64,000 nt of DNA from Trebouxia sp. TZW2008 (Eukaryota > Chlorophyta > Trebouxiophyceae > Trebouxiales > Trebouxiaceae), in NCBI GenBank assembly GCA_002118135.1, contig BDIU01000040.1:248001-312000 (forward strand), read 5' to 3'. Shown here piece by piece: positions 1-64,000 of the stretch. The notes under the pieces were generated by a model. That model worked only from the letters and a program-made list of their open reading frames with translations. It did not search any database and was not told the origin of the DNA. A program made the position numbers and the translations under genes. Positions within the stretch are counted from its first letter, which is position 1. Each line of letters begins with the position of its first letter.

Positions 1-3000
1 ATGTTCAAGGGCAGGGATGCAACTCATCAGGATCTTTGTTTGCAGAATTTGGCCTCAAGCGCATGCTACATTGGCATGCCAGAGTCACATAGATACCCTG
101 CCAGAAACATTGATCAGTGTTGCAAAAGGTAGAACGCTGCAGTCAGCTCAATTTACCAAAAGCTGATTAAAATGAGAATTGGCAGCAATTGAATTCCATC
201 AAGTTGCTGCCAAGAGTGACTGCAAGTCCAAGAGTGACTGCATTCATTTTGGACACCAGACACAATTGTTCTCCAGTGTGAAATGCAGCAGGATGAGAGG
301 ATCGCATGAATCATGAAGAGCATTGTCACTGAAGTAAAGGGGGCTAAAAACCTCTTAGACTTCAGAAAGACTGACACTTACTCGAGCTGACCTGTCTCCA
401 AGGATGAACTGCAACAAGGCAGCAAGGCTTGAAGACGCTCAACAACAACAGAAGTGTACGCAAGGCTGAGACACAGCGCAGGAATATGCACCTATTTTCC
501 AGCATAAAACATAGTAAGGCTGTAGGTCCTGCAGGTATGCTGTCCAAAAGAAGCGACGGCGAGCAGCACAATTCGCCCCTCTTCAGCAGCAGGTTGATTC
601 ACTCAATGTCTTGCATGTTGCAGGTGAAATCATTGCAAAGTCAACCTGTTCACCAGCATGAAACATAGCAGGGCAGTAGGGCCTGAGTGGATGGTGCCCA
701 GAAGCAGCACCCGGGAGCAGTACAGCTCGCCCCTTTTCAGCAGCAGGTCGCTTTGATCAATGCTGCCGAACAGACCTCAATGACTTTCATGTTGCCTGTG
801 GAAACATAGCAGAGCTGACCTGTTTCCCAGCATGAAGCGTAGCAGGGCCGTGGGACCTGAGTGGATGCTGCCAAGAAGCAGCACTGGCGAACAGTAAAGC
901 TCGCCCCTCTTCAGCAGCGGATTGAAGATGTTCTTGAAGGACTCTGCTTCTGTCAAGCCGCGCACGGACTCAGGACGAGCTGACAGGAACGCCAAATGTA
1001 CTCCTGCCTGTCAAGCCAGAAAGCAAGTTTGAGCAGTATTGCTTGAATTGAGTTGTCATGTACAACACGTATAGATGAATGAAAAGGATGTAACATAGAT
1101 ACTGACAACAGGAATGACAAGGACATGGTATCAATATGTCATGTCATTTGCCCTGCTTTGGTTCATGGCATCTGCAATGTCCCAACTGCTTTCCACACCA
1201 GGTTTGAGCCCATTAGGATTACCAAAAGTCTCCTTGAAATGTCAGATCCCATAGTCCTGGCACGGCGTATTCAGAAGTGTACAGGTTGCATGGCTGCATT
1301 CAGAGTGTCACAAGAATTTGCAAAAGTAGATCTTGAGATAGGCATGGAGAAGCGCTGTGACGTGCTTTATGCCTTGCTGGCCAGCAGAAAGATGTCAGAG
1401 ACGTACGACTTCTGAAGCACTGCTGATTTGTCATCCCTGTACGTGGTGCAGGCGGCGAGGCTCCTCCTCTCATCTTCTTCCTCCTCAATTGCTTTCTGGG
1501 TGGCAGCATCCCCAGACCCCTCATAAGGAGCCTGAGGGAACCCCAACAGAAAATGAAGTTGAATAGCCTCAAGGGGCTGGAGTGGGTCAGAGCAGTTGAC
1601 AACTTGTGTTTCTTGACAAAACATATTTTGCAACAAGTCTGTACCTGATGCAGGCGGCGAGGCTCCTCCTTCTCATCTTCTTCCTCCTCGACTGCTTTCT
1701 GGGTGGCAGCATCCCCCCCAGACCCCTCATAGGGAGCCTGAGGGCTGCTACAGATCAGCTGAATAGCCTCAAGCGGGTGCAGCACTGTTTGGCAGGCCTG
1801 ATTGAGGCCGCCCACAAAGACTCTTGATACAGTTGAAAGCGCCCCTTCACGGGTCTGCTTGTCTGGGAAAGCCCCTGCTATGCTGGTGGTCAACTGCCCT
1901 GCCCCTCGCCCTACAGCATCAGCACTGTCATCATTGTGTGCGCATACTTGCTGTTGAGATCACATGACTCTGCTGGGTGCATACAGACACAGTGCCACTG
2001 GTCAACTGCCATACAACAGATGGACAGAACTGAGGCGTCAAAGGCACACACAAGAGATGAACCTGTCCAGCACATGCCTACTTACAGATCTGCCCATTAG
2101 CATGCTAACCAGATGGGCATCAGGCAGAGAATGCTTCAGAGCCATGTTTGAAGGATAATGCTGTAGGGCATGGACAGCCAGCCATATGTGATTACATCTG
2201 AGCAAACATGCAGTGATGATGCAGCAACACGCAGCAACCATTGACTGAGCAATCATTGCATAATGATGCAGCACCATGCAGCTCATTTGCTGTACATTGC
2301 TGCACCCTGCACAATGCTTGCTCAACTGATGAGTACTGCATAGTGCTGCCTGTCACTCAATGCAGCGTCTGTTCATGCCAATGGTGAAGAAATGGACAAG
2401 CATTGCGTGCTGAGAACATTCTGGTACTCAATTCAACCCCTGAAAATGACTGCAGCATCATGCTAATGATGCAGCTACAATCAAGCACAATGTGATATAG
2501 CAGTCTCTTGACACAAGGACATTCAATGCATGCACATCAACATGTAAGGACAATGCAGTTGGGAACCAATTACTGCATTCTGGCTGCAGTGGTAGATCTG
2601 AGTCAGAGCAATAGGCTGCAAACAAGATCAATTGTCACATCAAGCTATCACTGTGATCTTCAGCTGATGGGCTCACCAAACTCTAGAAGCTGGACAACAC
2701 TGCTGCGGTCAGGCAGGCCAGATAGGCCCACCTCCTCCCCGGCTGTGGTGCCTAGGATGCCGCTGCCCTGCACCTCTTGCAGATTTGTTGCAGACCTGCA
2801 GCAAAGCAGCACATGCTGTTGGTATGGGTGTCATGCATTTCGGAAAAGGACGGAAACACTTTTGCGACCAAACCAAAGCTCGTCAGGTGATTGATGTAGA
2901 CCTGCACGTCCCGTAAGGTAACTCCTGGCGTGCAGCATTCTCCACATGCTGTTGCGATTTCCTCAGTAGTGGTTTTCAGGATGCTGATGCCTTGCACCTC

Positions 3001-6000
3001 TTGCAGATTTGTTGCAGACCTGCAACATAGCACAATGTGCTGTTGATATCAAGAGATTCACAACTGTCACAAATGCCGGCACAGGTGCTAAGTGTTTGTG
3101 GCCCAAGCCATGCCTTGCCAGGCCAGATTGTTTTGGGGCATGAAGGATGTATGGTGCTCAAGTCTTACTAGCTAGATAAGACAAGGTCTTTCCATTGCTC
3201 AGTGTCAGTATGCCTGTCATGATCTTGGACAAACGACCAGATCTTGGGTAATCCATACCTGCTGTGTATGTATCCAGATCTGTGATGATCCAGGCTTGGG
3301 GCGCGCTGGGGGCGGCGGGTATGCCTATGCCTGCCCATCATGCTGTCCACTTCATCAAAGATGCCAAACCAGCTGCTGCCTAAAGCGTCTTCTGGCTCCT
3401 CAGGGATGCCCTCTGCAAAAGACAGACCCGCCTGTGTGTGCCCATTCTCTGTAGGATCCCTGAAAGCATGACACCTCACCACCATCAATGGTGCTGTCCA
3501 TTTCAACAAAGGTAGCAGACCAGCTACTGCCTCAGGCATCTTCTGGCTTCCGAGGGATGCCCTGTGCAAATGAGGTAGCCGCCTGTGTGTGACCATTCTC
3601 TGTAGGGTCCCTGCAGGCGTGTAACAATTTGATGACGATGGCATACAGGGGGCAGCAGATATGTCTATGCCTGTCAACTCATGCGAAGCCGGTACAAAGC
3701 CTCCCAGGCCGTGCACGTATGACTGCATGAACAGACGGGTGTGCAATGCCCTGCAGCCTGAACACCTGATGTTCCTGATGCTGACTTTGCATGCAATGTT
3801 TGTGCATATGTTTCCAGGTCGCACATACGCGAGTGCATGCGCGGCAGTGCAGGCAATCATTGCAGCCCAAATGTCTGATATTGCTGATGCTAATGCTCCA
3901 TACACTGTCTGTCCAAAGACTTCCATGTTGCACGTGTCAGGCTGCAGGCAGGTACACACCTGCAGCCTCGATGTCTGATGACCTGAATCCCTCATGCAAT
4001 GATTGACAAGGGCTGCCAGGTCGTGCATTTGACTGCATGTGCTGGCGGCTAGGCATGTATTGCAGCAGGCAGGTGTATATGAAACAAGAAGGTAGGTGGG
4101 CGATCACCTGCGGCCTGAATGCCTGATGTTGCTGATGTTGCTGATGCTTCGCCGTATTCTGGGGAAAAATCCCAGGTCGCCTGAACTGCCTGTCTGAGCC
4201 TTGTCAGAGTCACTCAGGGTGCCAGATGCCTGCCGTACTCTCTTCCTCTCTAGCCGCTTGCATTCCTGTTGCATGCAGCTGAACTAATGTCTGGATGTCT
4301 TCACAGGCTCTGCTGAACATGTACATTCCAGGGCAATGACCAGAGCTCATGACAACAGCGGGACCTTCAAAGCACAGTCTATAAGGCAGAGACAAATTTG
4401 CGACAATCATATGGCTCATCATGTTATGAGGTCATCATGGCACAGCATGCCTGCTGCTGGCAAAGTGAGGGACGGACTTGTATTTGCAAGTTGCTGCAGT
4501 CCCTACAGGTTTTGATACAGCAGGATTGTGGTGAAGATCTGTTCTGACAGTTTCTGCCAGCAATGTTTACCTGCAGTTTGCTGCAGTACCCAATGTCCAG
4601 CTCAGAGTAGAGGGCCAGAGCGCCAGGATACATGCACTTGCGGGGGTAGCGCATGTCCCTGCCAGCTGGCCAGTTGCCTCCACTGCACATCAGGGTGTCA
4701 TCAATATCACTCACTACCTGCAGCACAGCAGCTTGCCAAGTTGGTCACATGCATCTGAGCGTTTGATTCGACTGTGTGTGACAGTCTCACTGGCCCTGAG
4801 TACTCATGGAGGTTTTGTTGAACATCTTGCTATGCTACGCTCCAATAATGAAGATAGTTCATTGCATTTGACATGCCTGTACCATGCGAGATCAGCAATT
4901 TAACAGGTGGGAGAGAGGCTCGCCTTCAGGCAGATACCAGAAGGTGCAGTGGGTGCTGCAGTCTGCAGCTCCTGCAGCGCTTGTTCTCCCTGGAGTCTGA
5001 TATGCTGCAGCACATTCAGGCAGTATCACCCATAACGGCAAGACAGAGGGTAGAGCTTTTGGGCACGTTGCCAGGTCGTAGCAGGCCCACAACTGCGTCA
5101 AAGCAGAAACAGGGGCTCCTGGGAGCGGAAGGGGAGGAGACTTGCTGCCAGGAAAGAGAAAACCCCACCTTAAGGCAGACACCAGGAGGCGCAGTGGGTG
5201 CCACAGTCTGCAGCTCTTGCAGTGCTTGTTGCCCCTGCGTGCTGATATGCTGCAACACGCTCCTCTGAGCCTCCCCTTGGAAGTCATTGTACACCATCTT
5301 GTACAGCGTCTGGTAGTCGTCCCCATCATCCACATAACTCTTGAGGCGTGTGAGCTCACGGCCAAAGGTGGACAGCAGAATGTTGCTGGCCCAGCGTTGT
5401 CGCATGGGCCGCCACCGCATGCCCACCTTTTGCAAGGCATCCAGCAGAGCTGCCCTGCAGTGCACCCAATGCAATGAGCCCTGCTGAGTTGGCGATTCAT
5501 GAGATTTGTTGCGCTGAAAACTGAAAGTCTAGGTGCACAGGGACTGCATGGGCCGCCACCGCATCCCCACCTTCTGCAAAGCATGTAGCAAAGCTGCCCT
5601 GCATCACAACAATCTGCCCTGCTCAGTTGGCGCCTCATGACAGCTGTTGCGTGAGAAAACAAAAGTCTAGGTGCACAGCGACTGCATGGGTTGCCATCAC
5701 ATCCCCACCTTCTGCAAAGCATGTAGCAAAGCTGCTCTGCATCACACCATCTGCTCTGTCTGCTCTGCTGAGTCAGTGGATGATAAACTTGGTGACTTGC
5801 TAGCTGAAGTGTTTGCACTAAGCAGGTGTGCGGGCGCTGCTAATGTACTGCAGGCATGTTTGTCATATCACTACAATCGTGCTTATAAATACTATTGCTG
5901 TTGTCACTGTTTTCACGGTCACTCAGGCATAGTGCAGGTAGTACCTGGTGAGCACCTGCAGCTCTGGGAGCCGTTGACCCTTGTCAGATCCGGTCAGCAT

Positions 6001-7866
6001 GTCCATGGTTTCACGATTCACCACCTCCGCCATTGTGGCACAATTTATGTTCAGCAGAATGAAATTCAGCTCCTCCAAATTTGCCTCTTTCAGCACCTGG
6101 GAGCAAGATTAGGGCCAAAGTGAACACGGACGGCTCTGCAGTTCATGAGTACTGCAATATGTTAATGGAGGTAATGCAACAAATCTGTACAGGGATTGGG
6201 TTGTACTATGGCATTTGCAGGCTGCCAACCTGATGTTACACCTGTCTGGTATCTTGTATAAAAGCTTAATGCAACATGCACAGAAAGCAATGATGCAGCA
6301 CTATCAACAAAATATGGTCGTCACGATTGCTTGCAGTATCTTATGGAAATGCATGAATGGGATCGACACAAACTGGCAGTTGCAGCAAGAAACAGACACT
6401 ACACCGTTTGAGATCTGCACACGTGAGTGGGATGATGTGACCACAGATTATGCTGTCCAGTCAGCAACTTGTTTGCTCAGTTGTGGTTGTAATTTACGAG
6501 ATGCATCAAACGTGCAAAAAATCCATGCAAGACGCCACCAAAGCATGTTAGCCTACCGCAAACAATGCTTTTCTGCGCTTTTCCAGCGACCCTGCAAATC
6601 TGGCCAGCACTTGTGAAAGGCCCGCTGTGAAGCCCTTCCTGTGGTTGATCTCAGCAACTAGACTAGACACATAGTCTGCTTTGCCCTGTGCTTCTGGAGT
6701 GCCTAACAGCAAGGCACATACAAACACAGGTCAATTCACATGCCAAGATGGTTATGTATTGTTACCACTATGTTGCTTGTTTTGACTACAGCTCATTGCA
6801 TACAAATGCAGAGGCCAACAGATAAGCTGAAAGCAAATGTGCAAAGTGCCAAACAATCCTAAATTCAGCAGTGCATCATTTGTTTCATTGTGAAAATCAC
6901 TGGAGATTTAGCAATATGCAGCAGTATGCAGCAGTGGATGTAGATGCATTTGTCCATGGCGGAAAACAAGGACGTCAGGCAAGCAATACCATGTGCGTCC
7001 CCTGATGATGCCTGTGTCAATGTCAGACTGCTGCTACAGCTTCCTATGTGTACTGACAGCTAGAAGCGCAGGCTTGCAATGCACTAATGCAAGTTGTGTT
7101 GAGCGAACTTCAGCCTCAAAGCACCAACAACACCAAGCGTTTTCTGATGCTACCCAAATTGTACAGATACCTGGGACATCCATGGCAGCTTTCACTGGGA
7201 ACGGTGTCAGGTAGTATCTGTTCTGAATCTCATCCTCTGCATAGCTTGCAAGGACAACCTGGAGTCACAAAAGCCTCATGCAGCTATATTATCAAGTGCA
7301 CAATTCAATCACAAGATGCATAGAGTCTGGACTGTACAGAAGCACACGATAGATGTACATTGCCAAGCATTTGCAGCATCTTGCCTTGCCATTTGCTTGC
7401 AGTCTTGGATGTTTGCCAAAGTACACTGGTCAAGCAAGAAGATGCTCACCGACAACAGCAGCAGCCCAAAAAACCTCGAGCTTTCCAGATCCAGGTGCTT
7501 GAGTATCATCACAGCCCAGACACAGAATATTGCACTCAAGGCATACCAGAACAAACGCCTCACAGTGCGGCTGCATGTCAGAAAAACAGTACACATACAG
7601 GTAATGCAAAACATTCATGCTGTGACCAAACCACACCCCTTGTCAGCAAAGCAGTGCATGCTTTTGAGTTGTGACAAGCAACTTGAGTCAGCTCTGAAAT
7701 ACGTGACAAGCAGAACGTGCGACGCTTGACGCTTTGGAACAGCTAGCTAGCTGATTGTTTTCGGCACTGACCTGAAGTGCAGAGGCGTTTGGTCTGTAGC
7801 TAGGAAGACCAGAGTGAACACTCCAATCAGCACGGTCGCATACGTCGATGCGATGATGGCGTACAT
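1..7866 (-). CDS. Membrane-anchored APP1-domain (HAD-type) phosphatidate phosphatase-like protein, 3' end outside window
   Basis: Start ATG at 7866. Exons: 7866-7772, 7570-7450, 7258-7171, 6702-6557, 6096-5945, 5454-5169 and 4717-4590 (phases join exactly), then 3412-3259, 2795-2677, 1874-1645 and 1007-820 (also mutually in phase). The join 4590 to 3412 is out of phase, so an exon there is missing or misplaced. The N-terminus has three hydrophobic segments (residues ~5-23, ~37-55, ~64-80), the first starting MYAIIASTYATVLIGVF. Exon 7 holds VVSDIDDTLMCSGG, the DxDxT nucleophile motif of APP1/DUF2183 phosphatases, then RYPRKCMYPGALALYSELD. Exon 11 holds AFLSARPES, the second conserved APP1 motif. 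Family members dephosphorylate phosphatidate to diacylglycerol; an algal membrane role is inferred. The remaining HAD motif lies beyond position 1. Several introns carry decayed copies of neighbouring exon edges. Confidence 0.75.
491..747 (-). repeat. Two decayed copies of the 3' part of gene A exon 11
   Basis: Copies at 646-747 and 491-594 repeat the end of the exon that finishes at 820 (region encoding LLKRGELYCSPVLLLGS and onward). The first still ends at a GT donor. They lie downstream of the intact exon in gene direction, inside the next intron. Confidence 0.85.
1441..1588 (-). repeat. Decayed copy of the 3' part of gene A exon 10
   Basis: It repeats the exon 1874-1645 stretch encoding PQAPYEGSGGDAATQKAVEE with small indels (here PQAPYEGSGDAATQKAIEEE). 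It lies downstream of the intact exon. Confidence 0.85.
2955..3050 (-). repeat. Decayed copy of acceptor plus 5' part of gene A exon 9
   Basis: The copy shares the acceptor and SATNLQEVQG start of exon 2795-2677, then diverges (GISILKTTTEE versus GSGILGTTAGEE). It lies upstream of the intact exon and includes intron sequence before the acceptor. Confidence 0.8.
3496..3612 (-). repeat. Decayed copy of 5' part of gene A exon 8
   Basis: It repeats the acceptor region and start of exon 3412-3259 (encoding ENGHTQAGLSFAEGIPEEPE). The copy has a frame break. It sits upstream of the intact exon. Confidence 0.8.
3690..4160. repeat. Degenerate tandem repeat in a gene A intron
   Basis: Related blocks recur at about 3750, 3860, 3958 and 4106 (core like cctgcagcctgaacacctga, followed by gatgttcctgatgctga). 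A second block beginning ccaggtcgtgcat recurs at ~3707, ~3818 and ~4016. Spacing is roughly 100-150 bp. It may be further exon-edge copies whose parent I could not identify. Confidence 0.6.
4919..5013 (-). repeat. Copy of 3' part of gene A exon 6
   Basis: It repeats the end of exon 5454-5169 (LQHISTQGQQALQELQ in the exon, LQHIRLQGEQALQELQ in the copy), downstream of it. The GT donor after CLK is GC in the copy, so it could be a weak alternative exon or a relic. Confidence 0.85.
5541..5745 (-). repeat. Two decayed copies of acceptor plus 5' part of gene A exon 6
   Basis: Copies at about 5541-5605 and 5671-5745 repeat the acceptor and the stretch encoding AALLDALQKVGMRWRP. Both lie upstream of the intact exon that starts at 5454 and soon run into stop codons. 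Confidence 0.9.
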
Positions 7867-8788
7867 AGCGCAAGTGCTTTATGGCAGCACAGTATCAGAT
7901 GACTAGACAGGTACGCAAGCAATGACGTTCGCTGGCGCGAGCGCACAAGCAGTGAGCAAGCATGATCCAGCCAATTCACGGGACCAGACCAATGCTGAAA
8001 TCACTGGCAACGCTCGGTGAGCGAGCTTATCGAACGCTGAAACTGTACGCGCGGTCCTGCAACCTCTTGCATGGACGATCTGCCATGGTGATCACCTGCA
8101 TCCAGGGTGCGTTCCAAGTCAGCTGAGTCCCGCAGCTGACGTTGTGGCGGTTCAGCTGACTTCATTCAAGGCCGAAGCTCACGCTTGCAGCAACGCTCGA
8201 ACAGTGCAGGTCAAGTGTTGCTGAAAGGCAGGAGCTGTCCTAAATGGTCACGTTCCCAGCAAGAGCATTTGCAGCAAACATTCATGCTTCAAAATCGACA
8301 CACAACTTTGCTGCGTTGGTGTGATTTTGAGTGGGCATTTCGAAAGCCATCGGATCTGATGCCAAGCAGTGGGGTGGATGCTGGTGCAGAGCACAGGCAA
8401 CCTTACAACAGTGGAACACCAGGTGTGAACTTGCGCTTGGCTTGTAGCGGACTCGCAGTTTGTCTGTGGCGCAGAATTGAATTAGGTCATCAAAGCGACG
8501 TAACGCCAGCTTCAGCTTCTTTGCTGACAATGGACAAGGTTCGCGACTCTTTGAGCGCAGTGGGTGTGACATCGATGCGCTACACGCTGGTTGGGAAAGT
8601 GTAGCAAGTCATCTGCGGAAACGGCTTGATCGCTGCTTCGCTGACGCGCGACACAGCAACTACACTACGATCAAGCATGCAGGCGCACAGCATAGCAAAC
8701 AGCATCCGGCACCCTGCTGTTGCCTCTAGCATCAATCAGTAAGACATCGTCACGCTCTTGACTTTTGCTAACTTATTTTTGATGAGAA
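7867..8788. other. Divergent intergenic region between genes A and B
   Basis: It separates the two oppositely oriented start regions, so it should hold both promoters. ORFs at 8185-8604 (+) and 8282-8572 (-) overlap each other, lack recognisable motifs and are not supported. Short directly repeated ttcgctgacgcg-like words are visible, but no clear promoter element. Confidence 0.6.
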
Positions 8789-11700
8789 TTGCGCGGTCTT
8801 CAGCATGTCGAGTTCAGGTTGCGCAGGCGGTCTAGAAACGCCGCGCGCTGTGGCGATCATTTGCGACCTGCTGGAGGCCTGTCAAAACAGCCTGCATCCA
8901 CAGCGACCCCTCATGACTTTCTTCACTCGGCAACGATATGCACGCTTGGCAAGGGCGCCAAGCGTAGACCTGGATTGTTCAAGCCCGTCAGTGCAGCGAC
9001 CACGTCAGCACCATCACAGACAAAGCAGCAACACAGCAGTCAGCCTACAGCGTTTGACTGGCGCAACCAATGGTATCCAGTCCATTTCTCTAGAGATTTG
9101 CCAGAGGGTCAACCTCAGCGTGTCTACATCTTTGACGAACCAGTTGTTCTGCTGAAGCGACCTCAAGGTCAGGGAGTTGTGGCCCTGAAAGACAGATGTC
9201 CACATCGTGCCGCTGCGCTGTCAGAAGGCCGCATGACACCAGACGGCCAGCTTCAGTGTGCCTACCATGGCTGGTCGTTTGATGGAGAGTCTGGCATATG
9301 CACAAATATCCCTCAGGTAATTGTAATCATGCTGATTGAATAGTTCATCCATTCATTCATGAACAATGTGTAAACATGCATTACATATCATGTTCCTGAC
9401 TTCAACCCCAAGCCTTTTGAACTGCAAGCATACAACATCAAGCCTGACACCTTACCCTCCTGGCTGCTTTCTCTTAGCATTTTGACCACCTTTCACGCTT
9501 CCATTACATGTCATTACTACCACCCCAGCATGTGTAGTGCACGAACCTTGTGCTGTCTGCAACCAGCTCTGGATTCAGAAGCTGCAGCGAGGACTGCAGT
9601 GAACACTGACACAAGCATTCAAGCTCTGACACTTGAGTGACTTTGCAGATCTCAGCTGGCCAGAAATTGACAGGCCGCACCTGTGCGACTGCACTGACAG
9701 CCTGTGAGAGGCAGGGCATGATTTGGGTGCACCCTGCTACTGGGTCTGTCCCTTCAACAGACACCATACCAGGTATCACAAACTGCGTTCAGTCTTTGCA
9801 TCATTTTACCCTCTAGATCAGCTGTTGCATCTGTTGTGATGATATTGCCCTTTCTGCTTGTGCCCGCCTGTTACCCAATGCAACTGCATTTTGAGCCTGT
9901 TAGAGGCAGGGCGTGGTTTGAGTGCACCCTGCTATTGATGCTGTCCCTTCAATGGACGCTGCATGCCTGTCATCTCTCATTCGCAGGCATGCTTTCCTCT
10001 TCCAAGGCCAAACGTGAGACAGCTATACAGTGAAGTGACTAGGATTCATTATGCAGTGCTGCCTGAGTTGGACAAGGAGGGATGGACCACTGACGACTTT
10101 GTGAGAGATATGCCAGTGGACTACACCCTTCTCATTGAGAACTTGCTGGATCCAGGTAAATACCGCGCAGCAATCGTACTGTTGGCACTTGATGCATCCT
10201 TCCATTCTACCCGTATCATTGTGAATTTGCTTGACCCAGGTGGGTCTGTTTGTAACAGTCAAAGTGTTGGCATTGAACGCATCCTTCAGATTGCACCCTT
10301 GTCTTTGCGGGCTTGCTTGACCCAGGTGGGTGTGTTTGTAGCAGTCATACTGGCATCACATACTGAATCAAGTGGACTTCACCCTCCTTATTGAGAATTT
10401 GCTTGTCCCCAGTAGCCTGTTGCAACAGTCACATCATCGCTCCTTTACAAATACAGTTGAATCTGAGCTTCAGGGAGAACTTGCTGAGCCCAGATCAAAT
10501 GCGTTGCATTGCTCGTACTGTCAATGTCTGATCAGGTCAATTGATAAGCATAGCTGGCACATTGATGCTGTCCGAAAGCCACTTAGCAGCTTGCATTTCA
10601 TGCAGCTCATTCGCCGTCGGCAGTGTTGTTGCAAGCACAACTCTTCAACGTGCATGTTGTCACCCTGCATGAGACAGTGCATTACTGTGTTGTAGACACA
10701 TGCAGCACGCCTTGCCATCCGGGGTAGCTGCCAGTGTTAAGGTACAGCATTGTACTATTGTGCGGTGTCTGATGAGTCATGCCTACTCACCAGGCCTACT
10801 CACCAGACTCTGCAATCAGTCTGCTGTCATTCCGTTTCAATCCAGAGCACATGCTATTAGTTTCCGTGTTAAAAGTTTGCAATGGCTCAGCAAGCAATAG
10901 CGCATATCACTTGCCGAGTCATTGCCGAATGTCAGCAGGGGAGTTGACGATGCTGCCCCGGTATGCTGAAACTGCTTTGCATATGTGGTACTGCGGCATT
11001 GGAAGCAACAGCACATGCCACTGTGTCAATGCACAGATACAAATCTGAGGATGTATTTCGGTCCCAACATCATGTGTGGTGATCGTATGCAGGTGATGGC
11101 CTGTATGCACATCAGATGCTAATGCTTGACAGCTATGCTGCCAGCCAAAATCTTTTCATGCGCATCACTGAGCACAGCGTCTCAATGTACAGATAGGTCT
11201 GATGATACATGATCCTTGCTGATGCACATGCTTTGCTTTGCATATCATGGCTTGCATGCACACCACACACCCTCGTTCGACAGCTACGTTGCCAGGCAAG
11301 ACTTTCCCATGCGCATCACAAGCACCGTACCTCAGACTCCTAAGAGGTGGTTGGCGAGGTAGCTGGCATTCTCAAGATGACAGGCAAAGACAAGCGGGCC
11401 AAGACCAAGCCTTTGCCCAGCAAGACAGTGTCATTAGCATCAGGCATCATCGTGTTGTTGGCATGCAGATCATGGCCTGTATGCACATCAGACACCCACC
11501 TTTGGCAGCTACGCTGCCAGACAGGATTTCCCCATGCGCATCACAGAGCACAGCACCCCAGACTCCTACAAGGTGCTTGGCGAGGTAGCTGGCGCACTCA
11601 AGATGACAAACAAAGACAGGCAGGCCACAAACCTGAACAGACCTGTTCAATGACGCTCCAATAACATGCTGTGTTTACTTGCAGATCATGGCTTGTATGC

Positions 11701-14534
11701 GCACCAGACACCCACCTTTGACAGCTACGCCGCTAGTCAGGATTTCCCTATGCGCATCACCGAGCACAGCACCCCAGACTCCTACAAGGTGGTTGGCGAG
11801 GTAGCTGGTGTACTCAAGATGACAGGCAAAGACAAGCAGGCCAAGACAAAACCCCTACCAGGCGAGAAAGTGTCTTCAGCTTCAGACATCAAAGCTAGGC
11901 TGGTGTTTCAGGCGCCGGCAATGGTGCGCTGGAGCAGGCATGACCAAGAAGGCAACACTAACTTCATCAGCGCTTTTTACCTTCTGCCCTTGGGCTTTGG
12001 CAGAACTCGATTCATGTCAAGGTATGTGTTGCTCTGCTCTGCATGCAAACAAGGTCTTGGGATATGTTTGTTGTGGAGCAGGCATGACCAAGAAGGCAAC
12101 ACCAACTTCATCAGCGCGTCTTACCTTTTGCCTTTTGGGCTTTGGCAGAATTAGATTCATGTCAAGGTATGTGGCGGTTTGCTCGGCACACACAACAGCC
12201 TTTGGGATACATTGTCATGGAGCAGACATGATCAGGAGGCCAATACCAATCTCATGAGCGCCGTGTACCTTCTGCCCTTGGGCTTTGGTACATTCAGGTT
12301 CATGTCAAGGTATGTGTTACTTTGTTCTCTGCACAGAATTCAGTTTGGGACATTTTGTGGTGGAGCAGGCATGATCAAGAGGGCAACACAAACTTCATCA
12401 GTGCATTTTACCTTTTACCATTGGGCTTTGGCAAGACTAGGTTCATGTCAAGGTATGTCTCAGTTCTCCCTGGTTAGCATTTCATGACCCTCAAAGCAAC
12501 ATCAATGTGTATTAGTGCTTTCTACCTTCCGCTGCTGGGCTGTGGCAAGACTAGGTTAATGTCAAGGTATGTCTTGGGCCTCCCTGATTTGCACTGCATG
12601 ACCATCCAAGCAACATCAATTGCATCAGTGCTAAATACCTTCTGCAGTTGGGCTTTGGCAAGACTAGATTCATGCCGAGGTATGTTTGCTTCCTCTCTGA
12701 CTTGCGCTGCATGATGCGCTGGAGCATGCATGATTATACGGGCAACACTCACTTAATCAGTGCCTTCACCTGTTGCAGTCGGGCCTTGGCAAGACTAGGT
12801 TCCTGTCAAGTTGCGTGTCATTCCTCTTCAATTTGCACTGCAGTGTGTGATGGAGTAGACATGACCAAGAGGGCCACATCTACTTCATCAGCGCCTACTA
12901 CCTGCTGCCACTGGCTTTTGGCAAGGCTGTATTCATGTCAAGGTTGGCATAGCCCTCCTGGTCATGCAGTGCAAATCAGGGTGGGTTGATACAGAACCAC
13001 CCTGGTTTGCACTGCATGACCAGAAGGGCTATGCCAACTTCATCAAGGCCGTTTAGCTCCTGCCGTTGTGCTTGGGCAAGACCAGCTTAGATCCATGTCA
13101 AGGTCTGTGTCAATCCACCTTGATGTAGAGACCATGTTGGTGACACAGGGCGACTTGATGCTTGTTGGTCTGTAGGCATGTGCAAAGCCTGGCACCCAAG
13201 ATCCACCCTCCCTGGTGGCTTGTGAGCATTACCCCCAAATGCTTCCTAGACCATGTGAGGACCCTACTCCCAATATGGAAAGAGCAATGCTTGCTGGTCT
13301 GCAGGTACGTGCGAAGCCTAGCACCCAACATCCACCCTCCCCGCTGGCTAGTCAGCATCGCTCTGAACCGCTTCCTAGATCAAGACACCTACCTGCTCGC
13401 CACTCAGCAGTCCGTCACTCTATCCAATGAGCTACGAGACATTGCAGACAAGCAGTCATCACAGCAGCAGTCAAAGCAGCAGCTGCAGTCAGATGTGAGC
13501 CACGCACAGGCGTCAGACAGACAGGACCCTGAAGGCAATGACGAATTGGCAAGCCTGACAGAAGCTGCTCCAGCAGGTGCTCCCATGGCGCGCAGAAGCT
13601 GGTATTGTCATAGGTCCCCTACTGACAATATACTGGTGGCCAGTGGCAAATGGCTTGACAAGGCTGTGCCGGATATGCCAAATAGATATCAAGGGTTGCT
13701 TCAGTCAGCGTTGCAAGGTACAGTACGCTCAGTCACATCTGTTGCTGCTGTGCATATCTGTTGTGAAGTGCACCTGTTGCCCGTAATATGCCCAGTCACA
13801 GTTGTTGCAGCTGTGCATGTCTGTTGAGCAAGTGCACCGATCGACCCTGATCTGGCTTGATTACCAACATGTACTAACAGCAAGCTAGGAGCGCTGTCTT
13901 GGTTCAAGATGATGTCTTGCGTGCAATCTGCTTGCTCTGGTAATGAAGCATCAGCAGCAGCGTTGCATGACCCTTGCAGAGTTTGACTGTTGCTTGCTGC
14001 ATTGACCTACCCTTGTCCTACAAGTTCAAGCGACAAACAGCTCCTGATCAAACTTCAAATGGAAAGCAAAACAAGAAAATCCACTCCTTTCGATAAGCTC
14101 CCAATTGCAAGCAAAGTGAATGAACTGTTGGCTTGGACACTGCAGGTTCAGCCCCATTGGTTGCACCAGGACGAAGAGAAGATGTCTTAGACAGGTTCTC
14201 ATGTCACACCGCAATCTGTCCAGACAGCATGGGCTTCTACAACAATGTCACTGCTTTGTCCAAAGCGGCGCAGCTCAGTACAGCAGTAGCAGCAGTCATT
14301 GGGTTGTGGTACAGTTTGCAAGCTTCGACAGGACAGGTCCCTCTTGAGGCAAAGTCTGTGTTTGCCATCGCTGCGTCTTTTCTGGGTTCAGCAGGGACGT
14401 TTCAGATAACGCAGTGGCTAATTGGTCAGTTTAGGTATGTGTACAAGCCCAGTGACCAGCAGAAGGATTTGGCAAAGCTGACAAACATCACCCAGGATCT
14501 GCAGTCAGAGCCAACCGCTGGTTACCGGCCTTGA
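8789..14534 (+). CDS. Pheophorbide a oxygenase-like Rieske [2Fe-2S] oxygenase
   Basis: Exons: ~8789-9316, 9649-9772, 10057-10155, 11686-12021, 13305-13717 and 14146-14534 (stop 14532-14534); all internal phases match. Exon 1 carries DWRNQWYPVHFSRDLPEG and the Rieske ligands in KDRCPHRAAAL and LQCAYHGWSFDGESG. Joining 10155 to 11686 creates ENLLDPDHGLYAHQ, which restores the mononuclear-iron motif D-x2-H-x4-H, strong support for that splice. The C-terminus has a hydrophobic stretch (AAVIGLWYSL region). HTAICPDS resembles the family HTxxCxxC motif with the second Cys replaced by Ser. PAO/TIC55/PTC52-type enzymes are plastid membrane oxygenases of chlorophyll metabolism or protein import; which subtype this is cannot be settled. 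The start is unresolved: the Rieske frame opens after a stop at 8783-8785 without an in-frame ATG, while an ATG at 8805 is in another frame. Confidence 0.85.
9890..9975 (+). repeat. Decayed copy of 3' part of gene B exon 2
   Basis: It matches 9685-9772 (gagaggcagggcatgatttg and onward) with scattered changes. It lies downstream of the intact exon. Confidence 0.85.
10205..10490 (+). repeat. Four decayed copies of the 3' end of gene B exon 3
   Basis: Copies at about 10205-10231, 10306-10327, 10371-10412 and 10463-10486 repeat the sequence encoding LLIENLLDP. The first two retain a following GT donor. All are downstream of the exon that ends at 10155. Confidence 0.8.
11090..11645 (+). repeat. 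Three copies of acceptor plus 5' part of gene B exon 4
   Basis: Copies begin near 11095, 11246 and 11469 and repeat the exon starting at 11686 (ITEHSTPDSYKVVGEVAG region). The copy closest to the intact exon is the best preserved. Frame breaks occur in each. Confidence 0.92.
12075..13105 (+). repeat. Eight decayed copies of the 3' part of gene B exon 4
   Basis: Units of about 100-150 bp at ~12081, 12215, 12355, 12480, 12598, 12718, 12845 and 13005 repeat the sequence encoding NTNFISAFYLLPLGFG and R-F-M-S-R. Most end in tcatgtcaaggtatgt-like donors. They lie between exon 4 (ends 12021) and exon 5 (starts 13305). Confidence 0.92.
13166..13258 (+). repeat. Decayed copy of 5' part of gene B exon 5
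   Basis: It repeats the acceptor and the stretch encoding VRSLAPNIHPPRWLVSI of the exon starting at 13305. It lies upstream of it. Confidence 0.88.
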
Positions 14535-15475
14535 GCTGAGTTGTTGCAACAGAAAACATTTTTCTCAGTGTCCCCATGTTACCACCAAACCGTGTTTGTA
14601 ATACAGGATGGAAAGAGTTGTCAGACCAAAGTGTTTGAGGTTAGCTTGATGATGTACGAACTGGCACAATATCAGGCAATGTCAGATCAGGACGTCACGT
14701 CATGCAAACTTTGTACCAAGAAAGAGTCTTTCAGCCCGTGATATGTACAATACTGTGTCAGAGTCTGGAAGAGTAGCGTGTTTCCTACATCGCACGATGC
14801 AGCTAATCTGATTTCTAGGTGAACGCATCCGAAATCCTGAGTCCTGTCAATGGGGCTTCACTGAACAGGATTTAAGTTGCAGAGTACTTGAGCCGTGTAG
14901 TTTCTGCTGCAATGCAAACAGAGTGATTATATACTGCCATTGTCCACCACGTTTTCATTGTGCGGGATGAACATTCACACGTTAATGACCACTGCCAATG
15001 ATTGTGCAAACTCAAATTTGACTGTTGCATGTGGGCAGGCAAGCGAAATTGAACTTGTGACTGCAACTACCAAGCAAATTACAAAGTGAAGGGTTTTGCC
15101 TCATCTGGAAGCAACAAATTTGTACAGCTACATTAATGCGCACACAGGATTGCAATTTGAGCATTGCATTGTGTACTGTATAGAGTTGACAGCTGTACAG
15201 GGCAAGTGTTACACCACTTCTGCTATCAGAGGCTCTTCTTCATGATTTTTAACAGCATACACTACTCTTCAAAAAGCATTGCGTTGCTGAATCTGCGCAG
15301 CAAAGCAATACAACTTTTTGCTGCGCTGTGTCAGGAGGGAAGGCACCTGTGTACTTTCATTGGCAATCTGTAGCTTGGGCACATTGTAAAAGCAGGGAAA
15401 GATCGATGAATCCAACACATACAAGTTATTTGCTGTGTCAATCTGTACATGATGTCTTGGGAGCAAACACACAAG
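14535..15475. other. Convergent 3' region between genes B and C
   Basis: Apart from the 3'UTRs I see no supported gene here. The open frames are short and without motifs. Confidence 0.6.
14597..14601 (+). terminator. Candidate polyadenylation signal of gene B (TGTAA)
   Basis: TGTAA lies about 62 bp after the stop of gene B, a position typical of green algal 3' ends. Confidence 0.5.
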
Positions 15476-15480
15476 TTACA
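15476..15480 (-). terminator. Candidate polyadenylation signal of gene C (TGTAA on minus)
   Basis: TGTAA on the minus strand lies about 122 bp beyond the stop codon at 15602. Confidence 0.5.
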
Positions 15481-15601
15481 AAATACTTTCTACTTTTCAC
15501 TTTTAACTAGAGCAAAAGTCTGGTTTGCACAGGCAGAGGTTGGTTAGGGGAATACCAGCACGGACTTCGCACCAAAATGATGTTTGGTGGTATCAGTACA
15601 G

Positions 15602-18600
15602 TCAGGAATAATTGTGTCCTGCTGTGAAACTGTCATAGTCACTGCTTGTGGTGCCACAGTTGTCGGCTGAAAGCCTTGCAACCTTGCACGCACTTGATAC
15701 AGAGTTGTACAGGTAAATGCCCATGCCAAAGGCGAGCATTGGCACCAGCACTGGTGATGCTGCAGCACAGATTGCTGCATCTGTCCAGGACCTGAACCTC
15801 CAGGATCCTGTTGACTCTGTCTGATTGAAGGAAGCACAGCAGTCCCCCTGATCTACACTGGACTGGTGCTGTGGAGGCTGTGCATCTGAGGCAGATGCAG
15901 CACTCGCACTATCCTGGCTGTATGCAGTAGAGGTGGCCACCTTTGCCTGGCTGCGAGCAGCAGGGGTGGCCACCTCTGTCTGCTGCTGCTGCGGATCTCT
16001 GGCACCAAGCAGTAGCTGTGGTGATGGCAGCGATGATGTGAGTGCCTGCTCACTGCTGTTGGTAGCAGCTGAGCCATCACAGACAGCAGCAAGCTCAGGC
16101 CTGCCACTGAATTTGCCTGCTCTCATGCCCTTGTGCCTTGAGGCCTCAATGTCAGCCCTGTCTAGCTGACGGGTGATCACCCCAGAAGGTGTCCTCACAT
16201 GGACAACGTCTGGTACATACACCACCACAGCCGTGGACAGGTCACCAGCAGTGGACCTCCCACTTGAGCTTGGGCTGCTTGCACCAGCACTCGTCTGTGT
16301 GATGAGAGCTGTCTTGGCTGTTGTTCACTGCTTGGGTGAAGACAGTCAGTGCTGCAGTGTCTGGCGTCACTTCAGGGCCGGTTACACGGCTCTGTGACTT
16401 GCCTGACGTTGTGCTGGTCTCAGCAGATGAGCTAGCCCTGTCTGAAGGGTGATGTTCGTCCTGACCAGAGATGTGAATGCTATGGCTTGAACACGCATCT
16501 TGTGTTGCAGCAGGTAGCACTGCACTGCTGAGGCACTGGTCAGCAGCCCCAGCTGTGGCTGCAGTGCTGGCAGCTGTGGCTGCCAGGCCGATGCTGGGGT
16601 GGCTGTCTGAGTCAATCTGCTGAGATGACTCTGCCACAGCTGCATGACCCATGGCCACAGCTGTGGAGCTGACTGATGCAGCCTGGTCAAGGTCTGCCGC
16701 AGCTGTGGCCTCTGCCACCACAGCTGAGACTGTGCTGGTGTTCTGAGCGCTGCTGCTGTGCTCGCAGGCTGGCACAACACTTGGATGGGACGTTTCCTGA
16801 GCTGCAGCGCTCACAGTGTTGAATGCTACATAACCAGCCGCACTTGTTGGCAGGACTGTGTCAACTGCCACCTGTAGAACAGGGCTGCCACCGCTGGGGC
16901 TGCCATCGCTGGTGCTGCCATTGCTCTTGGCAGATGCAGGAGGGGGTCGAGCGACGGGCATGGCTGTGGCACTATCAGTCCTCATGCTGCCAGACACTGA
17001 AGGTGAGGGTGAAGCTACAAGGGCATCTGCAGCAATGCTGTCCCTGCCTACATCTGCTACAGGCGACTGAGACTGTGTGGCCTGCTCACCTTCTGCCTGT
17101 GGTGGTGCAGAGACTGAGGCTACAATGCTATCAAGCATTGGCATTGCAGCTGGGCTGATGCTGCTGCTGCTTGGGCTACAGTCATGGTGCTTGCAACCGC
17201 TGACTGAGCATCTGCAGCGCTGTCAGGCTCTGGCACTGCAGCTGGGCTACTGCTGCTGCCTGCTTGGGCTGCAGTCATGGTGGGTGCCAAGGAAAAAGTA
17301 GATGCACCATTGGGCGAGACAGCACCCCTGTGGGCTTTGATGAGGTCTATGGAGGTTGTAGACCCCTCTGACTGAACAATAGCCTGCAGACAAATTATCA
17401 CATGTCACTTTACAGGCGGGGTACTGTGGTTAAGCTGGACAACACCCCTGTGAGCTTGTAGCAGGTTCCTGTCCACAAGCAAAGTCCCCTGTGACTGCAC
17501 GCTGGCCTACAGGCACATTGCACAAAACCAGCATGCCACTTTCAGTGATGTGGTGCGACACCCTTGAGCTTGCTGCTGGAATGGCCAAAGAACTGGTGGT
17601 GGTAGATCTGCACAAGGTAGTGCAACTTGTAGTTGCTGAGAGCTATTATGAAATTATTTTTGCAACAGATGAAGCTGTCTAGACTTGCAAGGCTTGTCTT
17701 CGCCAAAACAAGAAATGCGTCACAGATGACAAGCAAGAAGCTACAATTCCTTTGCATGACACCGTACCAGCAAGAGCAATGCAAAATCTACATTTGAATG
17801 TGAGCGGTGTCCTTTTGCATGAATTTTCATGCTGTGCACTTTATGGGGCGCAAATCCAGGGTCACAAATGTTTATGTTTGCTTATTTGCTCAAAAACTTT
17901 TACAATGGTTTTTACATGTAGTTTACAGCCTCAAGGAAGTGTCTTTCAGGCATGAGAGCTAAGACACACAAGTCAAACTGACTTGATCATAACTTTGAGC
18001 CATACAGCAGTAGCATTAAGATTCTGTACACACACAGCAAAGGCAACAACTCATGCGATCAAGACTGGTCAAACAGCAAAGCGAAGATCTGCACACAGAG
18101 TAACAAAGCTTACCTTAGACTTGGGCAGCAATGTGGAGCTGTCACCAGCAGACACACCATCAGGCTGACGCCGCATCTTTGCAACTGCCATCTTGGTCAC
18201 CTTGGGCGCCTGTGGCACATAGACCTTGGCTTGAGGGTTGAAGCCTGCTGACACCACCCCGCCTGAAGGCGCTGCTGCTGCTGCTGCGAATGGTCTGGCC
18301 TTGGCGTTTAGCCCTACTGCAGGCGCTCTGGTTGCAGGCTTTGACCCTGCTGGAACTGTCCTGACTGCATGCTGTGGTCCTGTTGACAATGCCTGGTCTG
18401 AAGACTTGGACGCTGCTTCAAACGGCCTACCAGCAGTGCTGAGCCCTGCTGGAGCTGCCATGGCCAAAGGCTTTGGTCCTGCTGGCACTTTCTTGTTTGA
18501 GGGCTTCTGTGCTGCTGTAAACGGCCTGGCCTCAGTGTTTAGCCCTGCTGGAGGTGGCCTGGCAGTGGAGTCAAAATTTGCTGTAGGTGCCCTGCCTGCA

Positions 18601-21600
18601 GGGTTTGCCGCCACTGCAAGTACCCTGGCTGAGGGCTGTGGCCCTGCTGCAAACGCCTTGGCCTTTGGGTTGAGCCCTACTGCAGGAGCCTTGGCTGACG
18701 CCTTGACTGCATTTGCTGTTGATGCCTGAGAGCCAATGGTCTTGCTACCTGCAGTTAGACATGCTTGGGTAAAGTTCAGCATACACGCATGCGCAACACA
18801 GCACAGCAGTGTGTGGCGCAAAGGGCAAGGGATTGTATTGCCTGTTGTGCTTCTGGCGAGCTTGCCTGATTGTGTACTGAGCAATGCAAACCAAGCATTG
18901 CTGATGCCCTTTGCAGCATGCCGAGGCAGATTATACTCATGCCACGCTGCATTGGGGTCAGAGTGTTGGAGAGGAAAGTCATGACATGGTGTACAAAGCA
19001 GTTGGCGCATTAGCTCATTAGCTTCATGCTGCATTTGTGATGGACACACAGGCCAAAGGACTCATGTTTAGAGTAAGACTCATCACCGCAAAAATGATCT
19101 AGCTCTGCATCCGCATCTCAGAAGTCAACAGTGACCTCTCATTATACAGACTGCTTTGATTACCAACAACATTGCCCATACACCAAATTACCCTTGCTGA
19201 GAGGTATCACTGCAGTCAAAAATGAGCGGTTCCCAACTGCTTTGTCCTTACAGCAAGACTGTCCTTACAGCAAGACTGTCCTTGCAACCAGAGGTCACTG
19301 CACAAGGCAGCATAAGAAATGCTCACCTGTAGCAGTAGGCGCTGCCTTGTTGGCAATCTCAGACTGCCCAGGATTTGCGCTCATCACCTTCTCCTGTGGT
19401 GGCTGTGATAGCCGCTGCAGCAGTCGCTGAGGCAGCTTCTGCAGTATGTGCTGTGGCAGCTGCTTAGGCAACTGCTCCTCAAGGCTCAGCCCATCATGCT
19501 GCTTGGGTGCTGCATTAGGGCTCTGCGGTGAAGCAGACAGCAGCGCTGCCTTCGAAGACAGCTGTGGTGCAGCGCCCTGCAGAAATGCACAGTACATGTA
19601 TGTGTTTACTTACTTCATCGACTTAGCATACACCGATACATGTTCTGTTTCTTATTGTTTGTGGAGATGTTTCAGATATGTCATTCAATTTCAGGAAAGG
19701 CCATAAGCCACAGCGTGAGTGAGACAAGTGAAGGCAAGACTGGTGCAGCAGCTTTTAGGCATGCAGCTGATCTAGGGCCAAAAACATATTATAATGCCAA
19801 TTGATGACCTTAGTCTCATGCTGACAGTAACACTAAGTTTTGTCATCATGGTGATGACACATGACGCGCAAAATGAATGGGGTTGAAAATTCTGAACACA
19901 GCTGTGTCCAGCAGGTTGCACACCACAGACCTCTTGCTCACCAGTGAGTGGCCAGTCAATTTGGCAGTCACAGATACGGTGGCTGATGTCAAGGCTGATG
20001 TGGCTGACATCAGCCCTGACATCACCATGGCATCTGTCAATGTCAAGACGTCAGCACCACAGCAGAGCCTTGTCAGTTCTTTGCTGTATACAAGTGCTAT
20101 TTGGGTCAATGGAGATTGATCCACCCACCTTGCCATTGTCAGATGCTCTAGTGTTGTCAAGGCTAATAAGGCTGCCATCAACTTTGCAACTGCCAAAGCA
20201 TGTGCCAATCTCAAAACATCGGCACCACTGGAGAGCCTTGTCAGTTCCTTGCTGTACATGACTGCTATTTGACCTGACAAAAATCAGTCCGCTCTCCTCA
20301 ACATTGACAGTTGCTCTGGTGTCGCAAAGGTTGACATAAAGCTTGACAGCACCTGTCAATGTCAAACTGTTAGCACCACAGGAGATCCTTGTCAGCACTT
20401 TGCTGTACTTGACCCATAGCTTGCTTGATAGAGATTGCTGACTCACCTTGTCATTGACAGATGCTGCGGGGATGTTGTCAAGGCTGATGTCAGCACCATA
20501 GAGAGCATTTTCAGCGCATTGCAGCATGCGATAAATCTTTGGCTCCAAGGGCATTGTTCACCCACCTTGGCATAGACAGCTGCCTTCATGTTGTCAAAGC
20601 TGATGTCAGCATGTAAAAGAGCCTCTTCAGTGCTTTCCTGTGTATGGCTGATGAATTTGCTTTGACAACTTGACTTCTTTCGCTCATCTTGGCGTTCACA
20701 GCTACTCTAGTGTTGTCACGACTCATATCAACACCTAAGAGAGCCTCCTCAGTGCTTTGCTGAACATGACAAATACTGTTGTTTTGCATACTAGGACTTT
20801 TGCACTTGCCCTGACATCGACAGCAGCTCTGTTGTTGTCAAATTGATATCAGCAGTAGGCAGAGCCTTTTCAGGGCCTTGCTGTACACGACATTTTTTGT
20901 GATTTTGTCTGCTAGAAGTTGTCCCACTCACCCAGTCAGAAGGGGCATGCTGGAGCATCATGCAGGCTGACATCAACAGCTGCTGTATTGTTGTTGGCAT
21001 TGATGTCAGCGTCCAGCAGAGCCTCTTCAGGGCTTTGCTGTACATGACTGATCCAAATTTCCTGCCTACTAGAAATCGCACACTCACCTTGACATCGCCA
21101 GCTAACCTGAACTTGTCAGCGCTCAGCGAATACACAGCCTTGAGGGGTTCCCTGGGAATGTGAATGCAAGAATGTGTGAGTGCAGACTTTCCGCCACAGC
21201 TGTAGATTGTCCACGCACCTTGACACTGATGCATGCAATGGTATCATCACGGCTGCTGTCAGCACCAGGCAGAGCCTCTGCACTTCTTTGCTATATGTGA
21301 CAGATTCGTTGGCTCATAGAGAAAGTCCAGCCATCTTGACATTCACAGATGCTCTGCTGCTGTAAGACCTCACAGCAGAGCACCGCGCAGAGCAAGGTTC
21401 AATTTTTTGTCGTGTGCAACAGCGGTTTGCCCAATAGAGATTGTCCCACCCACCTTGATATCGTCAGCCGCTCTGATGTTGACAGGGCTCAAATCACCAC
21501 CAGGCAGAGCCTGCTCACTCCTCTGAAGGTCGAGCATCAAAGACTCAGGGCTGTTATTGCCTGAAGAGCTTGCATCATCACTTGGTCCTCTGGACTTGGC

Positions 21601-22919
21601 GCTGTCAGCGCTGCCTGCACACCATGTTTACAGACTTTGCTTGATGCACTGACTGACCTCACGGAATGTCATGTCAAAAACGCAACATCATTTAGGTCAA
21701 GGCTCAATGACTCTGGGCTGATAGGAACTGCAAGATGCTGGGCACAAAAACTGTCAAACTTTGCTTTGCTGAACAATTGCCACAAAACAGAATTGCTGTT
21801 GCCTTTCTACAATTTTGACTCTTTTGTGCAGAAGGCTGTCCTGCAAAACAAAGTCAGAATTGTTGACAGGCAGCCGCAACAGCGCTTTTTGGCAAGTCCT
21901 CAGCAAATCAAAATGTTGAAGGTCTTCGTCAGGAAACTGCGGTGCATCCCTTGCAGCAATTCAACACACACATGTGTACCAAAATGTATAATAAGCGCAA
22001 CAAATGTTGTCAGTACACAGATGAGCAGCAGCATGATGTTGCAATGTTGTTGCTGTACTTCTGTGCAAGCAAGTAGACGTCAAGAGAGGGCACAAGGCAA
22101 CAGCAATCAAAACAGAATCATGGCCACACTCAGCATCCATACACGGCAATGGAGCTGTCAGCTTTGCGTCAAAAAGACTCAGCAGCAACCTGATTACATG
22201 CAAAGCACCATGCAAAGTGTCTGAAGCTTTCACTGCTGATAGCACAAGTGCAGATGATGAATAGACTCAAACCTGAAGGCTCAGCTGCTTCAACGGAAAA
22301 CATGCTCTCAGCCACGGTGGAAGTAGATGCCATTGAGGCCTGTGACAACAGTGCTGCTGGCGTAGTGGGCGTGGCAGGCGCCTGCACATGGCTATCTAAG
22401 GGTAGTGGTGGTGCTACATCTTGGACACCTGAAGCAATCAGTCGAACTTCATGATGAGCAGCTTCTCCTGCGCAAACAATGCAGCGATAGAATCCTGGCG
22501 CTCAACAGGAGCACTCGTTGACTGTATGTCCAGTGTGACGTCGCGGAGAGCACAAAGCAAAGCGTCAGGGTGGGGCCACATAGTCATTTAGCGGCAGTAC
22601 GACCTGCAGGAGCAGACTTTTTCTTCTTGCGCCTGCGCTGCTTCTCCATCTGAAACGGCTGCCGCTGCTGAGGGATACCAGGTACCATCTGTGGGCCTGC
22701 GAGCGGTCCAAATCGACCTGTCTGCTGTTGCATCATGAGCTGTGCTTGTTGCTGTTGAGCCCTGACGAGCTGCTGCTGCATCGCCATCGCCATGGCGCCA
22801 CCCTGAGGCTGCATCATCCCAGGGAAAGGCATGCAGACCGGTACGTATACCGCCTGCTGTTGAGCGAAAGGCCGCTTTTGCTTTTGATGTTGCTGCTGCA
22901 TATATGCAGCCTGCTGCAT
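15602..22919 (-). CDS. Gln-rich protein with repeated PAM2-like motifs and C-terminal membrane segment
   Basis: Phase-consistent exons: 22919-22604 (Gln-rich, ending in a basic RRRKKKK run), 22467-22273, 21614-21454, 19576-19327, 18748-18114 and 17383 onward to the stop at 15602. The 18748-18114 exon contains repeats resembling PAM2, the motif that binds the MLLE domain of poly(A)-binding protein (consensus about LNxxAxxFxP): VGLNPKAKAFAA, AGLNTEARPFTA, AGLSTAGRPFEA, VGLNAKARPFAA and AGFNPQAKVYVP. The remainder is Ala/Ser/Thr-rich. The end has a hydrophobic segment, PVLVPMLAFGMGIYLYNSV, followed by about 35 residues. Oddities: an in-frame TAG (about 22935) separates an upstream Gln-rich stretch; the frame shifts in a CAG run near 17165; and a second frame change near 16300-16390 may be an intron (donor after 16391, acceptor before 16294). 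I recognise no catalytic domain. Function is inferred only: mRNA or PABP-associated, possibly membrane-tethered. Confidence 0.6.
17430..17525 (-). repeat. Decayed copy of 5' part of the gene C exon starting at 17383
   Basis: It shares blocks such as gtcacaggggactt and cacaggggtg with the start of the intact exon, just upstream of it in gene direction. Confidence 0.65.
18190..18680 (-). other. Repeated PAM2-like motif region of gene C
   Basis: Five LN/FN/LS-x2-A/G-x2-F/Y motifs lie between about 18680 and 18200, separated by Ala/Pro/Lys-rich spacers of similar length. That points to an ancestral unit of roughly 20-45 residues. PAM2 binding is inferred from the motif only. Confidence 0.6.
19189..19300. 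repeat. Dispersed repeat family R, copy 1
   Basis: It shares cactgcagtca, a ttcccaactgctttgtcctt block and repeated gtccttaca words with 41438-41560 and 48048-48184, in the same orientation. It lies in a gene C intron. Confidence 0.7.
19900..21453 (-). repeat. Array of about nine decayed copies of the 3' part of a gene C exon
   Basis: Copies of the sequence around EQALPGGDLSPVNIRAADDI (intact exon 21614-21454) recur near 21270, 21020, 20860, 20738, 20618, 20498, 20382, 20228 and 20062. Several still end in an aag|gtgggt-like donor. Spacing is 110-250 bp. All lie downstream of the intact exon, and removing the array leaves exons 21454 and 19576 in phase. Confidence 0.88.
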
Positions 22920-23792
22920 CTGCTGCAGGGTTGGCTAGAAGCCTTGTGAGGCCATGAGCTGCTGTTGCCGCAACATACTTGCCAGCTGAGCTTGCGGGAT
23001 TGGCCCCGGCACCCGTTGCGACATCGCGCCAGGATTTTGTTGCTTGCTGCAGCAAGCTTTCCAAAATGTTGACCGAGATGCCGCATTTAGAGTTCCTGAC
23101 GTAAACCTTGCATGTCAGAAGCAGAAGAAGAGTGCTTAGAGCCTGATTACACAGCCACTAAGGTGAACTGAGCACAGCGCAGCACAGCACTGCAACTTGA
23201 TGCCGGAACCCCTTTCTTGCACTCACAATACATGCGTACGTCTCGCTGCTTTCACTTGCACGTGTACTTTCACTGAATGCCTGAAAGCGGTCGAAATGGT
23301 GCATGCCTGAACAGGCTGATGCTTGTTTGGCTGCAGCCATCAGCGAGCGTCTGCAGCACTTAAAACCCAGATGCATGAATGTTCAAGTTTAGACTGTTTC
23401 CGGACTCTCAATGTTGACTCTGTTGACAAACATTGCAGCATGTTCACACATTGGTTCCTACGGTAACCTTGAAATGACGACTTACAACGACAGGAAGGGT
23501 AGCTGCAACGTTGATCACTAATTCCCATCACAGGCTCAAAAGACTTGATTTTCGACTGAAACACACAAGTGAACTGAAACAACATCCAAACTTTGCCAGG
23601 ACTAGCTGCTATGTTCAAGCCAACAGCCGCATGAAGTTGCAATGCAAGCTGTGTGTATGGCTCTCATGTGAATGGCAGTACTTCCCTTTACGCTCCTCAT
23701 TGATTGTCTACATTTATGCAATCTTGATTCACTGAGGTAAAGCTATATCTCAAGCTGCCAGCGTCTCATGATCAGCAAAATGAAATTCACTC
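22920..23792. other. Region between gene C start and gene D end
   Basis: An open Gln-rich frame continues 5' of 22919 up to an ATG near 23026 but is broken by TAG. A gtgccg...ttctag intron could remove the stop. No other gene is supported. Confidence 0.5.
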
Positions 23793-26700
23793 TCATGATG
23801 CTGCTGTTGATGAATTTGCTATCGCTGCAATATTCGCTGGAAGACTTGCTGCCATTGTGTATATCAGGTTGCCTTCATATAAAGCACATACATGATCATC
23901 CCAAGTCAAGTTGTTGACTGGTATACTGGGTCTCTCATAGAGATACACACTCCCATTAGTCGCCCACAGCCCAGTGCCGTTTCCCACCGCCACGTAGTCA
24001 TTGAAAGTGGGCAGCTCCGGAACCACATCCATGTGATTGGCAAGCCGATACTGCCTTCCGACAATGTCTAGAAATGCCTGCAGCAGAAATCGTCATTATG
24101 GCACATAGTCATTGAGCGTAGGCAGCTCCAGAACCACATCCATGTGATTAGCAAGCCAGTACTGCCTTCCAACAATATCTAGGAACGCCTGCAGCGCCAC
24201 TCCTATCAGGCTGCAGCCACTTCCTTCACGCTTTGCAGATCAAAGCCATCACATTGCTGCCATCAAGGACTAAGTCTGTAGTGCTGACTGAATTGATATG
24301 CAAAACAGGTCTATGTCTGCCGCTGGTGATTCTGGCTGCTCGAGCGAGCAAGAGCAATGAATGGAACAATGTCGCACATCAAACAACTCCACAGCAAGTA
24401 ATCACCTGAATCATTGATTGTGCGCATCAGAAATGCTGGCTATAGCATACACATGGTTTGGCACTCACCGCAGAGTATGCTGCATTGCCTGGCTTTGGGT
24501 TGCCGAAGGTGACACATCTGATGTCAGCTCCTGGCCATTGCAAGGCTGCCCAAGGAGCTGCTAGAGAGGCAACTCCAGCCCCAAGACTATGACCTGCACA
24601 ACATATTATGCTTCAATTATGCAGCACCTGATCGGCCAGCTAAACAGCTAGAGACAGTGCGCAGACACTTCTTGTGCACATCAGCCTTGCGAGATGTTAG
24701 CTAGTGATGTGTTTAGCTCTTTCAGAGCAAAGCTGTGATGTTAGCGCTTGGCCACTGCAAGACTGCCCAAGGGGCTGCCAAAGCAGCAACACCAGCCCCA
24801 AGACTGTGACCTGCACCGTAGCAATCCATCGCCTCGACAGCTGATTTTGCAAGTCAGGGTGTTCATGGCCAAAAGCATGCCATCAGCGCTGGGCAGCAGG
24901 ACAGCTTACGAGACTGTGGCCTGCACGAGAGGCGTGCACCAGCCGAACAACTTTGATTTGACACGCCAACATGTAGAAGCCAGTTGCCTGCGATCAACAT
25001 TCGGCCATTCCAAGGCTGCTCAAAGAGGCAACACCATCACGACCTGCACATCAGCCATGCAATGCTGAAGAGCTCTCATCATAAACCAGGGTCAGACATG
25101 CAGTTACAGACAGGTTGACTGATGCATCTGAACTCAACTCCTGGCTGTTGCAGCGCTGCCCACGCACGCGCTACTAATAAGGCAGCACCAACCCCAACAC
25201 TATGACCTACCCAGCACAAGCTGTTTGTTGATGTCCCGTAACGTCAACACGTTACGTAACTGAGGCGTAAATCGCAAACGATCTACGCCTCAGCAAATGT
25301 GTTGAATTGCATTGAGTAGATCTGAAGCTGTCTGTAACTGAGGATGTTCTGCATGGCGCTGTGCTGTCGGCTACAGCACAAGCTGTTTCATAAGCTAAAT
25401 ATCAACAGACAAATAGGGTCAATCCAGCAGACATGTGATGCAGAGCGTTGAGTGCTTGAGCACTTGAGTGTGACAATGCACAAAGTAGGACCTCACAGCA
25501 AGGAAGATTGCTGACCTGTAACACCAACCAAGCTAGGAGGAACACCTCCTGACATGTCCATGATTTCATTGCTGATGTAGCTTTTTTGCATGTGAATTTG
25601 AGCAAGTTGAGACCAAAGATGAAAATCAGCCAAATTCCTTGCCTGTAACAATGACTATGAGAACAGTTGACAAGCATTTGAGCACTTGAGTGAGACAGAT
25701 AGACGCTTACCTGTGACGAAGACCAAGCCAGGAGAAACACCTCCTGACATGTCCATCATCACATTACCAATGTTCTGCGTCCTGTTGGGTGCCTTTGACC
25801 AAGTCGAGGACAAGAAACAGCATCAGCTAAGTTGCTTGCCTCTGACGATGACCAAGCTTGGAGAGACACTGCCCAACACGCTTATGACTTCATTTTTCAA
25901 GCTTTTCAGCAATTGATGATGACAACAAAGAAAACAGAAGCCTGCAACAGCTGACAATACCAGATCGCTCACCTGTGACAATGACCAAGCTAGGAGGAAC
26001 ACCGCCTGACATGTCCATAATCACATTCCCAATGTTCTGTGTCCTATTGGGCGCCTTATCTGTCACTGCTTGCAGCTGCTGCAGAAAACCATGGTGCACA
26101 TGCGCGTCTGGATACATCTCTTCTAGGACGGTGCTGTAGGGCGAGTCTGACAGAAACTGCTTGAAGTCTTCAATCCAATCTTCTGTGCTCTGCATCACAC
26201 TTGTGCTTAGCACGTGGCACAAACAATGGCCACTTGCCGAGAGGCAGCTGCTGCAGGAATCCATTGTGTACATACGCATCTGGGCACATCTCTTCTAGGA
26301 CGGTGCTACAAGGCGAAACTGACAGAAACTGCTTGAAGTCTTGAATCCAGTCTTCTGTGCTCTGCACATATCAACAAAAACTTGTGCTTATCACACAGCA
26401 CAGACAACAGCCACTTGACAGGGAGAGGCAGCTGTCGCAAAATCTGTGGTGCACATGTGTCTCTGGATGCACCTCTTCTAGCATGGTTATGTATGTTGAG
26501 TTGGTCAGAAACTGCTTGAAGTCTTCAATCCAATCTTCCGTGCTCTGTACAGCACAAAACGGGTTCTTGATAGCACATGCTGGACAAACAATGATGATGA
26601 TACAGGCTAGCGCTACTGTTGAGTGCTGAAGCAGTGAGCGCACAAGATGAGACATCACATGTTCATGTGCTCAAGAACAGCAAAGCTTTCTGAGCTATTC

Positions 26701-27275
26701 CCAAAGCAGTTTGGCTGAGAAAACGCTTGTAACAGGCACCAGTGAGGCATGTGTCTGAGCACATGTCTGACATGCACAAGCAAAAGCAGTCAGACGAATC
26801 CTGTTCCAGCCCGCATAGTACTACTTGTCAGATGGCGATGCAGCAGATGATCCAACAGCTAGCAGAAATGATGGCACCATTAATTTGATTGGGTTCTTTC
26901 TCTGCTGACTTTTTTAGGCACTTGTAAGCAGCACTCACCTTCAATGCCATAAATGCAACAAGTGCTGTATTGCTTGCAGCATCCTACGCAACCCTCACAT
27001 CTGTGCTGTATTGTCCATGGACGACTCTGTACCCCAGACTAATTGTGCCCAAAGCGTTTACAATGACAGTGACAGTGACAGCAACAGCAACAGTGATTGT
27101 GACAGTGACAACAGCTTACCTGTGAACCCCTGAATGCAATGAGTGCTGTGGTGTTTGCAGCATTCCAAGCAGTTTCAACATCTGTGCTGTAGTCTCCATG
27201 AATGACTCTAGCCCCTGGACTGGCTATATCCACAGTGTGGACAGTGACAGTGACAGCGACAGTGACAGCAAGAGT

Positions 27276-27334
<59 letters not shown>

Positions 27335-30300
27335 AAGTGGCAGTGACGCACCTGTGATCCCCTGAATGCAATGAGCGCTGTGGTATTAGCCGCGTCCCAA
27401 GCAACTCCAACATCTGTGCTGTAGTCTCCATGGATGACTCTAGACCCTGGACCAATTATTCCTGGGGTGTTGGAATACACTTGGCAGGATGCCACGATTG
27501 CAGCGCGCATCTTGCAGAGAACTGGAGGGCAGTTGTCTCCATTGTAGCCGGAGAAGAGCTGCAGCAAAATTCGACAATTGGTGAATTCTGTAGTCAGAAA
27601 ACAGCTGCATCAGAACCCAACAAAGGTCTCCCTTCAACCAGAACACAACTCAATCAACATTGACACATGGTCTCAATCTTAGCCAGAAGCCAACTGCGTC
27701 AGCAGAGCCTGGCGCAGCATAAGCACTGACTGTTGAATGAAATTGGCATAAGGCCACAGCTGCAGTATCAGTGCCAATGGAACTAAAGAAGCAAGTCATA
27801 CTCACAGCAACCTTGCTGAAGCATTGCAACCCTCAACCAAGGCATACCCACATCGACATTTTCACATCAACATTTGTCAAGCACATGTCAAGAATCGCAG
27901 CTGACAAGCAGGGAACACTTACATCAACATTTGTGAAGGTAGCATTGATCTGTCCAGGCGTTTCTTCAGCAGAGTGATCCAGAAAGCCCTTAGCTGCGTC
28001 CACTTCCATTTCGACAGAGTTCACAGCACTTGACACCTCACATGCAGCTGAGCTGACTGCATTACTAATGGCGCTGCCCACACGACTAAAGAAGCTGGAG
28101 CCGCTGCTGCTGCTGCCGCTGCTGCTGCATTGGTCATAGCTCGTAATGCCTTGCACTAATGTGCTGTTGTTGGTTGTGCTGTTCTGACCGGCAAAGGTGG
28201 TTGACATTGTGTTATTGCCGACTGTCTCAACTAGGGCTGAGGCGTAGTACTGCAGGGTATTCTCAACCATAGCTGGGTTCTGCCTTGTGCTGTTATCCTG
28301 TAAGTACCTAGACAACAACACACCGCAATCAAGGTCAAGTGCAATTGGTGATTGTGCTGTTCTGGCCAGCAGAAGTGATGGAGCTTGTGTTGTTCCCTAC
28401 TGTCTCGACTAGGGCTGAGGCGTGGGACGATAGGGTATTCTCAACCATAGCTGGGTTTTGCCTTGTGCTGTCATCCTGTAAGTACCTAGATAGCAACACA
28501 CCGCAATGGAGTTCACATGGTGTTGATGATTGTGCTGTCCAGCAGAAGTCACTGACATTGTGTTATTCCCTACTGTCTCGACTAGGGCTGAGGCGTAGTA
28601 CTGCAGACTGTTCTCAACCATAGCTGGTTTCTGCCTTGTGCTGTTCTCCTGTAAGTACCTATACAGCAACACACCGCAATGGAGTTCACGTGGTGTTGAT
28701 GATTGTGCTGTTCTGTCCAGCAGAAGTCACTGACATTGTGCTGTTCCCTACTGTCTTGACCAGGGCTGAGGCGTAATACTGCAAAGTGTTCTCAATCATA
28801 GCTGGGTTCTGCCTTGTGCTGTTGTCCTGTAAACACCGGTGCTATAAGACACCGCAATCAAGGTCAAGTGCTGTTGTTGGTCGTGCTGCTCTGGCCATTA
28901 AAATGGCCGACTTTGTGGTATTGCCAACTATCTTGAATAGGGCTAAAGGGTAGTACTGCAGGGTATTCTCAACCATAGCTGGGTTCTGCCTTGTGCTGTT
29001 ATTTTGCAAGTACCTATACAGCAACACACCGCAACAAAGTTCACGTGGTGTTGATGATTGTGCTGTTCTGTCCAGCAGAAGTCACTGACATTGTGTTATT
29101 CCCTACTGTCTCGACTAGGGCTGAGGCGTAGTACTGCAGACTGTTCTCAACCATAGCTGGTTTCTGCCTTGTGCTGTTCTCCTGTAAGTACCTATACAGC
29201 AACACACCGCAATGGAGTTCACGTGGTGTTGATGATTGTGCTGTTCTGTCCAGCAGAAGTCACTGACATTGTGTTGTTCCCTACTGTCTTGACCAGGGCT
29301 GAGGCGTAATACTGCAGACTGTTCTCAACCATAGCTGGGTTCTGCCTCGTGCTGTTATCCTGTAAGTACCTTTATTACACCACACCACAATCAGCCTGAT
29401 GTGCTGTCGTTGCTTGTGCCCTTCTGGGCAGCAAAGGTGGTTGACAATGTGTTGTTGCCTACTGTCTCGACTAGGGCTGATGCGTGGTACGGTAGGGTAT
29501 TCTCAACCATAGCTGGGTTTTGCCTTGTGCTGTTGTCCTGTAGATACCTGCACAGTAATACAGCGAGATTACCAGATCTGTAGTTTGATACTGTATGTAG
29601 TTGAGCTACAAGCACTTGGGATCATTACTGGGCTGCTCTATTTCCCTTGTACAGCAGCACATCAGCAGCATGATTGAAACACTTCTCACACTGCAAGCCA
29701 GTCAAGACTGACCTCTGTTGAGTCACATGCTGAAACATATCCCGGTACAGCATGACAGTGGCAACTCTGTTGCCCTGACCAGACTCGTGCCACACGTCCT
29801 CACAAGACTCTGCTGGCTACAGTACATACAGATACACACTACGCTGCAAACCACTGCGTTTCACATGTAGGAATTCACATTGCATGCAGATGCATTGACG
29901 CTGCGCTTGATTGCGACCAGGGCACTTGATGCTGCTATGTGATTCAGCATTGTAGCGGAAAAAATTGAACTTACGACAACACATTTGGTAGTGGCAGCTG
30001 CACTGGCAGGTTTGGCATCGGATCTCCAGTGGTTGACCACATGTATGACAAGTCCACCAGCTGCTGTAGAGACCAGTTGAACAGCGCATCGCCAACCTGG
30101 AAAGTTACACTATTTAGCAAGATATTTACTTGTGCAGCAGCTTTCATTCCAACTCTGCAGCAGCCTTCAGGCACCAATTGCCTGGCAGCAGGCAGACAAT
30201 GGCATGATGTACACAAATGCCAAAACGCATATGGTGCAAGAGTTGCATGACATGCAGCGCATCACCATGCACAACTCTAATATCAGGCACATGTCAAAAA

Positions 30301-31769
30301 ATGTCTCTGTTGCACATCTATCAGGGACATCTCTGCAAATACACACTCACATGTCTTTGGCAGCAGTAAAGTAGCACAGGCAGCAGCGCTCACTGCAATG
30401 GCGCCAGAGGTGATATGACTTGAGCCAGGGGAGTCATGCTGATGCATTAGCAGCAGTGCACTAGAAAGGGCAAAAGTGTTTACTGCAGGAGCGCCGAAGG
30501 TGATGTGTCTGACTTGAGCCAGGGGGAATGTTACTGCAGCCCAAACAGCGCATAGAGTGGCATAGGCACCACCAGCTCCAAAGCCAGTGCACAGCACCCT
30601 ATGGGGGTATGGTCCCTTGGACAGGCGAGCAATCATCTGCAGAATAATACAATAGTTGAAAGGTATCATGCAAGAAGCCATGCAATCATGTGCAACATCA
30701 GATGACAAATGTAAATATTGTGCAACAAAACCCCAGCAATCATCCACAGCATGATCAGTCCATTCAAACGCTGCTGCTTTCCTATGCCATGCTTAGGATC
30801 TGCGGTGTCAAGCATCAACTGCAACAATTGACACTCTGAAAAGTTCAAGCAGGCAGGCTCTGCAGACAGCGTATTGTGACAATGATGGCCATCAGGAACT
30901 AGCCTCTTGAGCTTTTCTAGAGCTCTGAACAGACAGCAGCAGGCACTGTTGTCACAAGACAGCCCAGCATTACTGAAGCATGATCTCAGACCAGTTCATC
31001 AAAGCGTATGGGATGAATGCAGGTACTGAAGCTGACCGTCGCAAGGTCTTCATTGCTGTCAGGTGACCCTTGCAACGCCCGCTGGAAAGGGTTCAGAGTT
31101 GCAGTGTTGACTGAAGCATTGGCAAAGGCACTGTCCAAGAATCCTGTAACTGTCATCTGGAGTGAAGCGCCAGTCATGTCTGCTGTGGCATTGTCAGCAG
31201 CACGCCATGCCAACACTGCGGTGGTGCTGTTATCCACCCAGGCCACAAGTACCTGACCACCGCCCACAAGCGGCAAGACAATGTAGTTGTCTGCAGTCAC
31301 GGTACACTTGAATTAGGTGGGCAGCTGTCAGGGGCGGGCAGAAAGCCACAAGATCCACTAGATGCCCAGTAGCAAGTGAGGGCAACCTGGCTTGCTGTAG
31401 CATGCAATGTCAGCAGCGTTCGTGCTAGCAGCTCACCTAAAGGAATTGTGCTAGTATCGTTTGCATACGCCAAAGTTGTATATACAGCAGCTTCGACTGT
31501 CTTAGTCAACTTGGGACCTGCGACGAGGCTTACACCGTTGCGCGCGATCCAAGACGCGTAGTGCAGTCAGATGACATCATGAGCCTGCCCAAATTGCGAA
31601 GCCCAGCAGATCGTTTCGCACCAATGCTTGTGTTCCTGCCCAGAACGTCTAAAAGATCTTGCGTTATGGATGGGCCAGTCGCTGCAGTCTGCGAGAGCTG
31701 TCGCTGCACTGCTCCACACAACAAAGGACAACCTAAGAATATTAAACTGATTGCAAGCAGCGTCCGCAT
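23793..31769 (-). CDS. Secreted class 3 lipase with two lipase modules
   Basis: ATG at 31769 begins a signal peptide (MRTLLAISLIFLGCPLL). Module 1 (about 31550-29714) has AVYTTLAYANDTS, TTAVLAWRAADN, VLCTGFGAGGAYATL, HITFGAPAVN and STTGDPMPNLP. Its nucleophile pentapeptide is G-F-G-A-G, with Gly in place of Ser, so it is probably inactive. Module 2 is phase-consistent: 28307-27923, 27558-27352, 26189-25973, 24593-24469 and 24077-23793. It has TTALIAFRGSQ, DMSGGVPPSLVIVTGHSLGAG (catalytic Ser), VTFGNPKPGN, NHMDVVPELP and DDHVCALY (catalytic His region). The end of module 1 (29714, phase 2) joins the start of module 2 exactly, arguing for one protein rather than two genes. Many N-x-S/T sites fit secretion. 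Class 3 lipases hydrolyse acylglycerols; the substrate is unknown. Some module 1 joins are unresolved. Confidence 0.8.
24098..24200 (-). repeat. Decayed copy of 5' part of gene D last exon
   Basis: It repeats the acceptor and start of exon 24077-23793 (ANHMDVVPELPTFNDYV region) directly upstream of it. Confidence 0.9.
24745..25215 (-). repeat. Three decayed copies of the GHSLG exon of gene D
   Basis: Copies near 24745-24815, 24990-25045 and 25140-25215 repeat the exon starting at 24593. One still reads GHSLGAGVAALAAPWA and the farthest reads GHSVGVGAALLVARAWA. All lie upstream of the intact exon. Confidence 0.88.
25515..25870 (-). repeat. Copies of the 3' end of the gene D exon 26189-25973
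   Basis: The stretch encoding MDMSGGVPPSLVIVT with its donor recurs near 25700-25870 (apparently twice) and at 25515-25565. All lie downstream of the intact exon. Confidence 0.8.
26205..26560 (-). repeat. Two copies of the 5' part of the gene D exon 26189-25973
   Basis: Copies of acceptor plus STEDWIEDFKQFL start near 26361 and 26543, upstream of the intact exon. The nearer copy is better preserved. Confidence 0.9.
26960..27250 (-). repeat. Two copies of the 3' part of the gene D exon 27558-27352
   Basis: The first copy (27121-27250) still reads RVIHGDYSTDVE and ALIAFRGSQ and keeps its donor. The second (about 26960-27045) is badly decayed. Both are downstream of the intact exon. Confidence 0.88.
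27283..27335. repeat. CAG microsatellite in a gene D intron
   Basis: About 17 consecutive cag units flanked by gtgaca-type repeats (27060-27110 and 27238-27280). It lies between splice sites, so the long polyAla/polyCys open frames through it are not coding. Confidence 0.95.
28340..29560 (-). repeat. Seven tandem copies of acceptor plus 5' part of the gene D exon 28307-27923
   Basis: Units of about 150-190 bp each repeat a ctataggtacttacag acceptor and the stretch encoding YLQDNSTRQNPAMVENTL and then VETVGNN. Copies lie near 28485, 28655, 28830, 29010, 29190, 29365 and 29550. The intact, furthest-downstream copy alone continues into the rest of the exon. Confidence 0.93.
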
Positions 31770-32552
31770 CTCGGAACCAGTCTATTTTGCGAGTGAACCT
31801 TTGACTACGAGACAGCTGTCGACCGACTGCAGCGATTGCCGCGGGCTGTAGTCTCACAAAACCCGCATTTGACGTCAATGCGCGATCATAGCGTCAATGC
31901 AAGCGCGCAAAGCCTTTCCTACAGAGCATGGGCGTGGGCCGTGTGCCGATGCGCATGTCGCAATGCAGCTCGGCATCTTGCACATGCATTACAGCAGCAC
32001 GGATGACGCAACCGCAGCACGCATGCTGGCCAACGCAGGACGAAGCAATGAGCACGTCCTCCGTAAGTTTCCCAGAATTAAGCTGATGCAAATGCCTCAC
32101 AGATTTGCACCAAATGAAATGTTTACAGTAGCTTCGTATACTACTGCATGTGTTCTGAGCTGCAGCGGATCAGCTCGAAAGCATGTTTGCGTGTGATAAT
32201 ATCATGCTGCATATGCCTGCGCACTACAGTCTGACCAACAGCCTGACATGCAGATGAATTTGTCGCATCCATCTGCTACGCGCATGTAAACACGTTCATC
32301 GCAACAAAAACAATTGTCAGAATGGTTGATTGTGATCCTACAAATGGAACGAGGCATCCCTGCTGGTGAGGTCATCGGGTCAGCATGACTTCTGAATTGA
32401 TCTGAAAAAGCATCATGAAATTTTGTCAGCGTAGAAGTCCAACATGCAGATGACCATCAAGCAAAATCATTGTGACCTGCAAGTCTTAGGTGTCCTGTCA
32501 TCACCTCTCATCTTCGTCATTTCCACAACTCGTTATTCCAATCACACTGACT
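31770..32552. other. Region between gene E end and gene D start
   Basis: It should contain the gene D promoter and gene E 3'UTR. The frame at 31897-32196 (+) has no recognisable motif and I do not support it. Confidence 0.55.
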
Positions 32553-33978
32553 TCAAGCATCCCAAATGGGGCCAAACGCTGGGATGCCCTGCCCTCGGCA
32601 GCCCTGTACAATAGTCTGGGTTCCCACCAGGTTGCTGACGCAAAACACTACTTCTGCCTTCTGCTTGTGATACGCTTCAGCTGCAAGACAGACGAGACTT
32701 GGTCTGCCATGAACGCTGGTATCATACAGCGTAAGTTTGTCTTCAGGACACCCTTTCCTTAACATCGACACAACAGCTGACCCGTAAGTCTCCTCAAACT
32801 TGCTGCCAACCCAAACGAGACTGAAGTTTGTCAGACCTTTATTGGAAAACAATGAAATGAAAACACCTATTGCAGCGCCCGTGCAGATTGCAACCCCGTT
32901 TTGATACATACGGTGACAGTAGCTGAAACCTGGAAACTTGATCAACCTTGTGTACATTCGTGTTGGGGGTTGCTCAACAAGAGCTTTTGTGAAGCCACCC
33001 ACAGCAGAGCAGATCATGTAGTGACAACCCTCCTGCTTACTCTGACTGAAGCACCCAAACACATGCCATTCTGATAAGAAACGCCTGCTGATGCGACCGT
33101 ATAAGCCTGTCTGAACATAGCCAGGGAACTTCAACAGCGTAATGCGCTTAGATGCTGGCACCTCTGAAACCACATGCTGTGGTGCCACACAGCACCAAGG
33201 CAAAGCAACCAACACAATCGCTGCAACAGTGAGCCAAAGCCAATAAGTCCCCAGAAAGCTTCGCCAATTGTAAGTTGGTCCTCCATACAGCAAGATGATG
33301 AAAATCAGCATGACTGCTAATGAAGACCAGCCCAAATAGCGGTGCGCATGCTCAAAGACGTTGTGATACTTGAAGCGTAGTGCTGGTATGGCGCTTGCAC
33401 ACGTCAAAACCACCAGGGACATGAGAGCGTAGCCGAAGACCTTCACCCACACTGTGAACAGTGCATGATCTGAGGCAAGGTACACTGTCGAGTAGATGAG
33501 CCAGATGAGGCTGCTGACGCCACAGCCACTGTGTATCCCTCCAAAGTGTAGCAAGAAGTTTGTAACCAGATTTTTCACCCAGCATGGTGCCCAAAGACTG
33601 CCCAGCCCTTCTGAAGTACCAACGGTCACAACCTTGACCAGGCAGCTGTATACAATACGCGAGAATACCTGCCCAGACACGCAGCGTAGACTCAGTGCCG
33701 GCAACAAGGCAGCGACCGCTGCTAAACACTGGCCTGCTGAGCGTTGCACGGCATACCTCATTGCGGCTGAGACTAGTAATCAACGTGTTGGTCACTGCAA
33801 ACTGTACTCTGTGCCTGCTCGCCCACTCCCATTTTCCCGTTGCAGCAAGCACGAGGGTGATCAAGTTGAACGCGACGATCCATGCAAATAGCTGGCGGTA
33901 CAGCGTCAGCCAATGCCAAGCGACACTCCACAGGTACACACGTCCCGGACCACGAACGTCAGCTGTCATCAAATGCAC
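32553..33978 (-). CDS. TmpA/ferric-reductase-like integral membrane protein
   Basis: Two exons, 33978-33757 and 33668-32553, joined in phase by a gtatgc...ggcag intron, give 445 residues. The first exon has LYRQLFAWIVAFNLITLVLA. The second carries several membrane segments with LLHFGGIHSGCG and VFEHAHRYLGW, whose His residues could be haem ligands. After the membrane region come SKRITLLKFPGYVQTGL, YMICSAVGGFTKALV, CTGAAIGVFISLF (Gly-rich, nucleotide-binding-like) and LTLYDTSVHGRPSL. The order fits fungal TmpA-type proteins, relatives of ferric reductases and NADPH oxidases in which an FAD/NADP-binding half follows a membrane half. Electron-transfer activity is inferred. This is the only gene here without obvious exon-edge arrays, and it has only one short intron (88 bp). 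Confidence 0.75.
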
Positions 33979-34381
33979 ATCAACTGGCTGACGGCATGGC
34001 CAATCGGTGGGCAGATCGCCGGGTGATCTTGCTGAACCAGCCTGGCAGCCTCGGTGGAATCATCGCATGCAAGCTGATGAGGAAGAAGGGCAAATGGCAT
34101 CATTTTGACGCTGTGATAGGCAGCGTATCATCGACACATACATGGGCATATCATCCCTAACTAAAGTTTACATGTTCAGAAGCCCCATCTTCACCATTAA
34201 AGATGTCAGCACACGTATAATTGAATCACACGTATAATTGCAACTTGCTACCAAGCCCAGGACTGATTGAGTTTGTTGAACTTCACCAGCAGCCACACAC
34301 AACACCAAGGACTGCCATTCAAAAACAGCACAAGCAGGAACGTCCGAATTGCTATCATACACGATCAAGGTAGCGCAACAG
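33979..34381. other. Short spacer between gene F end and gene E start
   Basis: It holds the presumed gene E promoter and gene F 3'UTR, with a TGTAAA at 34167-34172 (minus) and a short direct duplication of cacgtataattg at ~34210-34240. An open frame at 33882-34160 (+) has no known motif. Confidence 0.6.
34167..34172 (-). terminator. Candidate polyadenylation signal of gene F (TGTAAA on minus)
   Basis: It lies about 210 bp downstream of the gene F stop at 34382-34384. Confidence 0.45.
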
Positions 34382-35365
34382 TCAATGAAAAGCAGGGGCT
34401 TGCATGCCTTGCAAAATGGTTGCCAGCTGCTTGACTTTGGCAGCAGAACTTGCTTTCTGTTGCTCCATGGCTGAAAGCAGTTCCCGCATCTCATCTTCTA
34501 CCTGTGCAAACAAGTTGTCGTTAAAATAGCAGCAAAGGCGAACTTTGGATCAGAAGGTAGCCTTTGCATGCACAAGCAGCCTGAGAGACAGTTGTAAATT
34601 GTTGCAGTCACCCAAGATTTGATGCTTCTTGGCATGCCATTCGCTTTCATGTCAAATCCACTGCTACAGCATTGACGCTGCTGCTTCTGTTCTTGCAAAG
34701 AGCGTCATGTTTGTATGCCAAACAACAGTTGCAGGTGCGTCAGCAGCAGGGCATGCTAGATAGATGGGCAAGATACTCATCTCTCACACTGCTACAGCGA
34801 GCCGACGGGACTTTGAACTGCATCAGCGTTCATACTGATCAACAATGCGCAGAGCACAGTTTTGTTGCAGCTTGCATCGTATTCTGCATGCAGCGCTTTG
34901 CGCTGAGCCGTGCCTGCATGCAGTGCGGTGACCTGAGTCATGCTTGCTTGGCTGCAATGCATTGAGCTCAGTCATGCTTGCATGCAGTACTTTTGGCCAT
35001 GCCTGCATGCAATGCGCACAAAGTAGTGTCTACCTGTGCCAGCTGATCGGCGCAGCGCTTGGCCTCAGCTTGTGCCCTGCTGCAAGCTTCCTCAGCTGCC
35101 TGACACTTTGCTTTCTCAGCCTGCACACACATTGAACAATGTTCAGGCTTTTGCCTGCAAGTACAGACAATAGGTACAGATAGATAATCTGTGCTGTAGT
35201 GCTCAATGCAGGTCGAGGCAACATGCCTTCTCAACCTGTGCACACAAAGAACACCAATAACTCTTTTGTCACGCAAACATGGATGCTAGCAGAGCAAGCT
35301 TTGCTACATTGCTCAGCACAGATCAGCTTCGCACGTCTCTCAACCTGCACAGCACGTCTCTCAAC

Positions 35366-35407
<42 letters not shown>

Positions 35408-38400
35408 ACCCACCAACACGTTGGCTGCTTCTCTGGCGCACATGGGGGAGGGGCAAAGGCTGCAAACACATGCATGTACAACAGCTCCCTTGCTTGCAAA
35501 TCTGGACAGCAGAGAAAGCTCGCACACACATACATGCACGATAGCTGCTTTGCTTGCAAGCATCGTCAACAGGCACAGGCAAGCAACTTGTATCAAAAAG
35601 CTCAGCACAGGTGAGGCTTACAAAGCAGCAAAGCAGATGAGTTTCCAACAGAGTGCTCAGCACAAGTCAGAACAAGCAAACAGAGGCCCTTTGCTAGGGC
35701 CAAATTTGCTCAGCTTTCACTGCCACATTGCGTGTTGCCACATGTATTGAATACGATTGTTGCATTTTGCATAAATTGCTTTCACACAGACAATCAATGT
35801 CATAGTCAACTCTGCTGTTGGGGTTGGTTGTGCTCATGAACTGCAATAGCATGACAGCCTGTGCTTGCAGTGCAGACCAAAGCAACCAGCTTCTGCCTCT
35901 CTCACCTCAAGAGCAGCAGGAAGGTGCTGCAGCTGCTGCTCAAGCCTGAGCAGCTTCTGAGACAGCTCCTCACGCTCAGCAGCCAGCTGCTGAGCTGCCT
36001 GCTTGGCTGAGTCACGCTCGCCAGTGAGTCGCGCCTCTTTCTGCTCAAACAGCCCTTTCACTCGGTCCACCTCCTCTTCTACATACTTCAACATCTGGTC
36101 CTTCTCCTGCATGACCCATGCAGCTTCATGCTGCCTCAGACTACATTTGCCCAAAAATATTTGAAACGACATTGTTTGTCTGATTTTCAACACTTGAACA
36201 TCAACCGTCCTTACCGTGATGCTCAAAACAAACCAGCCTGGCGAGATAGGACATGGGCCTCACACCCCTAGCACATGTGCTTGAAAGTGTAACCAATTGC
36301 GGTTGGTTATTAGGCTACATTTGCCTGGATCGAGTGAAAGGATGCTGAAGATGCAGGGTCTGCCAAATGCTGCAATGGCCATCCTTGCCATTGACAGGTT
36401 GCTCAGTGTTTTATTGGCATTTTGTGAAAGTCTTGTTTGCCATGTCAGCATACAGCAATGTACAAGCAATGTCAACAAATCAACGTGCCCTCTCTGCAAA
36501 TGCAACAGAGCTTGCATGCTCAGGGCATCAAGCATACTCTAGGAAGCTTCTGGCATTGCTTGCATTTTACAAAGCCATAAGATAACGCCATAAAACCATG
36601 CTGTGTCGACTCCGAACTGAATGGCTGGCCAATGAGTCAGACTCAGGGCAATCAGAGAAACCCTGAGCTCCAAGCAGTCATGTGGAGACCAGTAGTGGAA
36701 GGAGTTGCCAGAAGATGGTGAGCGTACCTTGAGGGTGTCTGAGGCACTCTTTGCCTTTTGCTCAGCCTCATGAGCCCTTCTGGTTGCCTCTTGAGTGCTT
36801 TTCTCCATCTGCTCCAGGGCTTGTTCCTGCGCCTCAATCTCCAACCTGAAGGCAGATGCAGTTCAAGTCACACAAACCAGCAAGTCCCGTGCTGCACTTC
36901 AAATGTGCGCATGCAAACTTCTGTGATGCACAGAGTCTGAAAAGCAAGCAAAGCCATCCAGCAACAACCATGTCAGTCATGTGCAGAAGCCACTGCTAGG
37001 CATAGAACCTCCCTAGACAGAGCTGTATGTTCTGCTGAAATAAGATGTGATCAATTCCTTCTTGCAATGACTATGACTTGAAACATGTGCTTGCACAGCT
37101 ATTCTTGAGGCTGTCATGATTGTGCCAAGGAAGGGAAATGCTTGTGCATGTGTGGTGCAGAATGTGAAGACCCGCTGGTGGCAAACAAAATTGTCATCTG
37201 ACACCAGTTTCCCAAAATGCATGAATCGCTGTCAACAATGATTAAGACTTCCAGTTTCAATTACCTGAGGCTCTGGTGCTGGCGTTGCTCTTCTGCCTCG
37301 TGCTCTGCCAGATCAGCCTCAGCATGCCTGAGAGCTTGGGCTGACTCGAATGCCTCAGCCTGAGCTGCACTCAGCTGAGTCTTTAAGCTGGCTATGCTTG
37401 CTTGTGCATCATCTATCATGGCTTCCTTCACCTGCAGCATAATATAGGTTTGTTGTCACGGTCTGCTCAAATTCTTTGCAAAGCATTCACATTAGTAAGT
37501 ACAGATGTCTGGATTGATTTCAGCCGTTGACAAGACTTTGAGTGCAGGTGTCATGTCTTAAGCAGGCAAATTACATAAACGCCTCACTATCACAGGGCTG
37601 TGCAAAGTGCAAGCTGTTGTAGCATGCATGCAGCCATGTTTGTTTGACTAGGCGTAGGTCACAATGCGCTGATTAGGCTGTGTGTGCTCGTATACATTCT
37701 GCATGTCAGTGACAAAGTGATAAGTCTGTGCCAAAAATGTGCTCACATGGTGTCATTGTATCACTGGCTTGTTGAGATGATCTGCTGCCTTTGTTTAGTC
37801 ATGGACGAGATCACAGAACATGAGTAAGCAGCATGTCAACATGCCTTGACGGCATCTCTGGCTTCCTCTAGCTCTTGTACCAGCTCTTCCAGCTGCCCCT
37901 CAGCTTCAGCAGCTGCCATGTCAGCTTGGCTCAGTTTCTCGCCAGCTTCCTGCTCAAGCTGCTGAAGAGCTTCCTGGGTAGCTGTCAGCTGAGTAGCTGC
38001 TGCAGCAGCTGCCTGCTGATGTGAGGTTTGGGCTGACGCCACTTGGGTCTGCAACTGCTCACAGCGCTGCTGCTCTTGCACTAGACGGTCCTGCAAGCCA
38101 AATGGCCGTCAGAGCCTGCTGAGCGTGAACAAATGGTTTGCTTGTATGCTTGCTGGAGAGACATGCAGAAAAGCAGTGCAAGTCTTGTCAGCATGTGCTG
38201 CATAAGACATTGTACAGACTGCATCATAAGCAACCCCAGAATTTGCAGAGTGAGCAGTATCAGTGTTGCAAAGCCCAATTGGGTTGATGCACAGCTGGCG
38301 GGACTCACTCTCCCAGCAATCATGTCATTGAGACATGCAGAGTCTGCCTCGTGCAGCCAGACTAATTCTCTGATGCCTGTCACAATATCAACACATTTGT

Positions 38401-41400
38401 TTGTTGAAGAAGGCTTCAGGCTGATACCTTGATTCCTGACAGTTCACCAACACGCTCCCTGAGAGTGCCCATTTCAGCCCGCAGCTTGTCCTGCTCAGCA
38501 GGCTGGTATGTTGCTAGCTGGGCGGAGATGTCAGCCCTGTCCTTCTGCAGAGCAGCGACTCGGGTTTTCTGCCGCTGCAGCACCTCAGTTAGCTCCTTCA
38601 TCAGCGCCTCTTGCTCCTGTGTCACAGTGTCTGAGAAGCATCAAGTCCACTGTCCAATGCTTCAGCGCACAGACGGACAAGTCAGGCAATGCCAAGTTGG
38701 TTGTGAAACAGTGTAGGCGTCTGGGCCATCTGCTGATGCAGCATCTCTGTCAGCTCCTTCATCAGTGCCTCTTGCTCCTGTGTCACAGTGTCAGTGAAGC
38801 ATCCAGCCCACCGTACAGTGCCTCAAAGCACTGACATACAAGCCATGCAATGGTAAGCTGGTTGTGATACAGTGTAGGCGCCTGAGTCTTCTGTTTCTGC
38901 AGCACCTCTGTCAGCTCCTTCATCAGTGCTTCTTGCCCCTGTGTCACAGTGTCTGAGAAGCATCAAGTCCACTGTCCAATGCTTCAGCGCACAGACAGAC
39001 AAGTCAGGCAATGACAAGTTGGTTGTGAAACAGTGTAGGCGGCTGAGCCTTCTGCTGCTGCAGCGCCTCTGTCAGCTCCTTCATCAGCGCCTCTTGCTCC
39101 TGTGTCACGGTGTCCGAGATGCATCAAGCCTACTGTCCAATGCTTTAAAGCATAGAAAGACAAGCCAGACAATGGTAAGTTGGTCGTGAGACAGTGTAGG
39201 CGCCTGACCCTTCTGCCACTGCAGCACCTCTGTCAGCGCTCCCATCAGCGCATCTTGTTCCTGTGTTAAAAGGTTTGTGTTGAGAGCCTACAGTAATTTT
39301 CCTAAGCCCTGAGGTGTAGAAGACTGCAATTGGAGGGGGATCATTCCTACAGAGTTGGCTAAGCCCTGAGGTGTAAAAGACTGCAATTGGAGGGGGATCA
39401 TTCCTACAGAGTTGGTAAATGCACCAACTTGAGTACACCAAGGCTTGAGTCAGCAGATTGCCAAATATCCAGATGCAGCAGCAAGTGCATTTACAGGTTG
39501 AATTGTGTGTGACATGGACAGCCAGAATTGCTTTTGCTGCAGCACCTGCTTTTGCCCTGTCAAAGCGCCTCTTGACCGTGTGCAGATGATTTAGCTTCAA
39601 GAGTGTCGGGGCATTTGAGAAGTGAGAACTTTATGCGGAATACTACGTAGTTTCAAACAACTGCAATCAAAAGCACTTGAAAGGTTGTGGTGCTTCACAT
39701 ACAATCTCACCTCATGCTGCTGGTGCGCTCTTTGCAAAGCTCTGCGCAGCTCTGCAGCCTCAGAACACTGCTTCTGTAGCTGCTGCTGATGGTTGTTTGC
39801 AGTTCTATCTTGCTCCTGCATCAGCAAGACGGGTTACAGCCAACATCATTCTCATTCATTGATGCATTCATCCTAGACATGTGCTAGACAGGCTCAGCAT
39901 GCCTAGCTAGGTACGTACTGGAGCAATGCAGTGATTCCAAACAGTCATTGATTTGGTGGACGCTTGTTTTATGCTCATAGCTAGAGGACGCCGACAACAA
40001 GGTGGCCAGGCAAGATTTAGCTAAGGCCACACACAACTGGCACTAGTGCTGGCAGGTGTAGTAACTGGAATGAATCAGCAGCTAGACAAAATGTTCACCT
40101 GTAGAGCAAGCCTGAACTCAGCTTCAGTGGTAGCCAGCTGCTTCTGCAGGGCGTCTCGGTTGTCCTGTAGGTGTTGTTGCTGCTGAGCATGCTTTGCGGT
40201 GTCAGAGTCTCTGGCATCTGCTTCACGCCTGATCTGAGTCTCATACCATTGCACCTTGCACTCTAGGCCCTTCTGCCAAGCGAGGGCAACACAGTCAAAG
40301 GCCATTCGTCTTGGTCAATAATGCACTTGTCACAAGGAGAAGTCATGCAACTGACAGACACTGGTGAGAATCGATGGATGTCTTGCAGAACTGCAGTACA
40401 GACACCTTGAGGGCAGTCAGTATACATCAGCCACACTCAAGGTCTGAATGTGTAAACCGCACTACGATCTTGAGCATGCCCAAGGCGCGCGCAAAACCTG
40501 GCCAAAGCAGAGCACGTTGTGCATCACTCCCACCTGGTAGTCGACCTGAGCTGCAGTCAATGCGGCAGCTAGCTGTTTTGCCTGACTGCGTGCCTCTTCT
40601 TCTCTCTCCCTAAGTGCCTGAGACTCAACTCTGCTGGCAGTCAGCTGCTGAGTCAGCGAGCTCAGCTCAGCCTGAGCAGCGGCTGCAGCCTGGCTTGCTG
40701 CGGCGCACTGACTGTTGGCACTGCTCATACACTGCTGCAGCTCTTTCTGCAGTGATGCCTCAGTTTGGGCAGACAGCTTCAGAGCAGCCTGCAGGTCAAA
40801 AGCAATTTTCAGGCAAAGTCATGTTGAAAGTCACACTTTGCAGAGACTTGACTACCAACGCCTGAGCAGCGGCTGCAGGCTGGCTCGCCGCTGCACATTG
40901 GCTGTTAGCATTGCTCATACACTGCTGCAGCTTGTTCTGCAGTGACGCCTCAGTTTGGCCAGACAGCTTCAAGGCAGCCTGCAGGTCAACCACAATGATG
41001 AGGAAAAGCCAATCTTGCAGTCACACCCTGCAGAAAGTTACATATCAGCGCTTGAGACACTGCTGTAGGTCTTGCTGCAGTCTTGCAGATTTCAGCCTCA
41101 GATAGATATATTTATAAGGCAGCCTATAGCAAGACCTGTCATACTAGAAAAGTTGTACAGCCGACACAATTGCAGTACTGCTTTTACTTTGCTGCCTATG
41201 TTCAGGTAGTCAATAATGCCAGCCGAAACAATTTGAGTACTGCTATTACTTGACTGGCCATGATAAGGTCGCGAGCAATGCCAGCCTAAGCTGTCATACC
41301 GACCCTGCAACTTCCACTTTGAAAGCTTTGAAAGCCTGTCAGCTGCAGGTTGCTGACAGTACCAGTGCAATGTTGCAGTGACTTCTCCTTTAAAACAAGC

Positions 41401-43737
41401 CCTGCTTTGGTACCCAGAGAAATTGTGCTTATATCATTTGTCCTTACTTAAAGGTGCCACTGCAGTCAGAATGCAGTGATTGGTTTCCAACTGCGTTGTC
41501 CTTACATTGAGGATATCCTTACATTGAGTGACCTTACAAAGAGAAGTTACTGTATATACAAGGCAAGGACCATCACTTGCCTGGATTTCCACAACCTGCT
41601 GCATGAGGCTCACAGCTTTACTCTGTGCCTGATCAGCTGCCTGCTGCAGCCTGCCAGCATTGTCACTGGCTTGCTGCCGGTTGGCTTCCAAGCTGGCAAT
41701 GCGGTCCTGAGCCGTTTGCAGGGCACCCTTCTGTGCGCGGTCTGCCTGTTGTGACTCATGCCAGGCATGCTGCAGCTCCCACTGGAGCTCTTGGAGCCTG
41801 TGAGCAGTGGTCTCATAGCGCTCCTGTGAAGCTTGAGCCTGCGTAATGACATGGAAAGCTGGGGACATGCACCGACAAGCTGCCCAGGACAGCAGTGCCT
41901 GCAGCTGTGATTCCTCATGCAATGTGTGCCGCCTCGACTCAATGGCAACATATATAAGCTTGAATGGCGGCAATTGATGCAGCACGGCAAAACTGCAAAC
42001 AGAGGGCAGCTGCATACAGTCTTTAGAGTTTGCTTCACATGCCACATCAGGGCAAGTGCTCTGTACTTTGCCCATGGAGGCCAGCCCAAGGTGACCACCT
42101 TGCAGTGCGGGGCCTCCAAGCCAATACGGTCAGGCTTGATGCAAACAGAACAAATGACACAAAGCAGAACATGCTCTTTGATCCTTGGCAATGTCTGGCA
42201 CAGCAACAGCTACCTCAGCTTGTGCGCTGGTTGCTGCTTGCTCTGCTTGAGTGATCTCAGCTTGAGCTTGTTGAAGTGCTTCATTGGCTTGTTGCTGGAT
42301 ATCCTTCACCTACAGCAACCTGCATAGTGTTGCAGTGACATGAGCAGCAGCAGCAGCATATGCAAGGGTGGTCTATTGAATAACTTGTAAGTGCTCAATC
42401 CCATACTATTTGCAAAATAATTGCAGGTGACCAGCCAATGTACACAACACAGCCTGTACTGAGTGTTGTCATTTGCAAGCACTTGTAAGATAAGGTGCTT
42501 TGACGGCAAGCTATGGAAGGAAGTCATTGTATTCTCATGATTGACACATGGCATGTACCTTGCGTCGAGCTTGTTCCTGTGCCTCCTGAGCCAGCAGTTC
42601 TGCTTGTTGCTCAACATGCAGCGCATCAGATGTGCGCTGTTCCAGCTGATCAGCAAGCTTCTGCAGCTCCTGCTTGAGTTGCACAGCATCTCGTTGCAGC
42701 TTGTCTACCTGGCCCATGTCTGTGGCTGTTTGGCAAGCCACCTCATGCGTGACACCCTTGGACCTGATTTTGCGTGCATGCTGAGCAGACATCAGCGGCC
42801 CTGCCCTGTTCAGCAGGTTCTCTGTTGGAGCAAGGGGTGGCCTGTTCCTAGCACTGAGAACATCCCTGAGCCTCGCTTCAAGTGCTGCAATTCTGCTCTC
42901 TTGCTGCATGTCTGAGGAAGTCTCTGGCCCAGGAACTACTGCTATCTGTCTGCCACCGCTGCCGCCTGCATTGAGGCTGCCTGTCTGCGCCTGATGATGT
43001 GCTGGCCGGGTGTTAATATGTCCGCTTGGCAATGAAACAGGTGGTGCTGGAAGCGCAAGAGGCTGTGAGTGAATTGCAGCACCTCTGTGAGGCTGTAAAG
43101 ACAGATCAGGCAATTGCGTTATATGCTGCTGCTGTTGCTGCTGCATGGTGTAAGGCTGAGCCAGGATGACACGTGCCAATTGGCCATCAAGCGTCTCAAG
43201 GTTGGGCAGCATTTGTGCTGTTCGTTGCCCAAATCCAGGCAAAGAACAAATGGCGTTGCCAGGATGACCGCCAGACAACAAAAGGTGGCGGAGACTGCTG
43301 AGCCTGCTCAGACCTGACAGGCCATCAAGGGAAGCAAGCTGATTGTTGCGCAGGTCAAGGTGATGTAAGCTGGCACCACTTGCTGTATGCTGTAGAAAGC
43401 CGCTCAGAGACGTGATGAAGTTGTGTGATAGCAAAAGGCGTTGAATCCCGGTGAGTGTCTGCAGTCCTGCCACACTTTGTAGCCTATTGCTGGCTAAGCT
43501 GATCGAGGTCAGAGCTGTTAGCATCTGCAAGCCTTCGAGGCTCTGAAGCTGGTTCGAGGACAGATTAAGATCCGTGAGATTTGGCAAATTTTGTATGCCA
43601 TGCAAACTTGCGATGTTATTGCCGTGCACGCAAAGTACGCGCGCCTCAGGCCTGTACTTGTCAAGATCAGGCAGCTGCAGCAGCGAAGAAATGCCTGCTC
43701 CCACGCAGGAGATGCGTTCCTTCGACATGAATGGCAT
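34382..43737 (-). CDS. VFL1: LRR and coiled-coil protein, VFL1/LRRCC1-like centriole or basal-body protein
   Basis: ATG at 43737. Exons: 43737-42559, 42309-42214, 41838-41581, 40788-40534, 40272-40099, 39815-39711, 38616-38428, 38090-37845, 37431-37265, 36845-36728, 36106-35906, 35120-35034 and 34501-34382. All are in phase, giving about 1064 residues. The N-terminus has five to six SDS22-like leucine-rich repeats (VLCVHGNNIASLHGI, LTDLNLSSNQLQSLEGL, LTSISLASNRLQSVAGL, LHHLDLRNNQLASLDGL), then a low-complexity Gln/Pro linker. The rest is almost continuous Gln/Glu/Ala-rich coiled coil. This architecture and length match Chlamydomonas VFL1 and animal LRRCC1, which set distal centriole or basal-body asymmetry and flagellar number. 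Two introns use GC donors (after 41581 and 37845). The linker and coiled coil alone would be weak evidence; the assignment rests on the combination. Confidence 0.8.
35210..35375 (-). repeat. Decayed copies of acceptor plus 5' edge of the gene F exon 35120-35034
   Basis: Short copies of cag|gttgaga followed by gcatgt- or cgtgct-type sequence occur near 35230, 35345 and 35365, upstream of the intact exon (cag|gct gag aaa gca). Only 20-40 bp are recognisable. Confidence 0.5.
35369..35406. repeat. CA microsatellite in a gene F intron
   Basis: An uninterrupted run of about 17 ca units. All long open frames across it on both strands are artefacts of the repeat. Confidence 0.95.
36190..36255. repeat. 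Dispersed repeat family S, copy 1
   Basis: It resembles 52345-52420 (gaacatca, ccgtccttaccgtga, ccagcctggcgaga) in the same orientation. It lies in a gene F intron. Confidence 0.6.
38720..39250 (-). repeat. Four copies of acceptor plus 5' part of the gene F exon 38616-38428
   Basis: Units near 38800, 38950, 39110 and 39260 repeat tgacacag|gagcaagaggc and the stretch encoding ALMKELTEVLQ. The period is about 150 bp. Each runs into intron sequence after about 75 bp. The intact exon is the last in gene direction. Confidence 0.93.
39303..39411. repeat. Near-perfect 55-bp tandem duplication
   Basis: Two adjacent copies of a unit starting aagccctgaggtgta and ending acagagttgg differ at only a few bases. 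It lies in a gene F intron and is probably recent. Confidence 0.9.
40862..41110 (-). repeat. Two copies of the 5' part of the gene F exon 40788-40534
   Basis: The nearer copy (40978-40862) is 117 bp, open, in phase on both sides and reads AALKLSGQTEASLQNKLQQC versus AALKLSAQTEASLQKELQQC in the intact exon. It ends in gcgttg rather than a GT donor. The farther copy (about 41045-41105) is decayed. Confidence 0.85.
41150..41290. repeat. Tandem duplication in a gene F intron
   Basis: Two units of about 65 bp share gccgacacaattgcagtactg- and gtcaataatgccagcc-like blocks. No link to an exon was found. Confidence 0.7.
41438..41560. repeat. Dispersed repeat family R, copy 2
   Basis: It matches 48048-48184 along about 120 bp, including cactgcagtcagaatgcagt and gagaagttactgta-like ends. 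It lies in a gene F intron. No terminal inverted repeat is obvious. Confidence 0.8.
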
Positions 43738-44498
43738 CCAATGGTTGACCTTCAGACGTCTCGAAACCGACAACGCTCAGTTGGTGCGATGTCGCAACTC
43801 GAGTGAGTTTGAACTGAGCAAAAGCAAGGGGTCTGAGGAATCTGAACTGGATGTGAGCTGCTGGCATGACCAAAGGTTCACATTCAAGTTGTTTCCTTGT
43901 GCAGCACAGGTCAGCACATGAATGACTTACTTACAGCTCGTTGCATATACAAATAGTATCATACGGTGCCAGTGCGGCTTCAAGTTTCTGCATTACCTTC
44001 AAGAAACTCTTGCATGTTTTGCAGGCAAAATGCAATGAGGAAGTGCTGGAAATGCACGCGTCAAGAACATTTGTTGCCTAGCTCCAGGCCAAAGTGTTCA
44101 CAACTGTTCATCTTGAGCTTTTGAAGCAACAGGCTCGGCACTGGCAGGACAGACCACAAAAAACAGTCTGAGAGAGAGAATGGCCTTTAGTACGCATTCA
44201 CGATGACAACATGCATGCTTTGTTTGATTTGCTAGGAATCGAGAGCCAAGCAGGAAGCTGCAAGTCGCTGATTGTGAAGCAGCCTGCTGAGTCTGCACTT
44301 TTGCAATGCATGACAGACGCGTCGGTTTGCACATCGACGGCCAGCATGACGCCGTGCAGCAGAATTTGTAAGCACAGCTGCGTGTAGACAGATGCTTTGA
44401 ACTGCAACAAATACGCCTTGTCGGGCGTCTTCGACGTTTGTGCGGATTTGGCACTGTTCCGAGGACGTTGCAAGCCGTGAAGCATCAGGAGATCAGCT
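43738..44498. other. Divergent intergenic region between genes F and G
   Basis: It holds both start regions and presumably both promoters. A minus-strand frame at 44098-44638 overlaps CAMTA exon 1 and lacks known motifs, so it is not annotated. Confidence 0.6.
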
Positions 44499-47400
44499 AT
44501 GGGCTCCGATCGCGGCACAACATATGCGCAACCTCTAGATCCCAGAGATGCTGGCTTGCCTGAAACCACACAGGAAATTCTAGAAAAAGGAAAACAAACA
44601 TGGCTGAAAAATACAGAGGTTTGCGATATGCTCATCAACCATGCTGCTTCAAATTTGAGAGTGGCAAGAGAGCCTCCCTGCCAACCCCCAGGTGACTAAC
44701 TAAGCTTAGTCATTAGCATGATCAGATGTGTTTGTTTGATGTTCAGTCATGCATGGCAATGCTGATATGGCTGATGTGGCTAACAAATGCTGCTGCTGCC
44801 AGGCGGGTCCTTGTTCTTGTTTGATCGCAAAGCTGTGAGATTCTTCCGCAAAGACAACCATAATTGGCGTAAGAAAGCAGATGGCAAGACTGTGCGGGAG
44901 ACCCATGAGAAACTCAAGGCAAGCTACCTTAGCTTTGTGCGTGTTCCCTCTTTGGCATGTTCACTCCATACCCGTGCTGTGTTCTCTTAACATAACATCA
45001 CGTACAAGCAATTGCGCGCAGGTGGGCAATGTGGACATGCTGAATTGCTATTACGCCCATGCGGACAGATCAGATGGCTTGCAGGTGAGTTTGTTGCTAC
45101 CATCATTGTCTTAACCTGCTGCACAGCATGATGCACTTTGACAACAAACCAGGATCTAATTTGAGGACATCTGAATTTTTGATTGCCGACTGGCCCCAAC
45201 TCTGCAGAATGATCATCTTCAGCACTGCAATCATTGCTGCAGAGGCGTCCATCATTACCTGTGATTATCGCATTATCGCAACCCCTGCAGAGTGCTTCTT
45301 GCACTGCTACATGACAGGCTTCGTAGAATCATCCGCTCCCAATTTGCATTTCCTGCTGCAGAGGCGTTGCTACTGGCTGCTGGAAAGTGAGGATGACATT
45401 GTCCTTGTGCACTATCTGAACATAGCTCAGAGGCAGCAGGCTGGCAGGTCAAGCAGCCGCCTTGCTCATGAAGACGCCACAACTCAGCTCAAGCACAATG
45501 ACAGGGACAGCGACAGCAGCCCCTCAGACCCTGCCACCTCGCAAGACTTGTCCAAGTCCTCAGACGCTGCAGATGCCGCCACAAATGCATCATCTGTGCC
45601 AGCTTCACGCGCTGAGAATGGCACTCATGGACCATCAAATGCAGTAGAGTCCGGGCTTGCAGGCCCAATGCCATCAGAGACACTGCTGGGTTTGCTGCCG
45701 TCTCTGCCGTCTATGGATATGTTCTTCAACACCATAGACAGTAAGCTGAGCACGGAGCGGCTGTCAGCTTACGGCGGGGAGGATGCAGTGCGTAGTAATG
45801 CTGCAGTGCAGGAGCTGCTGCGCAGCTGGGAAGAAGAGCAACACCCAAATGACCTGCCCGCTCAAGCGTATAGTCTTTGGCAGGTACACCATTCTCCTCC
45901 TGCTCCATTTGAGAGCCAATTGACATGTGCATATAGACACTGTTGAATACAGCCCAAGCTGAGAACTGTTGCTTGCGTGAGCTTCACACACCCTGTGTGG
46001 GCTTGCACAAACACATGGGCAATATTTGCAGCTTACCTTTGCTACTGTGGGAGACATGTGAGCAAAGGGCTGAAAGCCTTACAGCCACAGAGCTTCTGCT
46101 GTCATGTCACTGCACTGCTATCTTCTAAACTGGTGCACATTGCTGCCATCACCGCAGCTCAATTACCATACTTCTTTCAAGAACACGAATTTGCTCAACT
46201 GCTCTTGGTTGCGTGTTCCCTGCTCATCAGTCCAAAAAGACAGCCTTGTTAGCGGGCATTGTTTTGTTTGTCACTTGCTGCTGTGGCTGTGCAGCAGAAG
46301 CATCAGCCAGGCATGTCTCGCTCAGTGCTGCATCCAGCAGAAGCACACAACCAATTGATAGCCGCCAGCACCAGCACACCCGCCATAGATCCTATGCAAC
46401 AGGACAGCAATAGCAGCTGGTCAGCCAGCAACTATCGCCCACCCTTGGCGCCAAACATGCCTCATCGTGTACTTGACGACAGCAAGTCTTGCACATATCC
46501 TGGTGCATACATGCATCTAGCAGAAGGCGCCCAAAGCAGTGACAATGCCTTTCAGGCTCAACAGTTGCATCAGCCACAGCCGCTGCACCACCACAGCTCA
46601 GCGGCCCCTCCAAGAAACTTGGCCGAGACTCAGAGCGCTCCTCCAACAGCTGCGCTTGATTTCCTCAGCGGCTTTGGCCTCGGCAGCGCCACAGACCAGT
46701 TGCATAGGCTCAGGCAGCAGTCAGACAACAACTTGACTGCCAACCAAGCACGCCGTGGTGATCAACTGGCTGACTACATGGCTCGAACCAGAGGCCGTGG
46801 CATTGGCTCCCCTCGCGGCACTTATGATTCTTCAATCACTTGGCCTGGCTCCTTGACAACCCAGCCCCAGCTGCAGACTTCGTTCCCTATGTCATCAGCT
46901 AGCCACCAACCTCGCTCTGCCCTTGGCGAGTCCGCGCTACTGAATGCATTTTCAATGCCTCGCTCACGCCCACAAGCCATGGTCCAGAATGCTTTCTCTC
47001 AGGCGGGTCTGCATCTCGGCCCGCGCGCAAGGCTACAGTCCCCTTTTGGTTTCCCACCAGTGCTTGGTGAAGGCCTGCCGCCAGTTCAGGAAGCCTTTGA
47101 CCCATCTGTCGCTTCATCTTCCCTGGGTCAGCCCACTTCAGGGCCTCGTGGGCTAACCCATCAGCAGTCAGTGAACAACCCAAGATCGTCGTTGTCATTC
47201 CCTGTGATGTCAAGAGGCGACGGCACTAGCAGCATCAGCCCGTCTAGCTTTCTGCCAGGTGAAGCAGCTGCAATGGATGTATGCCAGAACAGCAGTCAAA
47301 CAGCGCCACTGCAGGCAAGCCCCGGTGCAAAGCGCCGCTCCTCTGCCATGAGCCTTTCTGAGCAAGTCTCACAGGGCTTTGCCGTACAGCCCCAGGGCAG

Positions 47401-50400
47401 GTCAGGGAGGCCCTGGCGGCGGCTGCCCAGCAGGGCATCTGCCCCATCGCCCTTTGCCCCTGGGAGGTATGACTCATCTTCAGGGCAAGAGGTGGACCTA
47501 CCCACATTCCAAGGGCAGCTCCAGGCTCAGCCCTCGCAGCTGCAGAGGCAGCCCTCTCAAGAGCCCCTGCACCCCAATGGCCCATCCATTAGTAGGGCTG
47601 ATGATGACATGCCTGATGCATCTCCATGGTTTAGTCAGCCAGATGCCATGAGGGAAGCTGCCCTACTGCTGAATGTGCAGCTGGCACAGGTTGACAAGCA
47701 GGTGTTGGAGCACATTGTGCCTCTTTGTGGGCATGGCACTGGCAGTGCGCCTGAGCAATCAGACAGCCATATCATTGCCCAGCAGGTCTGCCTTCTCTGA
47801 AAGTTTTTTGACAGCATGCCCAATTAAAGTCACAATGGGGAGCAGTCATGAAGCCTGTTTGCTGGGAGACTCATGCTATCGCTCATGTTGCAATGCATGC
47901 CATGAGTTAGCTGCTAGGGGGCGCTACTGCTATGCATGCGACAGCATGAAAAACTCTGTAACTTCTTGCTGATGCAGGACATCCAGTGTTCCTCTGCATT
48001 TCTTGTATAGCTCCTCTTTGACATGACTGCTTTGGTCATCAAATACTTTGTCCTTGCATTGAACTGACCTTTCTCAGAGACAACACTGCAGTCAGAATGC
48101 AGTGATCTGTTTCCAGTTGCATTGTCCTTACATCAAGAATGCCCTTACCCTGAGTGTCCTTACACAAAGGAGTTACTGTATAAGGTAGATTCTCAAACAA
48201 ATATTGCTGGTGCAGGTCAGCCATTGCGAGGACCAACTGAGGCAGCTGGAGATTGGCAGCCAGCAGCTATTGCAGGCTTCTGATGAGCAGGTGGGTATTG
48301 TAGCTCTTGGTCACATGTTTTGCTGCACAGTAATCAGAGAATCTTGGGTTTGCTCCACTTTACACGCCATTTGCTGCTTACACGCCATCCACAAAGCATC
48401 CTCATCACTTGCAAAAGCGAAGCAAACTCTATGTTGCCAAATTGCATAACCTTGTCATATTCGTGGTGGCGTTGCTGTCCTGCTGTATGGGTGAGCCAGC
48501 CACACATGCAGAGCTTGATGCAGCCTGGGCCCTTGGCATCAGTGTTAGCTTGGCACTCTTTAAACTGGCTGCTTGCCAAGAACAGTCAGCTTGCCATTAG
48601 CATCTAATGCTTCTTCTGTACCTTGTGTGTCACCAAACGTGACAAATTTTCTTCACGCAATGTGCTGGTTGCAGGTAGCAGCAATGAGGGCAGGCAGTGA
48701 TGAGGAGTGCTCACAAGGTCAGACAGGCAACCACAGCATCAGCATGCAACTGCTTTCAAGTGCTTGTGAGCTGTGTCATTTGTGCTTAGAGACTCAATGC
48801 AAACTGGGTTCTATCACAGCTGCTCAAGCTGCATCAGTGCAAAACAAAAAGCATGCCTGCTTGCATGAATAATCATAGCAAACCTGTTGTTTTTGGGGGT
48901 ACCTCTGAGAGCTGTTACTTGCCTAAGCATGCCTCATGCAGAAGGCATGTATCCACTGAGCACTGTTTCTGCGTTGCCTCTTGTGTACTGCTCAAGTCAA
49001 CAACGATGAGTTGCATCTGGTTCACTGCCCCAACTGCAAATGCTCTGTGTCACTGAATGTTTGATAGAAAGAATGACACTGGCTGCAATGCAGACACTTG
49101 TGATTGTGCCAGAGCCAGCCTAATGCAGGCATACCCTTGCATTGCAGCCATTTCATTGCGGCAGGCTCATTTGTTTATGCAAACAGCATTGGAATAATGG
49201 CCCAGACTGTATTGCAGCCTTTGCTTTTGCTGGTGCAGCAGTGCTCTCAAGCCAGGAAGTTCAATAGGATGTCTTCCTTACCTCAGAGAGTGAAGATTGT
49301 TGCTTGATGGATGCAAACAGCGTCATTGACTATATTGCAGGCGCTGCTTCTGCTGGAAGGCCTGCTTGGAAGCGCAAGGTGGTGCGTCGTATGTCAGACG
49401 CCAGCTCAAGCAAGTACTTGCTATATGACACTTTGGAGTGTGGACCGCCTTGGGGCTACCCTCACGGGGGTGCTGAGGTGCTGCTGGTAGCGAAAGCCCT
49501 AGATGACGCGCAAGCCAAGGACACCAACATTGACATCCACGCCATGTTTGATCGCACTGAGGTGAGAGCTTCAAGACAAACTCAAGCCTGATTCATTAGC
49601 ACAGCTGTAAATAAAAAGCATGGCATGCTGTTGCCTTGACGCTGCTTGTGTCATTTCAAAGCAGTTCACTTTGGCATACAGGTGGCGGTGACTGTGCTGT
49701 GGCCATGGTCTTGCTCTGTACTGGCCACAAATCAAGTTTCTGGCACACTGAATCAATCCTAGCCAATCCTGCAGTTTTGTGTGTTCATATGTTGTGGCTG
49801 GAGCATCATGAATGCAGGTGGCTGTGACTGAGCTATGGTCAGGTGTGATGCGCTTCATAGCGCCTGCTCATGCAATTGACCAAGCAAGGCTGTGCATCAC
49901 TTCGGGCGATGGCCGCCTCGCATCATGCAGTGCCTTTGTTGTTGCAAGTCACTGCAGCATTGCTGACCTGTGCAGGTGCAGGTGGGAGTGACTGCATTGA
50001 GGGCAGTACATTGTTCTGCTGCTGCCCTGGAAGCCGTGCTATTCGTGCCCTTGCAAGAGACTGCAGACATGCTGAGATTCTTCCATGCTGAGTTTCTTCC
50101 ATGCAGGTGGCTGTGACAGAGCTATATGGCCAGGAGTGGTGCATTGTCCTGCTCCCAGAGCAAGCTTCTGGGACCCTTGACAAACGCAAGACTGCAGTTT
50201 GCTGTGTTCATGTGTTATGGCATTGCAAGGAGCTGCAGCATTATGAGTGCAGGTGCCAGTGACTGAGCTATGGCCAGGAGTAATGCGCTGTATAGCGCCT
50301 GCGCATGCAATTGGCGCAGTAAGGCTGTGCCTCACTTTGGGCGATGGCCGGCCTTGCAGCAAGGCCATTACCTTTGAGTACAAGTCTGGAAGCGCCTCAA

Positions 50401-53400
50401 GGTCTTGCAATGCCAGCAGGTACAGCATCAGCCTCCATATGTCAATCAGACGTGATTGCATGACAGAGTTCAAACATGCGAGACCATTACCTTTGAGTAC
50501 TCACCTGGAAACGTCTCAAGGTCTTGCAATGCCAGCAGATACAGCATCAGCCTCAGGAGTGCTCGCTGCTTCTGTATGCACCTGGCAGGGTTGTGGGATA
50601 GCACGTGCAGGATAGCAATCACGAAGGTCTGAGCTGCCGCGGTTTGATCAGATTTGTGTAAATGATGCAGCCAGCATGTGCCAGGCACTGCACAAGATAT
50701 GGCATGCTCTGGTGAACTTATACCTGCGCCAGGTGTACAGCGGCTTTTCGCTGTGATCAAAGCAGCACAGCCTGTCATTCTTGCAATGTAGGACTGGTTG
50801 TAGCTTGGCTGCTACATGCACAAGACAAAAGCCATGATGCTGTCTAGTTGAGAGTGCTCATGCTTTTTGGGCTGTGTTTCTACTCCTTTCTGCGGCTTCT
50901 AAAATTTTGTCAGCAATTTGGGTGCCAACTGCAGGCCTGGCGTGGGCTTGTCAGACAAGGAGCTGCAGCTGCAGTTGCTGCAAGCTTTGTTGCAGAGCCA
51001 GCCTGATACAGCCAACAGCAGCAGCAATACCAGGAAACCCAACATGTCTGTGCCTACAAGCGTGACTACCCCAAAGCTGGGACCCATGCAGGGGCTGCTT
51101 CTGGGTGAAGCGCCAGCTGCTGCCCTAAATAGGAGTCAGCTCATGCAGGCGCTGTTCAGGCTTGAGCTCAACACACAGACACCTCAGGTCTGTCCGTGCT
51201 AGGCTGCCTTCTGACAGATTTACACTGAGGCAGTTGATTGCGTCTACATCTGTCTGAGTTTCACAGCCTGCCTGGCAAGCGTATTGACTGAAAGCGTTGT
51301 GGAATGCTCACGAGTGTGGGTTCATGTGTAGAAATGCTGGTGTAAAATCTTTTCCACGTCAAGTGCATGCCACCATGAGTACTGCTTCTTCTTACCTGAT
51401 GCTCTTTCAGGCCGTTTGAATGCGGCAATGCTCTGTCACTCATCACATAGTACTGCCTCGCCTACAGCAATGTGTAGAGCAGCAAATCAACTGCTGCAAG
51501 GTCGCATTTGCTGCCTGCTGTCATCACTGTTGATGCACAGGCATAGCTGTTGCAGACACCTGACTAGACTGCAGGGAATCTGAATTACATCTGAAGCAGT
51601 TCCAAAAAGAATCAACAGCATCACTGACGTTGCTTCTTGTAAAAAGTCAATATGCTTAAATAGAGACAGGCAACTTGACCCTGACAGCTGACTGTGGTAG
51701 CACAAGAGTCGTAGTTAAAATGTCATTGTGAAGTGCTCAAGCGCCCATAGTGTCCTGCATGGTGCTGCGCTGACACCGCTGTGTCATAGAAGCACAAAGT
51801 TGTTGTGCTTTTGTCTATTGCACAGGGTGTCCTACTACATGGGCCAGATCTTGGGCGGCCAGTGGGGTACACCCTGGCAGCCCTGGCCAATCAAGCACTG
51901 CTCAATACGATCATCAACTGTATCGATGTAAAGGTTTTTCTTTTGCACAGGGTCAGCTGCTGCATGGCCCAGATTCGGGGCAGCCAGTGGGGTACCCGCC
52001 AGCCGCCCAAGCCAACCCAGCCTTGCTCAACAGCATATCAGACCAGGGCCTGGCTCTCCTTCACCTGGCAGCCGGTTTGGGATATGACTGGGCATGCAAT
52101 GCACTCATCACCAATGGCGCAGATGTGCAGCTTGCGGTGAGTCCCCTGGCCTGCGTGTCAAGTGAGCTGCATCTGCATTCTAAAAGACAGATATGCTGTG
52201 TTGCATGCGTTTGTTCATGGACATGTTTGCAGGATGCTACACGCTACGTTGGCTTGGGTCATATTGTTTGGGCAAGTCAAAACATCAATCCTTCTAGGTC
52301 AAGCTGGCAAAATTTGGATACATATTCTCTTGTCTGACTTGGAATAGTTGAACATCAGGCGTCCTTCCCGTGACGCTCAGGGTAAGCCAGCCTGGCAAGA
52401 CAAAGCCAGCCTGAGACAACTGGTGATGAGGGCCATGACACAAACAAGCCATCAGACTGCAAGAGACATGCATGTATGGGAGGTGGTCACACCATGTCTG
52501 AGAATGCAATGAAAGATACAGATTATAAACTAAAAGTGCCTGCTGCAGGATGCTTGGGGTCTAACAGCCCTACACTGGGCTGCCAACAGGGGTCACGAGG
52601 CCTGTATAGTGGCCCTCATTACCAAGGGTTCAGACCCTACCTGTCTGACCCATAGCCAGACCACAGAATCTGGGACAGCTGCTGATCTAGCCAGCTCAGC
52701 AGGCCATGTGGGCATTGCAGCGTTCCTGGCGGAGGTCTTGCTGGTTCATGTGCTTGCCAAGGCACAGACAGGCAAACCGCCTTCAGATTTTGTGTCGTTA
52801 CTAGGTATATAGCGAAAGCTTGGACTTATACAGACATCTGCAAACTTGTGAGCCACCATAGCAATCACCATTTACAATGCTCAATGCGCAATGCGTGGAG
52901 TTTGAGAGTGTGAGTCACTGACTCATACAGTGCAAATTGTGGAATACGCAATGCATCGGATAATGCGCAGTGAACAAGTATCTTGCAGTATCATTCACTA
53001 GTATGGTGGTTCACTGGTTCATTGCTTTACAAACCAGTCGGCTACATGTGAATTGCGAGACATGGCAGACCAGGCGCACCTGTTGAGAGCACATGCAGTT
53101 GTGTGAATCTGGAAGTTTGAGACATTTGGACTGGGGGTCTGTTTTCAATGCGCTTGCTCAGGTGTGCACAATGTTGCATTCTGGCACTGTGATTTACAGG
53201 TCTGCACAGTCTTTGCAGATTTCTGCTGGTCTTACCAAATGCATGACCTGTAAAGTCAGATAGCATCATTGTTGGTCATCAGTATTGACTGTCATGGAAA
53301 GTTGCAACCTGTTCATGCAGCCTTGGTGTCACATGCCTGCTGCCTTGTAAGCACAGTCTGATCCAGCAGGCAACTTGGCAGACAACTATGTACAAAGACC

Positions 53401-55506
53401 ATTCCACCTTCCATGTTCAGTATCAATGGCTTAGCTTAGTACAGGACTGAATGTGGCAGAGACAGTTGATTGCTCTAGTACATGCCTAGCTGGCCCTGCT
53501 GAGCCCTGCTAGCATGCGTTTTCATATGCATTGAATGAATGAACAATCTAGCCTTACATTGATCTGTGGTTGCTGCAGATTGGCAACAAGCTCAAAACAA
53601 CTCAGTGTCAGCTGCGCACACAGAGCCCACTCTGCAGCGCAAACGGTATCGAATAGACCCTACTCACGCTGATGAGCGCCTCCTCTCCTCCCCCCTAGCT
53701 ACCCACCATGACCCTCCACCCCCCGCATCTCAGCTCATCTCTTCTGCTCGTGAGGCCTCAGCACCTAGCATCAGCATTGTTGTCAGAAGACCTACAGCTC
53801 AGCCGCCACAAGGTGAAGCCCTAGGCCCTCATGAGGATAGTCACCACAGCTCCAGTCACTTCAGCAGAGGCAGCTTTCAGCATAGCCCCATGGGGAGGGC
53901 AGTTGAGGAGCCGACGGCCACAGCTGTGGTGGCTGCCGCGAAACAAGCGGTGGTTATGCTGGAGCAGCAGTGGCCAGCGCAGGCGCAGCCTGGCAGTACA
54001 GACAAGAGACAAGAGCAGAGGTAGACTTCTTGCTGCAGGATTGTCTGCATGATGGCTGTCATTCATTAGTGTATTGTCAGTAGCAGCCTTTGGCTGTTGC
54101 AAGCGAGAATCTTCCTTGTACTATTGCATGACAGGGTTCATTGCACCAAGGCTTTTTGGAAACACCTTCCTCTGATGTCACATACAGCAGCATCATGATG
54201 TTTGCACGAACATGGGAGCCAAAGCTGCACGCTTGACGATGATGCGATGCAGCAAATTTTGGTTGACTACCTTGTGACGCCCATCACAACCCATTCTGCA
54301 AAAGCTGTACATGCAGCTAGCATTGCATGGGCAAATGGACTATCACCACCATAATAATACCACTGCATCCTCAGTCATCATCCTTGGTCAGCATGATCTT
54401 ATGTGTGCAGCAGTGAGGGCGCATTCCGGCGGCTGGCAGATTCCAGCAAGATGTGGAGCACTCTGCAGAAGATTGCTGAGGCTGAACTGGCTGACAGCAC
54501 CAATCAGGCAGCTGACTCCATAACTTTACGTTTCCTGAGCCTTGCGCCTCGAATTGCTCAACTCAACGAAGCTGTACGTCATGGCCTCATGAGCAGTGGG
54601 CATGACGCCACAGCTGCAGCAGAAGCTGACACAGCAGCAGAGGCGGCAGGTGGGCAGGCAGGGGATGAGATTGTGGCAGATGGGTCTCCGTCTGAGGCCC
54701 CTACAATCGGTCTGGGCAGGTGAGTGTAGTGTTCTGTCATATTTGTACATGAAGGTACTGTTCGAGTGTGTTTATGGGCAGTCACAATTTCAAATTGCTT
54801 TGCTGTGAAAGGATGAAAAGCCTGTCCTGCCAGGTTGTTCTGGTTAAAGTTTTGACTTTGCTTTACGTTTGCTGCAATGATCGGCTTGACAACAGAATCT
54901 GGCATGCTCCACACAGAAGGGTCTAATCTGTCGTGTTGACACTCGCCATGCCTTGACAAATCTGTCTTGAACCAACAGAACGCCACATCAATCTCCTTTT
55001 ATCACACACAATGAAGACATCGAGCTCCAGCTTTTCTGCTGGCGCATTATTTGCAAGCATGTTGCTCACTGCCATGCAGGTACCAACAAGCTGCCAAGCA
55101 GAAGTCAGTCAAGTTTGCAGAAGATGGAAGTCCCTCAAAGGCTGCAGCTTTCGGTCCAGCACATCTAAAGCTGGTGAGAGTCTTCATATGTCACCATCTT
55201 TTGTCTGTTTCACCTTCCGTCAGCTCGTTGGTCAGAGGCAGCCCGTTTGGGCAACATTGCATTTTCTGTCATCATAGGCTGTCCTGTTGCACTCAAAGAG
55301 CCTTGAGCTGCCTCACCATACATTCTGGCCCTGTCTGTCCTCAGAAAGGCTCGTTGCATGTTATGATGCAGGCTGTACAGCACATTGAAGCAATGGTGGG
55401 AAATGCAGAAGCATGTGCCCAATATGATCGGCTGGTCAAAGCTGTGAAGGGCAGCAGCCTGCGTAACACCAGCCGCCGTGTCATGCCTGCGCTACACAGC
55501 TACTAG
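44499..55506 (+). CDS. CAMTA: Calmodulin-binding transcription activator (CAMTA)
   Basis: Sixteen exons, all in phase, about 1530 residues: 44499-44691, 44803-44918, 45022-45084, 45362-45883, 46295-47785, 48216-48290, 48675-48717, 49341-49561, 50253-50419, 50935-51187, 51951-52136, 52549-52804, 53579-54020, 54411-54719, 55080-55173, 55345-55506. Exons 1-4 encode the CG-1 DNA-binding domain (REPPCQPPGGSLFLFDRKAV, FFRKDNHNWRKKADGKTV, MLNCYYAHADRSDGLQ, RRCYWLLESEDDIVLVHYLN). Exon 5 is a long Gln/Ser/Pro-rich linker. Exons 8-9 form the IPT/TIG domain (PPWGYPHGGAEVLLVA, GVMRCIAPAHAIGAVRLCL). Exons 11-12 hold ankyrin repeats (GLALLHLAAGLGYDWACNAL, GLTALHWAANRGHEACIVAL). The last exon has AVQHIEAMVGNAEACAQYDR, like the plant CAMTA C-terminus. 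No canonical IQ motif is evident, so calmodulin binding is uncertain. Exon 2 uses a GC donor (44919). Confidence 0.95.
45236..45300 (+). repeat. Decayed copy of acceptor plus start of CAMTA exon 4
   Basis: The segment gctgcagaggcg followed by a diverged tail repeats the acceptor and first bases of exon 45362-45883, upstream of it. Confidence 0.5.
48048..48184. repeat. Dispersed repeat family R, copy 3
   Basis: It lies in a CAMTA intron, just upstream of exon 6, in the same orientation as the copies at 19189 and 41438. Confidence 0.8.
49680..50200 (+). repeat. Four copies of acceptor plus 5' part of CAMTA exon 9
   Basis: Copies begin near 49680, 49816, 49976 and 50106 and repeat the start of exon 50253-50419 (VTELWPGVMRCIAPAHAI region). 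The 49816 copy is long, about 120 bp. All lie upstream of the intact exon. Confidence 0.9.
50483..50540 (+). repeat. Copy of the 3' end of CAMTA exon 9
   Basis: It repeats the end of the exon (attacctttgagtac and caaggtcttgcaatgccagc). The donor GT is changed to AT, so this copy cannot be used as a normal donor. Confidence 0.9.
51826..51931 (+). repeat. Copy of 5' part of CAMTA exon 11, possibly an alternative exon
   Basis: It reads GVLLHGPDLGRPVGYTLAAL against GQLLHGPDSGQPVGYPPAAQ in the intact exon. It is 105 bp, open and in phase on both sides, and is followed by a weak donor (gttttt). Confidence 0.8.
52345..52425. repeat. Dispersed repeat family S, copy 2
   Basis: It resembles 36190-36255 and lies in the CAMTA intron between exons 11 and 12. 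Confidence 0.6.
52805..53578. other. Large CAMTA intron between exons 12 and 13
   Basis: No exon copy or gene is apparent. It contains loosely repeated caatgcgcaatgcg-type words near 52880-52970. Confidence 0.6.
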
Positions 55507-56300
55507 CCCTTGGCATAGTCTACACAGCTGCTAGGCCTTGCCATGGTCTACATAGCTGTTGGACCTTGGCACAGGCAAAGTCTGAGGAGCGGGACATGTA
55601 CCACAAGTTATAATGCTCCCTTGATGCCACCTAGTCATGCCTACGCTACACAGCTACTGGGCCCTGCCATCGTGTACACAGCTAGTGGACCTTGGCGCAG
55701 GCCAAGTCTGCGGAGCAGGACAAACAGCCCAGTGACGCTGCCTGTTGGGTGCTGCCAAATCGTGCCTATGCCACTCAGCTAGTAGACAGTCAGCATGGAC
55801 AGAGACTGTGAAGTAGCATATACAGCCCAAGTGATGATGCTCTCTCGGCGCCGCTGAGTCGTGCCTGCGCTACAGAGCTATTGGGCCTTGGCATTGAGCC
55901 AAGCCTGTGAAGTGTTGTACACAGCCACACAGCCAGACGCTGCTTGTTTGGTGCTGCCAAATCATGCCTACGCCACACAGCTAGTAGACTGTCAGCATGG
56001 ACAAAGCCTGTGAAGTGGCATGCACAGCCTAAGTGGTGAAGGCTTTGATGCTGCTGAGTCATGCCTGCGCTACACAGCTTGTGGACCTTAACATGGGGCC
56101 AATGGGACATAGATCACTAGTCATGGTGCTCTCTTGGTGCCACTGAGTCATGCCTGCGCTACACAGCTACTAGACGCTTTGCATAGTGCACAGCCTGTAG
56201 AACGCAAGTGGGACATAGCCAAAGATGATCCTTCATTGGTGCTGCCAAGTCATGCCTGTCTCACATAGCTACAGTACTAGCTTCTATAGCCGCTTGGCAT
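55507..56300 (+). repeat. Seven or more tandem copies of the CAMTA terminal exon end
   Basis: The sequence around the CAMTA stop (gtcatgcctgcgctacacag followed by ctactag) recurs near 55634, 55758, 55860, 55962, 56056, 56144 and 56240. The period is about 90-125 bp. All copies lie downstream of the stop, in the presumed 3'UTR or intergenic DNA. Confidence 0.92.
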
Positions 56301-57125
56301 GGAGCAAGCCCTGGGAAAGGCCATGAACAAGCTTGACGGAGGCATGTGTCTGGTGTGAGCTCTGTGTATATGCAACAGACAATCGGCAACATTGGTCAGG
56401 ACGCTGTCATGATGTCTGGGTACCTGCGACAAAGTCTGGCATCATGGGACTTGGGTGGATAGACCGCTGGTCCGCATGTCATTCATGCTGCAGAGCTGAG
56501 GATCACATGCTGAATCATGATGCCCATGTGCTTGTTACTTGCTTGAATGTGACATCGGCAGTGTATGCACGTGTGTACAAAAGGAAGAAGAAGTGTTAGG
56601 ATGATTTGTTTTTGGCTGGAATTTCGGAGCTGTATAGCATGCCATGGTGGTGTGCCTACATACACCTCATGTGCTGACTCGTGCAGTCCTGAGACGAGTT
56701 TGTTAGTGGCAACACAGCTTGCCAGAAGACATATCCAACATTCTTTATGCTGTGAGAATTTGTGTTGCTCTGCTTTGATATAATGCTTGTTGTGCTGTCA
56801 CTGCAGTTGTGCACTTGATTTTCAGCTGCTGTATGCCTTGAAATACTGCCCATCACTGAACACTTTGCATTGTGTGCAATAGATAGGGCTTTGCGCATGT
56901 ACATGTAGGGCTTGTCAAGTTAGATCTTGCAGAAGCTGTGGCCAAAAGTCCACAGTGAACACTTATGATGGCGTTTGCAGCAAGCACGACTTGACCTCAA
57001 TTTGAAATGCATATATGTGCATGTGCAGTGTTCATTGCTGGTACATGCTGTTGAACAGGTCCTCGTATGCATAGTGCTTGTAATTGATGACACAGCTGCT
57101 TTATGGCTCTGAGTGTGGGCTGGTC
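56301..57125. other. Region between CAMTA 3' repeats and the gene H start area
   Basis: No gene is supported here. The open frames are short and motif-free. Confidence 0.55.
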
Positions 57126-57465
57126 TCATGCTGTGAGGGTGACAGCCTTGAATCGATCAGCTGAATCAGTCTTGCAGCCAAACCGCTCTCCTGCTTCTTC
57201 GGGTGCTGTGACATAAGGATTTAGTCGATCTTCAAATTGTACAAGCTTCCCTTTTAGCTCCGCTGTTGACCGCAGTGCATCAGACTTGGAAAGGCTGAAC
57301 CTCTGCAACGCAACACTGCAGAGACGTCAATGCCTGCCCAGTCAAAGCGCAATCACACAAGCCAAGAAAGTGCGCTTCCTGGTGTAAGTCTGCATCAGCC
57401 GTTCAATATTTTCAACACCTCAGCCTTGTCTGGCAGCAAAAGTTTCTGCGTGTTCATGGCGAAAA
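57126..57465 (-). CDS. Possible short protein, two exons
   Basis: A 58-residue open end (57303-57126) rich in Lys, Glu and Asp starts after a good acceptor and reads RFSLSKSDALRSTAELKGKL. An upstream piece MNTQKLLLPDKAE near 57455 ends at a GTGTTG donor in the same phase, giving about 71 residues. No family is recognised. It would lie antisense to possible 5' sequence of gene H, so at most one of the two readings is right. Confidence 0.22.
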
Positions 57466-57699
57466 ACCCCCTCGCGTTGTCCAATGCCCCTCAGATCATG
57501 TCTGTCAAGTGCTCGCCGATGTAGTGTGGTGGTTGCTTCGCAGCCCATCCTGCAGCAGGCACAACTGGCGTATTGACGGCTTCTTGCGTCGCTCAACAAG
57601 CACTCTGTCAATTGAAGTATTACATGAGACATGTCTGTCACAAGCAATGATCGCCTCCCACCACTACACCTGTGATCAGTCCAACCCATGGCCACACTA

Positions 57700-60600
57700 G
57701 CTCAAGTGCCAGACATATTCCTGTTCAGTCAGCTCAAACTGCTAGAAGAAGTCAGCAAGCCATTATGGATCTACAGGTGATGTACCATCTGAAGCGCAGC
57801 TCTCAATATCCTGCTGCCTTGCAAGGGGCTTGTTGACACAAATCAGGCTTCTGGCACAGTTGTTCATCAAGGCGAAACATATGGGCAAACCGAGCAGCGC
57901 TGCAGCTGTTCGGCAAAAACATTCAGCAATTCATTGCCTTGGACTATACCAGTCCTACAGCAGGCACTGTGTCCAAAGAAGACTTTGCTGCCTTCAACGC
58001 TTTGAACACCCTTGTGCATGACGAGGTAGAGGTGAGCATTCTGCCATGAAACCCAAGCTGTACTTCCTCAAAACTACCCTTCAGCAAGCAATACTGTCTG
58101 TAAGCATGTACATCAGCAGCAGCAACAGCAGCAGAGAAAGCTGCAACTTCCTTGTTTGTTGTGTCCGCTTCTTACAATGCTCCCCCCTGAAAACACTATG
58201 CATGTTCAAGCATGTACACATGTACAACTTTGACTATCCTGCCCTCATTGTGTCACGCCCTGCATGGTCTCATGATGCAGGCAGGATGAAGACTTGCCAT
58301 GCTGCATTGTTGCTTTGCTCCTGTGCTTGAGCTGCGTCTGTGCCATCACCAAGCAATAACAGCTTTTTCAAGGTTTTGTGTGTGCTTTCTGATGCATTGT
58401 AAGATGAAGACAAGTCGCAGCAAACCTAGATCAAGACAAGGTGCAGCAAACAAAGCACTCAATGAAGCACTGTGTGAATGCGCTGTGTTAAGTGCGTGTG
58501 TGTGTGTAAACAGGTGGGACATCGAGAGCAGGTGCTTGAGGGATCTGGTTGGAAGATGCTTCCTGGCCTGTTTCCTTCTGGCAAGCCCCTAGAGCTGGAT
58601 GTCAGCTACAAGGTGATCAAGTTGTTCTGATCTCCCTGAGCCACACCTGTTCCCACTGCGCAACTTGCATTGAGCAGACGCAAACGCATTGACGCCTGTT
58701 TGCCACTGGCAAGCCCCTATAGCTGGGACGTCAGCTACAAGGTGATCAAGTTGTCCTGATGTCCTTGAGCAATACCTGTCTCCACTGCGCAACTTGCATT
58801 GAGCAGATGCAGACATGTTGAGGCCCGATGCTCAGTGAAGGATGGCGCACGCAGACCTTGCTCTGGTTGTGCGTGCTGGCCTTGGTGCCTCGTGTGCTGC
58901 ACATGAAAGTGTGATTTGCTTGAGCAGCGCAGATATTGGCGCATGTCGTGCCTGGTGAAGGCATGGCTTCTAGGCTCCTGCTAAGAGTCTAAGCACTGCT
59001 GCAAACACTCAGCTCATGGCACCTCCAAGCAATGCTAGCTTCTTACAAGGCTTTTTCATGCTTTCTGATGCATGTATGAACAGTTTCTTGAAGTGCAATA
59101 CTTTTGTTGCAGGCTATCAGTCTAATGTCAGCTCATGGGGGCACTGTGGAGTGTCATTGCCTCATGCAAGTCATCAGAGGGGCTGAATCAGTTGCCCTGC
59201 CCTATGGTGATGACATTCACAACGTACTGCGGCAGTACAGGGCTCAATGCAGCACCACTAGCAAGCCTGGCCCTGAAACACCTGGGACTGACAGTGAGTG
59301 TTTCAACTGCAACACTGTCCCTCTAGAAGCTGTTGATGCAGCAGAAAAAGCTGACATGAACCGGTGCACACGTTGGATTGCTGCATGTGTGGACCAAGCT
59401 CTGAGTTATGCAACAGCATTGCAGCATCGCCGTTTATGCTGCAGCTTAGGGGTCTAGTCCCCAATCAAGTGAATATTCTCGTACAGCCTTACTGCATTGG
59501 CGTGGTGCATGTAGACAAGTGTACGCCAGAAGCACCCCTTCATTGGGTGGAATGCTCAGATGTTCACAGTATAAGAGAAGTGCCAAAGGGCATGCAGCTG
59601 AGAGCGTGACAGAGACTTTTTTTTAGGTCTAAGACTAGCACTCAAAGTGTTATCATGAAATGCAGGTGAGACGCCTGTGCGGCGGATGCTGGGAGTGCTG
59701 CAGGCCATCATGAATGGACAGCAGCCAGACATGAGGGCTGTGCACCGCTTGCATGAGCTCATTGTCTCAGGAGACCTGAACGGCGATGTAAATTCCTTCT
59801 GCCTGTCCCAGAAACTGCTTGGTGTAGACTGCATCTTGAACTCGTATTGTGCATGTAGCTTCGTTGTTTTCTTGGCATATGGCGTAGCTAGGTGCATCCA
59901 GCTCAAGACTGCTGTATGTGTCTTGTAGCACATTTACATGCATGGGTGCAGTGCTGCTGCTTGCCACCTGCTGGAACACATACTACAGTATTGCTGTGTT
60001 TGTAACAAGACCCCTGACTGTCTTGCTGATATTGCAGCGAAGTATACAAGAGATCATCACCCAGGACAATGACCTGGACAGCGATGTGGGCATGAACTTG
60101 ATACAGCTCCTTGGAGGGTCCAACGATTTCTATGGCACTAAGCGGCGCAGGTCTAGCTGCACTTCTGCCACCAGCGATGATAGCATTCTCAGTGGCAGGT
60201 ACGAAAGAAAGAGACAAGCAGAAGCAGTCATTGCATGAGACATGTCTTTGTGTTGTGGCTGAAGCTCTGCTGACCATGTCAACAGTGTCTGTCTGGTATA
60301 CAGTCGTTGCTATCAGGTCAGGTGTGTATCTGTGCGCAAGCATGCATGGCATTTTTAATGACAGACAATTACGGCGCTGTATAGTTTGGGTTGTCAATCT
60401 TTGTCTAACAGAACAGCGTTTCCGGGTATACACACAGTGCTGCATTGTCAGGAAGAGCATGCAGATGTTATGCTGGTTGCCCTGCAGCCATGTTGCTGAA
60501 GCTTCTGCTGTGTGCTGTGCAGGTTGAAGGATGCACTGAGCTATGTGGACAGTCCTATCAGGTGTGACAGGCTCTCAAGCTTGCATGGCTGCACATTCAA

Positions 60601-63600
60601 CCTGCATCTGTTTGCTCCCTCGCTCGCTCGCTAGCTCACCCGCCAACTCTTTCGCCGACTCACCCACGCACTGGCTGGCTTGCTCGCTCAGTCAGTCCGT
60701 CACACATGCGTGTACGCATGTGTGCATGCGTTTGCTCTATAATTAGCTTGTGTGTCGTTGTCGACATGCATGCCAGCATACTGTGCAAAGCTGTTTAGTT
60801 GCATATGCAAGCAATCAGCTGCGCTCAGGCACTCCAAAACAGGCAGAGACATGCTTGAAGTGTGTAGCTACTCTTCACGTACTTATGGTTACTGCAGGCT
60901 GTCAGACGTCTCAGAAGATGAAGAGGCTGGAGGCGAGCTGACTCACTTGCCCAACATAGCGACAGCGCCCATTCCAGAAGTGGAAGCAGTGCTCAGGACA
61001 GCGGATCATTGGCACTTTGACGCTTTCAAATTGGCTGAGGCATCTCAGGGGTACCCCCTAAGCACCCTGGGGTTCTGGCTCATTCAACAGAACAGGGTTG
61101 CCAAGGAATTCAGTGAGTCACTCCAACTTTACATTACACTTCTGGCGCTGGGCTTAGGATCTGCCCACCACAATACATACACTCAAGAATCAAGCAGCTA
61201 TCATGCACGACTGTTCAAAAGTGGAATCTGCAGAACAGGCGAAGCCACTGTTATCCAAATTGCGCCTTGCATCAGTCACTAGCCCGCTGCTAATCCCTAC
61301 CTGGTGCCTTGCACATAACATGTCACCTGGCACATTCCAAAACACTGCAGCACTGCACCCTATAGCATCACGCAATGTCTTATAATACAGCGTGACATGA
61401 TGTAATTTGACGCCAAATGATGCATCAGGCTGATGACTGACACAAAATGCATGCTGCTGTAACTTCCGCTGCTTGCGCTCAATCACCTGCACCTCACCTG
61501 TCACAAGTATTCGTTGCTGGCCTGCTCTGCAGCTCAGGCAAAGCCTTCAACAGCATTTATGGCTCAAGGTAGCTGCTGATCATGCAGAGTTGGAACCCAG
61601 CAAGCTTGCAACCTAGAGCTTGGGGATCTTGGTCTTACAGACGTGGAACTGAGCAAGACAACGCCATTAGTATTATAGCTTGTAGTGACTTTGAGAAACT
61701 CATGTGCTGATCACACAAGTGTCCGGTCCTGCAGAGTTAGAGCCCAGCAAGCTGGCAAAGTTCCTAAGGCGGGTGGAAGATGGCTACAATGACACGCCCT
61801 ACCACAGCAAATCCCACGCTGCAGATGTGCTACAAAGCATGCACACCATTCTGACGCTGGGCGGGCTGGCCAGCCGCATGGATGATGAACTTGTGATGCT
61901 GGCAGGTGCGTGGGCAGCTGCTGACAACAGCATCCAGCTTGTTTCATATGCATGTCAGTCTGTGTGCAATGTCTGTGTGCATGTGTAGCAATCCTAATGC
62001 TGGGAGGGCTAGCTACCTGCAAGGACAACGAGCTTGTCACGCTGGCTGGTGAGTCGGTCATGACTTGCATGAGCATACAGCTCGTCTCATGTGCATGCAT
62101 TTCTGTGGATCCTGGCAATCCTTCTGTAGGCTCACCTTTGCAAGGATCCATGGATACATGCAGGTTTCCATGCATGTTGCATGAGTTTCCTGCAAGCTCA
62201 TTTGAGGCAGCCAATGACTCTTGTTGAAAATTACTGTGATCCATTCAATGGATTCTTTGAGGTTGCATATTATAACACCTTTGTTGATATGCTGTTGCCA
62301 CTTATGCTTTAATGTTATCAACCTAGCATGGTGTATGTCGGCGCTTTTCTGCATTGTGCACGCAGGGTGCTTGTCTGCCATTTGCAATGTGTCGAACACA
62401 AAAAGCTTCATGATCATTACCCAATAACAACCAGCCGGTCATTTTGTGTTTCTGACTTGCAGGGTATTTGTCTGCCATCTGTCACGATCTTGACCACAAA
62501 GGCTTGAACAACGACTTCCTGATCAAGACCAGCAACCCGCTAGCCATTCAGTACAATGATCTGTCCCCTTTGGAGAATCACCACCTGGCGCAGTCTTTCC
62601 GCCTGCTCAATAGGAGCGATTGCGGCCTGTTGCGGCACCTTCCCAAAGACAAACAGGTGCTTGACTTCCATCAAGACTTGATAGGCTATTGCAAGACAAG
62701 TGACAAAATTTTGCATTTTTCCAAGTGAGAGACCTCAAAACAGCAAAACATGTCAACAATCCCCTGACATGTTACCTACATTTGCACTCAGGGCTCTCTG
62801 TGCACTATTCTGGGTGCAACATGATGACACTTGCCAAGCAGGCGCAGTCCACTGTCCAAGAGTTTCTACAAGAAGTTGTGGCACTGCTTGTGTTTCCATG
62901 CATGCTGTGAAACATGGCATGGCTTCGACAAATCTTGCAACCTTACTTTTGCCAGCAATGATCATGACAAGAATTCACCTGCAAGTCAGTAAACATGCGT
63001 TCCAGCACCCACTTAGTGTCATGATGCATATGAGCAAGACAGTGATGACGCCGTGGGTCCTAAACCTGAAGCCTGCTTGAAAGGCCAGAATACAATCAGA
63101 CTTGTCATGGCAGAGTCAGCTGCGGAAGCTGATGATAGACATGGTGCTGGGCACAGAAATGAAGCAGCACTGCGCCGTCAGTTTACCTTACACTAAAGAC
63201 AGATCTATGGTATAGGCTCGATTGCGGAAGCTAATGATTGATATGGTGCTGGGCACAGACATGAAGCAGCACTGCGCCATCATCTCGCGCTTCCAGACTG
63301 TGCTACAAGTCAAGCTGCACTGCCGATAATGCTAGTGCCAGTGCCAGCACCAATGAGGCCCTGAGGTTCAACATTCAAGGAAATGTTCTTTAAATTGATA
63401 TGTCATGGTGTGTTATGACAGGCACGGCTGCGGAAGCTGATGATCGATATGGTGCTGGGCACAGACATGAAGCAGCACTGCGCCATCATCTCGCGCTTCC
63501 AGACGGTGCTGCAAGTCAAGCTGCACAGCCGCATGGTGAGCACTGCCGGCGGTGCTAGTGCTGGAACCAGCACCAATGAAGCCCTGGGCATCAAGTTTGA

Positions 63601-64000
63601 AGACCCTGCAGACCGCTCCATGCTGCTTCAGGTCAGTTTTCACAATGCAAATCTGTTGTTGGCGCCTCTTGATGCCTCGATGCAGTCGTTTCGCTTTGAT
63701 GAGCACTGCCGGTGGTACTAGTGCTGGATCCGGCACCAATGAGGCCCTGGGCATCAAGTTTGAGGACCCTGCAGACCGCTCAATGCTTCTTCAGGTCAGT
63801 TGGCCATCCTCTTGAATTGATTTTGCTAAGTGTCAAGATTGGTTGTACACAAAGGCTGTTCAACCAAAGTAGCCTCAGGCATGTCATCAGCAGGCTTCAG
63901 TGAACATGTGCATGTTTGCATTCTTCATTGCACTCTTGGGCGACAACCATGACCTTTGCAATGCAGTGCTGGTTTCGAGCCATTGCAGACACTTGTACAC
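57700..64000 (+). CDS. 3',5'-cyclic nucleotide phosphodiesterase (PDEase class I), 3' end outside window
   Basis: Exons in phase: one ending at 57776, then 57906-58031, 58514-58612, 59113-59293, 59666-59787, 60038-60198, 60523-60561, 60898-61112, 61533-61568, 61735-61905, 62463-62656 and 63422-63631. The catalytic core is clear: DTPYHSKSHAADVLQSMH (family YHNxxHAxDV, here Ser for Asn), CHDLDHKGLNNDF (the HDxxHxGxxN metal site), LSPLENHHLAQSFRLL and MIDMVLGTDMKQHCAI. The remaining metal-binding Asp and substrate-binding Gln region lies beyond 64000. The N-terminal ~300 residues, including PVRRMLGVLQAIMNGQQPD, match no domain I can name. These enzymes hydrolyse cAMP or cGMP; which one cannot be told here. 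The start is unresolved: the exon ending at 57776 is open from about 57657 without ATG, and a possible first exon ATG at 57330 does not connect cleanly. Confidence 0.93.
58690..58745 (+). repeat. Decayed copy of 3' part of the gene H exon 58514-58612
   Basis: It repeats the stretch encoding GKPLELDVSYK with a stop introduced, followed by the same donor, downstream of the intact exon. Confidence 0.85.
61585..61615 (+). repeat. Copy of 5' edge of the gene H exon 61735-61905
   Basis: The stretch tgcagagttggaacccagca repeats the acceptor and first codons (ELEPSKLA), upstream of the intact exon. Confidence 0.8.
61990..62055 (+). repeat. Copy of 3' part of the gene H exon 61735-61905
   Basis: It repeats the LTLGGLA and DDELVMLAG coding region with its donor, downstream of the intact exon. 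Confidence 0.85.
62362..62405 (+). repeat. Copy of 5' edge of the gene H exon 62463-62656
   Basis: The stretch gcagggtgcttgtctgccat resembles the acceptor and start of the HD-motif exon, upstream of it. Confidence 0.75.
63105..63340 (+). repeat. Two copies of 5' part of the gene H exon 63422-63631
   Basis: Copies begin near 63110 and 63216 and repeat the stretch encoding RLRKLMIDMVLGT and onward. Both lie upstream of the intact exon and the second is nearly identical over about 100 bp before a stop. Confidence 0.93.
63700..63795 (+). repeat. Copy of 3' part of the gene H exon 63422-63631
   Basis: It repeats the stretch encoding NEALGIKFEDPADRSMLLQ with the same gtcagtt donor, downstream of the intact exon and with very few differences. 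Confidence 0.95.

Follow-up and report, generated by a model that had tools for sequence, protein, structure and literature searches.

Gao and Lynch, and Zhuo et al. in 2007, are said to have linked changes in introns to intragenic duplication. The closest described systems include the 'mirages' of lancelets, which two reports present as tandem repeats across exon-intron boundaries in a few genes, with both boundaries affected, splice signals retained and splicing apparently normal (PMC3087553, PMC3902484). In potato, an RdRp gene is described as a case of intron gain by tandem duplication (PMC4974935).

The copies of exon edges that we found in a green alga resemble the mirages in several respects: the unit spans the exon-intron boundary (in 40 of our 48 copies the alignment includes the splice dinucleotide, which is unaligned in the other eight), acceptor and donor edges are both copied (among 30 copied edges, 16 have upstream and 14 have downstream copies), the unit is of similar size (150-160 bp in the lancelet globin), and the copies lie beside the intact exon in the intron, many of them keeping AG or GT. 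They differ in belonging to a green alga and in affecting 11 of 26 sampled genes; unlike the complete tandem units of lancelets, they show, at most testable edges, similarity limited to exon plus a few nucleotides. With the potato gene they share tandem duplication across an intron-exon boundary and the inheritance of splice signals, but there a new intron was created, whereas here extra copies lie in an existing one (PMC4974935). An earlier note on this DNA had proposed a distinct mode of intron growth, if the arrays were genome-wide; exon-boundary duplication had already been described in lancelets. The present analysis contributes the occurrence in many genes sampled from a green alga, the polarity count, the test for neutral drift and a class of sharp-edged copies; no report of exon-edge copies in a green alga was found in the open-licence literature, as represented mostly by titles and the beginnings of abstracts.

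The window, that is, the whole stretch analysed, comprises positions 248001-312000 of contig C40, 64,000 nt in all, from an assembly of 68.5 Mb in 527 contigs. Exons were defined with a purpose-written spliced protein-to-DNA aligner, using full-length Trebouxia proteins for the PAO-like (Rieske) gene (P0122 of Trebouxia sp. C0006, 76% identity) and the cyclic-nucleotide phosphodiesterase gene (P0212 of Trebouxia sp. C0004, 78%). The sample was extended with 30 kinase stretches from a Pfam PF00069 search, aligned with splicing to a kinase profile of 120 homologues plus the query. The first of these were the best of the match list and a later set was picked only by its kinase match; five were prioritised for several or overlapping domain hits, and C130 and C143 because their domain hits suggested duplicates (C143, or L026, was dropped; C130, or L025, contributes two edges). 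After removal of weak models (L015, L021, L026), of L005-L007 with one or two exons, of the C-terminal exons of L024 and of exons below 30 bp, 26 genes with 137 exons and 111 introns remained; splice sites scoring below -1 were not taken as junctions. The homology-defined exons have regular and strong splice signals (donors AG|GTRAG, acceptors TGCAG). One kinase of the genome shares 98% identity with one database entry; the value is 85% for another that bears the label Astpho2, which we take to be Asterochloris, and 79% for a protein of Trebouxia sp. C0009. Together with the PAO-like and phosphodiesterase matches, this points to a green alga akin to Trebouxia. The other genes of the window were modelled solely by a home-made gene finder, without homology. 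As this program recovered only 53-62 of 74 homology introns, although these were partly its own training set, the polarity counts were made without it.

Among the 48 exon-edge copies in the 26 genes, none lies inside a supported exon. Every acceptor copy is upstream of its intact exon (21/21) and every donor copy downstream (19/19), and the copies of five PAO-like and four phosphodiesterase exon edges all follow this polarity (Table 1). In both of these genes the proteins of relatives align once with each exon. Copies were present in 24 of the 111 introns, about one in five. The earlier note had called the polarity strict throughout seven genes of the window; its rule held throughout the 26 genes retained with homology models, and its 'always' extends to window genes modelled only by the gene finder. 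Its further proposal that duplications inside exons are purged agrees with our results: BLAST found no repeat within the 117 supported exons of at least 60 bp, and a test of shifts of 15-65 found no internal repeat in any of the 137, its single weak donor-side pair, in L025, being downstream. An early pass over 24 genes had given apparent counter-examples, namely one acceptor copy downstream together with whole-exon and own-exon pairs in L026, where a weakly supported exon lies inside an array, and one donor copy upstream in L024 (6220-6338), where there are two near-identical exon candidates; these were dropped because the choice of exon was unreliable.

Table 1. Exon-edge copies, intact exons and related repeats in three genes of the window.
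Gene	Positions	Strand	Feature	Basis
PAO-like	9649-9772	+	Exon; 3' part copied downstream at 9879-9952, donor lost	Spliced alignment to C0006 P0122
PAO-like	10057-10155	+	Exon; 3' edge and donor copied in tandem downstream (10209-10347, period 84)	Spliced alignment and self-comparison
PAO-like	11068-11684	+	5' part of exon 11685-12021 copied three times in succession upstream, acceptor position included	Self-comparison
PAO-like	11685-12021	+	Intact exon, copies on either side	Spliced alignment
PAO-like	12074-13112	+	Eight downstream copies of 3' part of exon 11685-12021; GT kept in 7/8	Self-comparison
PAO-like	13158-13253	+	5' part of exon 13305-13717 and its acceptor copied upstream; similarity stops 18 nt into the intron	Self-comparison
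PAO-like	13305-13717	+	Intact exon	Spliced alignment
PAO-like	13724-13838	+	Repeat pair wholly within an intron	Self-comparison
Class-3 lipase-like	28156-29565	-	Eight units of about 178 bp: seven copies upstream (transcription sense) of the unit that runs into coding sequence	Pfam PF01764; exon by gene finder only
Phosphodiesterase	58514-58612	+	Exon; 3' edge and intron start fully copied in tandem at 58694-58825	Spliced alignment and self-comparison
Phosphodiesterase	61580-61611	+	5' edge of exon 61735-61905 copied upstream over a short length, retaining AG	Spliced alignment
Phosphodiesterase	63103-63379	+	5' part of exon 63422-63631 copied upstream at 63103-63180 and at 63214-63325, the latter followed by another piece at 63330-63379	Spliced alignment and comparison
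Phosphodiesterase	63422-63631	+	Intact exon	Spliced alignment to Trebouxia sp. C0004 P0212
Phosphodiesterase	63697-63801	+	3' part and donor of exon 63422-63631 copied downstream	Spliced alignment and comparison

Such a polarity could be read as the sign of a directional mechanism. We rejected this reading, as the mirror position of a copy was mostly blocked: only 5 of the 26 nearest copies, and 16 of the total of 42, had a mirror position without a supported exon (25 genes, the phosphodiesterase not yet included), and elsewhere this position overlapped an exon or ran off the stretch. No free mirror place was occupied, the copies within one array not being independent. The polarity is mainly a matter of exclusion, as local duplication and purifying selection would produce it.

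In the DNA compared, local repeats are mostly direct. Self-BLAST detected 29 local direct-repeat arrays in the window, in line with the at least 25 previously noticed; this search is blind to shifts below 62 bp and missed a 57-bp pair. Near pairs above 45 bits in the window, by self-comparison, were direct in 81 cases and inverted in 9, and local self-BLAST pairs in 294 kb were direct in 301 and inverted in 19, the nearest copies being mostly 84-272 bp apart. The arrays are not confined to junctions: some occupy the interior of introns, others regions where no gene was predicted. In 100 introns we counted 32 arrays, 24 of them at exon edges (13+11) and 8 within the intron only, a ratio of 24:8 against a geometric expectation of 0.89:1 (p=0.002); this excess is perhaps partly due to the conservation of exons. 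Arrays that span no exon edge include these eight, the intronic pair at 13724-13838 and a repeat inside a predicted exon at 18281-18707. By gene-finder label, repeats cover 12.7% of unpredicted sequence, 13.3% of introns and 15.9% of CDS, a weak comparison because copies receive the CDS label and missed exons the intergenic one. An example of a missed exon labelled intergenic is 23991-24195, whose reverse strand resembles an exon edge by eye.

Introns with copies are longer than those without (median 717 against 248 bp, p=1e-8), and a separate comparison showed the same trend. Of the distinct mode of intron growth proposed earlier, the association with longer introns stands, while the polarity, largely geometry plus purifying selection, is no proof of it by itself. 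That the process is continuing was not borne out: identity exceeds 95% in only 1 of the 301 direct pairs, a figure that collapse in the assembly could also give. Since such pairs are nearly absent, the assembly may have collapsed young repeats, and one might suspect the arrays themselves to be artefacts of assembly; this is extremely improbable, as the exon parts of the copies share 72-95% identity with the intact exon, carry numerous private differences and are found on several contigs. The sole array of period above 50 bp with identity above 95% in one repeat listing of the window consists of two 57-bp copies at 39302-39415 (98% match).

The copies themselves look like dead sequence in free drift, to judge from their differences. 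Copy and intact exon differ at codon positions 1, 2 and 3 in the proportion 171:140:302, close to the 1:1:2 of a dead copy compared with a live exon whose silent sites are free. In-frame stops number 10 in 1210 copy codons, with 15.1 expected, and indels are frameshifting in 16 cases and in frame in 3. AG is retained in 19 of 21 copies and GT in 15 of 19, where neutral decay would leave roughly 77% (a hand calculation from the divergence data); the splice dinucleotides are neither clearly purged nor clearly kept, and their persistence is about that of neutral decay. It is very unlikely that the copies are in use as alternative exons or regulated splice sites. Many do offer plausible sites, scoring no less than the intact site minus 1 bit in 10 of 18 acceptors and 8 of 17 donors, and all seven lipase copies are without a stop over about 50 codons each; still, the prevalence of frameshifting indels (16/19), a frameshifting gap in 2 of the 7 lipase copies and the near-neutral codon-position pattern and stops speak against such use.

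Differences among the copies outside the PAO-like array are nearly even over the codon positions (89:83:103, a hand sum), and within it they lean to the third position (213:178:340); the lipase copies also differ preferentially at third positions. In these two genes the copies may have been made or refreshed at different times, and some lipase copies may once have been coding or may have been copied recently.

Other features of the window were noted on the way. The repeat at 18281-18707 (minus strand) is contained in a single predicted exon; its shifts, 99 and 363 bp, are both multiples of three, and it is apparently an in-frame duplication tolerated in the coding sequence of a low-complexity protein. 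A predicted gene at 44787-55506 (plus strand) has a CG-1 domain (PF03859) and what we take to be ankyrin-like sequence, and resembles a CAMTA transcription factor. Long open frames at 32553-34059 (minus strand) read, in our estimation, like a ferric reductase or NADPH oxidase; a 408-residue frame among them had no Pfam match.

The earlier note had attributed the arrays to tandem duplication of segments spanning a splice junction. Local direct duplications that span the junction are indeed present, but at most testable edges the intron flank is unduplicated or unrecognisable. Classified per edge by its nearest copy, so that a multi-copy array can hold both kinds, the intron part of the unit was recognisable at 7 of 22 testable edges and unrecognisable at 15 (8 and 14 with one correction, as the nearer copy of the PAO-like exon 10057-10155 forms a complete tandem unit). 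Some edges, then, are true tandem units, in true tandem register at these same 7 (corrected, 8) edges. At the 15 unrecognised edges the aligned intron measured 0-24 nt in 13 cases and 35 and 53 nt in the other two. In simulated tandem duplications with equal divergence, 95-98% of flanks stayed recognisable; when introns evolved twice as fast, 78% did so at the lower indel rate and 53% at the higher, and when they evolved three times as fast, 40% and 25%. Tandem duplication followed by decay would need introns evolving about 2-3.5 times faster than the copies inside them. A BLAST-based version gave poorly aligned flanks at 60% of 25 observed edges, from a hand-entered list, against 7% of 325 simulated ones. 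Plain tandem duplication with decay was therefore rejected as a full account. Template switching, gene conversion after an old tandem duplication and a faster loss of intron sequence are possible explanations.

It is possible, and we say so tentatively, that most copies arose by short-range template switching, in which an edge with a few intron nucleotides was pasted at a distance of some tens of bases up to about 130 bp, so that unique DNA separates copy and source. In support of this idea, the flank had no recognisable relation to the source flank at the 15 (corrected, 14) unrecognised edges, and the spacer between copy and source had no relative within the locus, by BLAST, in 14 of 15 cases, the exception being L017, in a duplicated dimer. 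These 15 spacer cases share 13 members with the unrecognised edges; of the other two, one is untestable and one (L023, 2692, donor side) is recognised. The clearest case of a sharp-edged copy is that of exon 63422-63631, whose nearer upstream copy reaches 93% identity over 110 bp with only 2 nt of intron aligned; behind it comes another piece of the exon, at 78%. Along the copies mismatches are evenly distributed (p<0.05 in 3 of 43, Fisher p=0.39), as expected from one copying event. Template switching leaves unexplained, however, the frequent position of the outer end at 0-24 nt past the splice site and the strong excess of direct over inverted pairs, and in 6 of 15 cases the outer flanks had matches at other places of the locus, some of them other copies of the array.

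The same edges might instead descend from old tandem duplications in which repeated gene conversion from the intact exon refreshed the exon part while the intron part decayed, an account that we hold doubtful. The similarity stops about where the constraint on the intact gene stops, the exon part is about as large as the remainder of the period, and a lancelet study describes concerted evolution of mirages (PMC3087553). Against it, there is no general patchiness along the copies; one phosphodiesterase copy has a perfect run of 59 bases (p=0.017), but low values number only three among 43, this one included. Given this negative test, recent patchy gene conversion was rejected as a general signal.

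Taken together, we consider it probable that local direct duplication, with survival only where the intact exon is still spliced, accounts for the arrays, the dead copies drifting and going along with longer introns. Short stretches of DNA would be repeatedly duplicated nearby in direct orientation, and a duplicate carrying an exon edge would persist only if the intact exon were spliced as before. The layout expected to survive has 5'-edge copies upstream and 3'-edge copies downstream, because the intact exon occupies the other side, and the survivors would be dead, drifting copies with splice signals that the cell must ignore. Direct orientation, polarity, near-neutral drift and longer introns were all observed. 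We infer that selection clears the places where copies are not tolerated, that the intact edge is the one used in splicing and that the greater length is due to the duplicates.

Beside tandem duplication, an extra copying process limited to exon edges, which would carry only the edges and the nucleotides of the splice site into the adjacent intron, seems unlikely. If it were true, exon boundaries would be recognisable at the DNA level, and the process would supply decoy sites for the spliceosome to ignore. Gene finders will call such copies as exons, as ours did in the PAO-like and lipase genes, which is a warning for annotation. If genome-wide, local duplication at exon edges would be one way in which introns lengthen in an algal lineage, and it would place dead copies of real splice sites beside live ones, and these live and dead pairs would be natural experiments on how the spliceosome chooses among near-identical sites and on selection against decoys.
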